Shown here: positions 1-64,000 of the stretch, in pieces
How positions within the stretch are numbered: the first letter of the stretch is position 1
Layout: every line of letters starts with the position of its first letter
DNA from: Cloeon dipterum
Lineage: Eukaryota > Arthropoda > Insecta > Ephemeroptera > Baetidae
DNA length: 64,000 nt
NCBI RefSeq assembly: GCF_949628265.1
Contig: NC_088786.1
Location: 42,615,681-42,679,680 of the forward strand
Direction: 5' to 3'
Notes under the pieces: generated by a model
Told to the model about the DNA's origin: nothing
Database searches by the model: none
What the model saw: only the letters and a program-made list of their open reading frames with translations
Program-made: the position numbers and the translations under genes

Positions 1-215
1 GCGCGCCCTTCCCGGTCCTCCGGTCCTCGGACATGGATAAAAAAGCAAAAAGGGAGGGGGCGGGACTGAACAGGGACAAGGTTTAGAGCTAACAGGGACG
101 GGAAAGGGACGAACCCAAAAAACAAAAATGGGACAGGGACGGGATTATTTTCTCTGGGACGGGACAGGGACGGGACCAAAAACCCGTCCCGGGTCCCCTC
201 TCTAGGCGAAACATA
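1..215. repeat. GGGACGGGA-rich repeat, probable end of a truncated DNA transposon
   Basis: The first 215 bases are packed with direct and inverted copies of GGGACGGGAC and its complement, and end in CCCGTCCCGGGTCCCC. Dense short GC-rich subterminal repeats inside AT-rich DNA are typical of hAT-like or CACTA-like element ends. The other end would lie outside the window, so no terminal inverted repeat pair can be shown. A simple GC-rich satellite is the alternative. Confidence 0.4.
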
Positions 216-304
216 ACAGTCACACGAGAAATTAAACGAGTGATCACAATTACTCGTTACAAGATTTTTTCGCATTTTTTCAAATTTTCCTATTGTCCTT
301 TCAG

Positions 305-742
305 GTGGTACCGTGACGACCGCGAGAAATTTCTGCCAGTGGACGCTAGTAAGCGACTCTCCCTGTTGGCGCCAGGTCTCTTAAGAATTTCAAAGGTGCG
401 TTTTACCCTGATCCTGAATTACCACTATTAATTTTTTTAAATTAAATTCAGGTTCGACTGGAGGGCCGTGGAAAGTGTCTGTTCAGGGTGCCGGTGGTGC
501 TGTCGGCCCAGGTCCAGTCCCAGGTCGACGCTAGAAAGGTTTGAAAATTTTTTAAAACCAATTTTCCGCTCTCGAAGTAATCAAAACCCGGTGTTGTATA
601 AAATAGAGCTTTTTGAAACAAAAATTTATAAATCGACCCTGAAAAAATATTTTTTTGCAGACACCCGTTGCGTGAGGAGGTCGCTGACCTGACGAGGGTT
701 GGCGTTGATTTGCAGAAGCAGGAGGTGGGAGGTGCGAAATAA
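305..742 (+). pseudogene. Three GC-richer exon-like segments of unknown product, frame not consistent
   Basis: Segments 305-395, 452-538 and 661-742 are each preceded by a pyrimidine tract and CAG. The first two are followed by a GTGCGT or GTTTGA donor, leaving introns of 56 and 122 bases. The first two join in frame and read a stretch containing WYRDDREKF and LLRISKVRLEGRGKCLFRV, which is loosely like an immunoglobulin-fold strand pattern. I would not assign a family on that. The third segment reads HPLREEVADLTRVGVDLQKQ, then stops, but only in a frame that does not follow from the second. No start codon was identified. It may be a decayed gene, or a gene with an exon boundary I have misread. 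Confidence 0.35.
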
Positions 743-1364
743 ATTATACCCTGGGCAGCGACTCGCAGGTGGAGCAGCAGCACCGCCACTCCAACTCGTC
801 CACCGAGACGTCACCTTCTAGCGTTGAACGGCCTTAAGTCGCGCTGTAGTGAGTTTTATATTAAAAATTCTACTGATTAAAATTACGCACGACATTAAAA
901 TGCTCAATCTGATTTTAAACTGTGTGAGTTTCTTGCTTGCAACAAGTGAAACCTACATTATTCACTGTAAAATGATAACAATTATCCAAAATTTAATTAT
1001 TATTGTTTATTATTGTTATTATCTATTCTTGCCAAAGTCATAACATAGGACACAAAAAAATATAAAAATTACAGCAAGAAATGGCATACAATAAAAAATG
1101 TGACCGAAAAAATGGCAAAAAATGATCTAAAAAACCACCAATTTCAAAAATGGAATTCAGAAATAGGCAAATGATTTGCTCGGAAACGAAATTAATTTGC
1201 ATTTTGTGAACAAAGGTAATCGATGTTCTACCCAAATCATGGATAAATTTGCTTCAATGCATATGTCTTGCCTATTCTAGGTAAAAAACTACCAAAATCT
1301 GGATTAAATTACATTTTACGCCACTCTTCGTATTTTTACGCTTTTTTAAAAATATGCATTTCAG

Positions 1365-1843
1365 GTGGACCCTGTGAGCATCCACCTGGTGCTTCGGATG
1401 CTGCAACGCGCGGCGCGTGTTTGCGGTGCCGGTCGCCACGCACACGCCTCCGTGTCGACGGTGCCGTTGCCCGCCAAGTTCCACGCTGTGGCGGCGACTC
1501 GCGAGCTGCCGTCGGACATGCCGAAACTACGGCCGCGCTGCAGGGCTCGGACAGCGGCATCTCCATCGAGTGCCGCTACCTCGCTGCCCCGACGGCTGAA
1601 CCTGAACCTGGGCTGCTCCGTCCTGACCGCCAGGGGTGACGACGTCGACGTCAGCATCCCCCTCGAGCGGTAAGGGTAAGCCTTTCGGTTTGACTCTAAA
1701 TTTTTGTCACATTTTTCGTGCGACTCAGGTGGTTGCACGGCGCCATTACGCGCGTCGTGGCTGAACTGCGACTGCACCCTGAGGGCAGCTACCTCGTCAG
1801 GAACGGCGACAAACTCCGTTTAAGGCAATTATTTAATCAGTGA
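1365..1843 (+). pseudogene. SH2-domain-like exons, truncated by stop (Shb-type adaptor fragment?)
   Basis: Exon 1365-1669 has an acceptor TTTCAG and a donor GCG|GTAAGG. A 59-base intron follows, then exon 1729-1843. The splice restores one frame and reads PLERWLHGAIT at the junction, then HPEGSYLVRNGDKL. This matches the start of an SH2 domain: W at the first strand, the HGxI motif, and the GSYLVRN strand that carries the phosphotyrosine-binding arginine. Among SH2 families, HGAI plus SYLVRN is most like Shb/SHD/SHF adaptors. The frame ends at 1841-1843, before the rest of the domain (about 60 residues missing). Later phase shifts make 1844-2040 non-continuous, although a fragment GKTVCVHVKNQADEQQRD is open near 1930-1985. 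The upstream 100 residues are Arg/Ala/Pro/Ser-rich, like an adaptor linker. Decay and assembly error are both possible. Confidence 0.45.
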
Positions 1844-2224
1844 ACACCGGCCTCCATTATTCGGGCGAGATGCTGGCCAAAAACAGCGCCCTCTGGTCCG
1901 GCGGAAACCCAAACGACGTCAAAAAAGGGCAAAACCGTGTGCGTCCACGTCAAGAACCAGGCCGACGAGCAGCAGAGGGACTAGCGCTGCTCCGACACCC
2001 ACCGCTTCATTTGCCAACTGCCTCTCAATCCTGTTATTAAAATAAATGTTTTATTTGTTTAAATAATCTACAAGATGCGTGTATTATTTTTTTCTCTAAC
2101 ACTTAATTATTTATTTGCTCTGAAAGCAGGCCAAGTGCTGTAGTAAAATTAATTAAATTCGCTGATTAGATAAATAAAAAAAATTATTCCGTGTCTCGCC
2201 GGTTGCATAGTTGCGACTTTTGCA

Positions 2225-2333
2225 GGCGCACGGCAGCGGGGTCAAAGTGGACGGCATCTGCACCCCAACGGCACCCTCGAGCGGCCGCCACCCTTCCTCC
2301 GACACGACCTCCACAGGTGCCGCGCTTCAACCA
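2225..2333 (+). other. Possible short GC-rich exon, unassigned
   Basis: The segment is preceded by TTTTGCAG and ends at CCACAG|GTGCCG. One frame is open throughout and reads HGSGVKVDGICTPTAPSSGR and onward, rich in Ser/Thr/Pro. It lies downstream of the SH2-like exons on the same strand and could belong to the same broken gene. Nothing else supports it. Confidence 0.25.
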
Positions 2334-2399
2334 CCTCGGCAGCTCTGTTAAAGTACAAAAAATGTGCCTTTTTCGGATTTGGGAGTTTTTATTTCAGTT

Positions 2400-2603
2400 T
2401 TTCATTAAATTCGTCCTGGATTTGGTGGACCTGATGACAGGGTAGGCTCCGGCATTCTTGAAAATATCCTTGCGTCGCCGCCCCAGTTCGTCTGGACGCT
2501 CGACAAATTCCCTGCTCCTCACAAATTTGCGAGTGTGACGATGCTGTTGTAGTGCCTGCCAATAGGTGCTTCCACCTTTTCCAACCTGAGCACCTTCTTC
2601 CAT
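2400..2603 (-). CDS. Small open frame of unknown product, possibly a gene fragment
   Basis: A 69-codon minus-strand frame starts at 2603. Its first 55 residues have the look of coding DNA: mixed composition, no low complexity, and local GC higher than the flanks. They include the stretches GKGGSTYWQALQQHRHTRKF and FVERPDELGRRRKDIFKNAG. There is no recognised family, no membrane segment and no signal peptide. The C-terminal end runs into AT-rich DNA, so a missing splice site or a retro-inserted exon is plausible. The frame could also be fortuitous. Confidence 0.25.
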
Positions 2604-2609
2604 TGCTGG

Positions 2610-4180
2610 ATTTTCATTTTTTTAATCTTCCCCTCTGCGAGAAAACGTCAAACTCTCACGCTGCGAGCCCATCAAGTCACCAATAATTGTGCTCGATACA
2701 ATTTATTGGCCAGAAATGTTTAATTAATTTAATCTTGCGAGTGTTCTGATTGGAGTGTTAATTAACTGTCGTGTTTAACAGCGCTCGTCTTTTTTTATTT
2801 TGAGAACAGAAATTATGGAGATTTTTGTTGAGTGGTCCGGTGAAACGGGGTTTAATTGTTTGTGACCCTGCTGTCTTCTTGTTGCCATTTCGGTTGGCGC
2901 GTGAGTTGGCGCCGTGATATTATTTTTTTTCACGCTATCAGGTTGTGCGGCGGCAATTTTTTAAAAGCACTGCTTCCAGCATTTTTTTAGGCCATCAGAG
3001 AGGAAAATTTTAATTAAAAAATTAAATCCGATCGTGAAGCAAAAAAATTATGTTTAAAAATTTTGAGATACTGTTTGCAGTTTGAAAATAATTAATTACT
3101 CTTGTATTATTTGATTGTTTTTAATTTTGATAGCCCAAAACAATGTGCGAATTCTAAAATCCGATGTTTAATATTGCTGTTTTATTCTCTAAATTAAAAA
3201 CGCAGTGAAATTATGCCAGGATAATGCGTGTCTATTGTAGATTCAGTTGTGTGCGATGCGACTCGCTTTAATTTTGATAAGGCGTGCGTGTCGCTGTTAA
3301 GTTCACACACTCGCAAAACACCGCAATTACAGTCACAGGCCAAAAATGGTTCGAAATGCTTTAATCGTCCTCGATTATCATTATTTAATTATTTTTCAGC
3401 GCCTGACATCACAAATTAACAAGTGGCTTTTCCATTGCCCTTATGTTATATCCTTAAGGAGAAAGTGCAAAAATCATGCTTTTTAAACTCCAAAATACGA
3501 TTTTTTCGTCAATATTTTCAAAATTTATTTCACCTCGGTGCAGATTTTCCCGGGTAAATTTCGCCTTGCCAGCTGAGCTTATCATTACATTAATTTAATA
3601 AAAAAAAAATTCAAAATCGTTGGTTCTGTTTTCTTTGTAGAGAAGTGGTTTTTCGTTTTATTTTTTGTATTACTACCGATTGCCGGCAGCCAAATCTCTG
3701 TTGCATGACTAAAATTGAAATAAGGGTAAAGAGCCGATACGGAATTCATCTGCGATCGTTTTAAGAGTATAAACACGCACCGATCGGATCAAAATCCTTG
3801 CAGAAGATGGATTTTGAACTTTAAAAAACCTGAATTTTGGTAATATTTTTAATTAAGCCACGATTATTAACCTGTCCTCTTCTAATTTCTAATTGACGAA
3901 CGACGATGGCGAACCGAGTTTGAGATTTTTTCCGCTGATGGGCGAATTACGGCGATTTTTTGAAAAATTGGAAAAATTTGCTTGCGCTCTTTCGGCACGA
4001 AATGAGCAGCGTAAATGCGCGCCGCCGACCTCCTGGCCTATTTCATTAAATTTCGGCGCTTGATTAACACCGGGGGAGATGAAACAATTTCAAATCTCGG
4101 GTTTTTTCATTGGGACTTTGCTAAAATTAATTTTTTTTCTGTCTTTTTCGGTTTTTAACTTGGGAGAGACGCGCATAACG
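2610..4180. other. AT-rich intergenic DNA, no feature recognised
   Basis: I see no open frame with splice support, no tandem array and no repeat shared with the rest of the window in this 1.6-kb stretch. Confidence 0.6.
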
Positions 4181-4188
4181 TGCACTCT

Positions 4189-4999
4189 GAGTGCGTTCTT
4201 CGGGAGCAAATTTTTCTCCCTGGGATGGAGTCCCGCTCCCGAAACAAATGTTTCCTGTTACCGGAATTTCCTGGTGCCCTTACCAAATATTTTCCCCGGG
4301 AATTCCCGCTCCCGACTTTTATTTCCCGATACTTGCCACTCCCGTTTTCTTATTTCCCGCCAAAAATTTTAAATGCGAAAGGAGACACCATGTGCGTTGA
4401 TAACTTTATTTTTAGCTCGCATATTTACAAATACAAAAATGCTCTTTTATTGTTCCGTGTTGAAGTTGAAAATTAAACTTTTGGTTGATAAAAAAATTCA
4501 CGGACGCAATTTTTACTGGGCCACGTTAAATACTAAGTTTTAAATAAAATTCAATTTTTCTGTAGAAATGCAGAGATTACTAAAACAAAACCTAAAAAAC
4601 TGCATTTTATTTAGATCAAGAACTTTTCTCCCGACTATTTTAAGTTGCGAGAATCATCACACGTCAATGAAAGAAGATTCTGATAAATTTTAAGTAAAGT
4701 GAATAGTGAGTGACAAAAAATAAACATTACAGCTTGAACTCTGCAAATTTAAATTAGGACAGTTAATAAAGTTATCAAACCGTGAAAAATGTATAATATT
4801 CAAAACATTCCTAACAATTTTTTTTAATCATTTTAGGAAAATTAAAAGCGAGTTGTGAATATGAATTTTGACTAGGTTCCCGGGAATTCCCGCTCCCGGC
4901 TAAACTTTCCCGCTCCCGTCCCGACCCTGGCTCCCTTCTAAAAATTTCGGTCCTGGCGCCGGGAATTCCCGAGACATTCCCGTCCCGGCGAACGCACTG
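4189..4999. mobile_element. Non-autonomous hAT-like DNA transposon (about 0.8 kb)
   Basis: The left end reads GAGTGCGTTCTTCGGGA. The right end, reverse complemented, reads CAGTGCGTTCGCCGGGA. These are imperfect inverted repeats of about 17 bases. The flanking octamers TGCACTCT and TGGACTTT match at 6 of 8 positions, as expected for an old 8-bp hAT target duplication. Both subterminal zones (about 4,195-4,350 and 4,870-4,990) are full of TTCCCGCTCCCG-type direct repeats, while the centre is AT-rich and non-coding. There is no transposase inside, so it would need one in trans. Confidence 0.5.
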
Positions 5000-6590
5000 T
5001 GGACTTTAATATCTTATACCATGTGGAATATCACAAACAGCTTTTCATTTATTTGCAAATTCTTTATCTGCTGCGCAATTGCAGGGGGCTCGTTAGCATC
5101 AGCAGCGCGGGATGAAAATGGAAAAACGAGCACTTGGAGCCTCGTTGAATTTATTAAAGTATTGCTTCCGCCGTCTATATACCTGCGTGATTGAGAACTA
5201 TTTGTAGGTTGCTGTGTATCCGTGAATTCAGGAAAATGCAGATGTTACCTGGCCGAAGCAGCATGTACTACTTACTATACCCTAACTTAAATTTTGAGAC
5301 GGCCGAGAATTGGAAATTTGGACACCGATTGAAGATCGACTGAACACCCAAATTTGTCGATGTGTCAGACCGTTTTAAAAGTTAAATTCGACGAGTTTCA
5401 CAACATTTTGATATAAATCCAGTTCTTTGATTGATCGTTTTATTCCAACGGGAAATGGAAACGCGTCTAGAATGCTCCGAAATATTCGAGCCGGCAAATA
5501 CTCACTGACCGGCACTAATAATGAAATTCTATTTCAACTTTGCTGCATCTATATTGCTAATTGCTATAAGCTGCGCGGTAAGTGGCGAACGAGCGGACGA
5601 GAGCGAGCATAGCCGCGTTCTCACGCCGACCGCCAGCGAGCAGGAAAATTAGCCTTTTTTCTCGCCAAATGGCTACTCGTGTCGAGCTGTCTGAGTCTGA
5701 AGAGCGCCTTGTTGAGAAAATCACAATCGCAATGTTCGGACTCTCTATTATATAAAGCGCTCGGTCAAAGGTTCACTCGCTTGCGAAATGTTTGATTAAT
5801 TAAATGTTCAAGTGGCGAGTGGGGGCAACGCATTTTTAAATCCTCGTCAGTCGTCACTTGAAATTCTCGTGGATCAATCGCATCTCCTGGCAAGCGCAGA
5901 TAAAGAATTTTAGGTGTACACCACGGTTGTCGAGCAGGAAAATGCGAGTGGAAATTGACAAATGGCCAATTTTGATGACTACGTAGCTCTACTGTCCTCT
6001 CAAAAGAAACTTAAGTAAATTCAAAATGATCGTGTTGTAATTTTTCAAAAATATATCCACATAAAATAGTGAAATGATTCTGACGAGATGGGCGAGACTT
6101 ACTATGTGTATTGGCACTCTGATTAATTCACTCACCTGACTAATCATGAGAAATCTTGAGCGGCACACCACTCGCAAAGAGAAATGAATTGTAGGTTCAT
6201 TTGCGGAGCAGAATATGAGCAGCCGTCTCCGCTCTTTTTTCTTGCATTCAGAATTTTGGTAAAATGAGCTCATGAATGCCATAAAATGCAGCAAAAACAC
6301 GACGGAATAAATATTGCCGCGTCTCGATTACTTCTTGTTAGCTGACAATGAGGAACAAAAGGTCCAGGTTAGCAGGCAGGAAATATGGAACTCGACTGAG
6401 TGTGTTGTCACGCAATTTTTGACAACGACGACCCACTTATGCGGCTGCGTCTCCATTAGTATTATATATATATCGTTTGAAGTTTCTCACGCGGAATAAT
6501 TACAACGAAGTGACAAAAAAGACAATTCATCTTTCAGGAACTAGGCCATGCCGTAATTTCTATCTAGGGATAAGCATGTTTTGATTATTG
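5000..6590. other. Non-coding duplicated blocks, including a TATA-like site near 5,750
   Basis: Parts of this stretch are diverged copies of sequence upstream of other cluster genes: about 5,040-5,110 resembles 18,410-18,490 and 34,710-34,790, and 5,600-5,690 resembles 43,560-43,640. TATATAA at about 5,750 is followed about 25 bases later by an initiator-like TTCACTC on the plus strand. A similar TATAAATA arrangement lies near 29,450. No downstream coding exon can be attached to either. Confidence 0.35.
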
Positions 6591-6599
6591 ATTCACGAA

Positions 6600-6760
6600 C
6601 ATCAAAATCGGTTCGGTCGTTGCAGTCGGCAAACAATTTTAAAAGTGGTTGCTCTGAACTGGGGCATCCGGATCGAGCATTTTTACATTAATTGGACCGT
6701 GCACTTTTTACCGCTAATTGTGAGAAATGTTAAAATTGTGATTTACCAATGTTTGTGTGT
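6600..6760 (-). pseudogene. Relic of family M 5' region, coding exon missing
   Basis: The intron end shared by M genes is recognisable near 6,628 (complement of CTTTTAAAATTGTTTGC), but its acceptor is damaged and no M start codon follows. The shared 5'-exon donor zone is seen near 6,740 and then breaks into an unrelated GC-rich repeat. Confidence 0.4.
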
Positions 6761-6767
6761 TGCGATG

Positions 6768-7125
6768 TGTCAGCGACGCGGGGCAGGTGCCGCCAAAAGT
6801 GTGCAATTGCCTTGCCTCTCTCACGAGGTTGGATCCTAGCTGTTCCTCTATAGCCATGATTAACGATAAAGGGTGGGTGCGGGGTGGACGAGAAGGGAAA
6901 ATGCCTGGTTGCTATACCATATCAGTTTATTGTTGATAGCGACGACAATACCTGCAGCTTGGCTACCCAGAGGGACGAGCGGGGCAGCGAGAGAGTTACC
7001 CTCTTGCTCGCGTGCCGTCAGGAGAGCGAATGCGTGTGTGCTCGCGAGAGGGAGGCTCTTTTGCGGTGCCTTTATTGGCACCTGAGTTTCTCCCTCCGCT
7101 CTCCCCTGCGGGCGTCCGAAAATGT
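6768..7125. repeat. Dispersed GC-rich repeat, copy 1
   Basis: This block aligns with 13,440-13,830. Shared landmarks are GTCAGCGACGCGGGGCAG at the left, GGCTACCCAGAGGGACGAGC in the middle and CTCCCTCCGCTCTCCCCTG at the right, with many substitutions and small indels. Open frames in the two copies are not the same, so I treat it as an interspersed repeat and not an exon. Both copies abut decayed family M sequence. Confidence 0.55.
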
Positions 7126-7324
7126 AAGTCATTACGATCATATCGGTAGACAACAATTTTGAATACAAATAATTATCTTAAACGGTGTGTTACATTCTGT
7201 GTTTGCGTAAGTTAACTTTTTGCTTTGTTTTTGTGTTCTTCCTTTATTGATGTGTGTTAGTGTACTTATTTACTAGCAAATAATAACAATACTAGCGCTT
7301 ATACCTTGCTTGTGGGTTTTAAAT

Positions 7325-7476
7325 CTGTTTACCAGCAGATTCCCGAACAGGAACTGCCCTCTGCCTCGTTAGATCGCTGATTGCTGTCCCGACAAAGGAA
7401 AACGAGTGCGCCGGTGTAAAAGAGGACCCGAAATAGAAAATAACGAAAATCTTGCACTCCTGAGAGTGGAATACTG
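7325..7476 (-). other. Possible decayed terminal exon
   Basis: After the acceptor-like CCACTCTCAG at about 7,465, one frame reads a hydrophobic VLFYTGALVFL and stops soon after; a second frame stays open to about 7,325. This resembles the membrane-segment exons of the M family only in hydrophobicity. There is no start codon and no paralogue alignment. Confidence 0.2.
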
Positions 7477-8005
7477 ACATTAAAAACATCCCAGTTTCTA
7501 ATAAATTCTCAAAATTCTGTTGCAAGCAAAATTCTCGCCACTTGAATAGCAGCTTTTGGATGTATGTAATTAAAAGATGTTAAATATTTGAGTCAAATTG
7601 AATACCCATAAGCAAGGAAACGATAACAACTGCTATGCTTGCCGAATCTGTAGCAATTAATAATCAGAGCAGAACTACATCAACACACGTTTGAAAGGCT
7701 GACCTGTTTGTTGCCTTGAAGAGAAAAATAAAAGTGATTACATTTAGCGGACGGTCAGCCGTTCAGAAATAGATGGAAAATTAATTAATTTTTCTGTCGA
7801 TGTAAAGGAAATAATTTTGCTCATTTTAAATGAGATTTTACAAATATTCCAATTAGGAAAGAACATCAAGCGAGCGGTGAGAAGCCGTGTTGTTCGCCAA
7901 ACTAATCATAGCATAGCGGATCATTCATTTTCCCAGCTCCGGGCTGAGCCTGTACGATCGAAAATAAAATCATCAAATGAGTTGCTAATATACTTGCAAG
8001 CATAA

Positions 8006-8523
8006 TTAAAGTACCGTAGTGCGTTTGCAGGAGGAATAATTGGGAGAGTAATCAAGCTCGACGATGATGAGTCCGACAACTGCAAGCAACGAAAGCCGGA
8101 AAATCACCAAGAGGAAGCAAAGTTCTTTCGCGGCCGGGTAGTCAGCAGGAGGAACGGTCGCCTGTGGGAATAAACATTTTGCATACACTGTGAAAATGAA
8201 TTTTGTTCGGAATACTAATTTTTTCATCCCTCTCTTCGTTTCTTAATATCCTGGAATGGTAATTTTAGACGATCGACCATGTTTTTCTTAGGTTAAAATT
8301 TAAGTATGCAATTTTGAGCCGATGAAACACTTCGTTTGATAACCTGAATAAATATTCGACCATTCTGAATCGACAGCCCTACTCATAAAACAATTACACA
8401 CTAAAAACTCACTTTTTTCTCATCAGACGAGGTGTTGACTTCGGTCGTGATGAGCACAACCAGCGACGCAACGAAGGAGAAGACCGCCATCGAGTAGAGC
8501 CCGATTGCAATAAATTTAGTCAT
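8006..8523 (-). CDS. Family M gene M1: 88-aa two-segment membrane protein
   Basis: Coding exons are 8,523-8,413 and 8,161-8,006. A non-coding 5' exon has its donor at 8,626 (AAAG|GTAGAT), and the acceptor before the start exon is at 8,544. Both introns are GT-AG and the coding junction is phase 0. Exon 1 gives 37 residues, with a membrane segment over about 5-26 (FIAIGLYSMAVFSFVASLVV) and a polar end TSSDEKK. Exon 2 gives 51 residues: ATVPPADYPAAKE, a second membrane segment, then a short tail ending KRTTVL. It is related to M2-M7 by the M..(I/V)xxGLYxMAxxxxVxSLxVL pattern. It is the only M locus where a second membrane exon can be assigned, so it may show the ancestral structure. Function is unknown. 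Confidence 0.6.
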
Positions 8524-8625
8524 CGTGTGTCGCGTTTCAGAAATCTATAAACAAGGAATAACCAAACAACAGCAATTTAGCTACATTTCGAGAGCGTGTC
8601 CGAGATTGTAAAATGAGAGATCTAC

Positions 8626-8800
8626 CTTTGAGAGGTTGGGGTGAGTGGAGAGCTGCGGAGACGACAGCAACACGGCAGTCTGGCAGCCGCGAAGGCGAAG
8701 AGTGAGCGACTTGTGAGAGGCGGCGGCCGGCCCTCCGATTGCCGCTCGCACGCACTCGCCAGTTCCAACTGCGTATGCGCCAAGGCAAAATCACAAATCA
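8626..8800 (-). other. Non-coding 5' exon and promoter region of M1
   Basis: The donor CAAAG|GTAGATC ends at 8,626. The sequence is GC-richer than its surroundings and has no conserved frame with a start codon leading into M1. The transcription start cannot be placed. Confidence 0.4.
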
Positions 8801-8859
8801 TTTCAATAAAGCGCGTAATGCGTTGTGTTCTGCAAATGATATCTTTTATTTGAATTTTT

Positions 8860-9760
8860 AAAGGCTTCTTTGTCGGAAGCTAGAAGAAGCAGTTTCTCAT
8901 TTCATTTTCAATCAGTTAAAGACATCAACCAAAAAAATTGCTCTCGCTCGTAGAAAATCAGTAATTAGACAGTTTTCTCAAATTGTCACAACAGTGTGCC
9001 GAACAATCATTAACTTTTCTGTACAGAAGCGAAGGGGCGCGAAAGAAAGAGCAAAAATGATCGTAGCACAAAAAGAGGGGTTAAAAATATTGTCTGAGCG
9101 GACCGGATGCGTGTATACACGCAGAGAGCGGTACGCACCACTTGTAACGGTTACCAAGACGCCAAAAGAGGCAGTTTAGAAAATCGATCGAGGCACGTGC
9201 AAAAGCAATTATTTCAGCATTAATTTTCAAACCAAATTTAAATCCGCGTTTGCAAAGGATGGTCTGAATTTGCCAAATTGACAGTCAAAAATCTCCAAAC
9301 GGTGCTTCAATTAGTCTAAATTTGAAATTAAAGGCCGGCTCTCTTGATCACACCGCAATCGATTAAACGCCTTTGGCAGTCATCCACAGCGCTGCATGAA
9401 AAGTTGAGTTATTCTCATTTGAACTCTATGTTTTTAATTAATTAAGCCATTTTAAGTTTGCCAGGAAAAGCCATAGAAAACGTCCTGCAAATTCACTTGC
9501 ACAATTTCTAGTTTCAATTTTCAATGAGCATGAAAAGAGGCTGATGATGTTTTCTAGGAAATCTTGGGCGGGCGGACGGGTTTGCAAAGCGAGAGAGTAA
9601 GCCTATTTAGAAACTATGCAGAGCTCATTTCTGCATAACAGAATGAAAATGCAGGCTTTCACGTTTGTTATTCTCATCACTACTCATTTTTCCGCATTCA
9701 CAGTTCAGGGAAATAATAAACGTGTCACGCATCTGAATTGGAATTCCCGTCGTATCATCT
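8860..9760. other. Non-coding stretch with a diverged copy of a shared promoter-proximal block
   Basis: About 9,470-9,720 aligns in pieces with 21,620-21,850, 35,610-35,700 and 38,580-38,720, including GAATGCGGAAAAATGAGT on the minus strand. Frames after that ATG differ between copies, so I read it as untranslated or regulatory sequence. Confidence 0.35.
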
Positions 9761-10668
9761 CTGTCAACTAATTTGTTCTGTACAATGTTTGAAATATGCA
9801 GTAGCGATAGGGATTCTTTATTTTATCTCTTGGATAAAACTGCCAACATTTATTTCGCACACAACAAATTGAGTTAACTAAAGCACGTTCTTGACTTTGC
9901 AAGCTTCTGAAACCAGCAAAACACGGGCAGTGTGCAAACAAACAAAGTGATAAAATAAATAATGCTGCCTGTGGGGAGAGGAGAGAGCTTCGGACGCGCA
10001 AAGAGCACAGATTCTCGCTGGGCAATATAATTATTCCACTTTCTGCCGACATTGCAACGCGCGCGGCGCAAATTTTATTCAAGGCGGCTCTCCCCCGCAT
10101 CCCCCATCAACTAATTGTTTGAAAGGCGACAAATTCGTTAGTGAATTTCGATTTGTGTACGGTTGGCTGCACTTTTTATCCAAGGGATTACGCATTTGGC
10201 TTGATTTAAATTTAATTAATCACTCGATGCATCACTACGGTGTTCATTTTTACCGCCTCCTCACAATTTCTCAATCCAATAAATATTTTCTTTGTAAAAA
10301 TCTAACAGGTGAATTTTAAATTTCAATCTTTAGGATCAAAATTTTCGCAGATTTTGAACAATTACGAAATTTCGACGCTCTAGGTCACATCAGGGTCGGG
10401 CCCTGAGGGTTGGCCGATCTAAGTTTCCTTTGGTCCGCCAAAGCAAATATTTGGAACAAGAAAGGAGAGAGAGAGAGCCTTAATCAATTATTGGAAGCTT
10501 ACATTTGCGGGGGAGAATAAGCGGCCGGCACCGTTGCCTAGATAAGAGCCCGATCGCACAACCAATATTTCGCAATCAGGCAAAATGAAATGAACTCTAG
10601 AAGTAATAAAAAGTGCAGCAAGAACGCGACAAAATGGATGCCATTTCGATTTATTCTTGATTTGTTAC

Positions 10669-10870
10669 CTGAGGAACAAGGTTCAGGTTGGCAGGCAAAA
10701 AATATCGCGTGGAAAAACGGGAAATCGGAACTCGACTGACGTGACGAGTGCATTTTGTGCTCCCTCTCACGCGCATTTGTTAATCCGCTTTAATGCGGCT
10801 GCATGTCGTTTGAAAAGCGGCAAAGGTTTTCATTCCGACCAACTGCACACGGAACCAATTAAATCTCCAA
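10669..10870 (-). other. Shared non-coding 5' exon ('N' block), copy 1
   Basis: It ends in the donor TTCCTCAG|GTAACAAATC at 10,669. The same exon end occurs at 21,923 and 39,948, and related upstream sequence (TGCAGTTGGTCGGAATCA and a GAGAGGGAGCAGAAA stretch) is found at about 35,820, 40,100 and 47,110. At 21.9 and 39.9 kb it sits upstream of coding genes (T-a and gene C). Here no convincing downstream coding exon was found; a possible one near 10,000-9,770 is weak. Confidence 0.45.
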
Positions 10871-11270
10871 GTGACAAAAGAGACTGTCAATACGTCCTTC
10901 ATCAGGAAGTAGACCGTGCCGTAATTGATATAGTGTGATAAACAAGTTTTAATCGATTGTATAATTGTAAATTGCGTTCTAAAATACGCATATTGCGTGT
11001 TCTCTTTTGTACAATTGCTACGGTTTATTTTATAATTGCCGCCAATGCCAACATGAGTTTTTTTTTAAAAAAAAAGACAAATGTTTAAAAACGAAAATTG
11101 TGGGCATTTTTACCAATTTTTCGCTGGGCGTGACTCGCGGTAGTAATTAATAGTAGGTGGGAAATTTGAAAATATTTTGGTGAAACTTTGAAATAATTAA
11201 CGATTCGGTGATTTTGAAGAAAATATTGACATGTTATAATTATATGTACTCGTACTGTGAAGCGCGCGTT

Positions 11271-11363
11271 TCACAGACAAAAAACAGTGGAGTAGAGCAC
11301 GGCGAGAGATCCGACGAAGAGCACGGATGGCGTCAGGTAGAGGAACACGACAACCAGTTCGCA
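11271..11363 (-). pseudogene. Family M copy M2, start codon lost
   Basis: The frame ELVVVFLYLTP...VGSLAVLYSTVFCL followed by a stop matches M4-M6 almost residue for residue, but the ATG and the intron acceptor upstream are replaced by AAAATTGCG. The matching 5' exon is preserved upstream with its donor at 11,435 (GTAAAT). As it stands, no initiation codon is available at the normal place, so this is probably a pseudogene. Confidence 0.6.
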
Positions 11364-12114
11364 ATTTTAATATTTGCACGTTTGCATTGTTTGGACCCAG
11401 TGTGTTTTCGAGAAATGCTTAAAAAGTGATTTACCTGATGTTTGTAATGGTTGCGATGCGAGGTGGCCGGCAGCTGCAGTGAAACTATAGTTGCAAGTGG
11501 CGCTTGCATTGCATCGCCTCCGACGAACCGCGATGTGCGTGAGTCTGCGGTCTGCGCGCCATCCGTCACATTACTCGCTTTCCGCCAACGCTAATAACCC
11601 TTTGCTGTGCACCCTCGGCATGCTGCTGCCGCTTGTAGCAAATACTACGGTCGAGGTGGATTTACATTTGTTCCACAAACGTTTTCACTGTTCAAAACGC
11701 TCTTTATTGAAAAAAATCTACCCCAAAAGTGGGCCATCTAGAAGAGGTTAAGAAAAGTTGAACACGGTGTACACTTTTCGCAATTCGGACAGTTAAAACC
11801 CGAATTTAGCAATTGAAATATTGGCAAATTATTAAAAAGATCTATTTTATGCTAAAATCATTAAGGTTCTTTTTTATTGTTGCAAATTGTATAAAACAAA
11901 TTGCTTATTGATCAACTGTATGCTTAATGCATCCAACAATACAAATAATTTTCAATTGTCGCCCTGTATCATCCACTTAAAGCAAATTACTAACATGTTG
12001 TACGTCAGGAGCGGTGCCATTTCTGACATTTTTACATTTTTTGATAAGTCGTGTATGTGACATTGAATATATTTAACAAGTGAGAAAAAACATCAAATCA
12101 AATTATTCGTTTAA

Positions 12115-12350
12115 GATTGGTTACGCGTTGCACGTGTGTCTGCTACTCTGCTGGCGCCGCGTCGGGGCGGATCAAACCGACTGCGCACGGTGGTGGGGTT
12201 GCGGGTCGAATCCATACAGTGTGAGCAACACTGTCATGCGGCCAGCAACAGGTGCTCCTCCAATAACGTGCGTTTCATCAACTTTGGGCTTCAAATTTAA
12301 ACTCTGAGCCACGCCTAAAATCATGGACATATTCTTATATATGTCTCCGC
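12115..12350 (+). repeat. Possible tRNA-derived SINE, copy 1
   Basis: CTGGCGCCGCGTCGG resembles a pol III A box. About 45 bases later, GGGTCGAATCC is close to the B-box consensus GGTTCGANTCC. A diverged copy lies at 14,946-15,180. A complete tRNA cloverleaf cannot be drawn, so it is not called a tRNA gene. No clear poly(A) tail or flanking target duplication was found. Confidence 0.4.
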
Positions 12351-12699
12351 ATGCAGTAAAGCAGCTTTCCTCCTGTGCGTAAATTACTATCGTAAACTAT
12401 TTCACTTGTTGTATTTGATTAATGTCCTATCGAATTGCAACTGCAAACGAATACATCAACAAAATTCGTCATCTGAATTCATCTCGGTATTCATCATTTC
12501 AACCCTCTTACTCCTATCCCCAAAGCGGTACCACTTTTCCGGCGCTGCGACTCGAGCCACGCCAACAAATCATTTCGAGCCGCGGCTTCAGAGTTGCGAA
12601 CCGGCCGCTCTCGACACGCGATCGGAGCGATTAAATATGGTAATGGAAAATTGGCCAAAAAGAAACGAATATTCTACTATAAATACTTGCGGCACTTTC

Positions 12700-13090
12700 A
12701 ACACGGGGCAGCCCGTTGGCTCGCTTTTGTTATGGCATTCTCAGGGATATTTGCTGAGTAGTTTTGCGATTGAATACTATGGCTGCCCAATGTCAGAGAC
12801 GACAACAACAATGATTACAAATTTTGACGGGAGCATTTTCAAGACAAATTATTGAAAATAAAAGATGCAATAAAAAACAAAGAAACATCTACACAGTAAA
12901 AACGAGGGAAGCAGCAACGCCGTTTGTCTGTCCGTAAGCAGGAATATCGGCACAAGAATATGAGCAGCGGATCGAGTTGGCGGGCAGCTCGCAATTGATT
13001 AATTCTCATCTGCGAGTGCGTGCGCATAGTCCCTATTTCCACTCGGTTTTCTGTGTGCGAGCGCAACAAATTCGAATTCGTGGGTAGGAT
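12700..13090 (-). pseudogene. Orphan copy of the family T 5' exon region
   Basis: This aligns with the first-exon regions of T genes at about 25.4, 33.8, 38.1 and 54.6 kb (shared landmarks include ACTCGGTTTTCTGTG and the GCAGCCCGTTGGCTCGC zone). The exon donor is deleted: sequence runs from ACAGTAAAA straight into CGAGGGAAGCAGC. No T coding exons follow on the left. Confidence 0.5.
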
Positions 13091-13439
13091 TCTTAAAATT
13101 CATCGCCAACCGTAAGTGCGGAAATAAGTCCTATGTAAAATAGTGTACCAAAAATTTTTATCAGGAAATCGATCGTAAAAGGTTCAAATCATTTTTCTGT
13201 TATTTAAAAAATAGAATCCGATATTCGTTATTTCTTTTGCAAAAATCAGTCACGACCCTCCGTGTTCCATTGCGAAAATTGCCCTAAAATTACCAACGGA
13301 CCCTAGAGCTCTTCTTCAAGAGCAAAATTTGTGATCGGGATTTCAAGGCTTAGGAGATACATTTTTAATTTCTCGTGGCTTCAAAGCAAGCACGGATGTG
13401 TTCTAAAAATAATGACTTTTCCGCTAAGCTCATGCTTAC

Positions 13440-13830
13440 TGTCAGCGACGCGGGGCAGGGCCGCCGAATGAGCGCAGTCGGCCCTGCCGGCGCGCCTTCT
13501 CCCTATCACGAGGTCAGAGTTTGTTCTTCAGTGGCCAAAGTGGACTTTACAGGGTGCAGGGTGGACAAGAAGGGAAAATGCCCAGTTACTATACCATACC
13601 AGTTTATTGTAGTTATAGCGGCGACAGTACACAGCGTGGCTACCCAGAGGGACGAGCGGGGGAGCGAGAGTGTTACCCTCTTGTTCGTGTGCCGTCAGGA
13701 GAGAGAATGCGTTGGTGCGAGCGGGTCGTGTGCTCGTGAGGGGGAGGTTCTTGCGTTGCCTTTATTGATACCTGAGTCTCTCCCTCCGCTCTCCCCTGTG
13801 GGCGCCCGAAAGTCACGTCAATTACATATC
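13440..13830. repeat. Dispersed GC-rich repeat, copy 2
   Basis: Second copy of the block at 6,768-7,125. It has a long open plus-strand frame (161 codons from 13,375) that copy 1 does not keep, which argues against coding function. Confidence 0.55.
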
Positions 13831-14179
13831 GGTGCGGAACAATTATTAATGCGATCGTAATATCGTCAGGTAAAACCCTGACACTTACCGATAGATGCGT
13901 GTGAAACGCGGAGTGTCGGTCAAGCAAACAAAGTAACAACTCTCTGCGCTCCCTCTCTCGGCATTGCAACGCGCGCGGCGCTAATTTTCTCCCTGTCTGC
14001 GCACTTTGAAGTCGGCTCTTTCCATCAAATAACTTGATAAATTCGATAATTAAATTTGATTTTTATACGGTTGGCTACGCTTCTTACCCATTTTCTAAAG
14101 GGATTACATTTAATTTCCGCTTAGAAAAGGATGAATCAAATATTCTTACGAGCCGGGTCGCGTGTTTGTTTTATTATAG

Positions 14180-14350
14180 TCTGCAAACAATTTTAAAAGT
14201 TGGACCCTGCATTTTTGTGTGTGTGAATGTTTAAAAAAGCGACTTGCGTGCGAGGTGGCTGGCGGATGCAGCGCGATGTGCGTGAGTCTGCGTGCTCCTG
14301 CTCCGTCCCGACGCCAACCCTTTGCTCACTGCTGCTGCCACTTTTAGAAA
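14180..14350 (-). pseudogene. Relic of family M: intron end and 5' exon without coding exon
   Basis: CTGCAAACAATTTTAAAAGT (14,182-14,201) is the complement of the M intron 3' end, and 14,260-14,350 matches the M 5' exon zone. The expected ATG exon to the left is absent. Confidence 0.45.
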
Positions 14351-14945
14351 TTCGAGGTGGATTTGCATGCCACGAGTTGGGCTCCGCAATTAATATTCTT
14401 GCTCTTTTGAATTGATCGGGAAACTTTAGATGGTATTGAGGGGTATATATTCCTAAAATAAATCGCTCAAATTCCGTAGAATGCCTTTATTATAAGCCTC
14501 GGTAATTTGGAGTGTAAAACATTACAAGTGTAAAATGGAATTTTGTGTTTTGATATAGTCAAAATAAATATCACAATGCATTAGAATTAATTAACTTCTC
14601 GTTTAACCGGGTCAGTCAATTATAATTAGGCTCAACAGGATCTCACAAAATAATTGTTGTCAATTACAAACGAACGATTGAAAGTTATTGAGCGAAATTA
14701 TGCCCGAACGTCTGCGGCGTGAGTTTCTGACGGTTCGTGCAGAGGGGAAGATTAGAAGGGCCACCAAGGAAAGGTTCAAAGGTTTTATTAAAAATTATCA
14801 TTTCCAAGAATTTTTCCACGAAATTCAAAATAGACTATTGTAAACGATTTATGACGGTTTTGGCAGCTACAGACTCGTTTCTTTGATGCAGAATAGTATG
14901 TGTAATAAGACAGCGAGAGTGTTAACATAAAATAACATCATACGC

Positions 14946-15180
14946 TAAAGTTTAAGACTTGGTACGCGTGTGTGTCTTTTGGCGCGGCGTTAGGCCAGAT
15001 CAGACCGAACGACTGTGCGCGGGGGTGGGGGTTGAGGCCGAATCGAATCAATATACAATAAGCAACAGGTGCTTTTCCAATAGCGTGCGTACCATCAACT
15101 TTGGGCCTCAAATTTACACTAAAATCATTGACATATACGCGCGTATGTATCCGCAATAAAGCAGCAGCTTTCCTCCCCCG
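14946..15180 (+). repeat. Possible tRNA-derived SINE, copy 2
   Basis: Aligned with 12,115-12,350. The A-box-like TTGGCGCGGCGTTAGG and a degraded B box (CCGAATCGAATC) are retained at the same spacing. Confidence 0.4.
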
Positions 15181-15459
15181 CGTAAATATACACTCATATT
15201 TTTCTGTTATAGCTGTCACACCATTTTTTTCTAGGGTTGCCATCAAAACTGTATGTAACAGATCGCATATTGGTCTTGTTGGTTTTATTCAGCTGCAATA
15301 GAAAATAGTTGAAGTTTGCATGCGAGGGAAGCAGCATGAATTATTTCTTACTTGCTTGAACCGAAATTCATCCCCACATTTGCGCAATTTTTACAATATA
15401 CCATCGGTTGTTGAATTTCGTTGCGGAAAGGAAGTGGTACCTGGAACGGCGATTTTTAT

Positions 15460-16354
15460 TCAGTTTATCATACGGGTTTTCTGCATGGTCAATGCAATGC
15501 TCACCACGTATCCATAGTTGTTCTCCTGAAAACATAGGGAAATTAAAGAGCATCTGAAAAATTATTGATGCTTGCGCGACCAGAAATTATTAGATAAAGC
15601 TCTCCTCTAGTCAGAAGAATTTAAGCTAGTAATTATTCAAAAAGCCTACCTCGTCAGCAGGTGACGATGGCGGAGCCCTAACAATCTCCTCGTGGTAATT
15701 GCCGAGGTCTTGCAGCTCAACGATACTTTCTATAGTGACGACCAGACTGGCGCGACGCGCAGCTGTGGCGTCGGCCGGGGGAAAGTGCTTTCCGGTGGGC
15801 AAATGAACACACGTGCGTTAAGCAAAAAGAAGCGAGTCCCCTCCGACACTTCATATTTGTGTTACAGATTTAATTTTGTAAGTCGGAACTAAAAAATTAA
15901 ATTACTCGTGTCTCATCGAGGCCATCTTGGATCTGACCAGCCGGGAAATAATGCAAATGACGCTAATATTGCCCCCGCTGATTTCAAGGAAAATCCAGAC
16001 CTTTTAATCTTTCGAAAAAAAGCAAAACTTTTCCGGCGAGTGAGACAAATGAAACGCGTGTAACATATTTAATTTTAAATTGCACGCGCCAATATATAAG
16101 AAACAGTTATAAAACACTAAGACACGATTGCGTCTGAACAATTCATGTCATTTTAATATATTTAATTCGATCTGTAGGGAATTTAGTTGTGCTGTCTGAG
16201 TTAGCCAAAAGTGCGCGATATTAAAAAAAGACATTGACAGGGACCAACCAACCTGATCATAAATCTGGCAGCAGCGTGACAAAAGGTCCGGGAGCACAAC
16301 TACGATGAATAGAACTAGCACGAGGGCCCAATAAAATATCTCTAATTGCCCCAT
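15460..16354 (-). CDS. Gene A: 101-aa single-pass membrane protein
   Basis: Three coding exons are 16,354-16,253, 15,787-15,650 and 15,525-15,460; all junctions are phase 0 with GT-AG introns. The stop codon overlaps a poly(A) signal (TGAATAAA). Residues 1-34 hold an N-terminal membrane segment (about 6-24, FYWALVLVLFIVVVLPDLL) followed by RCCQ. Residues 35-80 are an Ala/Arg-rich then acidic region (VELQDLGNYHEEIVRAPPSS). Residues 81-101 end in QKTRMIN. The exon 2 acceptor (CCGGAAAG) has only a modest pyrimidine tract, so that boundary is less certain. A non-coding 5' exon lies at 17,110-17,245. It sits among the T/M genes and shares their plan, but I cannot align its sequence to them. Topology (tail in or out) and role are unknown. 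Confidence 0.6.
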
Positions 16355-17109
16355 GTTTTATTGCTTCTCTGCGTAAAATTCTGCTTCTGCAACAAAAAAA
16401 AATCATTTTTTACATTTGCCTTCCTAGGAGGTGAACATTAACACGGCTAATTCAATAACTAAATTCTATATTATGTCTTGAAATTCCCTATATACTCGAA
16501 TAAATATTCAATGTTCAAGGTTTTCAGTTGTTTCGTTCGGTTTTTTATTAATAGAGGTGTTCTTTAAGACATAAGCGGGATTTAATTTAAAAGACACTAT
16601 TAAAGAATAGCTTTTTCTTAATTTTTTAAAATCACATGTGGTGCCGTGTTAATTTTTTTCACCTCAAAATTTATAAATACTAGACTTGCAAAAATAACGA
16701 TATTTGAAAATTTCCTATTTCTTTGCGCGCGGCTGCTATTATTTTGAAAGTGTGAGGCCAAAAGATATCAATTAATGTTGCATATTTTATTAATCAATAT
16801 CACGTGCAAGAAATTTACCACGAAAAATGTCAGAAATATTAGTACGACACTTCTTTTGTTCCAATACTGAGAATTCACTTTTTCCTTTTTTTCGTTTCTT
16901 GTTAAATTTCTCTTATTGCCTTTTTTGTTTCGTCGAAAATCTAAAATTAAATTGTATAATGTTGTAGTTTATCTCTGGCCTTTAATAAAAATTGACAGCA
17001 AAGTCCCATCAAAAATGCTGTGTGCCATTCTTCTTAATTTAATTTTCCAAAAAGGGCAGGCCGACGGACCTTGCGATTAATTATTTTAAATATCTATGGA
17101 ATTATTTAC

Positions 17110-17245
17110 CTGCTTTGAATGAGAGCAGAGTGAAGCGTGGTGAGCAAGAGAGCGCTGGTTGTCGACTGGCACTCTTCATGATGATGATGATGATGATGAT
17201 GTTGGTAACTACGCGAGTACATGCAATCACCCCCTCCCCAACCCC
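17110..17245 (-). other. Non-coding 5' exon of gene A with a CAT microsatellite
   Basis: An acceptor-like TTTATTTTGCAG precedes 17,245 and the donor AAAGCAG|GTAAAT follows 17,110. A trinucleotide run of eight ATG units (17,178-17,201, plus strand) lies inside. The next acceptor downstream is TTGTTGCAG just before gene A's start codon. In one frame the repeat would read as polyhistidine, but no start codon supports translation. Confidence 0.45.
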
Positions 17246-17299
17246 CTGCAAAATAAAGAAATCAGCCGCTCGCACTGCTGCCTGTGTGTTAATTGTGTG

Positions 17300-19780
17300 A
17301 ACGTTGTTCTGCAACTCAATTAAGTTCTACTCACTTGCAGAGAATTGCACCGACACGTTATGCATACTACTGTACACGCCGACTTTTGGAGCATAGGTAA
17401 ATAGCAGATAGACTGTCGTCGCATCGTCAACAACTTTTAAGACTCAATAGAAATATTTTTTATATTCTCACTGTTAAATTTTCATCGCCCCGCGGAAGCT
17501 AAAAAACCGGAAAAGTTCGAAAAAAATGTATTTTGTCGGATAATGATGTTATAAATCAATCAGTTAAACCCTTTATTCACATTTTTCTCTTTCGCATAAA
17601 TTCAATTCTCGTCATCATGTTCTTATGAAAATGTTTGGAAAACTATGTCTGCAAATGTTACTGTTCACTCCGAGTCGACGCACACTCTAGTTATTACGAG
17701 TGAGTGAATTCGCTCGGGAGCGGCCAGGGCTATTAAATTTTCCCTGTTGGATGAACTTTGTCGCGTATGTAATGTCTTTTAATTGCAATAGTAGCGATGG
17801 TTGACTGTGAAGGGGAAAACCAAGTTTCAAGGTTACTTTGCAAACCAAAAATAGTGGCCCGTAAAATAATTATTTTTACCTTTCATCTTCTATTTTTTCT
17901 ATAACCTCTGGTCAGCAAGTGGCGCCTCCTACCAGCCCGTTGAGCTATTTGAGCATTAGGGCAGCCAGTATTACATTCCGGAAATATCTCCTACTGCTTT
18001 GAAACTCTTGAGAATTAATCCAAATTGCCGTAGAGGACCCGAGCTGCGTGCATTAAATTATTATTATTCCGAGAGCAAAACACGTAATCAGAGTTTGAAG
18101 GCTTGCCGAGATGGGTTCTGATGGGTTCAATATACAGGAAAACTACTAAATGATTTTCCTGCTAAACTCACGCTAAACCACAACAAATTAGGGTTAGTAA
18201 CTGTAAAAATGCAATTAACAAAATAAATCTGAAATACTCGCGCGCCAAACTACGAATACGAGTCCATAACATTTCCATTCAAATAGAGGTGTTCCAAATG
18301 AGCACAAATTACCGCGCTTGTGTATGTATAAGTATTAATGCGGCGAGTCGTGCGTGAATAGAGCAGAGCGGACAAGTTGAAAGTGGCGACTCGAACCGTT
18401 TGTCACGCGGAAAATCACAAGCAGCATTTCAACTAACTATAAATTATTGCTGCTATGCGTAGTCGCGGGGGCTCATTAGCAGCGGCGCGATTTCGAATTG
18501 ACCAAAGTTCCAGTCGCAGCCTCCGCGCGCTTGTTTGCCTTTCAAGTCAGCAGTCGCTTTGTTGCTCTTTGACGTGCTAAACTAATATAGACCGCCTATT
18601 CTTGACTGCATCCCAGCTTCCTCGATAGTTTGATTCTTCTGCAGCAAAATAATAGCGAATTTAAATTTACAAATGTATCACCTATTCCCAGGCAAATTGT
18701 TCAGACTTCATTCTTTTCGCCAGATTCCCACTTAATTCGATTTTCCAAGAAGGGCAGGGACGAACTTCAGCGACCTTTGGGTTTGAGCACTTCGAGTCAT
18801 AATTAAAATAGTTATTTAATTTTGACGCAGGTTTTTTGAATTTAGATTTTTTTGACAAAATTAACTGGCATCGTCGAAACATTTTAACAGCACACTCTAG
18901 GTGTTGTAACACAGATTTCAAACTATACACTTTCGAACGATGAAATTATGAATAAAACTCGCTCGTGTCTGCGCCTTCTAAACGTGTATTTGATCCACCT
19001 GTTGCTGCAGATTCTTGACGACTGCACGCTTCGTAAATAAATTTGTATCGTTGCTGGCTGAGCGGACAGAATTACTCATTTATAAAACTGAGTGGGCCTG
19101 CGTGAGTACCGGGGTCACGAAAAAAAAATACATTTTAAGGCGGGGAAGACGCCAACGCTACTTTGCTCGCTCCACGTTCAAGCAAAAATAAGGATTTTTA
19201 TACGCGAAACGGTTCTTCGTGGGTCTAAAATGTTTAACCTAAAGCATCCAAATTGTTCGTTACAAAACTACGGGAGTAATTCGATAGTATTATTGGTATT
19301 TGCAGCATCTACCATACCATATATCCTAAAAATCCGATATTTTTTGTTATACTTGTTGCGTACATTTATAACACTTAATTTTCTATTTCAAATTCATAAT
19401 AATACGAAAGTTAATTAGCGTTTTAAGATATCTGAAACTGCTTAAGGATTCATATGAAGGCGAAATTTTTATGATTTGAAGTGTAATTTTTTTGAGAAAA
19501 ATGGCTGCATTTGGTGAGGACTGTCTCCTTTCTTGAAATCCTATTTTATTTCGCAACAAAGAGTTTCCATCAAAAGATTTCAAACGCTGTTGGACTGATC
19601 TCGACGAGACTAGACACCATTTGAGTCGCTTAAAATAAGACAATTCATTCTAAAAGGCGATAGACGCACTTTTGCAACTAACCGCACACGCTAATTCATT
19701 TTGGAGTCGATTGGATAGTGATCCGAATGAGACTCAAACAATTCAGTGTGTATTGACGCTACTTTTAATCACTACTTAAT
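17300..19780. other. Intergenic; fragments of shared upstream blocks, no coding exon
   Basis: About 18,940-19,110 is a copy of a block also seen at 23,110, 30,880 and 41,620 (upstream of M genes). About 18,350-18,490 is a copy of 34,670-34,790. The rest is AT-rich with nothing I can support. Confidence 0.45.
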
Positions 19781-19797
19781 TTTCCATTTTTAAGAAT

Positions 19798-20652
19798 TCA
19801 GGCTGTTTCTTCGTCGGCAGCCACGCGACGTCGGAAGCAACATGAATCGATCGTTATCATTATCACTACCACGAAAAAGGTGACGGGTGCGAGAAAAGTA
19901 AAAATGAAAAACAAGATTTTTTGCTGGTCTGCTGATATTCTAGCGTGTCTTTGGATGAAGGAAGCCTGCAACAATTGGATAAGACGCGTCTCAATCCATT
20001 CATTTCACACGCAATACATTTTTTTCGAACATACAGCAGAGTTTTTACTAAATTCAAATCTAACAAAACATCACGAAACGAATTCCTAAACGTAATAACA
20101 TAATTGTTAAAATTTGTGCGTTTGACCGTGGCGAAGCGAGACCAAATCATGCCGAAATGAACGATATTAAAAAATGACGTTGAATTCACACGACTGCTTT
20201 TCTGCATTGATAAAAATCCACCCTGGTTTTCTCCACACTTAACGCACAACCTTTCAAAAAGAAAATCATAAAATATTACGGATTGGTAGATTTAAAATCA
20301 AATAATATATCACAGAGTCGCGTCCATAAAACACTTTTGAGGGAGACTACTGGAAAAATAAAAAGTCCCGAGCAAATGTGTTCGCACGGAAGAAACGATT
20401 TTGTAAATTGCGCTTACCGCCAAGTCAGGAATAGTGCCATTGTTGACCGCGCGATGAGCCTTGAGTTTGGCGAGGCGGTGCTGAAAAATAGCAATACGTC
20501 AGCTTAATTATATGGTTTTATGAGTTTAAAAGAAGATCACGTACATTGGGATAAATTTGGGTTTTGATGACGAGGTGACAAAATCCGACGGTGACTACTG
20601 CAACGACCAGAGTCAAGACAGTGAAGAATGAGACGCATCTCAATAGACCCAT
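19798..20652 (-). CDS. Family T gene T-a: 112-aa two-segment membrane protein, intact
   Basis: Exons are 20,652-20,545 (36 codons), 20,480-20,418 (21) and 19,965-19,798 (55 plus stop); introns are 64 and 452 bases, GT-AG, both phase 0. Membrane segment 1 spans about residues 9-28 (FFTVLTLVVAVVTVGFCHLV). The loop exon HRLAKLKAHRAVNNGTIPDL is charged. Segment 2 lies at about 75-95, and the tail is basic then acidic (CCFRRRVAADEETA). An ATTAAA signal lies about 40 bases after the stop. The acceptor TTCTCGGTTTCAG precedes the start codon, and a likely non-coding first exon ends at 21,923. It is the most diverged intact T copy. The two membrane passes joined by a short loop suggest a hairpin topology. 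No known family is recognised. Confidence 0.68.
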
Positions 20653-20699
20653 GGCTCAAAGTTATTGGAGGAAAGCCAAATTTCTGAAACCGAGAAGAA

Positions 20700-21600
20700 A
20701 CAAACAAATCAGATTTAGATCCCGGCTGCGGCTAAACACAAACAAACTCATTTTCTCGATTGAACCCTGATGAGTAGGGCTGTGAATTTTGGAGGGTGTT
20801 TTAGCCAAAAAAGTCAAATGTTTTTAAACTGTTTCTAAGAGCAAATTAGTTGGTTTTATTTTTCAAATTTTTTGTATATATATTTCATAAAAATTCATGA
20901 TTAACTTATTATTGTATTTTTCAAAGCCAATTTACAAATAAATTAAGATTGACGATTAATTGAAAAGGAAAATCATGCTCTGGTAGTTTTTAGTTTAATC
21001 GAGTAGTTTCATTGGAAAATATGAGGGTCGATTTGGACGGGATTTTAAGACATTGAAAATTTGAATTGATTTTATTTGATAAATTTTAGTTCAATGCTTG
21101 TTGCGAAATGGAGAAATTCCAGATTTTGAGGCCAGGGAGATTTTTCCATAATTCCTAAAAATATCGAAAAATTAAATTGTTCGAATCAAAGCCGGACTGC
21201 AACTTTAGACTGCGTTGAGATACCATCCTGAAACTTTCACTAACCGACCTATTTTTTCAACCTGAACTGAAAAGGTTGTAGGTTCATGTCTATGTGTGTG
21301 AGAGATATATCTAGAGTAAAGTTTGCGGTGTTCTTGTTTAGAATTTCGCGCACCAAATGTAGGCCTACCAACTGGTAAAAATCGGCGGTGAGAATCGAAA
21401 TTTAGGAAAAACTTGACTTTTACCTTTCACCTATCCTTAAACTTTTTTACTATTGCCAAAGTCGTGTTTAAAATCAATAATTACGCTGGAGAACGGGAGT
21501 TTCACGTTGCAAATATGTCAACTTGAACAAAATTTGTTTCAGTTTGCGGCTTTTAATTTAAAGATTTATTTTCGAAATAACACTCTTTTCACATGGATAA
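20700..21600. other. AT-rich first intron or upstream region of T-a
   Basis: No coding exon is seen. If the N-block exon at 21.9 kb is the T-a first exon, this is its first intron. Confidence 0.3.
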
Positions 21601-21666
21601 TTTTATATTTGTAGGGAGGCTGATTGTGAGGATATTTTCTAAGAAATCTTGAGCGGCACACCGGTC

Positions 21667-21669
<3 letters not shown>

Positions 21670-21742
<73 letters not shown>
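21670..21742. repeat. (AG)n microsatellite, about 36 units
   Basis: An uninterrupted AG dinucleotide run. It would translate to a Ser-Leu repeat on the minus strand, and the apparent 87-codon frame across it is not meaningful. Confidence 0.95.
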
Positions 21743-21744
<2 letters not shown>

Positions 21745-21922
21745 TGGATGAATTGTAAGTTCATTTGCGGAGCAGAATAAGAGCAGCCAGCTCGATTGCC
21801 TCACCCGACAACTCATTTTTCCGCATTCAGAATCAAAGTAAAATGAACCCACGCGAAGCTATAAAAAGTGCAGCAAAAACTGGACAAAATAAATGCTGTT
21901 CAATTAATTCTTGATTTGTTAC

Positions 21923-22090
21923 CTGAGGAACAGGGTTCGGGTTGGCAGGCAGAATCCTCGTGGGGAAATTGAACTCGACTGAGTTGTGTGAGTGCTGCGG
22001 AAAGAAGATTCTGCGTTTTCTGCTCCCTCTCACACACTTTTTAGTCTGCTTTTGCGGCTGTCTCTACTAGATCGTTTGAAAAGTTGCACG
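21923..22090 (-). other. Shared non-coding 5' exon ('N' block), copy 2, probably first exon of T-a
   Basis: Donor GTTCCTCAG|GTAACAAATC at 21,923, as at 10,669 and 39,948. It lies 1.3 kb upstream of the T-a start exon with no other gene between. Confidence 0.45.
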
Positions 22091-22270
22091 CGGAACATAC
22101 AAAACTATTAGTTAAAACTCGAAGAGGCAAGAAAGAAAAAAATTCATCTTTCGAGAACTAGACCATGCCGCAATGGCTATAGGTGTGTGCAATTTTTTTA
22201 AATCGATTTTGAAATATTCAAAGAAGCAAAAAATTTGATCATTTAAATAAGAACGAGCATACGAATGTAC

Positions 22271-22387
22271 TTTTTTTGAGGCGCGCGTTTCACAAGCAAA
22301 AACGGTCGCGTAGAACACAGCGAGAGATCCGACGTAGAGCACGAATGCCATCAGATAATAGAGGCTCAAGACTATCAGTTCGAACAT
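22271..22387 (-). CDS. Family M gene M3: first coding exon, 39 residues with one membrane segment
   Basis: The start exon follows the acceptor AATTGTTTGCAG (exon start 22,390, ATG at 22,387). It encodes MFELIVLSLYYLMAFVLYVG, continues to a charged end CETRASKK, then meets a possible donor AAAAAA|GTACAT in phase 0. The paralogues M4-M6 have six T instead of five after ACCG (coding strand), which shifts them to a stop at residue 32. M3 keeps the longer frame. A 3' exon like that of M1 was not found. If the donor is unused, the frame runs on to 22,112. A non-coding 5' exon ends at 22,507 (ATTG|GTGAGT). Product: a tiny membrane protein, function unknown. Confidence 0.5.
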
Positions 22388-22506
22388 TGTCTGCAAACAA
22401 TTTTAAAAGTTGATGCACTAAACCAGACTGCTGTCAAGCATATTTGCAAAAGTTGGCCAGTGCATTTTTGCACTTTTGACGTGTATAAATTTAAAAAGGG
22501 ACTCAC

Positions 22507-22720
22507 CAATATTTGTATTTGTTGCAATGCGAGGTGGCTGGCAGCTGCAGTGAGACTGTATTGTTGCAAGAGGCGAGCGGCTGTTGCATCCTCCGATGAA
22601 CCGCGATGTGCGTGAGTCTGCGTGCTGCTCGGTTTCCGCAAACGCCAACCCGTTGCTTTGCTCACTTTGCCCGCTGCTGCTACTTTTAGCAATTATTACA
22701 GTCGAGGTGCATTTGCATGC
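22507..22720 (-). other. Non-coding 5' exon of M3
   Basis: Donor AATATTG|GTGAGTC at 22,507. The block (landmark GCAGCTGCCAGCCACCTCGC on the minus strand) is repeated upstream of M2 (11,435), M4 (30,339), M5 (41,101) and M6 (47,788). Frames are not conserved between copies. Confidence 0.5.
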
Positions 22721-23109
22721 CATGAGCCATGAGTCGTGTTTCGCAACGAAAGTTGTCGCTCTTTTTAATTGAACAGCTAACTAGATTTGCGATAAGTTTT
22801 TTTTAAAGTAACCCTCTCTGCGGTCTCATTTCTCATGTTTTCCAGCTTCCCGATCAATTGCAAATCCAGCTCGACAGTAATAATTGGAAATATCAGCAGC
22901 AGAAGTTTGCCATGCCATACGCGTTTGGTTGGCGGAAAGTTGAAAATTAAATGTGCATCAGTTTAATTAATTATTCGTATACAAGGGGGGCCAAATTTTA
23001 AATTTTCACTCTCAACTGGATGTCTTTGAGGAAGGGAAACTAATCTATTGAATTTATTTAATACAATGCGCGCGTATAAAAGTAGACCTGACACGTGCAA
23101 CTTTTGAAC

Positions 23110-24215
23110 TATGAAATTATGAATAAAGGATAGAAAAAATTCCAGGACGTCTCAACAAACGTGCCTGCCTTCTAAACGTAATCGATCCACCTGTTGCAGT
23201 AGATAGATCAACCACCACGCTTTGTAAATGACTTTTTCCATCGTTGCTGGCTGAGCTGGAAGAATTACTCATTTTATAACTGAGAATGAGTGGGCCAGTG
23301 AGTACAGGTGTCACGTGCCAATTAGTGATGGGAACAATAAATTTATTTTGAAAATTTAATAGACCGTATCCAAAACGTTGAAAATACATAAAGCTTGCTT
23401 ATTGTTTTTTCAAAATCAGTTTTGCAAAAATGAAAATCGATATCAGCCGATGCTCTTGCTATTTCCAATCGACTATCTGTGTTGTTTAAAGTGTATCACC
23501 TGTTTGATGAATTGCGAGCTTAAACCGGACAGATTGCCATGGCAACAACGCTGCGTGAAGGCTCGCTCGTCAAATTGCTTCCTGCCGCTCTCTGCCTCTC
23601 CAATTCTCGTGGGGCAATTTGTCGACTCGATCTCGGGTTTCGGGTTTCAATAATGAATTAAAATATTTAACCATCAGCAATCAAATTGTTTGTTAAAAAA
23701 TAAGGGATTTATTTAATGGTATTGTTGATACATGCAGCGCCACACAACAGTTAAAATCTGAGTTTCCTTTTATTTATTTTATTTTTGGATTATTTCATTT
23801 AATAAAGATAAAGAATTCCTTTTTGCAACTATTTTGCAGTTTATTGCAAGTTATATATCAATGATCAATTTCTTTTCTTTATTTTAGTTTGAAATACTGG
23901 CGCAATCCTTCCTGTTTTATCGATCAAAACACACTCGAAATTTTTCTACTTCTATTTTGATCTGAAAAATATGTGAATGAATTGTGTGTAAATAATCAGA
24001 TTCATTCGCTCGTCAATTCTAAAAACATGGACAGCCCTAAGTGCCATCAATCATCCTTCATCGCAGGAGTCGGCATGAATGAAATGAATGAATGTCGTCA
24101 GATGAATGAGCTGATACGTGTGGCCATCTGCAGGCCAGAAGGAGAACACACGCTAATCGATCCATTTTTGCGAGCCACTCGCTTACAATGGTTGTGTTCC
24201 GCCGAATAAACTTTG
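23110..24215 (-). promoter_or_regulatory. Conserved upstream blocks of the M3 gene
   Basis: Three separate blocks (about 23,110-23,300, 23,380-23,650 and 24,000-24,210) occur in the same order upstream of M4 (30.9, 31.15 and 31.5 kb) and M5 (41.62, 41.85 and 42.55 kb). One copy near 23,280 has a minus-strand frame starting MSNSSSSASNDGKSHLQS, but other copies carry frame-breaking indels. I interpret these as promoter and untranslated sequence duplicated with the gene. Confidence 0.4.
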
Positions 24216-24443
24216 AGCATTTATAACTTAAATACTTTATGCCGGTTTCGTTGTTAGGAAAAGTTATGAACCACGAGTCATTCCGTAGAAGGAAACTTTG
24301 GTGATTTTGTTGACTCATCTTATTTAGGTACTTTAAAAAGGCGACAAAAGGACAGAATAAACCACACACGACGTCCCCTATATCGTATTCATTTGGTGTC
24401 AATTAAAGTGAATGAAACTCAAACAATCTTGCTGACGCTACTT

Positions 24444-24981
24444 TTATTCACTACTTATGATTTTCCAATATTTTGATGCCGCCGAATTAAGCAGGCTGAT
24501 TCTTACTCTGCAGACGCACAATATATTATATTTCACGTAACCTGCAAAAATCGTTACCGCCAAAAGCGTCCAGAAAAAAGAGACGACTGCGAGAGAAGCA
24601 GAAATGCTCATTAGGACTTGCTGCCAAGCTGATTGTGTTGCGAGTCGGCCGATGGAGGAAACCTGCAACAATTGAGAACATTTGCGGATAACACTTCTTT
24701 TCGTGTGCACCCCATCGTTCAAACAAACATTTTCAGGGAAAGAATAAGAAAGAATATTTTGTAACAACAACACACAACATAGTTTATAAAAGAATCACAT
24801 ACACAAGACAGTTTTATGATTCTATTTCATTATTGTTCATTTATTCTCCAACAAAAGAAATTATATTTTTTTATAACACGTACCATCGGATCATTTTGGG
24901 CGAGTAGCCAGGTGAGGTGACACGCTCCGATGGTGCCCATTGCAAGAATATTAAAGTGGCGCATTTCATTTTTGGACCCAT
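24444..24981 (-). pseudogene. Family T copy T-b, disrupted
   Basis: The start exon (24,981-24,894) is 88 bases, against 114 in T-e. An internal deletion removes most of the first membrane segment and shifts the frame. The loop exon is missing: sequence goes from the start exon's intron almost directly into the region before the last exon. The last exon (acceptor at 24,662) reads SSIGRLATQSAWQQVLMS as in T-d, but a 5-base insertion near its end (AATATA zone) changes the C-terminus to end at 24,444. The AATAAA signal is intact. The first-exon donor is still present at 25,442. Confidence 0.65.
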
Positions 24982-26540
24982 GGCTCGAAAGCGAAGCGGA
25001 AAATCTGGATTTCTGAAACCGAGACGCAACAAACGAATCAGATGACAAAACACAAACACACTCCTTCTCCGGCAAGAAATTGGATATCGACGTATTGACA
25101 TAGACTGTTCAAAAAGTTATATCCTGCGAAGTACATCATATTTCTTGCTGGGATACATAGCGAAAAAATTGCAAAAAAAAGAAAAAAATAATTTTATCAA
25201 TTACTAAATACTTTCAACTCACGGCAGCCCGTTGGGTCGCAATGTTAATGCATTCTCAGGAGTGAAACGCAATGTCAGAGATGATAACTTTTTGAAAAAA
25301 AAAAAATATTTGAAAATCTTGTCTGGGGCTTTCTATGCATTGCCTTTTTAAGGCAAATTATTCAGAATGAAAGATGCAATACAAATCAAAGAAAGATCTG
25401 CACAGTAAAAATAGAAGAAAAATTGTCAAATAGGTGAGAACCTGCGAAGTACGAGGGTAGCGCAGCGACGCCGTCCGTCCGTCCGTTGGGCAGGGATGTC
25501 GGCGGCACGAGACTATGAACGCGGATCGTGTTGGTGGGAAGCTCTCCTCGCAATCGATTAATAATTCTCATCTGCGAGTGCGTGCGCATAGTCCTTATTT
25601 CCACTCGGTTTTCTGTGTGCGTGCGCTACAAACTCGATTTCGTGGGTGGCACTTTTAAAACTCACTTTTTTATCGAAATTTCGACGAAAACACTTCATAT
25701 TTTTCTAGAAGTGCTATTTTAATCAGAAAAATTTGTCTTTCGCTCGACAAAAGTCTAAAAACACGTACAAGCATCTTTCGCTGCAGGAGTCGGCGTGAAT
25801 GCATGTCGTCGGATGAGATGAGTGAGCAGACAGGACACGTGGGGATGCGCGTCGCGCTGTTGTTGCCATCTGCAGGCCGGCAGGTGAACAAGCTATCGAT
25901 CGGTTTTTCCATCTCGAAAGCATGCGAGCCACGTGCTTACAATGGTTGTGATGCGAATAAACTTTAGAGAATATTACATACATACTACTTGAAAACTTTT
26001 TGCCGTTTTTGTTATGATGAAAACGCAGATAAAAAATCTTCCATGATTTATGCCACAGATCGAAACTTTGGTGATTGTTGACGCATATTTTAGGTACTTG
26101 AAAAGACAAAATTAACCAAACGCCAAATCCCCTATCGTATATACATTTGGTGTCAATTAGAGATTAGAGTGAATGAGACTCAAACAACTCAGTTGACGCT
26201 ATACGTTTATTCTCACTACTTTTTTTTCAATATGTTTTCAAGCTGGTTCGTAGTTTGTAGCCACAAGATATTCCAAAAAACTTGGATCAATTGCGATCAC
26301 GAAGATGTTGAGTGCGTGAAGCCAGAATGAATTAACATTTTTTGCTTCTCTGTTGATTGTGCCGCGTGTCTTTGGAAGAAGGAAGCCTGCAACAATCGAT
26401 TTATAGATCTTACATGAGTAAAAGCTGACAGGAAAAAATCTCGACAACAACCATTTTACGACTAGGCTTAAAACTCGCGTTGACTCAGTTAAATCGCTAT
26501 GGACAATATGGCTTGTTTTTTTTAATTATTCAGAAAGAAA

Positions 26541-26654
26541 TTATAGGAATAGAAAATTTACTTGAGTTACACGTGACTCGACTTTTTTATTAGGCACCCA
26601 GCACTTGAATAATTGAACTGTCGGCGTAGTGGCCACAGAGTCAGATGAAATTTC
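26541..26654 (-). other. Possible alternative terminal exon of T-c
   Basis: A strong acceptor TTGTTGTTGCAG at 26,655 is followed by a frame of 37 residues that is in phase with the T-c loop exon (EISSDSVATTPTVQLFKCWV and on). It contains AATAAA shortly downstream and has no membrane segment. It is not seen in the other T genes. Confidence 0.3.
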
Positions 26655-26904
26655 CTGCAACAACAATGTTTTATCCAGGAATTTGGTGCAATACATTAAT
26701 CTGTTTAGTGCTTGTGCATATTCCGTTAACGATCGTTCGCGAAAAAAAGCTCATCAAATATTAGCGCGTGCATAGCGAAATTTGGCGTTGGTTGATGCCA
26801 AAGCCCGCGGTGCTGAGTTACGCTAAAAAGTTTCACTCTTCGCACCGTGCGGTGTTCAATAATTGGATCTATTTATTTTTATTCAATGTAATGTGGTGGC
26901 CTTT

Positions 26905-27045
26905 ACAGGAAGCGGCGAGCGGCGGGGGCGGTGAGCGGCGGCGGGGTGGCCAACACTGGGGGCGGCTGCAGAAGAGGCGGCAAGCACCGGCGGAAGGGAG
27001 CGGTCGCACGGCGGCAGGCCTGCAGTGGAAAAGACAAAGTTTGTC
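26905..27045. other. Short GC-rich island
   Basis: About 140 bases rich in GCGGCG and GGCGGC within DNA otherwise AT-rich. It is open on both strands (Ala/Pro/Gly/Arg-rich) and bounded by splice-like CAG and GT motifs on either strand. It could be an untranslated exon or a CpG-like promoter. There is no paralogous copy in the window. Confidence 0.3.
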
Positions 27046-27239
27046 AAAATGCAGATTCGTTTTAAACGAACATCACAAATCAAATGTAAGGCAAGCAATC
27101 AGGGCCGCCTAATTGTAACACTTCAAAAATAATTTTCAGCATCATTTAGAATATTATCCATCAAACTCACAGCATTCTCCAAAAAGAAACCAAACACTGA
27201 GAAAACATCTCGTTGCGGGAGATAAAATATTATATGCTC

Positions 27240-27515
27240 TTGCACTCGTGGCACCCTCCTTAACGAGCTGAAAACCCAATGCGGTAGAGCCAATCGTGAA
27301 AAACTTATTTTGGAAATAAAAAAATATTTTCCAACGTTTCTACTGACTGAACCGATTTTGGTTTTCAGCACGACAAAAAAAACATATTTAATTAAGAATG
27401 CACGCAGTAGCTATATAGATTGGGTCTCAAATCACAGCGGAAAAGAGGCTTAAAACTGAATTTATTACGAAAGTATTCGGCGCTGCCATCGGCTAGCGAC
27501 TTTGAACACTAAAGA
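27240..27515. mobile_element. Diverged copy of the TTCGAAGCCGCC MITE (right part)
   Basis: The internal sequence (GATTTTGGTTTTCAGCAC, then CAAATCACAGCGGAA) aligns with the elements at 29,935-30,270 and 40,685-41,032. The inverted repeat is degraded to CGGCGCTGCCATCGGCTAGC. Confidence 0.4.
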
Positions 27516-28699
27516 CTTACACAACTGGTGTATTACCCATAGTAAAATGAGGAGGGATGGACATTAATGTATTATGTGACTGTTTTCCTGCAATTAACGC
27601 ATCTAACCTGGTTTGTTCCACAATTCATAAATCGGAAAAATGGTTTTTAATAATAACGAGTAGCTCTAAAATCTAAATCTAAAGAGTCGTGTCAAAAATA
27701 GGACACCACCCTGAAATCTGCGAGAAAAATACAAAAGTTGTAACGTCATATCCGAGCAAACTATGCCTCAGATTGAACGATTATGGTCTGCTTACCACCG
27801 AACCAGGACGAGCATGACGAGCTTTTAATTTGTCGAGCCGGTACTGAAAAATGAATAAATCAGACAAGACAGTTTCATGATTCCATCTCATTGTTTTACA
27901 ATATAGTTCTCAAACAGAAGAAATTTATACGTACGCTCGAATACTTTTGGCTTAATTGGAAGACGAAGAGACAACAAAGTCCGACGGCGACTATTGCAAC
28001 TAGCAGAGTCAAGACGGTGAGACACGTGACGCAATTCATTCGAGCCATGCCCGCAAACGCAAAGGGAGAAAGCCGGATTTCTGAAACCGAGAAGAAACAA
28101 ATAACAAATCAGATTTAGATACCGGCTGACTAAACGCAAACACGATCCTTCTCGAATGAAATTCTAGCTAACGAGTTGGAAACTCGACACATGTGACTAT
28201 AAATAGTAGTTTGACAGGGAAATGTCGATTCGCCAAAGAGAAACGATCAAATTCGACTCGACTCCTCACAAATTCATTGAACACGAGGCGCGGATTATGG
28301 AAATTTTTACTCCGAATTAACGAAAAAATAAGTTTTCCATGCATCATCTTTTTCCAGACAAATTGTTCAGATTAAAAGGTGTGAACGAGAGCAACAAGCA
28401 AAGGAACAAAAGATTTGAAAATTGCGCGCGGCACCTGCAAACAACGTCGGGCAGGGATGTTGGCACGAGACTAGCGCGGATCGTGTTGGCGGGCAGCTCT
28501 CGCGATGCAAAAGTTCGAATATGCCTGCGCAAACTCCTTATTTCTGTGTGCTTGCGCCGCAAACGCGAGTTCATGGGTGTAATTTTTAAAATGCATCGCG
28601 AGCGGCGGCTTAGTGTATACGTGGGAAAACGAACCAAAAATGTCTAACCGAAAATCGATCGTCAAAGGTGCCCAGATCAATGAAACGCCCAGATTCAGC

Positions 28700-29640
28700 A
28701 TTTAAGTCTAATGTTCCGACATTAATTATCCCAAAAAAGCACATCTAGATATTTCGGATTAATGGAATTTAAAATTATTTTTGAACTCAATCGAAATCCA
28801 GTGATTTTCTAACTGTTTGCTGTCAAACGACAAAATCAACTCGAATAAAATCCAACGCAGGTGTAGCACTGCAAATTGCTAAAAACTTTTATTAAAATCG
28901 CGTAGACAAAGCACGACAATTTATAGTTGCGATTTAAATCAAAGCCGCTGAAAATTATATTAATTTGGAAATAATTATATGATTTTTTTCTTGTCACGAA
29001 GCATAGTTTTGCCAATTTTCCACTAACGCGAAAGAGTGAAAAAAAGAAAAAGGAATAATTTACCTTGTTGAGCGGAGTGAGAGGCGCGCGAAGCTATTAG
29101 AGAGAGCAGCTGACAGGTGGCGAATGAAGTTGTCTCCCTTGTGCATGGTGATGGGAACGAAGCGAGTGCGCGAGTTCACCCCCGCCAAATCAAATAGCCC
29201 CTCGCTGCCCGTTTTATTTATATATACGCCAAGAACAAAACGCTAATGAGTGCTTTTCGGGGATCGCACCGCCGACATTGTTCTTTTCAATAGCACACAA
29301 AAACAGATTGTCGAAAAGGCTCGAAATTTGCCTCTGGAAAATGAAATCAACTTTATTTTTGCCATTGCTGAGCTACGAAAAGGATAACGACTCAACTAAT
29401 TGTACGCAGAAAATCGCAATCACAATGCGTGCGCACTCGACACTATAAATAGCGTTTGACCAACGGAACACACGTGCCTCAAATGCGGATTCGATTAAAA
29501 TGTTGGGCCGGCGACGCCTTTTTAAATCCTCGTCAGTCGTTAGCAATTTGTCCCAAAACTGACATATATATTACCAATTTGTCGTTGGATCTTTAAAAGG
29601 GGGCGTGACTCGCGGAAATTATAAATGAAAGGTGGAAAAT
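28700..29640. other. Intergenic, TATA-like site near 29,450
   Basis: CACTATAAATAGCG (about 29,448-29,461) and the following ATTTAAATCCTCGTCAGTCG zone match 5,745-5,850. No coding exon can be attached. Confidence 0.35.
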
Positions 29641-29748
29641 TGGAAAATATTTTGGTAAAACTTTGAAATAATTAACGATTCGTTGACTTCGAAGTAATTA
29701 TTCTCGAATAGGAACGAACATGCGTGTACTCACTGTGGGACGTGCGTT

Positions 29749-29844
29749 TCACAGGCAAAAAACGGTCGCGTAGAGCACGGCAAGAGATCCGACGTAGAGC
29801 ACGAATGCCATCAGGTAGATGCCCACGACAACCAGTTCGGCCAT
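29749..29844 (-). CDS. Family M gene M4: 31-aa single-pass microprotein
   Basis: The frame MAELVVVGIYLMAFVLYVGS, continuing LAVLYATVFCL and a stop, lies in one exon after the shared acceptor AATTGTTTGCAG. A non-coding 5' exon has its donor at 30,339 (GTAAAT), with a MITE in the intron. Nearly the whole product is a membrane segment, as in known short membrane microproteins such as sarcolambans, but there is no sequence similarity I can claim. M5 and M6 stop at the same codon. M3 avoids it by one fewer T, so the short form could be either a selected product or the result of a shared frameshift. Confidence 0.5.
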   Translation of the reverse strand: MAELVVVGIYLMAFVLYVGSLAVLYATVFCL

Positions 29845-29934
29845 TGCAGTCTGCAAACAATTTTAAAAGTAAATATCCTTTAAACCGGATTGCTAACGAG
29901 CATAATATGTGTATTATTTCACCAGCTCTTGGTG

Positions 29935-30270
29935 TTCGAAGCCGCCAGCAGTTGGAACCACTGTATAATTTCGTAATAAATTTATAGTTTTAATTAACTT
30001 CCGTTGCGGTTTCAGACTCAATCCTGCTAATTATGCATTCTTCACTTAATATGCTTTCTTTTGGCTTGCTGGAAACTAAAATCGATTTAAATATAAAATA
30101 TTTTCTAACGTTTCTATGGCGAATGGCTGCACTGATTTTGGTTTTCAGCACATCAAAAGAAAGAAATTAAATGAAGAGTGCACATGGTGATATGATTGAG
30201 TCTGAAATCGCAGCGGAAGTGTTTTGACATTAATTTTCTTACGAAAGAATATATGGTGGCCTTCTTCGAA
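29935..30270. mobile_element. MITE with TTCGAAGCCGCC ends, copy in M4 intron
   Basis: The left end TTCGAAGCCGCCAGCAGTTG is intact. The right end is shortened by about 15 bases relative to the copy at 40,685-41,032. It is non-coding. Confidence 0.5.
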
Positions 30271-30338
30271 AACTAAGGGCCTGTGCAACTTGTGCCCTCC
30301 AGCACTTTTACAAATATTAGAATATTGCTGTGATTTAC

Positions 30339-31330
30339 CAATGTGCGTGCGTGTTGCGATGCGAGGTGGCTGGCAGCTGCAGTGAGATTAACTGCACGTG
30401 GCTGATGCGTTCGCCGCCGATGGACCGCGGTACGAGCGAGTCTGCGTGCTCCGTCACCGCACCGCCAACCCTTTGCACACCGCTGCTGCTGCTGCTGCTT
30501 TTAGAAAATATTACGGTCGAGGTGGATTTGCAATTTGCATGCCACGAGTCAGGTTTCGCAATTAATTTTCTCGCTCTTTTTAATTGATTGGGAAACGAGA
30601 TGTGCGAGACGCGGTAGCATTTTTAAAAATGACCCCTCCTGCTCAATTATCATGCTACCTACTTTCCCGATCAATTGCAAATCCAGCTCGACTGTAATAA
30701 TTGGAAATAGCACCATCGGAAGCAGAAGCATGCCATATGCGTGGGTTTGCGGTTAGTTGGAAATTAAATATACGAGTGATTCCAAAATTTAAATTTTTAC
30801 TCTCAACGAGATGATAATTCGACACGTCATAATTTGTCTTTGAGCAAGGGAAACTAATCAATTTAATTTCCAGCTATGAAATTATGAATAAAGGCGAGAG
30901 AAAATTGCCACGTGTCCGCCTTCTTAACGTATTCGATCCACCTGTTGATGCAGATTCTTGACAACCGCCATGCTTTGTAAATAAATTTTCCATGATTGCT
31001 GGCTAAGCAGGAGCCAGGAAGCATATCTCATTTTAAAACTGAGTGGGCCTGTGAGAACCGGTTTCCACGTAAAAATCAGTGATTGGAAAAATACATTTAT
31101 TCTGAATATTAACCAATATAATTATGTAACGCTGCTATATTGTTTTGTCAAAGTCATTTTTGAGTACGAAAATCGATATGTAGCCGACGCTCTGGCTATT
31201 TTCTTTCAACCAACCGTGTTGTTTAAAGTGTTTGTTGAATTGCGAGCTCCAACCGGACAGATTGCCACGGCAACAACGCTGTATTGCTGGTATGTGCAGA
31301 ATCGCACAACAGTTAAATTTTTTAAATTAA
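30339..31330 (-). promoter_or_regulatory. 5' exon and conserved upstream blocks of M4
   Basis: The 5' exon donor at 30,339 is followed upstream by the same ordered blocks as M3 and M5. From about 29,560 to 31,330 the sequence is nearly collinear with 40,320-42,110, so M4 and M5 are recent duplicates. Confidence 0.5.
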
Positions 31331-31963
31331 GCAGTTTATTAGAAAAGTTATATCACTGATCAAATTTATTTTATTAATTTTAGTTCTAAATATCTTTGCA
31401 CTACTATCTGTATTATTGAAGAAAGCACTCGATATTATTCTACTATTTTGATCACAAAATAACTTAATGAATTGTTGGTAGAAAAACAAATTAATTCGCT
31501 CGACAATAGTAAAAAACATGGACAGCCCTAGGCCCTAGCAATCGCACCCTTCTCTTCAGGAGTCGGCATGAATGAATGTCGGATGAGTGAGCAGACACGT
31601 GGGTACGCGTCGCTGTTGTTGCCATCTGTAGGCCGGAAGAAGAACACATGCTAATCGATCGATTTTTGAGAGTAGCCACGTGCGTATACAATACAATGGT
31701 TGTGATCCGAATAAACTTTTGAGCACTTAAATACTATGTGTCGTTTTCTTTATTAGGAAAATAATCTTCCACGAACCATGCTATAGAACGAAACCTTGCT
31801 GATTGTTGACACATCTTTAAGCTACTTGAAAAGACAGAATTAACCACATGCCATCCCGTCGCATTTTTTTGAGTTAATTAGAGTGAATGAGAAACTCACA
31901 CAATTTTGCTGATGCTACTTTTATTCACTACTTTTAATTTTCCAGTGTTTTGATGCCGCCGAA

Positions 31964-33345
31964 TTAAGCAGGCTGGTTCTTACTCTGCAGACGCACAAGG
32001 TATTTCACGTAACCTGGAAAAAGCGTTACCACCAAAAGTGTCCCGAGAAAGGAGACGACTGCGAGAGAAGCAGAAATGCTCATTAGGACTTGCTGCCAAG
32101 CTGATTGTGTTGCGAGTCGGCCGATGGAGGAAACCTGCAACAATTGAGAACATTTGCGGATAAAACTTCTTTTCGAGGGAAGAATAAAAAATGATATTTT
32201 TCAACAACAAAAGGCACACAAAACATAACATGCAACAGAATCAAATTTTTAAAAACCAAATTTGGGTCATCCTCGTCACAGGAAATAAAAAAAAACGTCG
32301 AAGACTTTTAACTTTCGGAGGATCGCCAGTAAACGCAACAATTTTTCAGAAAATATCAAAATCTTTTTTCTGTCTACTCTATTGATTATCCCAGGAAAAA
32401 CTGTTCAGTGCGCTATGCCGACTTTTGAAACCAACGTCCGCCTTCGACTTGTCTAAATTTGGAATAAGTATCGCAGTAGTTTGTCACTTTATTTTCAATT
32501 AATCGAACCATGCGCGTGTTGCCTGCTCGGCGGACACAGCAACAGCAGTGTTAATTAAAATCTCAAGTAGAGTAATTATTCAGAGACATATTTTGCATTT
32601 ATTAGCCAGCTCGTTAGCTCGCCATCAGCTCCGGAAAAACGCTATTTCTGTAAATGGTATTGTTCGTTACGTGTGAGTGATTTTTCCTCTTGGATAAACT
32701 TTGCCGCGAAATTATCTTTTCAGGAATTAATTGCGTAATTGACGATCATGCTTGGGCGGATCATGCATATTTGCAAAGCTGAAAACCGGCGAAAAGTGAT
32801 TATCAAATCTGTTTGATAAAACGCCGACATTGTTTTCAGCAATTTAATTCTAACTTCATGAGGGTTATCTTGAAAGTTTGGTTTTGTCGCACGCAGCCGA
32901 GTTTGTACCAAAGTAGCTTTAAAATAGAAGCTATCACATAATTGTGTCCGAAAAAAAATAAATGAATCAAACACTTTGAGGCGACCGCTGCAATCAAAGT
33001 TGTAACGACATATCTGAGCAAACTACATAAAGATGAAAAAAATATGAGTTGCTTACCACCAAGCAGTCGGGATCAGTAGTTTTGTTGACTGCACAATCAG
33101 CATCAGCTTCAAGTTTGCCGAGCTTAGGCTAAAAGGAGTAGACAAAAAAGTTTTATCATTTTCATTTCATTATTGTGCATTTATTATAACACCAAAAGAA
33201 ATGATAATTTTTAGAGAACACGTACCATCGGATCATTTTGGGTGATTTGCGAGATGAGATGACACACTCCGATGGTGGCCCCAGCAACGGCCAGAGCATA
33301 GACATAGGTGATTATGAATGCGGCGCATTTCATTTTGGGACCCAT
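31964..33345 (-). CDS. Family T gene T-d: 120-aa two-segment membrane protein, intact
   Basis: Exons are 33,345-33,226 (40 codons), 33,128-33,057 (24) and 32,134-31,964 (56 plus stop), with phase-0 GT-AG introns of 97 and 922 bases. Segment 1 includes FIITYVYALAVAGATIGVCH. The loop exon PKLGKLEADADCAVNKTTDP carries Asn-Lys-Thr, a possible N-glycosylation site if lumenal. Exon 3 begins SSIGRLATQSAWQQVLMS, followed by segment 2 (SLAVVSFLGTLLVVTLF) and a basic tail ending QSKNQPA. An AATAAA signal follows. The 5' non-coding exon ends at 33,829, and the acceptor before ATG is TTCAGAAATCCAG. It is very similar to T-e; together with M4 they form one T-T-M unit. Function unknown. Confidence 0.68.
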
Positions 33346-34049
33346 GGTTCGAAAGCGAAGCGGGAAAGCTGGATTTCAGAAACCGAGAAGAAAGAAACAA
33401 ACCAGAATTAGACTCCTTCTCGAATTAAACCTTGACACATCCCGGCAAGAAATTGGATTTCCGCGTTTTGACATAGGCTGTTCAGAAGTGTATCTTTTGG
33501 ATATCCTGAAGGACATCTAATTTCTTGCTGGGATGCACAGCGAAAATTGTCAAAAAAAAAAACGATTATTCTATTAAATACTGGATACTTTGAACACACG
33601 GCAGCCCGTTGGCTCGCATTGTTAAGGCATTCTCAGGAGTGTCAAAGCAAAGGGAAATATTTTCTGAGTAGTTTTGGGATTGAATACTGGCTGCCCTACG
33701 GCAGAGATGACGATAACAAAATTACAAATTTTGACGGGAGCATTTTCAAGACAAATTATTCCGAATGAAAGATGCAATAAAAAACAAAGAAACATGCACA
33801 CAGTCAAAAATAGAAGAAAATTGAAAACCTGCAAACAACGAGGGAAGCTGCAACACCGTTTGTCTGTCCGTAGGCAGGGATATCGGCACAAGAATGAGCG
33901 CGCGGTTCGTGTTGGCGGGAAGCTCGCCTCGCAATCGATTAATAATTCTCATCTGCGAGTGCGTGCGCATCGGTCCCTATTTCCACTCGGTTTTCTGTGC
34001 GTGCGCGACAAACTCGAATTCGTAAGTCATATTTTTTAAAATTTCATCA

Positions 34050-35600
34050 CCAAATGAGTAATGTGCTCCGAAATTGTTTAATGCCGAAAATCAGTCAAAG
34101 ATGCCAATCATTTTTCTGTTATTTATATAAAAAAAATGGAACATAATCAAACGCCTAGAATCCAATATTAGTGCTTACTCTTGCAAAAATCAATTATGAA
34201 CATAGCGAAATTTGCCCTACATAATTACCTAGGGACTCGAGCTATATTCTCTTCTCTGCGAGAGCAAAATACATGTGATCAGATTTTGAAGGCATAGGAG
34301 ATAAAATTTGGTATTTTCTCTCATGACTTGGAACCAACATTATATACAAGCAAGTACAACTATGTTTTAAAAGATGACTTTTCCGCTAAACTCAAGCTTA
34401 ACAATAAAAAGATTAGTGTTGGTGATGCGTTCTCTGTTCCCTAGTAAACAAAATTAATGATCAAATTAAGAAATAAATAAACGCACGCGCAGCAGGATAA
34501 TTCAGACTTGCAAAATGGAAGAAAATGTTAATACATTCTGCGTGGAAATCAATGCAGGATGGACAGTCAGTATTTTTATGCGTAAGTGAGCGGGAAAATC
34601 AATTTTACAGTCGTGGCAATGAGTCTATCACATACAAGTATGCAGTATGGACTTAAATATCCGCTTATGGCGTGTCGTGTGAATAGAGCAGAGGAAAAAT
34701 CATATCGTGCGGAATATCACCATCAGCTTTTTTCATCTAATTGTAAATTCTTGAATTGATGCGCAGTCGCGAGGTGCTAATTAGCAGCGGCGCGGCACTA
34801 AAATGCAATGGACTGAATAGACCAAAGCTTCGATCGTTTCAGTCCATGTCTGCCTTTACAGTAAGTGGCTTGTGATAAAATGGAAAATACCTATTCTCGA
34901 CTAATTATATATCAGCTTCCTCGGATCTCATTAATTGCATTCTTTAGCAATAAATATCGGCCATTCGAGGAAAAACATGGTAAAATGGTCAGTTTGATTT
35001 TAGCTGAGAGAAAGAATTGACCCATATATTATACAATTAGATTTATAATCCTTGAAATTGATTTGGCCTCCATTCATCGACAACACTATTTAATATCTAT
35101 GTTTTGGCTCTGCCAGCCACTAAATAAAATAATACGTTATTTTTTTAAATAAAAAGGTAACGATGATTTATTGTATTGTGACATATCATTAGAGCGTAGA
35201 TTTTAACATTTGTATTGCTCTCGCAAAAGAATTAATACTCACAAAACTGACGACAATAATAAATTCCACGATAAATGAATAATTAACCAGACATAATTCA
35301 TACGATTCCAATATTTTTGTTTACCATCGAGGAAATTTTTTGAAATAGGAAAATAGGGCATTTTTGTTCTTCATGAGTCACGGTTTAAACTATTTGATTT
35401 ATAAAAAATGTACCTATCATTTCTGCGCGATTGAGGACTGTGAGTGCAAATTCTGTGATATTTTATTCAATTTCCACCATTTCCTCGAAGAAAAATTTGC
35501 ACTGCCGAGCCACCAAAGCGAAAACGAACAATGATGTGTGATTTAATTAGTATGTGCATCGTACACCTTTGGTGTCTAATTAACATTTCGTTCATTTTAG
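34050..35600. other. Intergenic AT-rich DNA with old duplicated fragments
   Basis: 34,200-34,420 resembles 13,240-13,420 and 18,010-18,190; 34,680-34,790 resembles 18,350-18,490. No exon is supported. Confidence 0.45.
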
Positions 35601-36289
35601 ATACTAAGGAAAAGCCGTAGAAAATGTTCTGCAAGTCACACCCGTTCTCAGCACTTGCATAATTTCTAGCTTCAATGTAAGTTCATGAAAAGAGCAAATC
35701 TTGAGTGGAGGCCAGGTAGGCAAAAAAATATCGCAAGGAAACGGCAACTTGGAACTCGAGTGAGTGAGTGAGCGAGTGAGTGTTGCGCATTTGCATGAGT
35801 GCGATTTCTGCTCCCTCTCACGCACTTGTTAGTCTTCTTCAGCGGCTATTTTGTTTGAAAAGCGGCAAAGTTGGTGATTCCGACCAACTGCACACGGAAC
35901 AAATAGAACTAATTAAAACTCGAAGTGATAAAAATAGACCATGCCGTAATTTCTCAGGGATATGCATCTGCAGGCGCCAGAAGGAGAACACACGCTAATC
36001 GATCGATTTGTGCGAGCCACGTGCTTTCAATGGTTTTGATCTGAATTAACTTTTTAGCAAGTAATACTTAAATATACTGTATGTCGTTTACGTTCTTCCA
36101 AGAATTGTACCTTTGGTGATTGTTGACACATCTTTTAGGTACTTGAAAAGGCGATAAAAAAATTAACCACACGACATCCCCTATATCATATTCATTTGGT
36201 GTCAATTAAAGTGAATGAAACTCAAACAATCTTGCTGACGCTACTTTTATTCACTACTTATGATTTTCCAATATTTTGATGCCGCCGAA

Positions 36290-37630
36290 TTAAGCAGGCT
36301 GGTTCTTACTCTGCAGACGCACAAGGTATTTCACGTAACCTGGAAAAAGCGTTACCACCAAAAGTGTCCCGAGGAAGGAGACGACTGCGAGAGAAGCAGA
36401 AATGCTCATTAGGACTTGCTGCAACGCTGATTGTGTTGCGAGTCGGCGGATGGAGTAAACCTGCAACAATTGAGAACATTTTGAAAAACTTTTTTATTCA
36501 CAAACACGTAACACACAATTCCCATCGTTCAAACAAACATTTTCAGCGGCAGGATAAGAAAGAATGTTTTCCAACTACAACACACGACATTTAACATTTT
36601 TTTAGATAATTTCAACATCTTGTCTATTGGTTTTTCCAGGAATAACTGTTCAGTGCGCTATATGTGCCGCTTTTTGAAACCAACACACACGCCTACGACT
36701 TCTCTAAACATGGAAGGAGCATCGCAGCAGTCTGGCCCGTATTTTCAATTAATCCTCATCCAGCAACCATGCGCGTGTTGCCGGCTCGGCGGACACAGCA
36801 ACAGCAGTGTTAATTCAAAGCTCAAGCGGAGTAATTATTCAGCAGATATATTGCTTTTATTAGCCAGCTCGTTAGCTCGCCATCAGCTCCGGAAAAACGC
36901 TATTTCTGTAAATGGTATTGTTCGCTACGCGTGAGTGATTTTTCCTCTTGGATAAACTTTGTCGCGGAATTATCTTTTCAGGAATTAGTTGCGTATTTGA
37001 CGATCATGCTTAGGCGTATTCCAAGTTTGAAAAGTGCGTGGCTTGTGACAGTTATCAAATCTCTTTGATAAAACGCCGACATTGTTTTTTTTAGAAATTC
37101 AATACTATAATGAGGTTGGTCTTGAAAGATTTTTTCTATTGCACGCAGCCATTGTACCAATACAATATTCAATGGTCGGACTTGGCCTGAGACACAACAT
37201 GAATAAATTCCTAACAAAATATAAAAATACCGAGCTTTAAAATAAAATGTATCACAGAGTCGTGTCAAAAATAAAAATAAAAAATAAATAAATGAAACAC
37301 TTTGGGGCGATCAGTGCAATCAAAGTTGTAACGACATTTCTAGATGAAATATGATTTGCTTACCACCCAGCGGTCGAGGTCTGTAGCATTTTTGACTGCG
37401 CAATCAGCTTTGATTTTTGCGAGCTGGGGCTGAAAAAAAATACAAAAGACAGTTTTATGATTCTATCTCATTATTTTACATTTGTTCTCAAACAATATAT
37501 TGAAAAGAGCAAGTACCATCGGATCATTTTGGGCGAGTTGACAGGTGAGATGACACACTCCGACGGTGACCACAGCAATGGACAGGGCATATAAGAATAT
37601 TAATGTGGCGCATTTCATTTTGGGACCCAT
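36290..37630 (-). CDS. Family T gene T-e: 116-aa two-segment membrane protein, intact
   Basis: Exons are 37,630-37,517 (38 codons), 37,429-37,364 (22) and 36,460-36,290 (56 plus stop); introns of 87 and 903 bases, phase 0. The start reads MGPKMKCATLIFLYALSIAV, with the first membrane segment at about 8-28. The loop exon PQLAKIKADCAVKNATDLDR has an Asn-Ala-Thr sequon. The last exon is nearly identical to T-d's in the membrane segment and tail. The poly(A) signal AATAAA lies about 40 bases after the stop. The non-coding first exon has its donor at 38,133. Within intron 2 a frame ending SMIVKYATNS is also open in T-d, but the exon leading to it is not conserved. Confidence 0.7.
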
Positions 37631-38347
37631 GGCTCGAAAGCGAAGCGGGAAAGCTGGATTTCTGAAACCAAGAAGAAACCAACAAATCAGATTTAGATAC
37701 CGGCTGGCAAAAACAAACATTAACGCATTCCCGCAAGAAACGGTTATCCGCGTATTGACAGAAACTGTTCAAAAGTACATCTTTTGGATGTCCTGAAGGA
37801 AGTCGAATTTCTTTGCTGGTTTACACAGCGAAATTTGCCAATAAGAAAAGATTATTCTATTAAAAACTTAATAATTTCAACACTTTGTGGTTCGAATTGT
37901 TAACGGAAGGAGAGTCAAAGCAAAAGGAGTTTTTTTCTGAGTAGTTATTGTGGATCGAGTACTGGACTGGCTGCCCAATGTCAGAGACAAACACTTATTG
38001 CAAAAAAATTACTGGAGCTTTTTATGTTATTTCCTTTTTTAAGGCAAATTATCAATAGTGAAAGATGGAATAAAAAACAAAGAAACATCTGCGCAGTAAA
38101 AATAGGAGAAACTCTGGAAAATAGGTCAGAACCTGCAAAATATGAGGGAAGCAGCGACTCCGTCCGTCCGACCGTCCGTCCGTCCGTCGGGCAGGGATGT
38201 CGGCACAAGACTGAGCGCGCATCGTGTTGGCGGGCAATAGATTAATAATTCTCATTTGCGAGTGCGTGCGCATAGAGTCCCTATTCCCAATCGGTTTTCT
38301 GTGCGTGCGCAACAAACTCGCGAGTTCGTGGCAGGGATTTTTACAAT

Positions 38348-39524
38348 TTATCGCCGACCGAAGTGCACATATGAGTAAAATGCTCCGAAATTGTTTTCTT
38401 TCCGTATTTTCTCAGCTCTGGACAGGTGCCAGTCGCAATCTTGGATATTTCTCAAAAGTGCATTGACTTCCTTCCGGACCTGAGTGTCATCGAATATTTT
38501 GCAGGCTAGAAGGACACGCAGGACGATTGCCTCCATGTCGGACGCTCGAGAACCTACCTAAGTTGACGTGTTGCGAAGCGAGAGAGTAAATAAGTCTGCA
38601 TAGAAACTGTGCAGAGCTCATTTGCATAACAGAATGAGCAATTGAGCATGATGCTTTCACGTTTGCCACCGAGCTTCTTTTCAGCACAACTCATTTTTCC
38701 GCATTCAGAGTTCAGGTAAAAAAATGTGACACACAATCTGGATTGAAATCATCTCTGTCGACTAATTTGTTTGTTAGAATATTTTAAATAAACAGTAAAT
38801 ATACATTAGTATAGTGACACAGATGCTTTAAAATGCTTCGCACTTTGCAATCAAATAATTTGATGACATCAGTAATGTTGGAAAGAATGGAAGTATGTTT
38901 TACTACCGACTATTTTGTAAATAAGTGAGAATAAACATCTTTTAATGCCGGAAAAGGTGACGTTTAAACTTTCACCTACATAACTTTTCTACTAAATCCA
39001 AAGTTGCGTTTAAAATAAAAAAGTTTTACGATGTATAGCGAGAATTTTACATTGCAGATATCTCAACTTGGACAAAAAAATCTCTCTTGCGGATAATAAT
39101 TTAGCTCGCTTCACAATAATAAAATCTATAATCAATGCATTAATAAACAGATGCAACTCTATACTTTCAAAATAATTTACTCACCATCTGCGGCTCTGGA
39201 ATAGTACAATCGAGGAAATTCTTTGAAATTGGAAACATAAACAATTAACTATCAATGTTTCAAAATAACCTACCCTCATAATTTTATTGCAGTTTCGGCA
39301 AAAGGGGTTAGGAGTTTGGGTGGTGGTCGTAGGCCTCACTTTGCTCGTAGTATAGTTGTCTTTTTTATTGTTGATTTTGTGGAAGATCTTGCGCACTGAA
39401 TCACTGGATTTTTGAATGTATTAACTATAAATTTAAGATATTTGGTCAAACCAGTGACAATGAGAAGCACGAAAAGAATTATTCTGAAGGCTAGAAGTGC
39501 CATTTCACTAAACACGGACTGCAT
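38348..39524 (-). CDS. Gene C: 146-aa putative membrane protein, four coding exons
   Basis: Proposed exons are 39,524-39,452, 39,395-39,274, 39,220-39,185 and 38,557-38,348. Introns are 56, 53 and 627 bases; the first junction is phase 1, the others phase 0. All have GT-AG ends, including a strong GTGAGT after 39,185. The N-terminus MQSVFSEMALLAFRIILFVL is a membrane segment followed by a basic stretch, then TTTTQTPNPFCRNCNKI with a CxxC, then a helical C-terminal part (DTQVRKEVNALLRNIQD). A non-coding first exon probably ends at 39,948. The 56-base first intron is the weakest link: without it the frame stops after 62 residues. The last 12 or so codons overlap sequence duplicated from T gene 5' regions, so the true end may differ. 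Confidence 0.5.
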
Positions 39525-39947
39525 CACCTGCAACCTATTTCTCTCTACCGAATTTAATGCCAGAATTAAAAACAACTCGGGTTTTCCATTCCCTGACGTA
39601 CTGCTTTTTAATTATATTAGAGGCATTTTGGGAAATCGGTTTGTATCATAGTTTCAGTAAAATTCGTGGATGCGGCTTTTAATTTAGTCATTTTGTAGTG
39701 CAGGCTCGTTTAATGAATGAGTTTTTCATCTGAGATTAATATCTTATTCATATGAGATCTTATGATTAAGATATCTCCAAAGAAATAAATTTTAAATTCA
39801 AAGTCAGAATGCATTTTCTCTAATTAATCAATTTATGGTATATATTAAAAGTGATTCAGGTGAAATGAAGCCAAGAGGCAATAAAAAGTGCAGCAAGAAC
39901 ACGACAAATATAGTTAATGCCGTTTCAATTAAGTCTCGATTTGTTAC

Positions 39948-40150
39948 CTGAGGAATAAGGCGAAAAATGTCGCGGAGAAAACCGGGAAAATGACCTCGAC
40001 TGATTGTGAGTGAGTGCATTAGCTGTGCGTTTTCTGCTCCCTCTCACGCGCGCTTGTTTATCAGCTTTTGTGCGACTGCATGTCGTTTGAAAAGCGGCAT
40101 ACGTTTGATTCCGACCAACTGCACACAGAACTAATAAAGCTAATGAAATC
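39948..40150 (-). other. Shared non-coding 5' exon ('N' block), copy 3, probably first exon of gene C
   Basis: Donor TTATTCCTCAG|GTAACAAATC at 39,948, about 420 bases upstream of the gene C start codon. Upstream sequence aligns with 10,700-10,870. Confidence 0.45.
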
Positions 40151-40498
40151 TCCAAGTGACAAAAGAGTCAGTTTAATTCGTCCTTCATCGCAGGAACTAG
40201 GCCGTGCCGTAATTGATATAGAGGGATGTGCAAGTTTTTATAATCGATTCTAAAATTGTTAATTGTATACTAAAATGCATAGTTTTCATTCGTAAAAAAA
40301 ACGAAAATCGAGGGCAATTTTTACCTATTTGTCGCTGGATCTTTACAAGGGGGCGTGACTCGCGGTAATTATTAAAAAAAGGTGGAAAATTGATAAATAT
40401 TTTGGTAAAAATTTGAAATTTTTAAAGATTAATTGATTTCGAAGTAATTATTCTCGAATAGGAACGAACATGCGTGTACTCACTGTGGGACGTGCGTT

Positions 40499-40594
40499 TC
40501 ACAGGCAAAAAACGGTCGCGTAGAGCACGGCGAGAGACCCGACGTAGAGCACGAATGCCATCAGGTAGAGGCCAACGACAACCAGTTCGGCCAT
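40499..40594 (-). CDS. Family M gene M5: 31-aa single-pass microprotein
   Basis: MAELVVVGLYLMAFVLYVGS then LAVLYATVFCL and a stop; it differs from M4 by one residue (Ile to Leu at position 9). The acceptor and 5' UTR are the same, and the 5' exon donor is at 41,101. It is part of a duplicated block of about 1.75 kb shared with M4, including the intronic MITE. Retention of an identical short frame in two copies is suggestive, but the copies are too similar to be a strong test of selection. Confidence 0.5.
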   Translation of the reverse strand: MAELVVVGLYLMAFVLYVGSLAVLYATVFCL

Positions 40595-40684
40595 TGCAGT
40601 CTGCAAACAATTTTAAAAGTAAATATCCTTTAAACCGGATTGCTAATGAGCATAATATGTGTATTATTTCACCAGCTCTTGGTG

Positions 40685-41032
40685 TTCGAAGCCGCCAGCA
40701 GTTGGAACCACCGTATAATTCCGTATTAAATTTTTAGTTTTAAGGCACTTCCGTTGCGGTGTCAGACTCAATCCTGCTAATTATGCATTCTTCGCTTAAT
40801 ATGTGCTTTCTTTTGGCGTTCTGGAAACTAAAATCGATTTAAATATAAAATATTTTCTGACGTTTCTATGGCGAATGGCTGCACTGATTTTGGTTTTCAG
40901 CACATCAAAAGAAAGAAATTAAATGAAGAATTCACATGGTGATATGATTGAGTCTGAAATCGCAGCGGAAGTGTTTTGAAATAAATTTTCTTACTAAAGT
41001 ATATGGTGGCGCCAACTGTTGGCGGCTTCGAA
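40685..41032. mobile_element. MITE with about 30-bp inverted ends, copy in M5 intron
   Basis: The left end TTCGAAGCCGCCAGCAGTTG and the reverse complement of the right end, TTCGAAGCCGCCAACAGTTG, match and continue through CCACC and TATA. Length is 348 bases, non-coding. No clear target duplication. Related ends occur at about 43,070 (CCGCCAACAGATGGCGCC). Confidence 0.55.
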
Positions 41033-41100
41033 AACTAAGGGCCTATGCAACTTGTGCCCTCCAGCACTTTTACAAATATTAGAATATTACTGTGATTTAC

Positions 41101-42800
41101 CAATGTGTGTGCGTGTTGCGATGCGAGGTGGCTGGCAGCTGCAGTGAGATTAACTCGCCGCCGATGGACCGCGGTGCGAGCGAGTCTGCGTGCTCCATCA
41201 CATCACTGCCGCCGCCGCCGCACCGCCAACCCTTTGCACACTGCTGCTTTTAGAAAATATTACGATCGAGGTAGATTTGCAATTTGCATGCCACGAGTCG
41301 GGTTTCGCAATTAATTTTCTCGCTCTTTTTAATTGACCGGGAAACGAGATGTGCGATACGCGGTAGCATTTTTAAAAATGACCCTTGCTGAGGTCTAATT
41401 TTCCCGATCAATTGCAAATCCAGTTCGACTGTAATTATTGGAAATAGCATCATCGGAAGCAGAAGCATGCCATATGCGTGGGTTTGCGGTTAGTTGGAAA
41501 TTAAATATACGAGTGATTAAAAAATTTAAATTTTTACTCTCAACGAGGTGATAATTCGACACGTCATAATTTGTCTTTGACGAAGGGAAACTAATAAATT
41601 TAATTCCCAGTTATGAAATTATGAATTAAGGCGAGAGAAAATTGCATCGTGTCTGCCTTCTAAACGTATTTGATCCACCTGTTGCTGCAGATTCTTGACA
41701 ACCGCCACGCTTCGTAAATAAAATTTCCATCGTTGCTTGGCTGAGCTTGAAGAATTACTCATTTTAAAACTGACAGTGAGTGGGCCTGTGAGAACCGGTT
41801 TCCACGTGCCAGTCAGTAATTGGAAAAATGCATTTGTTCTAAAAAAATGTCAAATACATGTAACGCTTGCTATAATTGCTTTGTCAAAGTCAGTTTTGAG
41901 TACGAAAATCGATATGCAGCCGACGCTCTGGCAATTTTCTCTCAACTAACCGTGTTGTTTAAAGTGTATCACCTGTTTGTGTGATTACGAGCTCCACCCC
42001 GACAGATTGCCATGACAACAACGCTGCGTGATGGCTCGCTCTTCAATTTGCTTCGTGCCGCCGCTCTCTGCCTCTCCAATTCTCGTGGGGCAATTGGTCG
42101 TCTTATACCCTTGATTTTAAGAATTTTTGTTTCAAAATTGAATTAAAATATTTTATCATTAGCATCCAAATTGTTCGTTACAAAACAAGGGTTTTTAATG
42201 GTATTGTTGCTATATGCAGCACAGCACAACAGATAAATTCTGCGTTTCCAATTGTTTATTTTTATAGAATATGTATCTAATTTTATTCATTTTAAAGAGA
42301 GAAAAAATACTTCCATTTTTGCAAATATTTTGCTTAGTTTTCTGGAAATTGTATCAATGATCATTTTTATTTTTTTTTTTAATTTTATTTCGAAATATCG
42401 GTGCAATATTTTTTTAACGAAATATGGACCAAATAATTTAATTAATTTTTCAAAGTACTATTTTGATCAGTAAATATCTAAATGAATTGAGTGTAAAAAA
42501 CCTGTTTATTTCACACGACAAAAGCCGTACTTTTTGCAAAAAAAAAAAATGGACAGCACTAGGCCCTTCTTCGCAGCAGTCGGCATGAATTTGAATGTCG
42601 TCAGATGACGAGTAAGCCATGCGCCATGCAGTGTTCGTTGCGCAGACACGCGGTGACGCGTCGGTGTTGTCGCCGCCATCTGCAAGCCGGCGGGCGAACT
42701 CGCTGACGCTAGCTTTGCTATTGATCGATTTTTGCGTCTTGAAAGCGCGCGAGCGAGCCACGTGCTTGCAAAGGTTGTGATACAAATCAACTTTTGAGCG
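41101..42800 (-). promoter_or_regulatory. 5' exon and conserved upstream blocks of M5
   Basis: The 5' exon donor is at 41,101 (GTAAAT). Upstream blocks at about 41,620, 41,850 and 42,550 are in the same order as for M3 and M4. Confidence 0.45.
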
Positions 42801-43071
42801 CATAAACTACTTCTTAAATATACTTAATGCCGTTTTCATTTTTAGCAAGAAAAAAAGCAGTAAAATAATCTTCCACGAATCATGCAATGGAACGAAACCT
42901 TGGTGGTTGTTGACACATCCATTAGGCACTTGACGGCCTAACGAGACCTAAAATGTTCTATGTAAATTAATAAAGCGGCCACATTCCGGCACTGCCGGCA
43001 CCATAACGAAATTCGGCTTTTTTTAAATTTGCCCAAATTACCATATATATCTTTTAATCATATGTCTTATC

Positions 43072-43235
43072 CGGAACCGCCAACAGATGGCGCCACCGTA
43101 TACCTTCGTAGTTAATTTAATTTTAAGCGCTTCCGCTGCGCTTCAGAAACGTCGGAAAATATTTTTTTAGTTCAGAAATAGTTTTTCACGATTCTACGGT
43201 GATTGGCTGAACTGATTTTAGTTTAAAGATCGTTT
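43072..43235. mobile_element. Partial MITE related to 40,685-41,032
   Basis: CCGCCAACAGATGGCGCCAC followed by CGTATA matches the element end, and GATTGGCTGAACTGATTTTA matches its interior. The right end is lost at a junction with the 43,240-43,640 duplicated block. Confidence 0.4.
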
Positions 43236-43239
43236 TTCG

Positions 43240-43640
43240 AAAATTCCATGTTCCTACTTAAAAAATAAAAGGAAGGTGGCTGGGTTTTTTCATCGAAACA
43301 CGATTTATTTATACATATTACACTCTCAGAACAATCACTCGTGCGAGCACTTGTCGAGAATCGCATACCGACATTGCGTAATACTCTTGAACTTTTGAAG
43401 TGCACGCCGACCCTCTGACGAACTTTGGCACAAAAGCAGAGCAGAATGTCGCTAGGTGCAGGTGAGCGAGAAGCCTCAAAATTTGCTCTTGATGAAATTA
43501 TAATTTTCTCATTAACACCTATTGAAATTGCGAAGCCGCCGCGCGAGGAGAGTGAACAAGCGCATTGTCACGCTGCTGACCGCCAGCGAGCGGGAAAATG
43601 AAAAGTAATTGACCTACTTTCGCCAAATGGCGAGTTGTGT
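43240..43640. repeat. 400-bp duplicated block, copy 1, with a 51-codon plus-strand frame
   Basis: Nearly identical to 52,425-52,810. On the plus strand, 43,446-43,601 encodes 51 residues (MSLGAGEREASKFALDEIII and on, ending RQRAGK), and copy 2 keeps the frame with one substitution. It may be coding or just a recent duplication. A diverged fragment of the right part lies near 5,590-5,670. Confidence 0.55.
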
Positions 43641-43769
43641 CGAGATTAAATATGTACATATATGTGCTGACGCGGGGCAACGGAACGACTGAACTGAGAG
43701 CGTTGGTGTGAAAAATCCCAATCGTCACATTTGCAGTGAATGAGACTCAAACAATCTAGTTGACGCTTT

Positions 43770-43870
43770 TTTTATTCGCTTCTCAGCAGACACAAGATAT
43801 TCCAAGAATCTTGGACGAATCGTTATCACCAAAATAGTGACGAAAAAGAAATAATCTGATTAATTGGCTT
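43770..43870 (-). pseudogene. Fragment of a family T last exon (T-f)
   Basis: The sequence encodes FFFVTILVITIRPRFLEYLV, matching the second membrane segment and tail of T-h (GTILAVVIRPSHLEYLVSAD), then AATAAA. No acceptor, loop exon or start exon is found upstream, so only the 3' end remains. Confidence 0.6.
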
Positions 43871-43899
43871 AAAACTGTCACATTCCAGCACCGCAGGAA

Positions 43900-45560
43900 T
43901 GATAATTTTTGTTTTTGGGATGCCAGATCATTTTCAGAAAAATCAACAAACTAATCTGCGTTCGGTGATTAAAGTTAAACTCTAAATTCTGCAACAAAGG
44001 TCTGCGCTGGGTACGCTAACTCTACAAAGAATAGAACATTTATTTAGATCCACGGCTTACGAAAAAATTACATTCAAGCAAATATTGAAAAAATAATCGC
44101 TGATTATAATTAGGGCTGTGCATTTTAGTAATCGATATACAATTTTATTATTTCCGGGGCACAGTCAAATTGCTGCCGGTGAAATTCTGTGCAAGAAAAA
44201 CAAATTTTCAGAATGTTAGTTTTGTGGCAATCAAAGTTGAAATTTTTGAAACCCGGATCGAATCCGCCGCTCTCCGGAGAGTGACATTTAATTAGGAAAT
44301 GTGCCCGTCATTTTAAAAAAAAAAATCAATTTTTCCGTGTCCTGTTTACTTCAACGCAATATGTAAGGATCGAAATTTAACCACCAAAGGTTGATTACGA
44401 CCATCAGGTTCTTACCCTGACATTGCCCTGAGGGTCAGATTGCGATGGAACGCCCAAAAATTGTCATGTTCGGTGTCGTTTCACTGTGTTTTATCCCATC
44501 AGTGTTCGAATTTTGTTATGAATATTTTACACGGCATAAAAAATTATGTTCTTGGAAAATTTTGCGTGCCAAACTTAACTATTTAGACGTTTTTTTGCAA
44601 TTTTAGACAGTTTTGGCAAATTTATACGGTTTTAGGTGATTTTAAATGTGGTTTAAATAGCTTTATAATGTGCTCATTTGATAGTCCCGCAATAATGAAC
44701 TGAAGCTTAGAAAAAATAGTCGATCGTCTAAAATTCACAGCTCTAATTCTAATTTATTGGTTGCAAACGACAAATACTGTATATTTATCTGAATAATGGT
44801 TCGATTAGTAATTACAGGATGCAAATTTTCAAGCCGGAACTTTCAGCGGAAATGTATTCGCATTGGATGCTCCAGCTGCAAAATTTAGACTTTGCCGAAT
44901 ACCCACATGACCTATTGAAACGTGGCAACAAATAATGTGTATTTTACATGACATGCAACACGCAGAACTACAAATTTTCTGGCCTTTAAGCAGTTAGTTT
45001 TTCGGGTTCGAAATAGCACATTTTTTCATATTCGGCTGCAATGTTATTTTCCTTTAAATGAGCAACATTTAGGCTGTCACAAAAATTTCAATTTTGGTTC
45101 CCCGTTTTTCGAAAACTTGACTACTTAATTGAGATGATCTTGACCATCGACCCATACGAATTCGGTCAGCGTGGACCACTACTACATTAATCGAACACAT
45201 TATTTTTTAGACACCAAATTTTTTCAAATTCCCTATCCTCGCAAAAGATGTTTGGTTCGACCGCCCCAAAATTGGCATTTTGCCAAAGACGCGTGTAGCT
45301 CCTCCGCAAGGGCAACACGGCCACCAAATTTAATTTCCTTTGTCAATCGTGACCAAATCAATTCACAAAATAACATCTATATTAATGGACATGTCTGCTT
45401 ATTCATCTTGCAGCCTTTTTGCGTGCACGTCTCACTACAACCCGGTCGTTCATTCAATTTCGAAATAGAGTGGTCCCTGAAACAAATTTCGAGACCAATT
45501 TATCTCATTTTCTAATCTCAATTTTTTAAACATTTTGATTTGAGAAAATAAGTGGTGTTG
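43900..45560. other. Intergenic AT-rich DNA
   Basis: No paralogous block or spliced exon is seen. A plus-strand frame at 45,171-45,515 (114 codons) has no support beyond length. Confidence 0.45.
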
Positions 45561-45572
45561 CCTTATACCTGA

Positions 45573-45903
45573 TCAACAGGTGTCAGGTGTCGGTGGAAGA
45601 GCCGTGGTGCTCCACGCCGACTCATCGCCAGCATCCTCGAGTCCGTGTTCAGGAAACTAAAATAAAATGGAATCAGATTCACTCGTTTCTTTAGTTTATA
45701 GATAAAGATAAAAAACATATTTAAATGTAGGCAAAGTCATTAGTAATTCGGGATTGGTATCTCTATCGCAGTGGCGATTAGTCGCTGCGAAAACTAACCT
45801 TCGAGGACTTGTGCCCCAGGCCACTTAAGAAGTAGGGAAGCCCGACCAAGAGTCCCAAAATAACGAAAATCATGACGCAGTAGATTATCGGGTTCTCCAT
45901 CAT
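45573..45903 (-). CDS. Gene B: 62-aa single-pass membrane protein
   Basis: Exons are 45,903-45,799 (35 codons) and 45,656-45,573 (27 plus stop), joined in phase 0 across a 142-base GT-AG intron (AAG|GTTAGT, TTTTAG). Residues 6-27 form a membrane segment (IYCVMIFVILGLLVGLPYFL). The tail is acidic and Ser/Thr/Pro-rich, with ESAWSTTALPPTPDTC at its end. The frame is open upstream of the first ATG to the acceptor at 45,947 (TTACTTCCAG), so an additional upstream coding exon in phase 1 is possible, in which case this would be the C-terminus of a larger type I membrane protein. An N-block-like sequence lies near 47,000. Confidence 0.5.
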
Positions 45904-45999
45904 AGTTTCCTTGAGGCTCTCTCGTAAAAAGTAAGGAGGCTGGGTGTCTGGAAGTAAAAATTAAAAGATTTTCTTGTGTAATTTCAATTTGACGAATGG

Positions 46000-46860
46000 T
46001 ATGAAATTAATTGGCTATTAACTGATAACAATGCCTGCTTGTCAAAATCCACTATCTGGAGAGAAGATTCATTAATTGTGTGCAACGGCATCACGGGTGC
46101 GGGCAGATTTGCGATTAAATTTTCGTTCGAGCCATTTAGTATGAACTCTTACAGTGAGTGGATCGATGCAGGGCGAGACAGTCGAAAATCATTCGGATTT
46201 TTGGACGCAAATGGCAGTTGGCCGATAAGAAATTTGTTCTATACAATTTGCAATGGTCAAAAAACGACTTTGCATCTTTGCATTGTTAAAATTTCAAAAA
46301 ATTTCCAATATTTACGCATTTTCTAGCCAGATTTTGATTCCTCGTGGTCGAGATGTGTCCAACAGCGTATGAAACCTTTGTTGTGAAATAAACTGGATTT
46401 CAAATTAAGGCCGGAGACCGTTGTCATGCTAATCTAGATTTTCCAAAAAGGCCCTCGGCCTTGATAATAGAATGCGTTCTAGATTGGTTTATGAACTCGT
46501 ACAGACATATTTATTTGAAAAAGAGTTAAAATAAAAATTCTCACGATCTTGTACTGAAGCTTTTGACAAGTTTGCAAATAATATGAAAATTAAAAAGCAA
46601 AATATTGTTCCTAAAGTCTATGATACACCTGCTATGTTAAATACCGATTGGAAAAAACCAAATTGTAAAGATCGTTCCAAGTTATCGAGATATTCTATTC
46701 ATACAAATGCTGGAAATAGTTGTACGCCGTCGGCGTTAAATAAATATGTATTCTATTCTATTATCATGCTAACTTTGGAGCCACTTTTTTCTGAGCTTTT
46801 ACGGTGCTACAAGGGATCAGTTCATGCATTGGAAACAAGCATTTACCCTTTAAACAACTA
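46000..46860. other. Region upstream of gene B; two unsupported plus-strand frames
   Basis: Frames of 95 codons (46,039-46,326) and 92 codons (46,583-46,861) are open on the plus strand. The first looks less biased than random AT-rich frames but has no splice or paralogue support. I see nothing certain here. Confidence 0.3.
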
Positions 46861-46899
46861 AATACGTACGGATACATACACAAATAAAGTATGACAAAG

Positions 46900-47260
46900 C
46901 CAAAACGCCTTGGCAAGTCACTCCCGTTTTCACTCGCATAATTTCCAGCTTCAATGCGTACGAATATGTGCTTGAAATGAGGCTGAGGACGTATTCTAGG
47001 AAATCTTGAGTGGGCAGGCAGGTAAAAAAATCGCAAGGACACGGCAACTTGGAACTCGACCGAGTGTTTGAGTGTTGCGCATTTGCATGAGTGCAATTTC
47101 TGCTCCCTCTCACGCACTTGTTAGTCTTCTTCAGCGGCTATTTCGTTTGCAAAGCGGCAAAGTTGGTGATTCCGACCAACTGCACACGGAACAAATAGAA
47201 CTAATTAAAACTCGAAGTGATACAAAAAGTGAATTAACGCGATCATCCTTCAGGAACCGG
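46900..47260 (-). other. Diverged N-block (5' exon/promoter region), possibly of gene B
   Basis: Aligned with 35,640-35,950 and, more distantly, 40,000-40,200. The standard donor CTCAG|GTAACAAATC is not preserved. Confidence 0.35.
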
Positions 47261-47579
47261 ACCGTGACATAATTGCTTAGCGATGTGAAAGTTCGTAAAA
47301 GTTCGAAAATTGGGAAAATAGTAAATGGTGTTTCTCTTTTGAACAATCGATGCGGTTTCTATTTGCCACTATTGACAACATGAGTTTGTTTTGAACAAAT
47401 TATTTTAAAAAGATTTTGCCATGCACTCTAAATAAAGGGGGATCGAAGTGGGTGGAAACCAGGTGGAAAATTGAAAAATATTTTGGTGAATCCTTGAACT
47501 AGTTAAGGATTCATTGATTTCGAAGAAATTGTTCTCAAATAGGAACGAACATGCATGTACTCGCTGTGAGGCACGCGTT

Positions 47580-47675
47580 TCACGTGCAAAAAACGGTCGC
47601 GTAGAGCACAGCAAGAGATCCGAAGAAGAGCACGCATGCCATCAGGTAGAGGCCCAAGGTAATCAGTTCGACCAT
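47580..47675 (-). CDS. Family M gene M6: 31-aa single-pass microprotein
   Basis: MVELITLGLYLMACVLFFGS then LAVLYATVFCT and a stop. It differs from M4 at nine positions yet keeps the length, the hydrophobic character and the same stop position. The acceptor before it is TTTTAAAATTGTTTGCAG. The 5' exon donor is at 47,788 (GTGAGT). Because M6 is more diverged than M4/M5, its intact short frame is the better hint that a 31-residue product is real. It lies downstream of T-g and T-h, completing a T-T-M unit. Confidence 0.52.
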   Translation of the reverse strand: MVELITLGLYLMACVLFFGSLAVLYATVFCT

Positions 47676-47787
47676 TTTTCTGCAAACAATTTTAAAAGTT
47701 GATTCTCTGAACCGGACTGCAATCGAGCATATTTGCATTAATTGGACCATGCAATTTGGACGAGTATATGTTTAAAAAGTGACTCAC

Positions 47788-48320
47788 CAATATTTGTATT
47801 TGTTGCGATGCGAGGTGGCTGGCAGCTGCAGTGAGATTAACTGCAAGTGGCTGATGCGTTCGCGATGTGAGTGAGTCTGCGTGCTGCTGCTCCGTCACAT
47901 CACTGCCGCCGCCGCCGCCGCCAACCCTTTGCACACTTGGCACACTGCTTTTAGCAGATTTTACGGTGGAGAGTTTCGCAATTAATATTCTTGCTCTTTT
48001 CGACTGATCGGGATACTATAGAAAATATTTTTTTTTTAAAAAAACGACCCTTTTGCTGGTCATTTCTCACGAAGTCTATACTTTCCCGAACGGATTCATG
48101 CAATAATCAACCTCGATTGTAATAATATTGGCAATAGCATCAGGTGTGTGGGTTGGTGGGAAAACGAAAATTAAATGTGCAGTTCTATTTGTTGTTACAA
48201 GTGATGCGCATGTGAAGCAAGGTCCCAAAATTTAAATTTTTCCTCTCAACTAAATGAATTGTTTCGACAGCTCGATTAACCCCTCGTAATCTGTCTCTGA
48301 GGAAGGGAAACTGATCAATT
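47788..48320 (-). other. 5' exon and upstream region of M6
   Basis: Donor CAATATTG|GTGAGTC at 47,788. Upstream sequence to about 48,310 matches the M4/M5 upstream region with many indels. Confidence 0.45.
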
Positions 48321-48649
48321 TAATTAATTTAATATATCAGATTTCACTTGATTTCTGTGCGCGTGTAAATCTAGAGCTGATACGTATATATGCGAGAAAT
48401 TATGATATGCGTTTCGATCCACGTGCCTGATCTCTAAACGTATATTTTATCCACCTTGAATCGGACGTTTGACATGACAACCGCGACTCTTTGATAATAA
48501 ATAGGCCTCCTCCGTGTTTCTCTCGCACCACTGGTATGCTTTGTAGGCTGTCAAGGAGGCGAATTTCGGTGGCTGCGGATGCTCCGACAGCTATTCGACT
48601 GGTGCGTGGCAGAGAATTCGGACTGGCATGATACACAGATTTTCCTAAA

Positions 48650-49900
48650 AACTGCTACATTCATTTTTAAGATCATTTAAAATTTTCAAATTAATGGGAA
48701 ACCACATAAGAATGAAAAGAGGAATTTCTTAATATGAAAAGTACTATACAATACAGAAGTTAAACGTGAATTTTTATGAAGATTTTAAAAAAATGCAATT
48801 AAAAATAAAACCACCCAATAACGACTAGTTTGTTCTTAGAAACAGTCTGAAAATAGTCGAATATTTTGGCAAAACAAAAAACATCTGAAATTCACAGCCC
48901 TATTTACTATCGATTGATACACATTGTCATATCCTGACAACTAAATTCAAATAGGAACAGAATTGTTACAGAGAAGTGAGACATGAGTTGAATATTTATT
49001 GAAAAACTGTTCTTTTAAGATGTCTTTAAATGCACTCGATATGGTTTGGCTACCGCTAAAATAACACTAAAGGATTTTCACGTGAAGGTAACAATTATTT
49101 ATTCTATATAGCGACTTACAATCAGATGTTAACATTGACATTGTTCTCCCCGAAGAAAACATCAAATTTTAATTAGTTTTGCACGTAATTCATTCAGAAA
49201 CTCATGTACGTCTCGTCTTATCGATCCCGTTTGCGCTCCGCTGACAACCTGTTGCCGCGGATACCGCAAAAGCACGCGCTTCGGTATGCCTCTGCCAAAT
49301 TATTAATTCTGGATGTGAAGCAGAACAATGTTAGCTGCATTTTTAAGTAAAATTTTCAGTGCGCTGGCCTATTTCAATTGTTGCTGTGAAAAGGTTGATC
49401 CGCGCACGACCGGATTGCTCGTTTCTGTTACGATTTTTTATCGAGTTTAATTTTAATTGATCCACGTTAACTCATATACATTTATAGCACGTGCGGATAA
49501 ACGACGAGTTTGAAAATTTGTGCCAAAAAATGGCAACGAGAGCGCGATGTGGAAATTAATTACCGTCTATGCTTTCGATTCTCGGCAATACGAATTAAAA
49601 GCCCGCACTGTTGATAAACCGCGACTTTGTTAAATATATAGTTACTCGACAGCAGTTAGTTGAGTTTACAGTTATTTATTTTAAAGATTTACTCTTGCGG
49701 TTCATAGAATTCTTATTCTAAAATTAAAATTCACTAAACTTCGATACATATATAGCGTTGATATTTCATTTAAAAGATAAGGAATAATATTTTGCGGTTT
49801 ATTTGAAATTATATCAATGATAAATTTCTTTTCCTTATTTATTCATATTTAAGTTCCAAATATCGGTGCAATATAATACCTGTTTTATCGATGAAAACAC
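48650..49900. other. Intergenic AT-rich DNA
   Basis: No coding or repeat feature is supported. About 49,980-50,200 to its right is the distal M upstream block. Confidence 0.45.
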
Positions 49901-50543
49901 ACTCGATAGTTTCCTACTATTCTGATTAGAAAATATCTGAATGAATTGTATATAAATAAACAGTTCAATTCACCCGAAAAAAGTCTAAAAACATTTACGG
50001 CCCTAGACCCTAGCAATCGCCCTTCACCGCAGGAGTCGGCATGAATGAATGTCGTCGGATGAGATGAATAGTGAGCAGACGCGCGCGGAGGGGCTCTTGA
50101 TGCCATCTGCAAGCCGGCAGGCGAACTCGCTGACGCTAGCTATCGATCCATTTTTGCAGCTCGAAACGTGCGAGCCACGTGCTTACAATGCTTGCGATTT
50201 GCGATCCGAATAATTTTTTGACAGGATCCCACTGTTGGGAATTAAATGGGAAATGAATTTAAGGGAAAATGGAAAAAGTTAACAGCAGGGTTTTCCCACC
50301 TGCGTCACTGACGCAGGGCATAATACAATACTACTTATTAAATACGTTATGCCGTTTTTCGCTATTAGAAAATAAATGCAGATCTTTTAGATACTTGAGA
50401 AGGCGATAAAAATATAGAATTATCCACACGCCATCCCCTATCGTATTCATTTGGTGTCAATTAGAGTGAATGAGACTCGAACAATTTTGCTGACGCTACT
50501 TTTAATCCCTTCTTAATTTTCCATTGATTTGATGCCGCCAAAT

Positions 50544-51464
50544 TTAGACTCGTTCTTCATCGTTTGAAGCCACAAGACATTTGCAGAAACTTGGATCAAT
50601 CGCGATCACGATCGCAAAGCCGAAGAAGATGATGAGTGCGAGAGAAACCAAAATGAAAATTAAGTAATGTTGCTTGTCTATTGATTGTGCCGCGTGTCTT
50701 TGGAACACGGAAGCCTGCAACAATCGAGTTAGACCTTATTTGAGTCAATCTGAATAAGAAAAAGCTCGTCAACAACAAAGTCACGACTAGGATAAAACTT
50801 CTCATAGCGCGATGATACGGTTAAAACGTGTTGCAAAAAAATCCATGTCAAAGTTTCCCGCCCAAAAATGACATAGTACGAAGTAAAGCTGCTTTTTCAT
50901 TATTTTAGAGCCTAGTTTGTTCCGTAGATGGATGGGCTACTAAGCCCGAAAAAACATCAAGCACATAAACGAATAGTTAAAATAGTTCTTTCCAAGACAA
51001 AATACAAAATCATGCTGAAATCAACCAAATTAAATTGACGGATTGAAAATAACGAGTCAAATGCTAAAAGGCGTGTCTAGAAGACACTTTGAGAGTTGAC
51101 CACTGGAACCTGCCCGCGAGAAAAATTAAAAAGTTGTATGGACATTACCGAGCAAACTATACTACAGATTAAACGAATATGATCTGCTTACCAGCGAGCC
51201 AGGACTGGCATAATTCACCGCACGATGAACTTTAAATTTGTCGACCTGGTAAAGAGTAAAAATCAGACAAGAAAGTTTTAACATCATTCTATCTCAATAT
51301 ATTACGTTTGTTCTCAAAACGAAATAAATTAATTTCTTAAAATCACGCACCCTCGGATCTTTTTGGGTGGATTGGAAGACGAGGAGACAAACCAATCCGA
51401 TTGTGACTAATGCAACGACCAGAGTCAAGACGGTGAGACATGTGACGCATCTCATTCGAGCCAT
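50544..51464 (-). CDS. Family T gene T-g: 112-aa two-segment membrane protein, intact
   Basis: Exons are 51,464-51,351 (38 codons), 51,245-51,192 (18) and 50,714-50,544 (56 plus stop); introns 105 and 477 bases, phase 0, GT-AG. The start MARMRCVTCLTVLTLVVALV leads a first membrane segment to about residue 30. The loop is short (VDKFKVHRAVNYASPGSL) because the acceptor has moved inward relative to T-h. Exon 3 reads ASVFQRHAAQSIDKQ, then the second membrane segment (about 74-96), then a Cys-containing tail (FCKCLVASNDEERV). Polyadenylation signal ATTAAA. The 5' non-coding exon ends at 51,859. T-g and T-c form one subtype (MARM.. start, ASxFQRHAAQS last exon); T-d, T-e and T-h the other. Confidence 0.7.
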
Positions 51465-52424
51465 GGCCGCAAACGCAAACGTGCAAAGCTGGATTTCTGA
51501 AACCGAGAAGAAAGAATAGATGATTAAACACACAATTCTCTCGAATTAAATTCAACTATCTATATGAGTAGGCAACTCGACACATGCTACTGTAAATATA
51601 GTTTTCTGAGGAACTCATGGAAATGTAATTTCACCGAAGAGAAACTATCAAACTCCTATCAACACTAGCCGGATGATGAAAAATTGTGCTCGGAAATAAC
51701 GTATTGGAACAAAAAATGTTTTGCAAACCTTTACTAGAGCTTTCCATGCGTCACCTGTTTCCTGTTTCAAGGCAAATTATTCAGCTTGAAAGCTGTAGAC
51801 GAGAGCAACAAACATAGAAACATGTGCACAGACAAACGATTTGAAAAGTGCTCAGCACCTGCAATCAACGATGGAAGCGCCGGCGTCCGTCGGGCCGGGA
51901 TGTTGGCACGAGAATAGCGCGGATCGTGTCGGTGGGCAGCGCGCGATTGAATAGTATGCGTGCGCGCAAAGTCCAATCTGCTTTTCTGTGTGCATGCGCC
52001 ACAAACTCGAATTCGTGGGTGGCATTTTTAACATTCATCACCAAGCGTAAGTGCTGAAGCGAGTCCTCAAATGTGAACCAATTGTTTTTGCCGAAAATTG
52101 GTCGTCAAAAGTGCCATTTAAAATCTAATTATTTTTCCATGTTAATTATTAAAGCGCCAAAATTCCAGCGATTTGTAGTGTATCAGCAAAAATCATGCAG
52201 TCGGGAACTCTGTGCAGCATATTCAAATTCGGCTCTTTTTTAATAATATGCACACATTACCAAGGGACCCGAGCCATGCAAATGTATATCTATTTTTAAT
52301 CATTTTTCTCTTCCGAAGAGCGAAATATGTGTGATCTAATTTTGCAGGCAAACCAGTTGCTTAAGTTTGTCTTTGGAAGAATCAAAATCACTTCTTGTTG
52401 AAAAAAACGAGAGTAATATTTTGT

Positions 52425-52810
52425 TTATCAAAAGTTCCATGTTCTACTTAAAGGATAAAAGGAAAACCACATGGCGGACCAACACAATTTATTTGCGTCA
52501 GAACAATCACTCGTGCGAGCACTTGTCGAGAATCGCATACCGACATTGCGTAATGCACTCTTGAACACTAAAAGTGCACGTCGACCCTCTGGCGAACTTT
52601 GGCACAAAGCAGAGCAGAATGTCGCTAGGTGCAGGTGAGCGAGAAGCCTCAAAATTTGCTCTTGATGAAATTATAACTTTCTCATTAACACCTATTGAAA
52701 TTGCGAAGCCGCCGCGCGAGGAGAGTGAACAAGCGCATTGTCACGCTGCTGACCGCCAGCGAGCGGGAAAATGAAAAGTAATTGACCTATTTTCGTCAAA
52801 TGGCGAGTTG
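52425..52810. repeat. 400-bp duplicated block, copy 2, with a 51-codon plus-strand frame
   Basis: Second copy of 43,240-43,640; the 51-codon frame is 52,619-52,774. In both places the block lies between a family T gene end and another gene's upstream region. Confidence 0.55.
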
Positions 52811-53262
52811 TGTGTGGCCTCGCCGGTCGTCAGCAACCGGTCCCAACTCTGAGAATTCGCATTTCCTTTTTCCGTTTGTTGCTACACTAGCTGATTCCTC
52901 TCGTTGCCTTTTTTACTAACAAAGGATTAAAATATTATCAATAAATTTTAGTAGTTTTGTTATTGAATGGACCAGCAAAATATTATTAATGTCTCGAGAG
53001 TGTTAAATGCCTCCATTTGAGGACCGTCAATCGTTTCTTTTGTCATTGCTACATTTCCGATTAATAAAAATTGAAACATTATGTGAAGCGAAGTTTCCTT
53101 ACCTCCTATAAAATTCGCTAACAATTCGTGGGAAAAAAACCAAACCACGCGTATTAATTCGGTGGCATTTGGAGTGAATGAAACTCAATAAATCTTGGAC
53201 GCTACTTTTTTATTCACTAAATTCTCCAATATGTTTCGATGCCGCCGAATTCAGACTGGTTC

Positions 53263-54127
53263 TTAGTCAGCAGACACAAGATATTCCAAGTGACTTGGAC
53301 GAATCACCACCGCCAGAATAGTCCCGAAAAAGGAGACGACTGAGAGAGAAGCAAAAATGATATATACGACTTCTTTCAATGTTGGTTGCGTTGCGAGTCG
53401 TCGGATGGAAACCTGCAACAAATGAGAGCATTCGGATGAAACTTCTTTCCTAGATCACCCCATTTATTTTAAAACCAACACAAACGCGGAACGCACATTT
53501 AGGGATTTTCCCACCGTTCAAGGGGCAGAATGAGAGAGAATTTATTTCAACAACAAACACATCAATCTGTTTGATTTTTAAAAACCAACATATTAGGGTC
53601 AACTCGTCACGTTAATTCTAATATTTCTTTTAACTCTCGGAGGTCTGCCAGTAGGCTCTTTACTGTGGAACAAACATTTTTTTCCTGCCTTCTCTAAAGA
53701 TTTTCCAGGAAAAAATGTCCAGTGCCTACTACGAATTTTAATAAAATCAATTTGGCAGTAGCACGTAAAAAACACTAGGGTGGCCACGGGAATCTTTGCG
53801 AAAAATAGTTTTAACGACATTTCCGAGGAAACAAATTGATTTTCTTACCGCCCTGTCGGGATTAGCAGCATTGTTGACTGCGCGATCGTGATCGGCTTCA
53901 AATTTGTCGAGCTGGTGCTGAAAAAAGTATTCAAGACAGTTTTATGATTCTCTCTCATTAGTTTTTGTTTGTTCTCAAACAAAAGTTATCAATTTATATA
54001 GAACACGTGCCATCGGATCATCTAGGCTGGATTGGGAGATGTGGTGATAGTAAAATCCGATGGTGACCACAGCAACGGACAGAGTATACAAGATTATGAA
54101 TGCGGCGCATTTCATTTTGGGACCCAT
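53263..54127 (-). CDS. Family T gene T-h: 111-aa two-segment membrane protein
   Basis: Exons are 54,127-54,011 (39 codons), 53,917-53,849 (23) and 53,412-53,263 (49 plus stop). The start reads MGPKMKCAAFIILYTLSVAV. The loop exon HQLDKFEADHDRAVNNAANP is the fullest in the family. Exon 3 (SIRRLATQPTLKEV, then a membrane segment and IRPSHLEYLVSAD) is shorter at the tail than in T-d/T-e. The first intron starts with GC instead of GT (CCGATG|GCACGT), where T-b, T-d and T-e have GTACGT or GTACTT. GC-AG introns are functional in animals, but the context is not the classic AG|GCAAGT, so splicing may be weak. AATAAA follows the stop. 5' exon donor at 54,579. Confidence 0.55.
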
Positions 54128-54811
54128 GGCTCGAAAGCGAAGCGGGAAAGCTGGATTTCTGAAACCGAGAAGAAAGAAACAAACCAGAATTAGACTCTTT
54201 CTCGAATGAAACCTTGACACACCCCGGCAAAAAAATGGGATATTCGCGTATTGACAGACTGTTCAAAGATATCCTGAAGGAAATCTAATTTGTTGCTGGG
54301 ATAAAAACCATCGCGGCAATGTAAAATTACCAACAAGAAACGAACTTGATACGCATTGTTAGGACATTCTCAGGAGTATCAAAGCAAAGTGAGTTATTTG
54401 CCGAGTAGTTAGGGCATCGAATACTGGCTGCCAATTGTCAGAGATGACAACTTATCGCAACAAAAAAATATTAGAAAATTTTGACTGGAGCTTTCTAAGC
54501 ATTTCCTTTTTCGAGGAAAATTATTCAGAATGAAAGATGCACACCAAAGCAATAAAAAAGAAAGAAAATTTTGAAAACCTGCAAAGTACGAGGGAAGCAG
54601 CGACACCGCCGTCCGTCCGTCTGACAGGAATGTTGGCAGAGGACTGATTGTGAGCGAGGGTAGTGTAGGTGGGCAGCTTCGCAATTGAATAATAATTCCC
54701 ATCTGCGAGTGCGTACGCTTAGTTCCGATTTCCGCTGTTTTTCTGTGCTTGCGCCACAAACTCTTATTCGTGGGAGGCATTTTTAAAATTCATTGCCATT
54801 TATAACGAGTC

Positions 54812-54877
54812 CTAAAATGTCCCAGAGTAGAGCGCGAATGCCATCAGGTAGAGGCCAATGATAACCAGTTCGGCCAT
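54812..54877 (-). pseudogene. Family M copy M7, truncated and split from its 5' part by a transposon
   Basis: MAELVIIGLYLMAFALY matches M5, then the sequence switches to a T-gene upstream block and reads SGTF and a stop. The start codon is preceded by only CTGCA, AG (the target duplication) and then the transposon end. The intron acceptor part TCTGCAAACAATTTTAAAAG reappears at 63,966 on the far side of the element, so before insertion this copy had the normal M acceptor. Confidence 0.75.
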
Positions 54878-54882
54878 TGCAG

Positions 54883-55110
54883 CCCACCAAGAAAAGAGAC
54901 GTCCTTTGGACGTCATAGACGTGACTCGTCCACTGGTCCTGGAGACTTCTATTCTGACCGCTTTTATGACGTCTTTTATTACCGTCGAGACGGACGAGTC
55001 AAGTTTTGGCCGAGACGAGTGGGACGGGATTTGGTCGAGACGAGTGGGACGGGATTAGGTCGAGACGAGTGGGACGGGTTTTACACCACTTGGGACCGCA
55101 CGGCCCCCCG
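54883..55110. repeat. Left subterminal repeat zone of the transposon
   Basis: It contains GACGTGACTCGTCC, GACGGACGAGTCAAG and three tandem GAGACGAGTGGGACGGG units. The right end (about 63,600-63,950) has the matching CTCGACTTGACTCGTCC motifs in inverse orientation. Confidence 0.75.
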
Positions 55111-55940
55111 CGGCCCAGCTGGGCCTTGCAGCCCTCCTAGGCCTATTATAGGCTTGTGTCTGGGAAAGGACGGAGCTTGCCCAAAGACCTTAGCCAGAAA
55201 TGCCTTTCTTTAGCTTGGTCCTTGCACAAATTTCGCCCAACCTAGACATAAAATGAGGCTTGCGAAAAATGAAATTATCTCATTAATTTTTAAATCAATT
55301 TCATGGTTTTTATTGCTTACTTTTCCAATAGTCCCATCGGCAGGTCCATAACGCAGGCTCACATATTACTTAAATATAAAGTCTTCATTTATATTCAGAT
55401 TTAAATACCTCAGTCTCTTAAGAATTGTTTGAGACGCATTGAAGGAAATCAGATATTAATGCCAAGAGCGCTCTCTGGCAGGATGGATTCATAATTATAA
55501 CCTGTGACTACGATGAATAGTGTTCGGAAAAAGCCGGCATTTTTAAAACAATTTCGACCAAGCCGGTTATAACCAGTTTTTAGCCGGCTGAATTGGCTGA
55601 AATAAGGTTTCCTTGAGTTGAAGTATGTAAAGAAAGTTGAAAATGGTTTCACCTGAAAAATCATGATTTTGAATCTTTTTATTCAAAAATATTTCATGAA
55701 AATATCGTGATTTTGTTTGCATTAAAATTAAAATATTCCCGTAATTATTAATTGAGCTCGTTCTATGCCTAAAAATTAAACCAATTTAAAAAATGCCAAT
55801 TATAGCCTGGCAAAAATTGCTCAGTTTCTTTTGGTTTTAACCGCCCCCGCAAAAACCGGCTGGCCAAAATTGCGAACACTCGATGAAATTAAAATTAACC
55901 CGCTGGAACCATCTTTTGGCAACTTCAAACACTATCAATG
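55110..55940. other. Non-coding part of the transposon, 3' of the accessory gene
   Basis: AT-rich apart from a GC-rich patch at 55,090-55,160. A few inverted AGCCGGTT motifs occur near 55,530-55,590 and 55,850. No coding exon is seen. Confidence 0.5.
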
Positions 55941-55947
55941 AAGCAAA

Positions 55948-58319
55948 TTAAGAAGAAAAGCGCAACTCCGTATCACTCAAGGAAACATCATTTTCTGATC
56001 CACTGGCATGATGGCTCTCAGAATCTATCTCCTCGCTAGAATTTTCTGTCCGGTTGGAAGATGCATCCAAGTCCTCATGGCGCTTTTTGGTTGGTGTTGA
56101 TAAGGGGCTAGAAATAACATATTATATCATTATCTAAAAAAAGATATATTTGAAATAAAAAATTATCTGATAATGCGCATAAAGCATTGCTTGGGCTAAA
56201 GTAAACATTTTTTATGGCACTTTTAGCTTTTGAAAATTTTGTACCTGGTTGTGAGCTTCAGTAGCAGGGAAACAGGTTTTACTTTTTTCACATGGCTTGA
56301 TTTCTTCAGAGGGGTCTTTTTGTGCGGAGAAAAAGAAGCTTTACGCCGGTCCACGGACTTTGGTCTAAGAAATGTCAATTAATTAATGCTTGATCGTAGA
56401 CTTATAAATTGATTAACCACTTACGCAGAAACACTTTGGCGTAGCTTACTTCCTACTCGACGAAGATATTCTCCCATCACGCATTCAACGAATTCTCGAC
56501 TGGCGATGCCATCCTTTGCAACTACGTTGATTGCATCTGAAACAAAATACAGTAAACATTAGGTAAAACAGGCATGGTGAAAGTTAATTACGTACCAGCA
56601 ATCATGCTGACAAACAGAGTGCCAGCAATTTTGACAATGTTTTTTTCGCCTTGTCCTGCTTTGCTGCTGACTTTGACGAGAGAGGGAGAAAAATACCATG
56701 GCATCACAGTGGCTTCGATACACTTTTTGATTTTGGCCTCTTTCGATCCTGAGAGTTTCAAGCCTACTTTCAAGATGTGTTTTTGTGTTGCTTTCACCTG
56801 GAAACAATACATTAATTTAAATTCTGAGGATTAACATGTATATTTACCAGTTTTTTGTAGAAAGATTTATCTTCCAAATTCTTCTCCAATTGGTCAAATT
56901 CATCTGGTCCTTTTAGAGGTAGCTCTAGCCCAAAACTTTCATCTTCAACAGGCTTGGTGGTGCTCTCCTCGTGCGCGTTGTTGGACAGGTTGATACGCAA
57001 CTGATCATACAAGGTGAACAGACTCTCAAGAGCAAGCCCATTGGAAGCCAGTTTGTTTTTAACCAGCTCGAAGTTCTTCAGGACTGTACCCTGATAATCT
57101 GAAATATCATTTTTTAGTACTTAAGCAGCTTTTGAGGACGAATTTTGTTTATTCATCAATTACAATAGAAGCGTTTAAAAATGATATTTAGGTGCAGCAG
57201 GAACTATATAGTATTGAGCAGGGGGCCTATTTTAAAAAATTTACTTCATATATTATAAAGTTATAAGTTGATAAATTAAAAGGGGTGTACTACCTTCAGT
57301 AGTACACTTGGGTACTACTCCCTCATTGGAGTACTTGTCCAAAGTCATCAAATTAAAACCACCATGATCACCAGAGACTGATTGTGGTGAAGCAGTTGGT
57401 TCTTTATCATGGCAGGCTTCATTGTTGGTAGGCGGGCAATCATCTTCATCAATATCTGTATTTGACAGTGCTGGAATGGACGACGGCGTAGGTATTGGGT
57501 TGGGCGGCGTATCATCCAGACTTTGAGCATGTTCTATAATCATTTCCTCGAATTCGACTTCAGCTGAGAGACAAGCGCCGTCTTTCTCTAAAAGGCAAAG
57601 TATAATATGAATTTAAATAGTTGCAATTATTACAAAACAGAGCGTATAGATTTTTTAAAATATTTTTTTAACATAATATACTTAAATTATACCTGCGAAA
57701 GCGTTTGAATCTGTTTTAAGTTGATTTTCTCTTCTTTTTGATTTCTTTAGTGGTGGGGGTGTTGGCAAAAGTTCCATTCGCACTTTTCTAGAGGTATGAA
57801 GACCCGACAAATTCTTTTTGCTGCTCCTCGTAAACAGCTCCCCATCCTGATGTTCTTCAGAACCACTTTGAAAGGAGAAGTCAGATCCAGGAGTTTTCTG
57901 AGTTCGGATTTTGGTCCTTGCCTTCAAGCAAATATTTTTTGCTTCGCTTTCCGTCACTGAAATTAAAATAAAATTAATTCATGATGGAAATTTACCGAAA
58001 AAACCCCATCAAAATGAAAGAGATTTTAGTAAATAACACATTAAAAAATCATAGCTTATTCATATTTTGCTTATAACATAATTTGGATAGAATGCAACTT
58101 GCAATTAGTTCGAATAATTTTGCCCTCAAAGTAATTCCAATTCGAATCTCTTGGTGGAGAAGGATGCTTTTTGATGACAGATTTAAAATCTAAGAAGCTC
58201 TTGCAGTTTAGCGGCCAAGCACAGCGAGTCTCTCCTTTTAAGTATGTCTTTGGCACACAAACAATTTCCTTTTCAGCTCTGAACATAAAGACAGCAAAAT
58301 CCCTGCTTATTGACGTCAT
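55948..58319 (-). CDS. Transposon accessory gene, DUF4806-like protein, about 539 aa in eight exons
   Basis: Exons are 58,319-58,103, 57,956-57,693, 57,587-57,294, 57,098-56,848, 56,797-56,596, 56,536-56,425, 56,364-56,245 and 56,107-55,948. Phases agree at every junction and sum to 540 codons including the stop. The N-terminal 70 residues (FAVFMFRAEKEIVCVPKTYL, CAWPLN, NWNYFEGKII) resemble the head found on animal DUF4806 proteins. The middle is acidic and Pro/Ser-rich. Residues about 320-440 (LELPLKGPDEFDQLEKNLED and KIAGTLFVSMIAGTDAINVV) fit the DUF4806 core. The tail is basic, then acidic. Intron 1 needs a GC donor (AATT|GCAAGT). Such proteins are often found beside Transposase_21-type transposases in invertebrates (from memory). 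A role in DNA binding or transposition is inferred only. Confidence 0.72.
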
Positions 58320-58678
58320 TTTCCTTATCTGTAATCAGAAAACGTACACAATTATATCAGGAAAGATGTGAATAATGTATCTACATATATTATAGTTTTT
58401 TAATTAAGCATATTAAACACACGCACTAATAATTTAATAATCCTTAATCTTGAAAATGAAATAGATTTTGGAAGCATATTATAATCATTTTCCTACATTC
58501 TGTAAATTTGTTGCTGCGATTTATATAATTGCAATTATAGCTAAACCATTTGGAAAAAACAGCAGAATTAAATTAAGAAGCATAATTGTAGCTCAGGTCT
58601 CATTGGTAAACAATTAATACCACAGGAAATTTTCAGGAATGTTAAATTTAAACAAAAGGATTTATGACATAATAAACG

Positions 58679-60796
58679 TTACTCTTTAATGGAATGAACC
58701 AGTGGAACAATTCTGTAAAAGCCATCATCAAGATCAACACACAGGCATTTTGCCTTGACATGGTTTGCAGCGACAGCGCATTGCTTTGAGGAGAGCTTCG
58801 ACACTTTGCAAATATTCAATCTGGCTGATGAGATTGGCGAGGTGTAGAGGTCCTGCGCAGATGTGAACATCTTTCCCGCAAAATATCTTTTTCTTGAGTT
58901 TTTGCCACACGCGATTTGGTTCACAAGCATCACTTTACCATTGGAAAGTAAAATACAATTGTTTGGGGATTTTGTTGTGACTCTGAAGGTAGGAAACTGG
59001 GCCTCCTTGAAAACTGGAGGGCAGAAATGTTTTGATACAAGCTTGGGAGCCACTTTGAAAGGGGAATGAAAGACGACTAGTTTTGGCTTCCTATTTTTCT
59101 TTGGCAGCAAAACTGATCTTTTTTCATTGGTTCTCTTGACGAATTGCTGCAAAGCACTTCCTCTGCTTTTAATGCATTTACGAAAATCCCTATATTTGTT
59201 CTCAAATTTGAAGGCACTGGTGGTGTGCAGTGGTCCAAATGTTTTCACGTCAACAAGTACATGTAAGAGGGCATGAACATTAGAAGAAATGGACGCCTTG
59301 CCATGCACATGAGGGAATTCACGTACAAAATGATTCAACAACTCTTGGGCATACTCATACAAATCTGTATGTGGACCACTCAGAATGTATGTGGCAACGT
59401 GGAAGGATAAAAAGTGGTCAAAGTACAGTGAATACTCTTCAATCAGCGGCTCAAAGACAATAGGCCCAAGGTAGAGAAGGAGTTGCCTGAATTCGGTGGC
59501 TTTGTATTGTGAAAAATGCTTAAGGCACCTCAGTTTCCTGGCAAATTCACATGGGATGAATTGACGGCATTTATCAATAAGAGAACTGACTTTCTCAGCT
59601 ACACAAGCTGGCACTTTGAAAAAAGCCTCAAAAAAGAAGGTTTTGAGAAGCTTTTTAGTGATTCCCATGAGAAATAAATGCATGTAATCATAGGGAGTTT
59701 GGTTGACAATATCAAAGTGAGGAATATTTTGTAATACGGATGTGCCAATGTGGTGGCCCTGCTGGTTTTGGCTCACAAAATCATGAAGCGTCCTTAACCT
59801 TCCAGAGTAAGGGGGATAATGCATTCTTTTAGAGGCATAATCATATGTCCCTTCAGAGTCACATTTAAAGCAACTGAAGTATCCATTGTGGCCCAAGATT
59901 TGACACACAAATGCCTTAGCCGGAGTATCAGCTACGAAGGCAAACAAGCGAATCAATTTATTTTGGTCATCAACAAACATTCCCTGATTGATCAGAGCGG
60001 TGATCTCATTTACAAAATCTTCAAGATATAGATTGACATCATCAGGCTTTTTCTCGCCTTCATAAACACCCGCAAAAAACACATCAGAGTCAGGAAAATC
60101 TGGTAAGTAACAAGCAATAGGCCAGAAGTCATCATTCGAACTGTTCCACAGCCTCACTCCGTCTACGCTAACGATAACCCTAATGTATGTGATCTCATCC
60201 AGATCTACATATGATCTTTCAACTTGCTCTCGGATCCCTTCCTCTAGACCAAAATGAAAGTATTTTCCAGGTGGCACATCTTTCAGGGCAATTTTTGACG
60301 ATTCTGTGTTAAGCAGAGTCTTTCTTGTCTTTGGCAATTTACTCAAGTTATCCTGAGCTCGGAGCAAACTTAGCAGCTGGTTCGTACAGCTCTCTGACAA
60401 ATTGTAATTAATAACAATTGATGCAAAAGTGAATTTAGTCTCATCAAAAGACATGGCGGAAAATGCATTTTGAGACACATCTGAACTGTCAGAGTCAGAG
60501 CGATCAATGATTGAGTTTTCCTTGCTAGCAGCTATTGATATTTCACCATCGTCTTGGAACATTCCATTACATTCTTCATGCCTGTTAGCAAAGCTTTCTG
60601 GCTCTTCTGGTAACGGTACAACGAAATTTTCTTCATTGTCATCATGAACCGAGTCAAAAATCGGAGGAACCCCAGTTTGAGAATGGTGCTGTTCTTTGAC
60701 AGCCTCAGCAACTCTCCTCCTCCTTTGTCTTTTAGAAAGTAGTAGGAAACTCATTCGCTTCCTCCCCATAACTGCAATGTTAAGCCCCAGAAACAA
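58679..60796 (-). CDS. Transposase, Transposase_21/CACTA-like, single exon, 705 aa
   Basis: One uninterrupted frame. The start at 60,796 is possible, but Met-10 (MGRKRMSFLLLSKRQRRRR) is an equally good start. Residues 11-30 are basic, like a nuclear-localisation or DNA-binding arm; 50-120 are acidic. The catalytic-type core is recognisable: VSVDGVRLWNSS (209-220) with FWPI, a DTPAKAF and CFKC zinc-type Cys pair (290-312), PYDYMHLFLMGITKKLL (368-384), KATEFRQLLLYLGP (432-445) and NVHALLHVLVDVKTFGPLHT (506-525) followed by SAFKFEN. These are hallmark blocks of the Transposase_21/DUF4218-type enzymes of CACTA-related elements, here in the animal form. Length is typical and no stop or frameshift is present, so the enzyme may be active. 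It lies upstream of the accessory gene, on the same strand. Confidence 0.9.
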   Translation of the reverse strand: MFLGLNIAVMGRKRMSFLLLSKRQRRRRVAEAVKEQHHSQTGVPPIFDSVHDDNEENFVVPLPEEPESFANRHEECNGMFQDDGEISIAASKENSIIDRSDSDSSDVSQNAFSAMSFDETKFTFASIVINYNLSESCTNQLLSLLRAQDNLSKLPKTRKTLLNTESSKIALKDVPPGKYFHFGLEEGIREQVERSYVDLDEITYIRVIVSVDGVRLWNSSNDDFWPIACYLPDFPDSDVFFAGVYEGEKKPDDVNLYLEDFVNEITALINQGMFVDDQNKLIRLFAFVADTPAKAFVCQILGHNGYFSCFKCDSEGTYDYASKRMHYPPYSGRLRTLHDFVSQNQQGHHIGTSVLQNIPHFDIVNQTPYDYMHLFLMGITKKLLKTFFFEAFFKVPACVAEKVSSLIDKCRQFIPCEFARKLRCLKHFSQYKATEFRQLLLYLGPIVFEPLIEEYSLYFDHFLSFHVATYILSGPHTDLYEYAQELLNHFVREFPHVHGKASISSNVHALLHVLVDVKTFGPLHTTSAFKFENKYRDFRKCIKSRGSALQQFVKRTNEKRSVLLPKKNRKPKLVVFHSPFKVAPKLVSKHFCPPVFKEAQFPTFRVTTKSPNNCILLSNGKVMLVNQIACGKNSRKRYFAGKMFTSAQDLYTSPISSARLNICKVSKLSSKQCAVAANHVKAKCLCVDLDDGFYRIVPLVHSIKE

Positions 60797-60880
60797 GTGT
60801 AATTTTTCTATTCAATGTGTGTAAAGTGGGATTTTAAAAGAGGAATGATAACAATTAATGCTTCAATAAATAATAATTCA

Positions 60881-61190
60881 GCTGCTTTCCAGTTGGTCAA
60901 GACTAATATGTGAGAATGCATATTTTACCTGTTGATCAAGATGAGAATACAAGTTGGGAGTTTTATTTATGGTGCGATCACCGTCCAGCGAGTCCACGGG
61001 AGCAGGGTTTCAAAATGCACTCCTCAAGTTTAATGGCCATAAAATATGATGTCCAATGACGGGATTCAAGGTTGTGGTGTCACAAAAGTCGGCAGAGATA
61101 ACGCTAGAATCAAAAAGACATATTATATTCAAGTGATTTGCATTCATTACAATGTCTTGTGTTTATTTTATATGGTGCGGAAAAGTTCAT
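60881..61190. repeat. 310-bp direct repeat inside the transposon, copy 1
   Basis: Identical base for base, as far as I compared, with 61,581-61,890; offset exactly 700. It runs from GCTGCTTTCCAGTTGG to GGTGCGGAAAAGTTCAT. It lies just upstream of the transposase start, so it probably carries promoter sequence. Confidence 0.9.
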
Positions 61191-61580
61191 AATATATTGC
61201 ACTTCCTATATATGCATTATAACATTTTCAGAAATGAAATGAAATATGATTTTATTGATTCAATTTCGCACTTGCAAAAAACCCCGCATTTTGTTTTAAA
61301 AAAATTAAGTGCAGTGGCAAGATGCTTTTATGTAATTTTAACCAAGCATCTTTTGCAGGTTTTTGATCATTTTCTTTGTATTATGGCAATTAACTTCGAC
61401 TAAAAAAATTAACAAAGATGATTATGGGAGAAATTGAAGCAGAAAAAGGTAAAATTACCGCAATGTAAAGGAAATTTAAGACCAATCCATCCACAAATTC
61501 TAATTTCACAAAAGCAAAATGTAATAAATTCAGTTCTTGCACACGAAGTTATTAAAAATGGAGTGGCAAATATTTATTTA
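61191..61580. other. Spacer between the two 310-bp repeats
   Basis: 390 bases of AT-rich DNA. A plus-strand frame (61,152-61,403, 83 codons) starts in the repeat but is not kept after copy 2, so it is unlikely to be coding. Confidence 0.5.
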
Positions 61581-61890
61581 GCTGCTTTCCAGTTGGTCAA
61601 GACTAATATGTGAGAATGCATATTTTACCTGTTGATCAAGATGAGAATACAAGTTGGGAGTTTTATTTATGGTGCGATCACCGTCCAGCGAGTCCACGGG
61701 AGCAGGGTTTCAAAATGCACTCCTCAAGTTTAATGGCCATAAAATATGATGTCCAATGACGGGATTCAAGGTTGTGGTGTCACAAAAGTCGGCAGAGATA
61801 ACGCTAGAATCAAAAAGACATATTATATTCAAGTGATTTGCATTCATTACAATGTCTTGTGTTTATTTTATATGGTGCGGAAAAGTTCAT
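61581..61890. repeat. 310-bp direct repeat inside the transposon, copy 2
   Basis: Second copy of 60,881-61,190. Sequence beyond the ends differs (AATATATTGC after copy 1, TGGAGAAATT after copy 2). Confidence 0.9.
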
Positions 61891-61899
61891 TGGAGAAAT

Positions 61900-62630
61900 T
61901 GCGTCAGCAAATAATGCCAATTTATGTATGTATGTATGTTATAAACATGAACATGAACACTTACATACTCCGCAGGATCCAGGCTTCCCGGAAGTCCGTC
62001 CGAGTCCGAATCCGTAACTTCGTGCACTGTTCTCTTTATTTAGCAGCGTCCTTAGTCGATTAATACTTATGTAATTAACGGCAGTTGTTGACGTTTAAGA
62101 CATAGCGAGAGCGGAGCAGGAATTTGTTAATCGCTCCTATAGCCAGTCCTGCCACTGCCGCCTGTCGCCCTCTCCCCCGCTCCTTAACAGAGGCAGGCAG
62201 CAGCACTGATAGCTGGCATACCATGCAAGCGTGTGCATGCATTTGCAGCCGCTGCAACCGCCGGCAGACAGAATATTTTCCTCTTTTAAGCCCCTTTTTG
62301 TCCTTCATAATCAGACTCTTACAAATTTGCCCATTTCTAGGTAGAATAAAATAGGTCTATTCAATTGAGTTTTTGCTATAGGAAATTATGATATTGAATT
62401 GAATAGTAAATTTATTGGAACAATTCTACCGTTTAATTCTTGGGCTTCTTTATGAAATAAACAGGTATCATCATTTCGAAATGGATAGTAAAAATTTGTT
62501 TGGTTTTAATAGCTTTTAATTGAATTCATGGAATTAATAAAGAAATATTTGCGAGCACGATTTTGTTAGATCTAAAATTACTGAAGATACCATGCATGAA
62601 TTTATTTTGAAAATTTAAAAATAAAAACCG
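61900..62630. other. Non-coding transposon interior with a GC-rich patch
   Basis: A TATG microsatellite at about 61,924-61,940 and a GC-rich patch at about 62,130-62,280 (both strands briefly open). Nothing else is supported. Confidence 0.45.
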
Positions 62631-62639
62631 CGTGAGGGG

Positions 62640-63325
62640 CTTTGCTATGGGCCCAATGCGAAGATGCAGCTCGAAATTTACTAAGTGCCTCACCGATGCG
62701 ACGCGCGCTCGCCACTTCGGGCGCCACGTGAGTGTCGCACGACGCTTCGGTGCGGCGCCGACCACGCTTGCGATCATCTGGGTACTCTGGTTAACTACCC
62801 CTATGGGGTGGCGGGGGGATGAGAGGGTCGGCGCTCGACGCACAAAGCCGCGAAAGTGCGTGCGCGCGACCGCGGCACACGGCTCGAAATTTTCCAAGTG
62901 CCGCACTATAACGACGCGCGCACGCCACTTCATGCACATCGTGCGCGTCGCACGACGCTACGGTGCGGCGCTGATTGCCTCCGCGAGCATTCTGGCACAC
63001 ATGCAAACAACCCCCGAGGGGTCGCGGGCGGTTGCGAGGGTCGGCGCTCGACGCAGGAGGTCGCGAAAGTGCGTGCGCGCGACCGCGGCACACGGCTCGA
63101 AATTTTCCAAGTGCCGCACTATAACGACGCGCGCACGCCACTTCGGGCACCGTGTGCGCGTCGCACAACGCTACGGTGCGGCGCTGATTACCTCCGCAAG
63201 CATCCTGGCACACATGTAAACAACCCCCGAGGTGTCGCGGGTGGTTGCGAGGGTCGGCGCTCGACGCAGGAGGTCGCGAAACGGCGCCCGCGCGACCGCC
63301 GTCCGCGTACCGAACTGCTGAAAAT
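62640..63325. repeat. GC-rich 213-bp tandem repeat, about 3.2 units
   Basis: The landmark GCTCGAAATTT recurs at about 62,669, 62,882 and 63,095, a period of 213 bases. A final partial unit ends at about 63,300 (CGAAACGGCGCCCGCGCG). The array is strongly GC-rich inside an AT-rich element. Unit 1 is the most diverged; units 2 and 3 are nearly the same. As 213 is divisible by three, long frames run through on both strands (195 codons plus, 137-140 minus), which is expected from the period and not by itself evidence of coding. Confidence 0.85.
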
Positions 63326-63599
63326 CGATTAAAGGGTTAAAGGATTTTCCGGGGAAATTCACAACCATTCCTCTTTAAAGTTTGGTAATTTAAAATTTGT
63401 CGATTATTGTTAATAAAGGGATTTGTCCTTTCGTCAATAACGTTATAAAATATATGAACCAGTTTGAAAACAAGGTAAAGTTACCAAAATATAAATCATA
63501 TTTCAATGTCAAACGCAGTTTTTAAAGTAAAAATAATAAGGACCACATTGTTACCCTCAGATTTTAAAATTTTAAATTTTAAACCCCTTAATTTTTGAA

Positions 63600-63963
63600 A
63601 TGTCTGAAACTGGTCTCGACTTGACTCGTCCCAAAGTGGTATCGCTCAAAATGTCCTAAACTGGACTTGACTCGACTCGACGCGATCGTCCCAACCACTT
63701 TTAAGTTTAAGGATATCCACCTTTTCAATAGTTGAAATTTAAACTACTATTCAAAAGGACCACTTTGCCACCCTCAAATTACAAAAATCTTGAATTAAAA
63801 CCGTCAATTTTTTCAAATGTCCTACACTCGTCTCGACTTGACTCGTCCTTATGAAGGACAGGACAAGTACGCGAGTTTTATTACCGGATTGGAACCGTCC
63901 ACAACTGGTCCAACTTGACTCGACTCGTCTGACTCGGCCCAACCTGTCCAATTTCTTGGTGGG
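63600..63963. repeat. Right subterminal repeat zone of the transposon
   Basis: Repeated GTCTCGACTTGACTCGTCC, CTTGACTCGACTCG and related motifs, in inverse orientation to the left end, finishing at the inverted repeat TTTCTTGGTGGG. Confidence 0.75.
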
Positions 63964-64000
63964 AGTCTGCAAACAATTTTAAAAGCGCAGTGGATCCTCT
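63964..64000 (-). pseudogene. Displaced intron end of M7
   Basis: AG (target duplication copy), then TCTGCAAACAATTTTAAAAG, the complement of the acceptor region seen just upstream of M3, M4, M5 and M6. The M cluster therefore continues to the right of the window. Confidence 0.75.

Follow-up and report, generated by a model that had tools for sequence, protein, structure and literature searches.

Organization of the locus

The window, i.e., the whole stretch of DNA analyzed (64,000 nt, within which positions are numbered), contains the tandem paralogues and spliced small membrane-protein genes reported in a preliminary description of this DNA, and the T, M, A, B, and C frames were present where that description had placed them (Table 1). 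All of the members found in the window lie on the minus strand. Among its eight T loci (T1–T7 and an exon-4 remnant), five were open; the previous count of at least eight T loci holds as a number, but T5, T6, and the remnant at 43.8 kb are broken. M was represented by six ORF-like loci and by two remnants spotted by eye near 14200 and 6640. No paralogue of the candidate ORF D was found in the DNA examined, and an Rfam scan of the window returned nothing at gathering scores.

Table 1. Features identified in the window (TM, transmembrane).
Feature	Position	Strand	Exons	Product or remark
T1	53263..54127	-	54011-54127, 53849-53917, 53263-53412	111 aa
T2	50544..51464	-	51351-51464, 51192-51245, 50544-50714	112 aa
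T3	36290..37630	-	37517-37630, 37364-37429, 36290-36460	116 aa
T4	31964..33345	-	33226-33345, 33057-33128, 31964-32134	120 aa
T5	26238..28048	-		broken; frameshift in exon 4
T6	24490..24981	-		broken; frameshift in first coding exon, exon 3 not found
T7	19798..20652	-	20545-20652, 20418-20480, 19798-19965	112 aa
T exon-4 remnant	43764..43847	-
M	40499..40594	-		31-aa ORF
M	29749..29844	-		31-aa ORF
M	47580..47675	-		31-aa ORF
M variant	22271..22387	-		frame runs beyond usual stop; 39 codons to possible donor
M copy	11271..11360	-		broken, without ATG
M copy	54812..54877	-		truncated, fused to T-like upstream region
A	7902..8523	-	8413-8523, 8015-8161, 7902-7949	101 aa, two hydrophobic segments
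B	15289..16354	-	16253-16354 (TM), 15650-15787, 15505-15525, 15352-15440; last exon from 15292, holds stop	117 aa
C	45573..45903	-	45799-45903 (TM), 45573-45656	62 aa
D	39336..39524	-		candidate 62-aa ORF, one hydrophobic segment

The complete cluster spans approximately 270 kb (C1:42.426-42.695 Mb), about four times the length of the window, and occupies both strands; the single orientation previously described thus applies to the window and not to the cluster. Searches of the 190-Mb, probably insect, genome with eight queries (T2, T3, A1, M, two B, and two C sequences) gave no match outside this interval. Across the cluster, we counted 19 T, 12 M, 9 B, 4 C, and 3 A loci, so that A, B, and C, initially taken for singletons, are each multicopy. 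Open spliced frames were present at 12 T, 3 A, and 7 B loci, while seven of the T loci (T5, T6, the 43.8-kb remnant, T11, T15, T16, and T18) and three of the M loci were broken or partial. Inverted duplication within the cluster is likely.

Divergence between T copies differed among segments of the same pair of genes. T3 and T12 differed at 12 of 903 positions in intron 3 and at 18 of 171 in exon 4, and the opposite pattern was observed for T3 and T4 (156/811 and 5/171, respectively). T copies thus swap exons, probably by gene conversion. In several pairs, the 45 bases 5' of the T start codon were better conserved than the coding exons, as in T1 and T3, which differed at 1 of 45 positions before the start codon versus 22 of 114 in exon 2.

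Gene structure and coding potential

According to the preliminary description, splice sites, phases, and poly(A) signals fit; this was borne out for splice sites and phases in T and A and for poly(A)-like signals in the T genes of the window. Both introns within the coding part were in phase 0 in the 12 open T genes (five of them in the window) and in the three A genes, whose donors were GT in 29 of 30 cases and whose acceptors were AG in all 30; the exception was the GC donor after the first coding exon of T1. The two junctions singled out previously, 20,545/20,480 and 51,351/51,245, are the exact exon 2/exon 3 borders of T7 and T2, respectively. The last acceptor was purine-rich in A2 and A3 (TAAAG and AAAAG), the acceptor of the 5'UTR intron of T4 had lost its AG (CTG in place of CAG), and the last intron of B was in phase 2. 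A possible donor of a 5'UTR exon was seen near 51858 in T2. A poly(A)-like signal (AATAAA or ATTAAA) followed the stop codon by 26–49 nt in all five open T genes of the window.

Several features of the frames support coding. When neutral evolution was simulated along the tree relating 10 T genes with open frames, an average of 1.0–1.5 of the 10 tips remained stop-free versus 10 of 10 observed, where the 10 genes (the open set with T10 and T17 left out, as in the first T fits) had been pre-selected as open, open copies likewise having been chosen ahead of the other tests. The hydropathy of the two T helices (2.49 and 2.61) was higher than in the simulations (1.6–2.0 and 1.8–2.2, respectively), and an N-glycosylation sequon occurred in the loop of nine of the 12 T proteins versus 2.3 expected from shuffling. 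Indels were multiples of three in 17 of 17 cases in exons versus 21 of 93 in introns, a count made without A3, T2, T14, and T17 and without intron pairs that differed greatly in length. Between T7 and T10, 339 coding bases aligned with no gap column versus 44 gap columns in the introns and 3' flank. In the alignment of six B proteins, 40 of 122 columns were invariant, and dN was lower than dS in the tail in 13 of 15 pairs.

These observations bear on the explanation that the frames are decaying repeats, i.e., relics that were spread by segmental duplication and are untranslated today. Although the broken or partial loci (7/19 T and 3/12 M), the lost T4 acceptor, the GC donor of T1, and a dN/dS close to 1 with few constrained T sites (see below) are what such relics might present, the stop-free frames, in-frame indels, retained hydropathy and sequons, gap-free T7/T10 coding alignment, and invariant columns and tail dN/dS of B argue against it, and we consider decay improbable.

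Relationships among the families and to known proteins

Profile comparison linked A with M (E 1.3e-6, 90.6%) and B with C (E 1e-4, 58%), both E-values being those for a single pair, and gave no link for A-T, B-T, or B-A. M is thus likely related to exon 2 of A, and B and C may be related to each other. M had been described among the genes for spliced proteins; its 31-aa frame is a candidate coding sequence, with an omega (0.82) not different from 1. Sarcolipin, phospholamban, and sarcolamban are one-helix SERCA micropeptides, which M resembles in length and in its single helix, while the kinship with A exon 2 sets M apart from them.

No Pfam family fitted the proteins scanned, in line with the earlier statement that no named family was recognizable; one M protein matched 0 families at E <=1, a query so short that the filters may miss it. 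Among the titles and abstract openings retrieved from open-access literature, none described this cluster. The best PDB matches to B by sequence (E 1.1 with one protein, 0.048 with the profile) were judged to reflect chance.

FAM163 is a small protein that crosses the membrane once and has a Cys-rich juxtamembrane region, Commissureless also has a single-pass layout, and B is similar to both in its succession of TM segment, Cys-rich juxtamembrane region, and tail. Commissureless is an insect membrane protein whose cytosolic domain is functional, according to PMC12101832. B might be a known family that has diverged past recognition, such as one of these two or another single-pass adaptor, and single B proteins did reach the models of Commissureless (PF15957, E 0.19) and FAM163 (PF15069, E 0.064). 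However, the scores lay far beneath the curated cut-offs (12.4 bits versus 27 and 14.1 bits versus 28.3, respectively), each was obtained with one of six B proteins, and B had no convincing PDB relative by sequence, which makes such an origin quite unlikely.

Capture of viral membrane genes appears less plausible still. It is suggested by the match of A3 to the Pfam model of a large-DNA-virus p17 protein (PF25667, E 3e-5), but at 24.5 bits this was below the cut-off of 27, and A1 had no match even at E 10. Furthermore, when viral contigs were scanned with alignments of B, A, and T, there were 53, 36, and 71 pattern matches, respectively, none of which was confirmed as a relative, and the genes contain introns.

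Tests for selection on the reading frames

With the seven broken or partial loci omitted, omega for the 12 open T genes was 1.27–1.34 under three codon-frequency models, and 2dlnL against omega = 1 was 5.95, 4.05, and 3.82, the last of which narrowly misses the 5% level. Higher values were obtained for T exon 4 (1.76, 1.56, and 1.57; 2dlnL against 1 of 10.2, 6.3, and 6.4) and for A (2.37, 2.67, and 2.60; 2dlnL of 4.1, 5.1, and 4.9). Neither C (0.74, C3 omitted) nor M (five of the 12 loci omitted) differed from 1. For B, where B26 (identical in protein to B5) and B24 (which has lost its tail) were omitted, omega of the TM exon varied with the frequency model (2.18, 1.32, and 1.70) and dN was approximately equal to dS by NG86; the maximum likelihood value for the tail, with B25 (tail beyond the fetched piece) also omitted, was 0.95–0.97 and not different from 1. 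Site model M2a was preferred to M1a for both B (14.5, 11.6, and 12.1) and T (14.1, 7.9, and 8.1) under the three models. Under M1a, the constrained class comprised only 4–7% of T sites, and no T site was called constrained at 0.95. Exon swapping distorts fits made on a single tree.

With hardly any T sites constrained under the site models, the coding case for T is carried by open frames, indels, hydropathy, and sequons, and not by conserved residues. The preliminary description had held that it would be refuted if dN/dS were near 1 in every T copy; the result comes close to this, with exon 4 above 1 in all three models. Since stop-free frames and the other signals accompany these ratios, we read T as fast-changing coding genes and not as non-coding DNA.

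The main rival to diversifying selection is that the genes are real but evolve near neutrality, as redundant members of a multigene family subject to relaxed constraint and gene conversion, with no arms race. An omega that averages about 1 in T, B, C, and M, the near absence of constrained T sites, the proportion of broken or partial T loci, the NG86 estimate for the B TM exon, and the swapping of exons between paralogues all fit this explanation, whereas the omega above 1 of T exon 4 and A in every frequency model, the consistent preference for M2a in B and T, and the twelve T frames still open across a deep tree speak against it. We regard near-neutrality as a real possibility, albeit not the one we favor, and read the T pattern as diversifying selection with gene conversion.

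Interpretation

We favor, with a probability of about one half, the reading that the cluster encodes lineage-specific hairpin and single-pass membrane microproteins engaged in genetic conflict. Such a cluster would expand through tandem and inverted duplication, with copies exchanging exons, probably by gene conversion. From sequence features, T and A are predicted to form hairpins of two helices, with the two termini inside and a loop outside that can be glycosylated. B and C are predicted to cross the membrane once and to carry a cytosolic tail, which is conserved in B; M is perhaps a single-helix offshoot of A. With less certainty, the proteins would reside in membranes of the surface or of endosomes and would face a changing partner, either a pathogen membrane or entry protein or a mate or kin partner; because the partner itself changes, we propose, they would be selected to keep changing. 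This account leaves unexplained the conservation of the 45 bases that precede the T start codon.

The mode of action might be like that of vertebrate IFITM-type membrane restriction factors, which are likewise small membrane proteins. The present cluster is similar in its grouped small membrane proteins, duplication, and broken copies, with a modest selection signal. It differs in topology and host group, and the CD225 domain of IFITM was absent from the matches of the two of 12 open T and two of three A proteins scanned (at E <=10 or E <=1). In vertebrates, the IFITM cluster is rich in pseudogenes, has undergone duplication specific to lineages, and shows positive selection on some branches (PMC3499546).

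A more speculative, and in our view doubtful, extension is an arms race within the bilayer. One locus would hold several unrelated or barely related families (T/A hairpins, B/C single-pass proteins, and perhaps the 31-residue M) whose TM helices, and not a large ectodomain, would be the diversifying surface, and the members might form mixed complexes in which a cytosolic adaptor tail is conserved. Selection on the helices is a speculative case only, because the other frequency models and NG86 weakened the omega of 2.18 first fitted to B exon 1.

If the proteins are made, the cluster would comprise unnamed families of membrane microproteins that show signs of diversifying selection, and would be a place to seek new immune, reproductive, or kin-recognition factors as well as a test of whether TM helices themselves can be a diversifying surface. 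As annotation easily overlooks short spliced genes, fast-evolving loci of this kind may stay wholly invisible.

Gene structures and extent of the cluster

The spliced gene models that the preliminary description had proposed for the T family were upheld on reading the minus strand, and the two junctions it had put forward for testing were exact to the base. The T models have three coding exons (exons 2, 3, and 4), linked by phase-0 introns, which follow a 5'UTR intron: the first encodes a signal-anchor-like helix, the last a second helix, and the one between them is short. Across the 12 open T and 3 A genes, the coding introns had GT donors at 29 of 30 sites (GC at one) and AG acceptors at all 30. 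The acceptor context of the 5'UTR intron was near-identical in 11 of the 12 open T genes and lost in T4; by a loose pattern, likely 5'UTR-exon donors were found for T2–T6 and none for T1 or T7. In T13 (on the further DNA piece L014), the 3' splice site of exon 3 merges into a long CAG repeat, which leaves the exon start ambiguous and the frame intact. The second intron of A2 (on piece L013) spans 1510 bases versus 251 in A1; its long insertion contains an inverted sequence pair (by eye) and is possibly a small mobile element.

The genome of the species itself (190,111,064 bases, 10 contigs) has 5 matches above the curated cut-off to the odorant-receptor family 7tm_6, a family not known outside insects, and is treated here as that of an insect; none of 14 control genomes had such matches, a contrast that adds little if these are not animals. 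It was searched with T2, T3, A1, M, B (TM exon and tail), and two C queries, and matches were confined to 42,425,845–42,695,443 of contig C1, which carries the window at 42615681–42679680. This search began with a loose first pass and scored just the top candidates from it; locus counts are thus lower bounds, and a distant cluster member may exist elsewhere in the genome. At least 19 T loci were recovered, 8 of them inside the window and 11 beyond it. The earlier count of at least eight T loci stood for the window; the supposed singletons A, B, and C have at least 3, 9, and 4 loci across the cluster. An open spliced frame was present in 12 of the 19 T loci (T1–T4, T7–T10, T12–T14, and T17); T16 has a frameshifted tail, and the other six are broken or incomplete: T5, T6, T15, T18, an exon-4 remnant, and T11, whose exon 4 was not found within the next 3 kb. 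All A loci are open, and 7 of the 9 B loci, counted by TM exons and with a tail present at 8, read from the first exon through the CxxC exon. At least 12 M loci were found, with the 31-codon frame and stop kept in 7, run-on in 2, and broken in 3. At 42.478–42.511 Mb, T, M, B, and A lie on the plus strand in an order that mirrors their minus-strand arrangement in the window, and the mirrored stretches are alike (16/643 differences in the T7/T10 flank and 38/717 between Bw and B24); a large inverted duplication within the cluster is therefore likely.

Evidence for translation

Judged from their sequences, T, A, and B are very probably real translated genes (probability about 0.9), while for M the chances of translation appear even. 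When neutral nucleotide evolution of T was simulated on the T tree (three root sequences, 1000 runs for each), a mean of 1.0–1.5 of 10 tips stayed stop-free and 8 or more never did, against 10/10 for the genes used; these had been picked as open, and the fair contrast is 12 of 19 open loci versus roughly one in ten expected. The best 19-residue hydropathy of the two T helices averaged 2.49 and 2.61, compared with 1.6–2.0 and 1.8–2.2 in simulations that scored stops as zero. In pairwise alignments of four groups of close copies, indels in multiples of three made up 17/17 in exons and 21/93 in introns, at 4.5 and 14.3 indels per kb, respectively, the 17/17 figure being favoured by the prior choice of open frames and pairs sharing events. 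Between T7 and T10, the 339 coding bases align free of gap columns, against 44 such columns in introns and 3' flank; the exons are nevertheless the more divergent part (20/339, compared with 16/643 in the flank). Of the 12 T proteins, 9 have a sequon in the loop (shuffling predicts 2.3), and in each of the three A proteins one follows the first helix. In the B alignment (6 sequences), 40 of 122 columns are invariant, including PPSSPAD and a CxxC pair.

Protein types

T and A begin with a short or basic N end and finish with a basic or Cys-rich C end, between which lie two helices separated by a glycosylatable loop; under the positive-inside rule, both ends would lie on the cytosolic side, membrane residence being likewise predicted. 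B and C have a helix, a Cys/basic juxtamembrane segment, and a tail, and their profiles align across the helix and the APPxSPxD end. The statement that no named family was recognisable holds by Pfam for the proteins scanned (2 of 12 open T, 2 of 3 A, 6 B, 4 C, and 1 M), none of which matched a family above cut-off; other databases may already contain uncharacterised homologues. The nearest misses, all below cut-off, were to a virus p17 model (one of two A proteins scanned) and to FAM163 and Commissureless (one B protein each), and none held up across paralogues.

Selection and exon swapping

Exon swapping between T copies is visible in their sequences: T3 and T12 differ at 12/903 positions in intron 3 versus 18/171 in exon 4, and T3 and T4 at 156/811 versus 5/171. 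Single-tree fits, whose assumption this swapping breaks, gave an M0 omega (dN/dS) for the 12 T genes of 1.34 (2dlnL 5.95, F3x4) and of 1.27 with equal and F1x4 frequencies (2dlnL 4.05 and 3.82, respectively). Under F3x4, exons 2 and 3 (1.27 and 0.85) were indistinguishable from 1 and exon 4 reached 1.76 (2dlnL 10.2; 1.56–1.57 with the other frequency models). Omega was 2.37–2.67 for A (three sequences) and on average 1.07–1.13 for B, where M2a exceeded M1a by 11.6–14.5; C (0.74) and M (0.82) were not significant. The dN/dS check suggested earlier for T copies yielded overall values above 1 together with few constrained sites: the constrained class of M1a held 4–7% of T sites, and site models called none at 0.95. 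The main rival is relaxed constraint. The small constrained class counts against diversifying selection, as do the C and M values, the breach of the single tree by exon swapping, B exon 1, where dN is close to dS by pairwise NG86, and the B tail, with a maximum-likelihood omega of 0.95–0.97, indistinguishable from 1 (by NG86, dN < dS in 13 of 15 pairs). Diversifying selection is the preferred reading, better but not certain.

Other features in or near the locus

The 705-aa ORF has a DUF1258 match below cut-off (E 4e-7; 30.2 bits versus 33.1) and probably belongs to a mobile element as its transposase-like gene. By eye, positions 1–2500 of the window resemble the SH2-adaptor-like gene in broken form and are possibly its partial duplicate. 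The block after M loci ends in a donor-like CCTCAG/GTAACAAATC at 3 of 4 places (by eye) and may serve as 5' exon to a different transcript, e.g., the 62-aa ORF at 39524. Near the start of C1 (340243–476075), ATGATTGGTTAA recurs at satellite-typical spacings.

Coordinates of features in and near the locus
Feature	Sequence	Position	Strand	Remark
5'UTR/acceptor stretch 5' of T starts	window	e.g., 54128-54172, 37631-37675		
705-aa ORF	window	58679-60796	-	DUF1258, sub-threshold
SH2-adaptor-like gene pieces, downstream	further pieces L011 and L012	L011 9138 to L012 1445		weak SH2 match, E 0.0097, below cut-off
GC-rich 213-base unit, three tandem copies	window	62669-63299		
Repeated block after several M loci	window	~47200-47000, 40170-39950, 22100-21940, 10880-10670		by eye

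Interpretation

Gene structure, number, confinement, open frames, and dN/dS were obtained directly here. Their best-supported account, which we consider an even bet, is that the locus would encode membrane microproteins engaged in a conflict with a putative, changing partner. It leaves without account the odd, strong conservation of the 45 bases before the T start codon, where T1 and T3 differ at 1/45 positions versus 22/114 in exon 2, and where nine T pairs show 1–4 differences per 44–45 bases, mostly fewer than in coding exons. Among working systems, the vertebrate IFITM cluster comes closest: its membrane proteins are small, and PMC3499546 describes duplication, pseudogenes, and positive selection in it. 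IFITM membership itself is rejected by sequence, no CD225 match being present in the 2 T and 2 A proteins scanned. A single locus uniting several kinds of such families did not turn up in the open-access papers searched. Fast-evolving tandem families are an already known kind of system, and the locus would be a variant of it, built from several types of tiny spliced membrane families.
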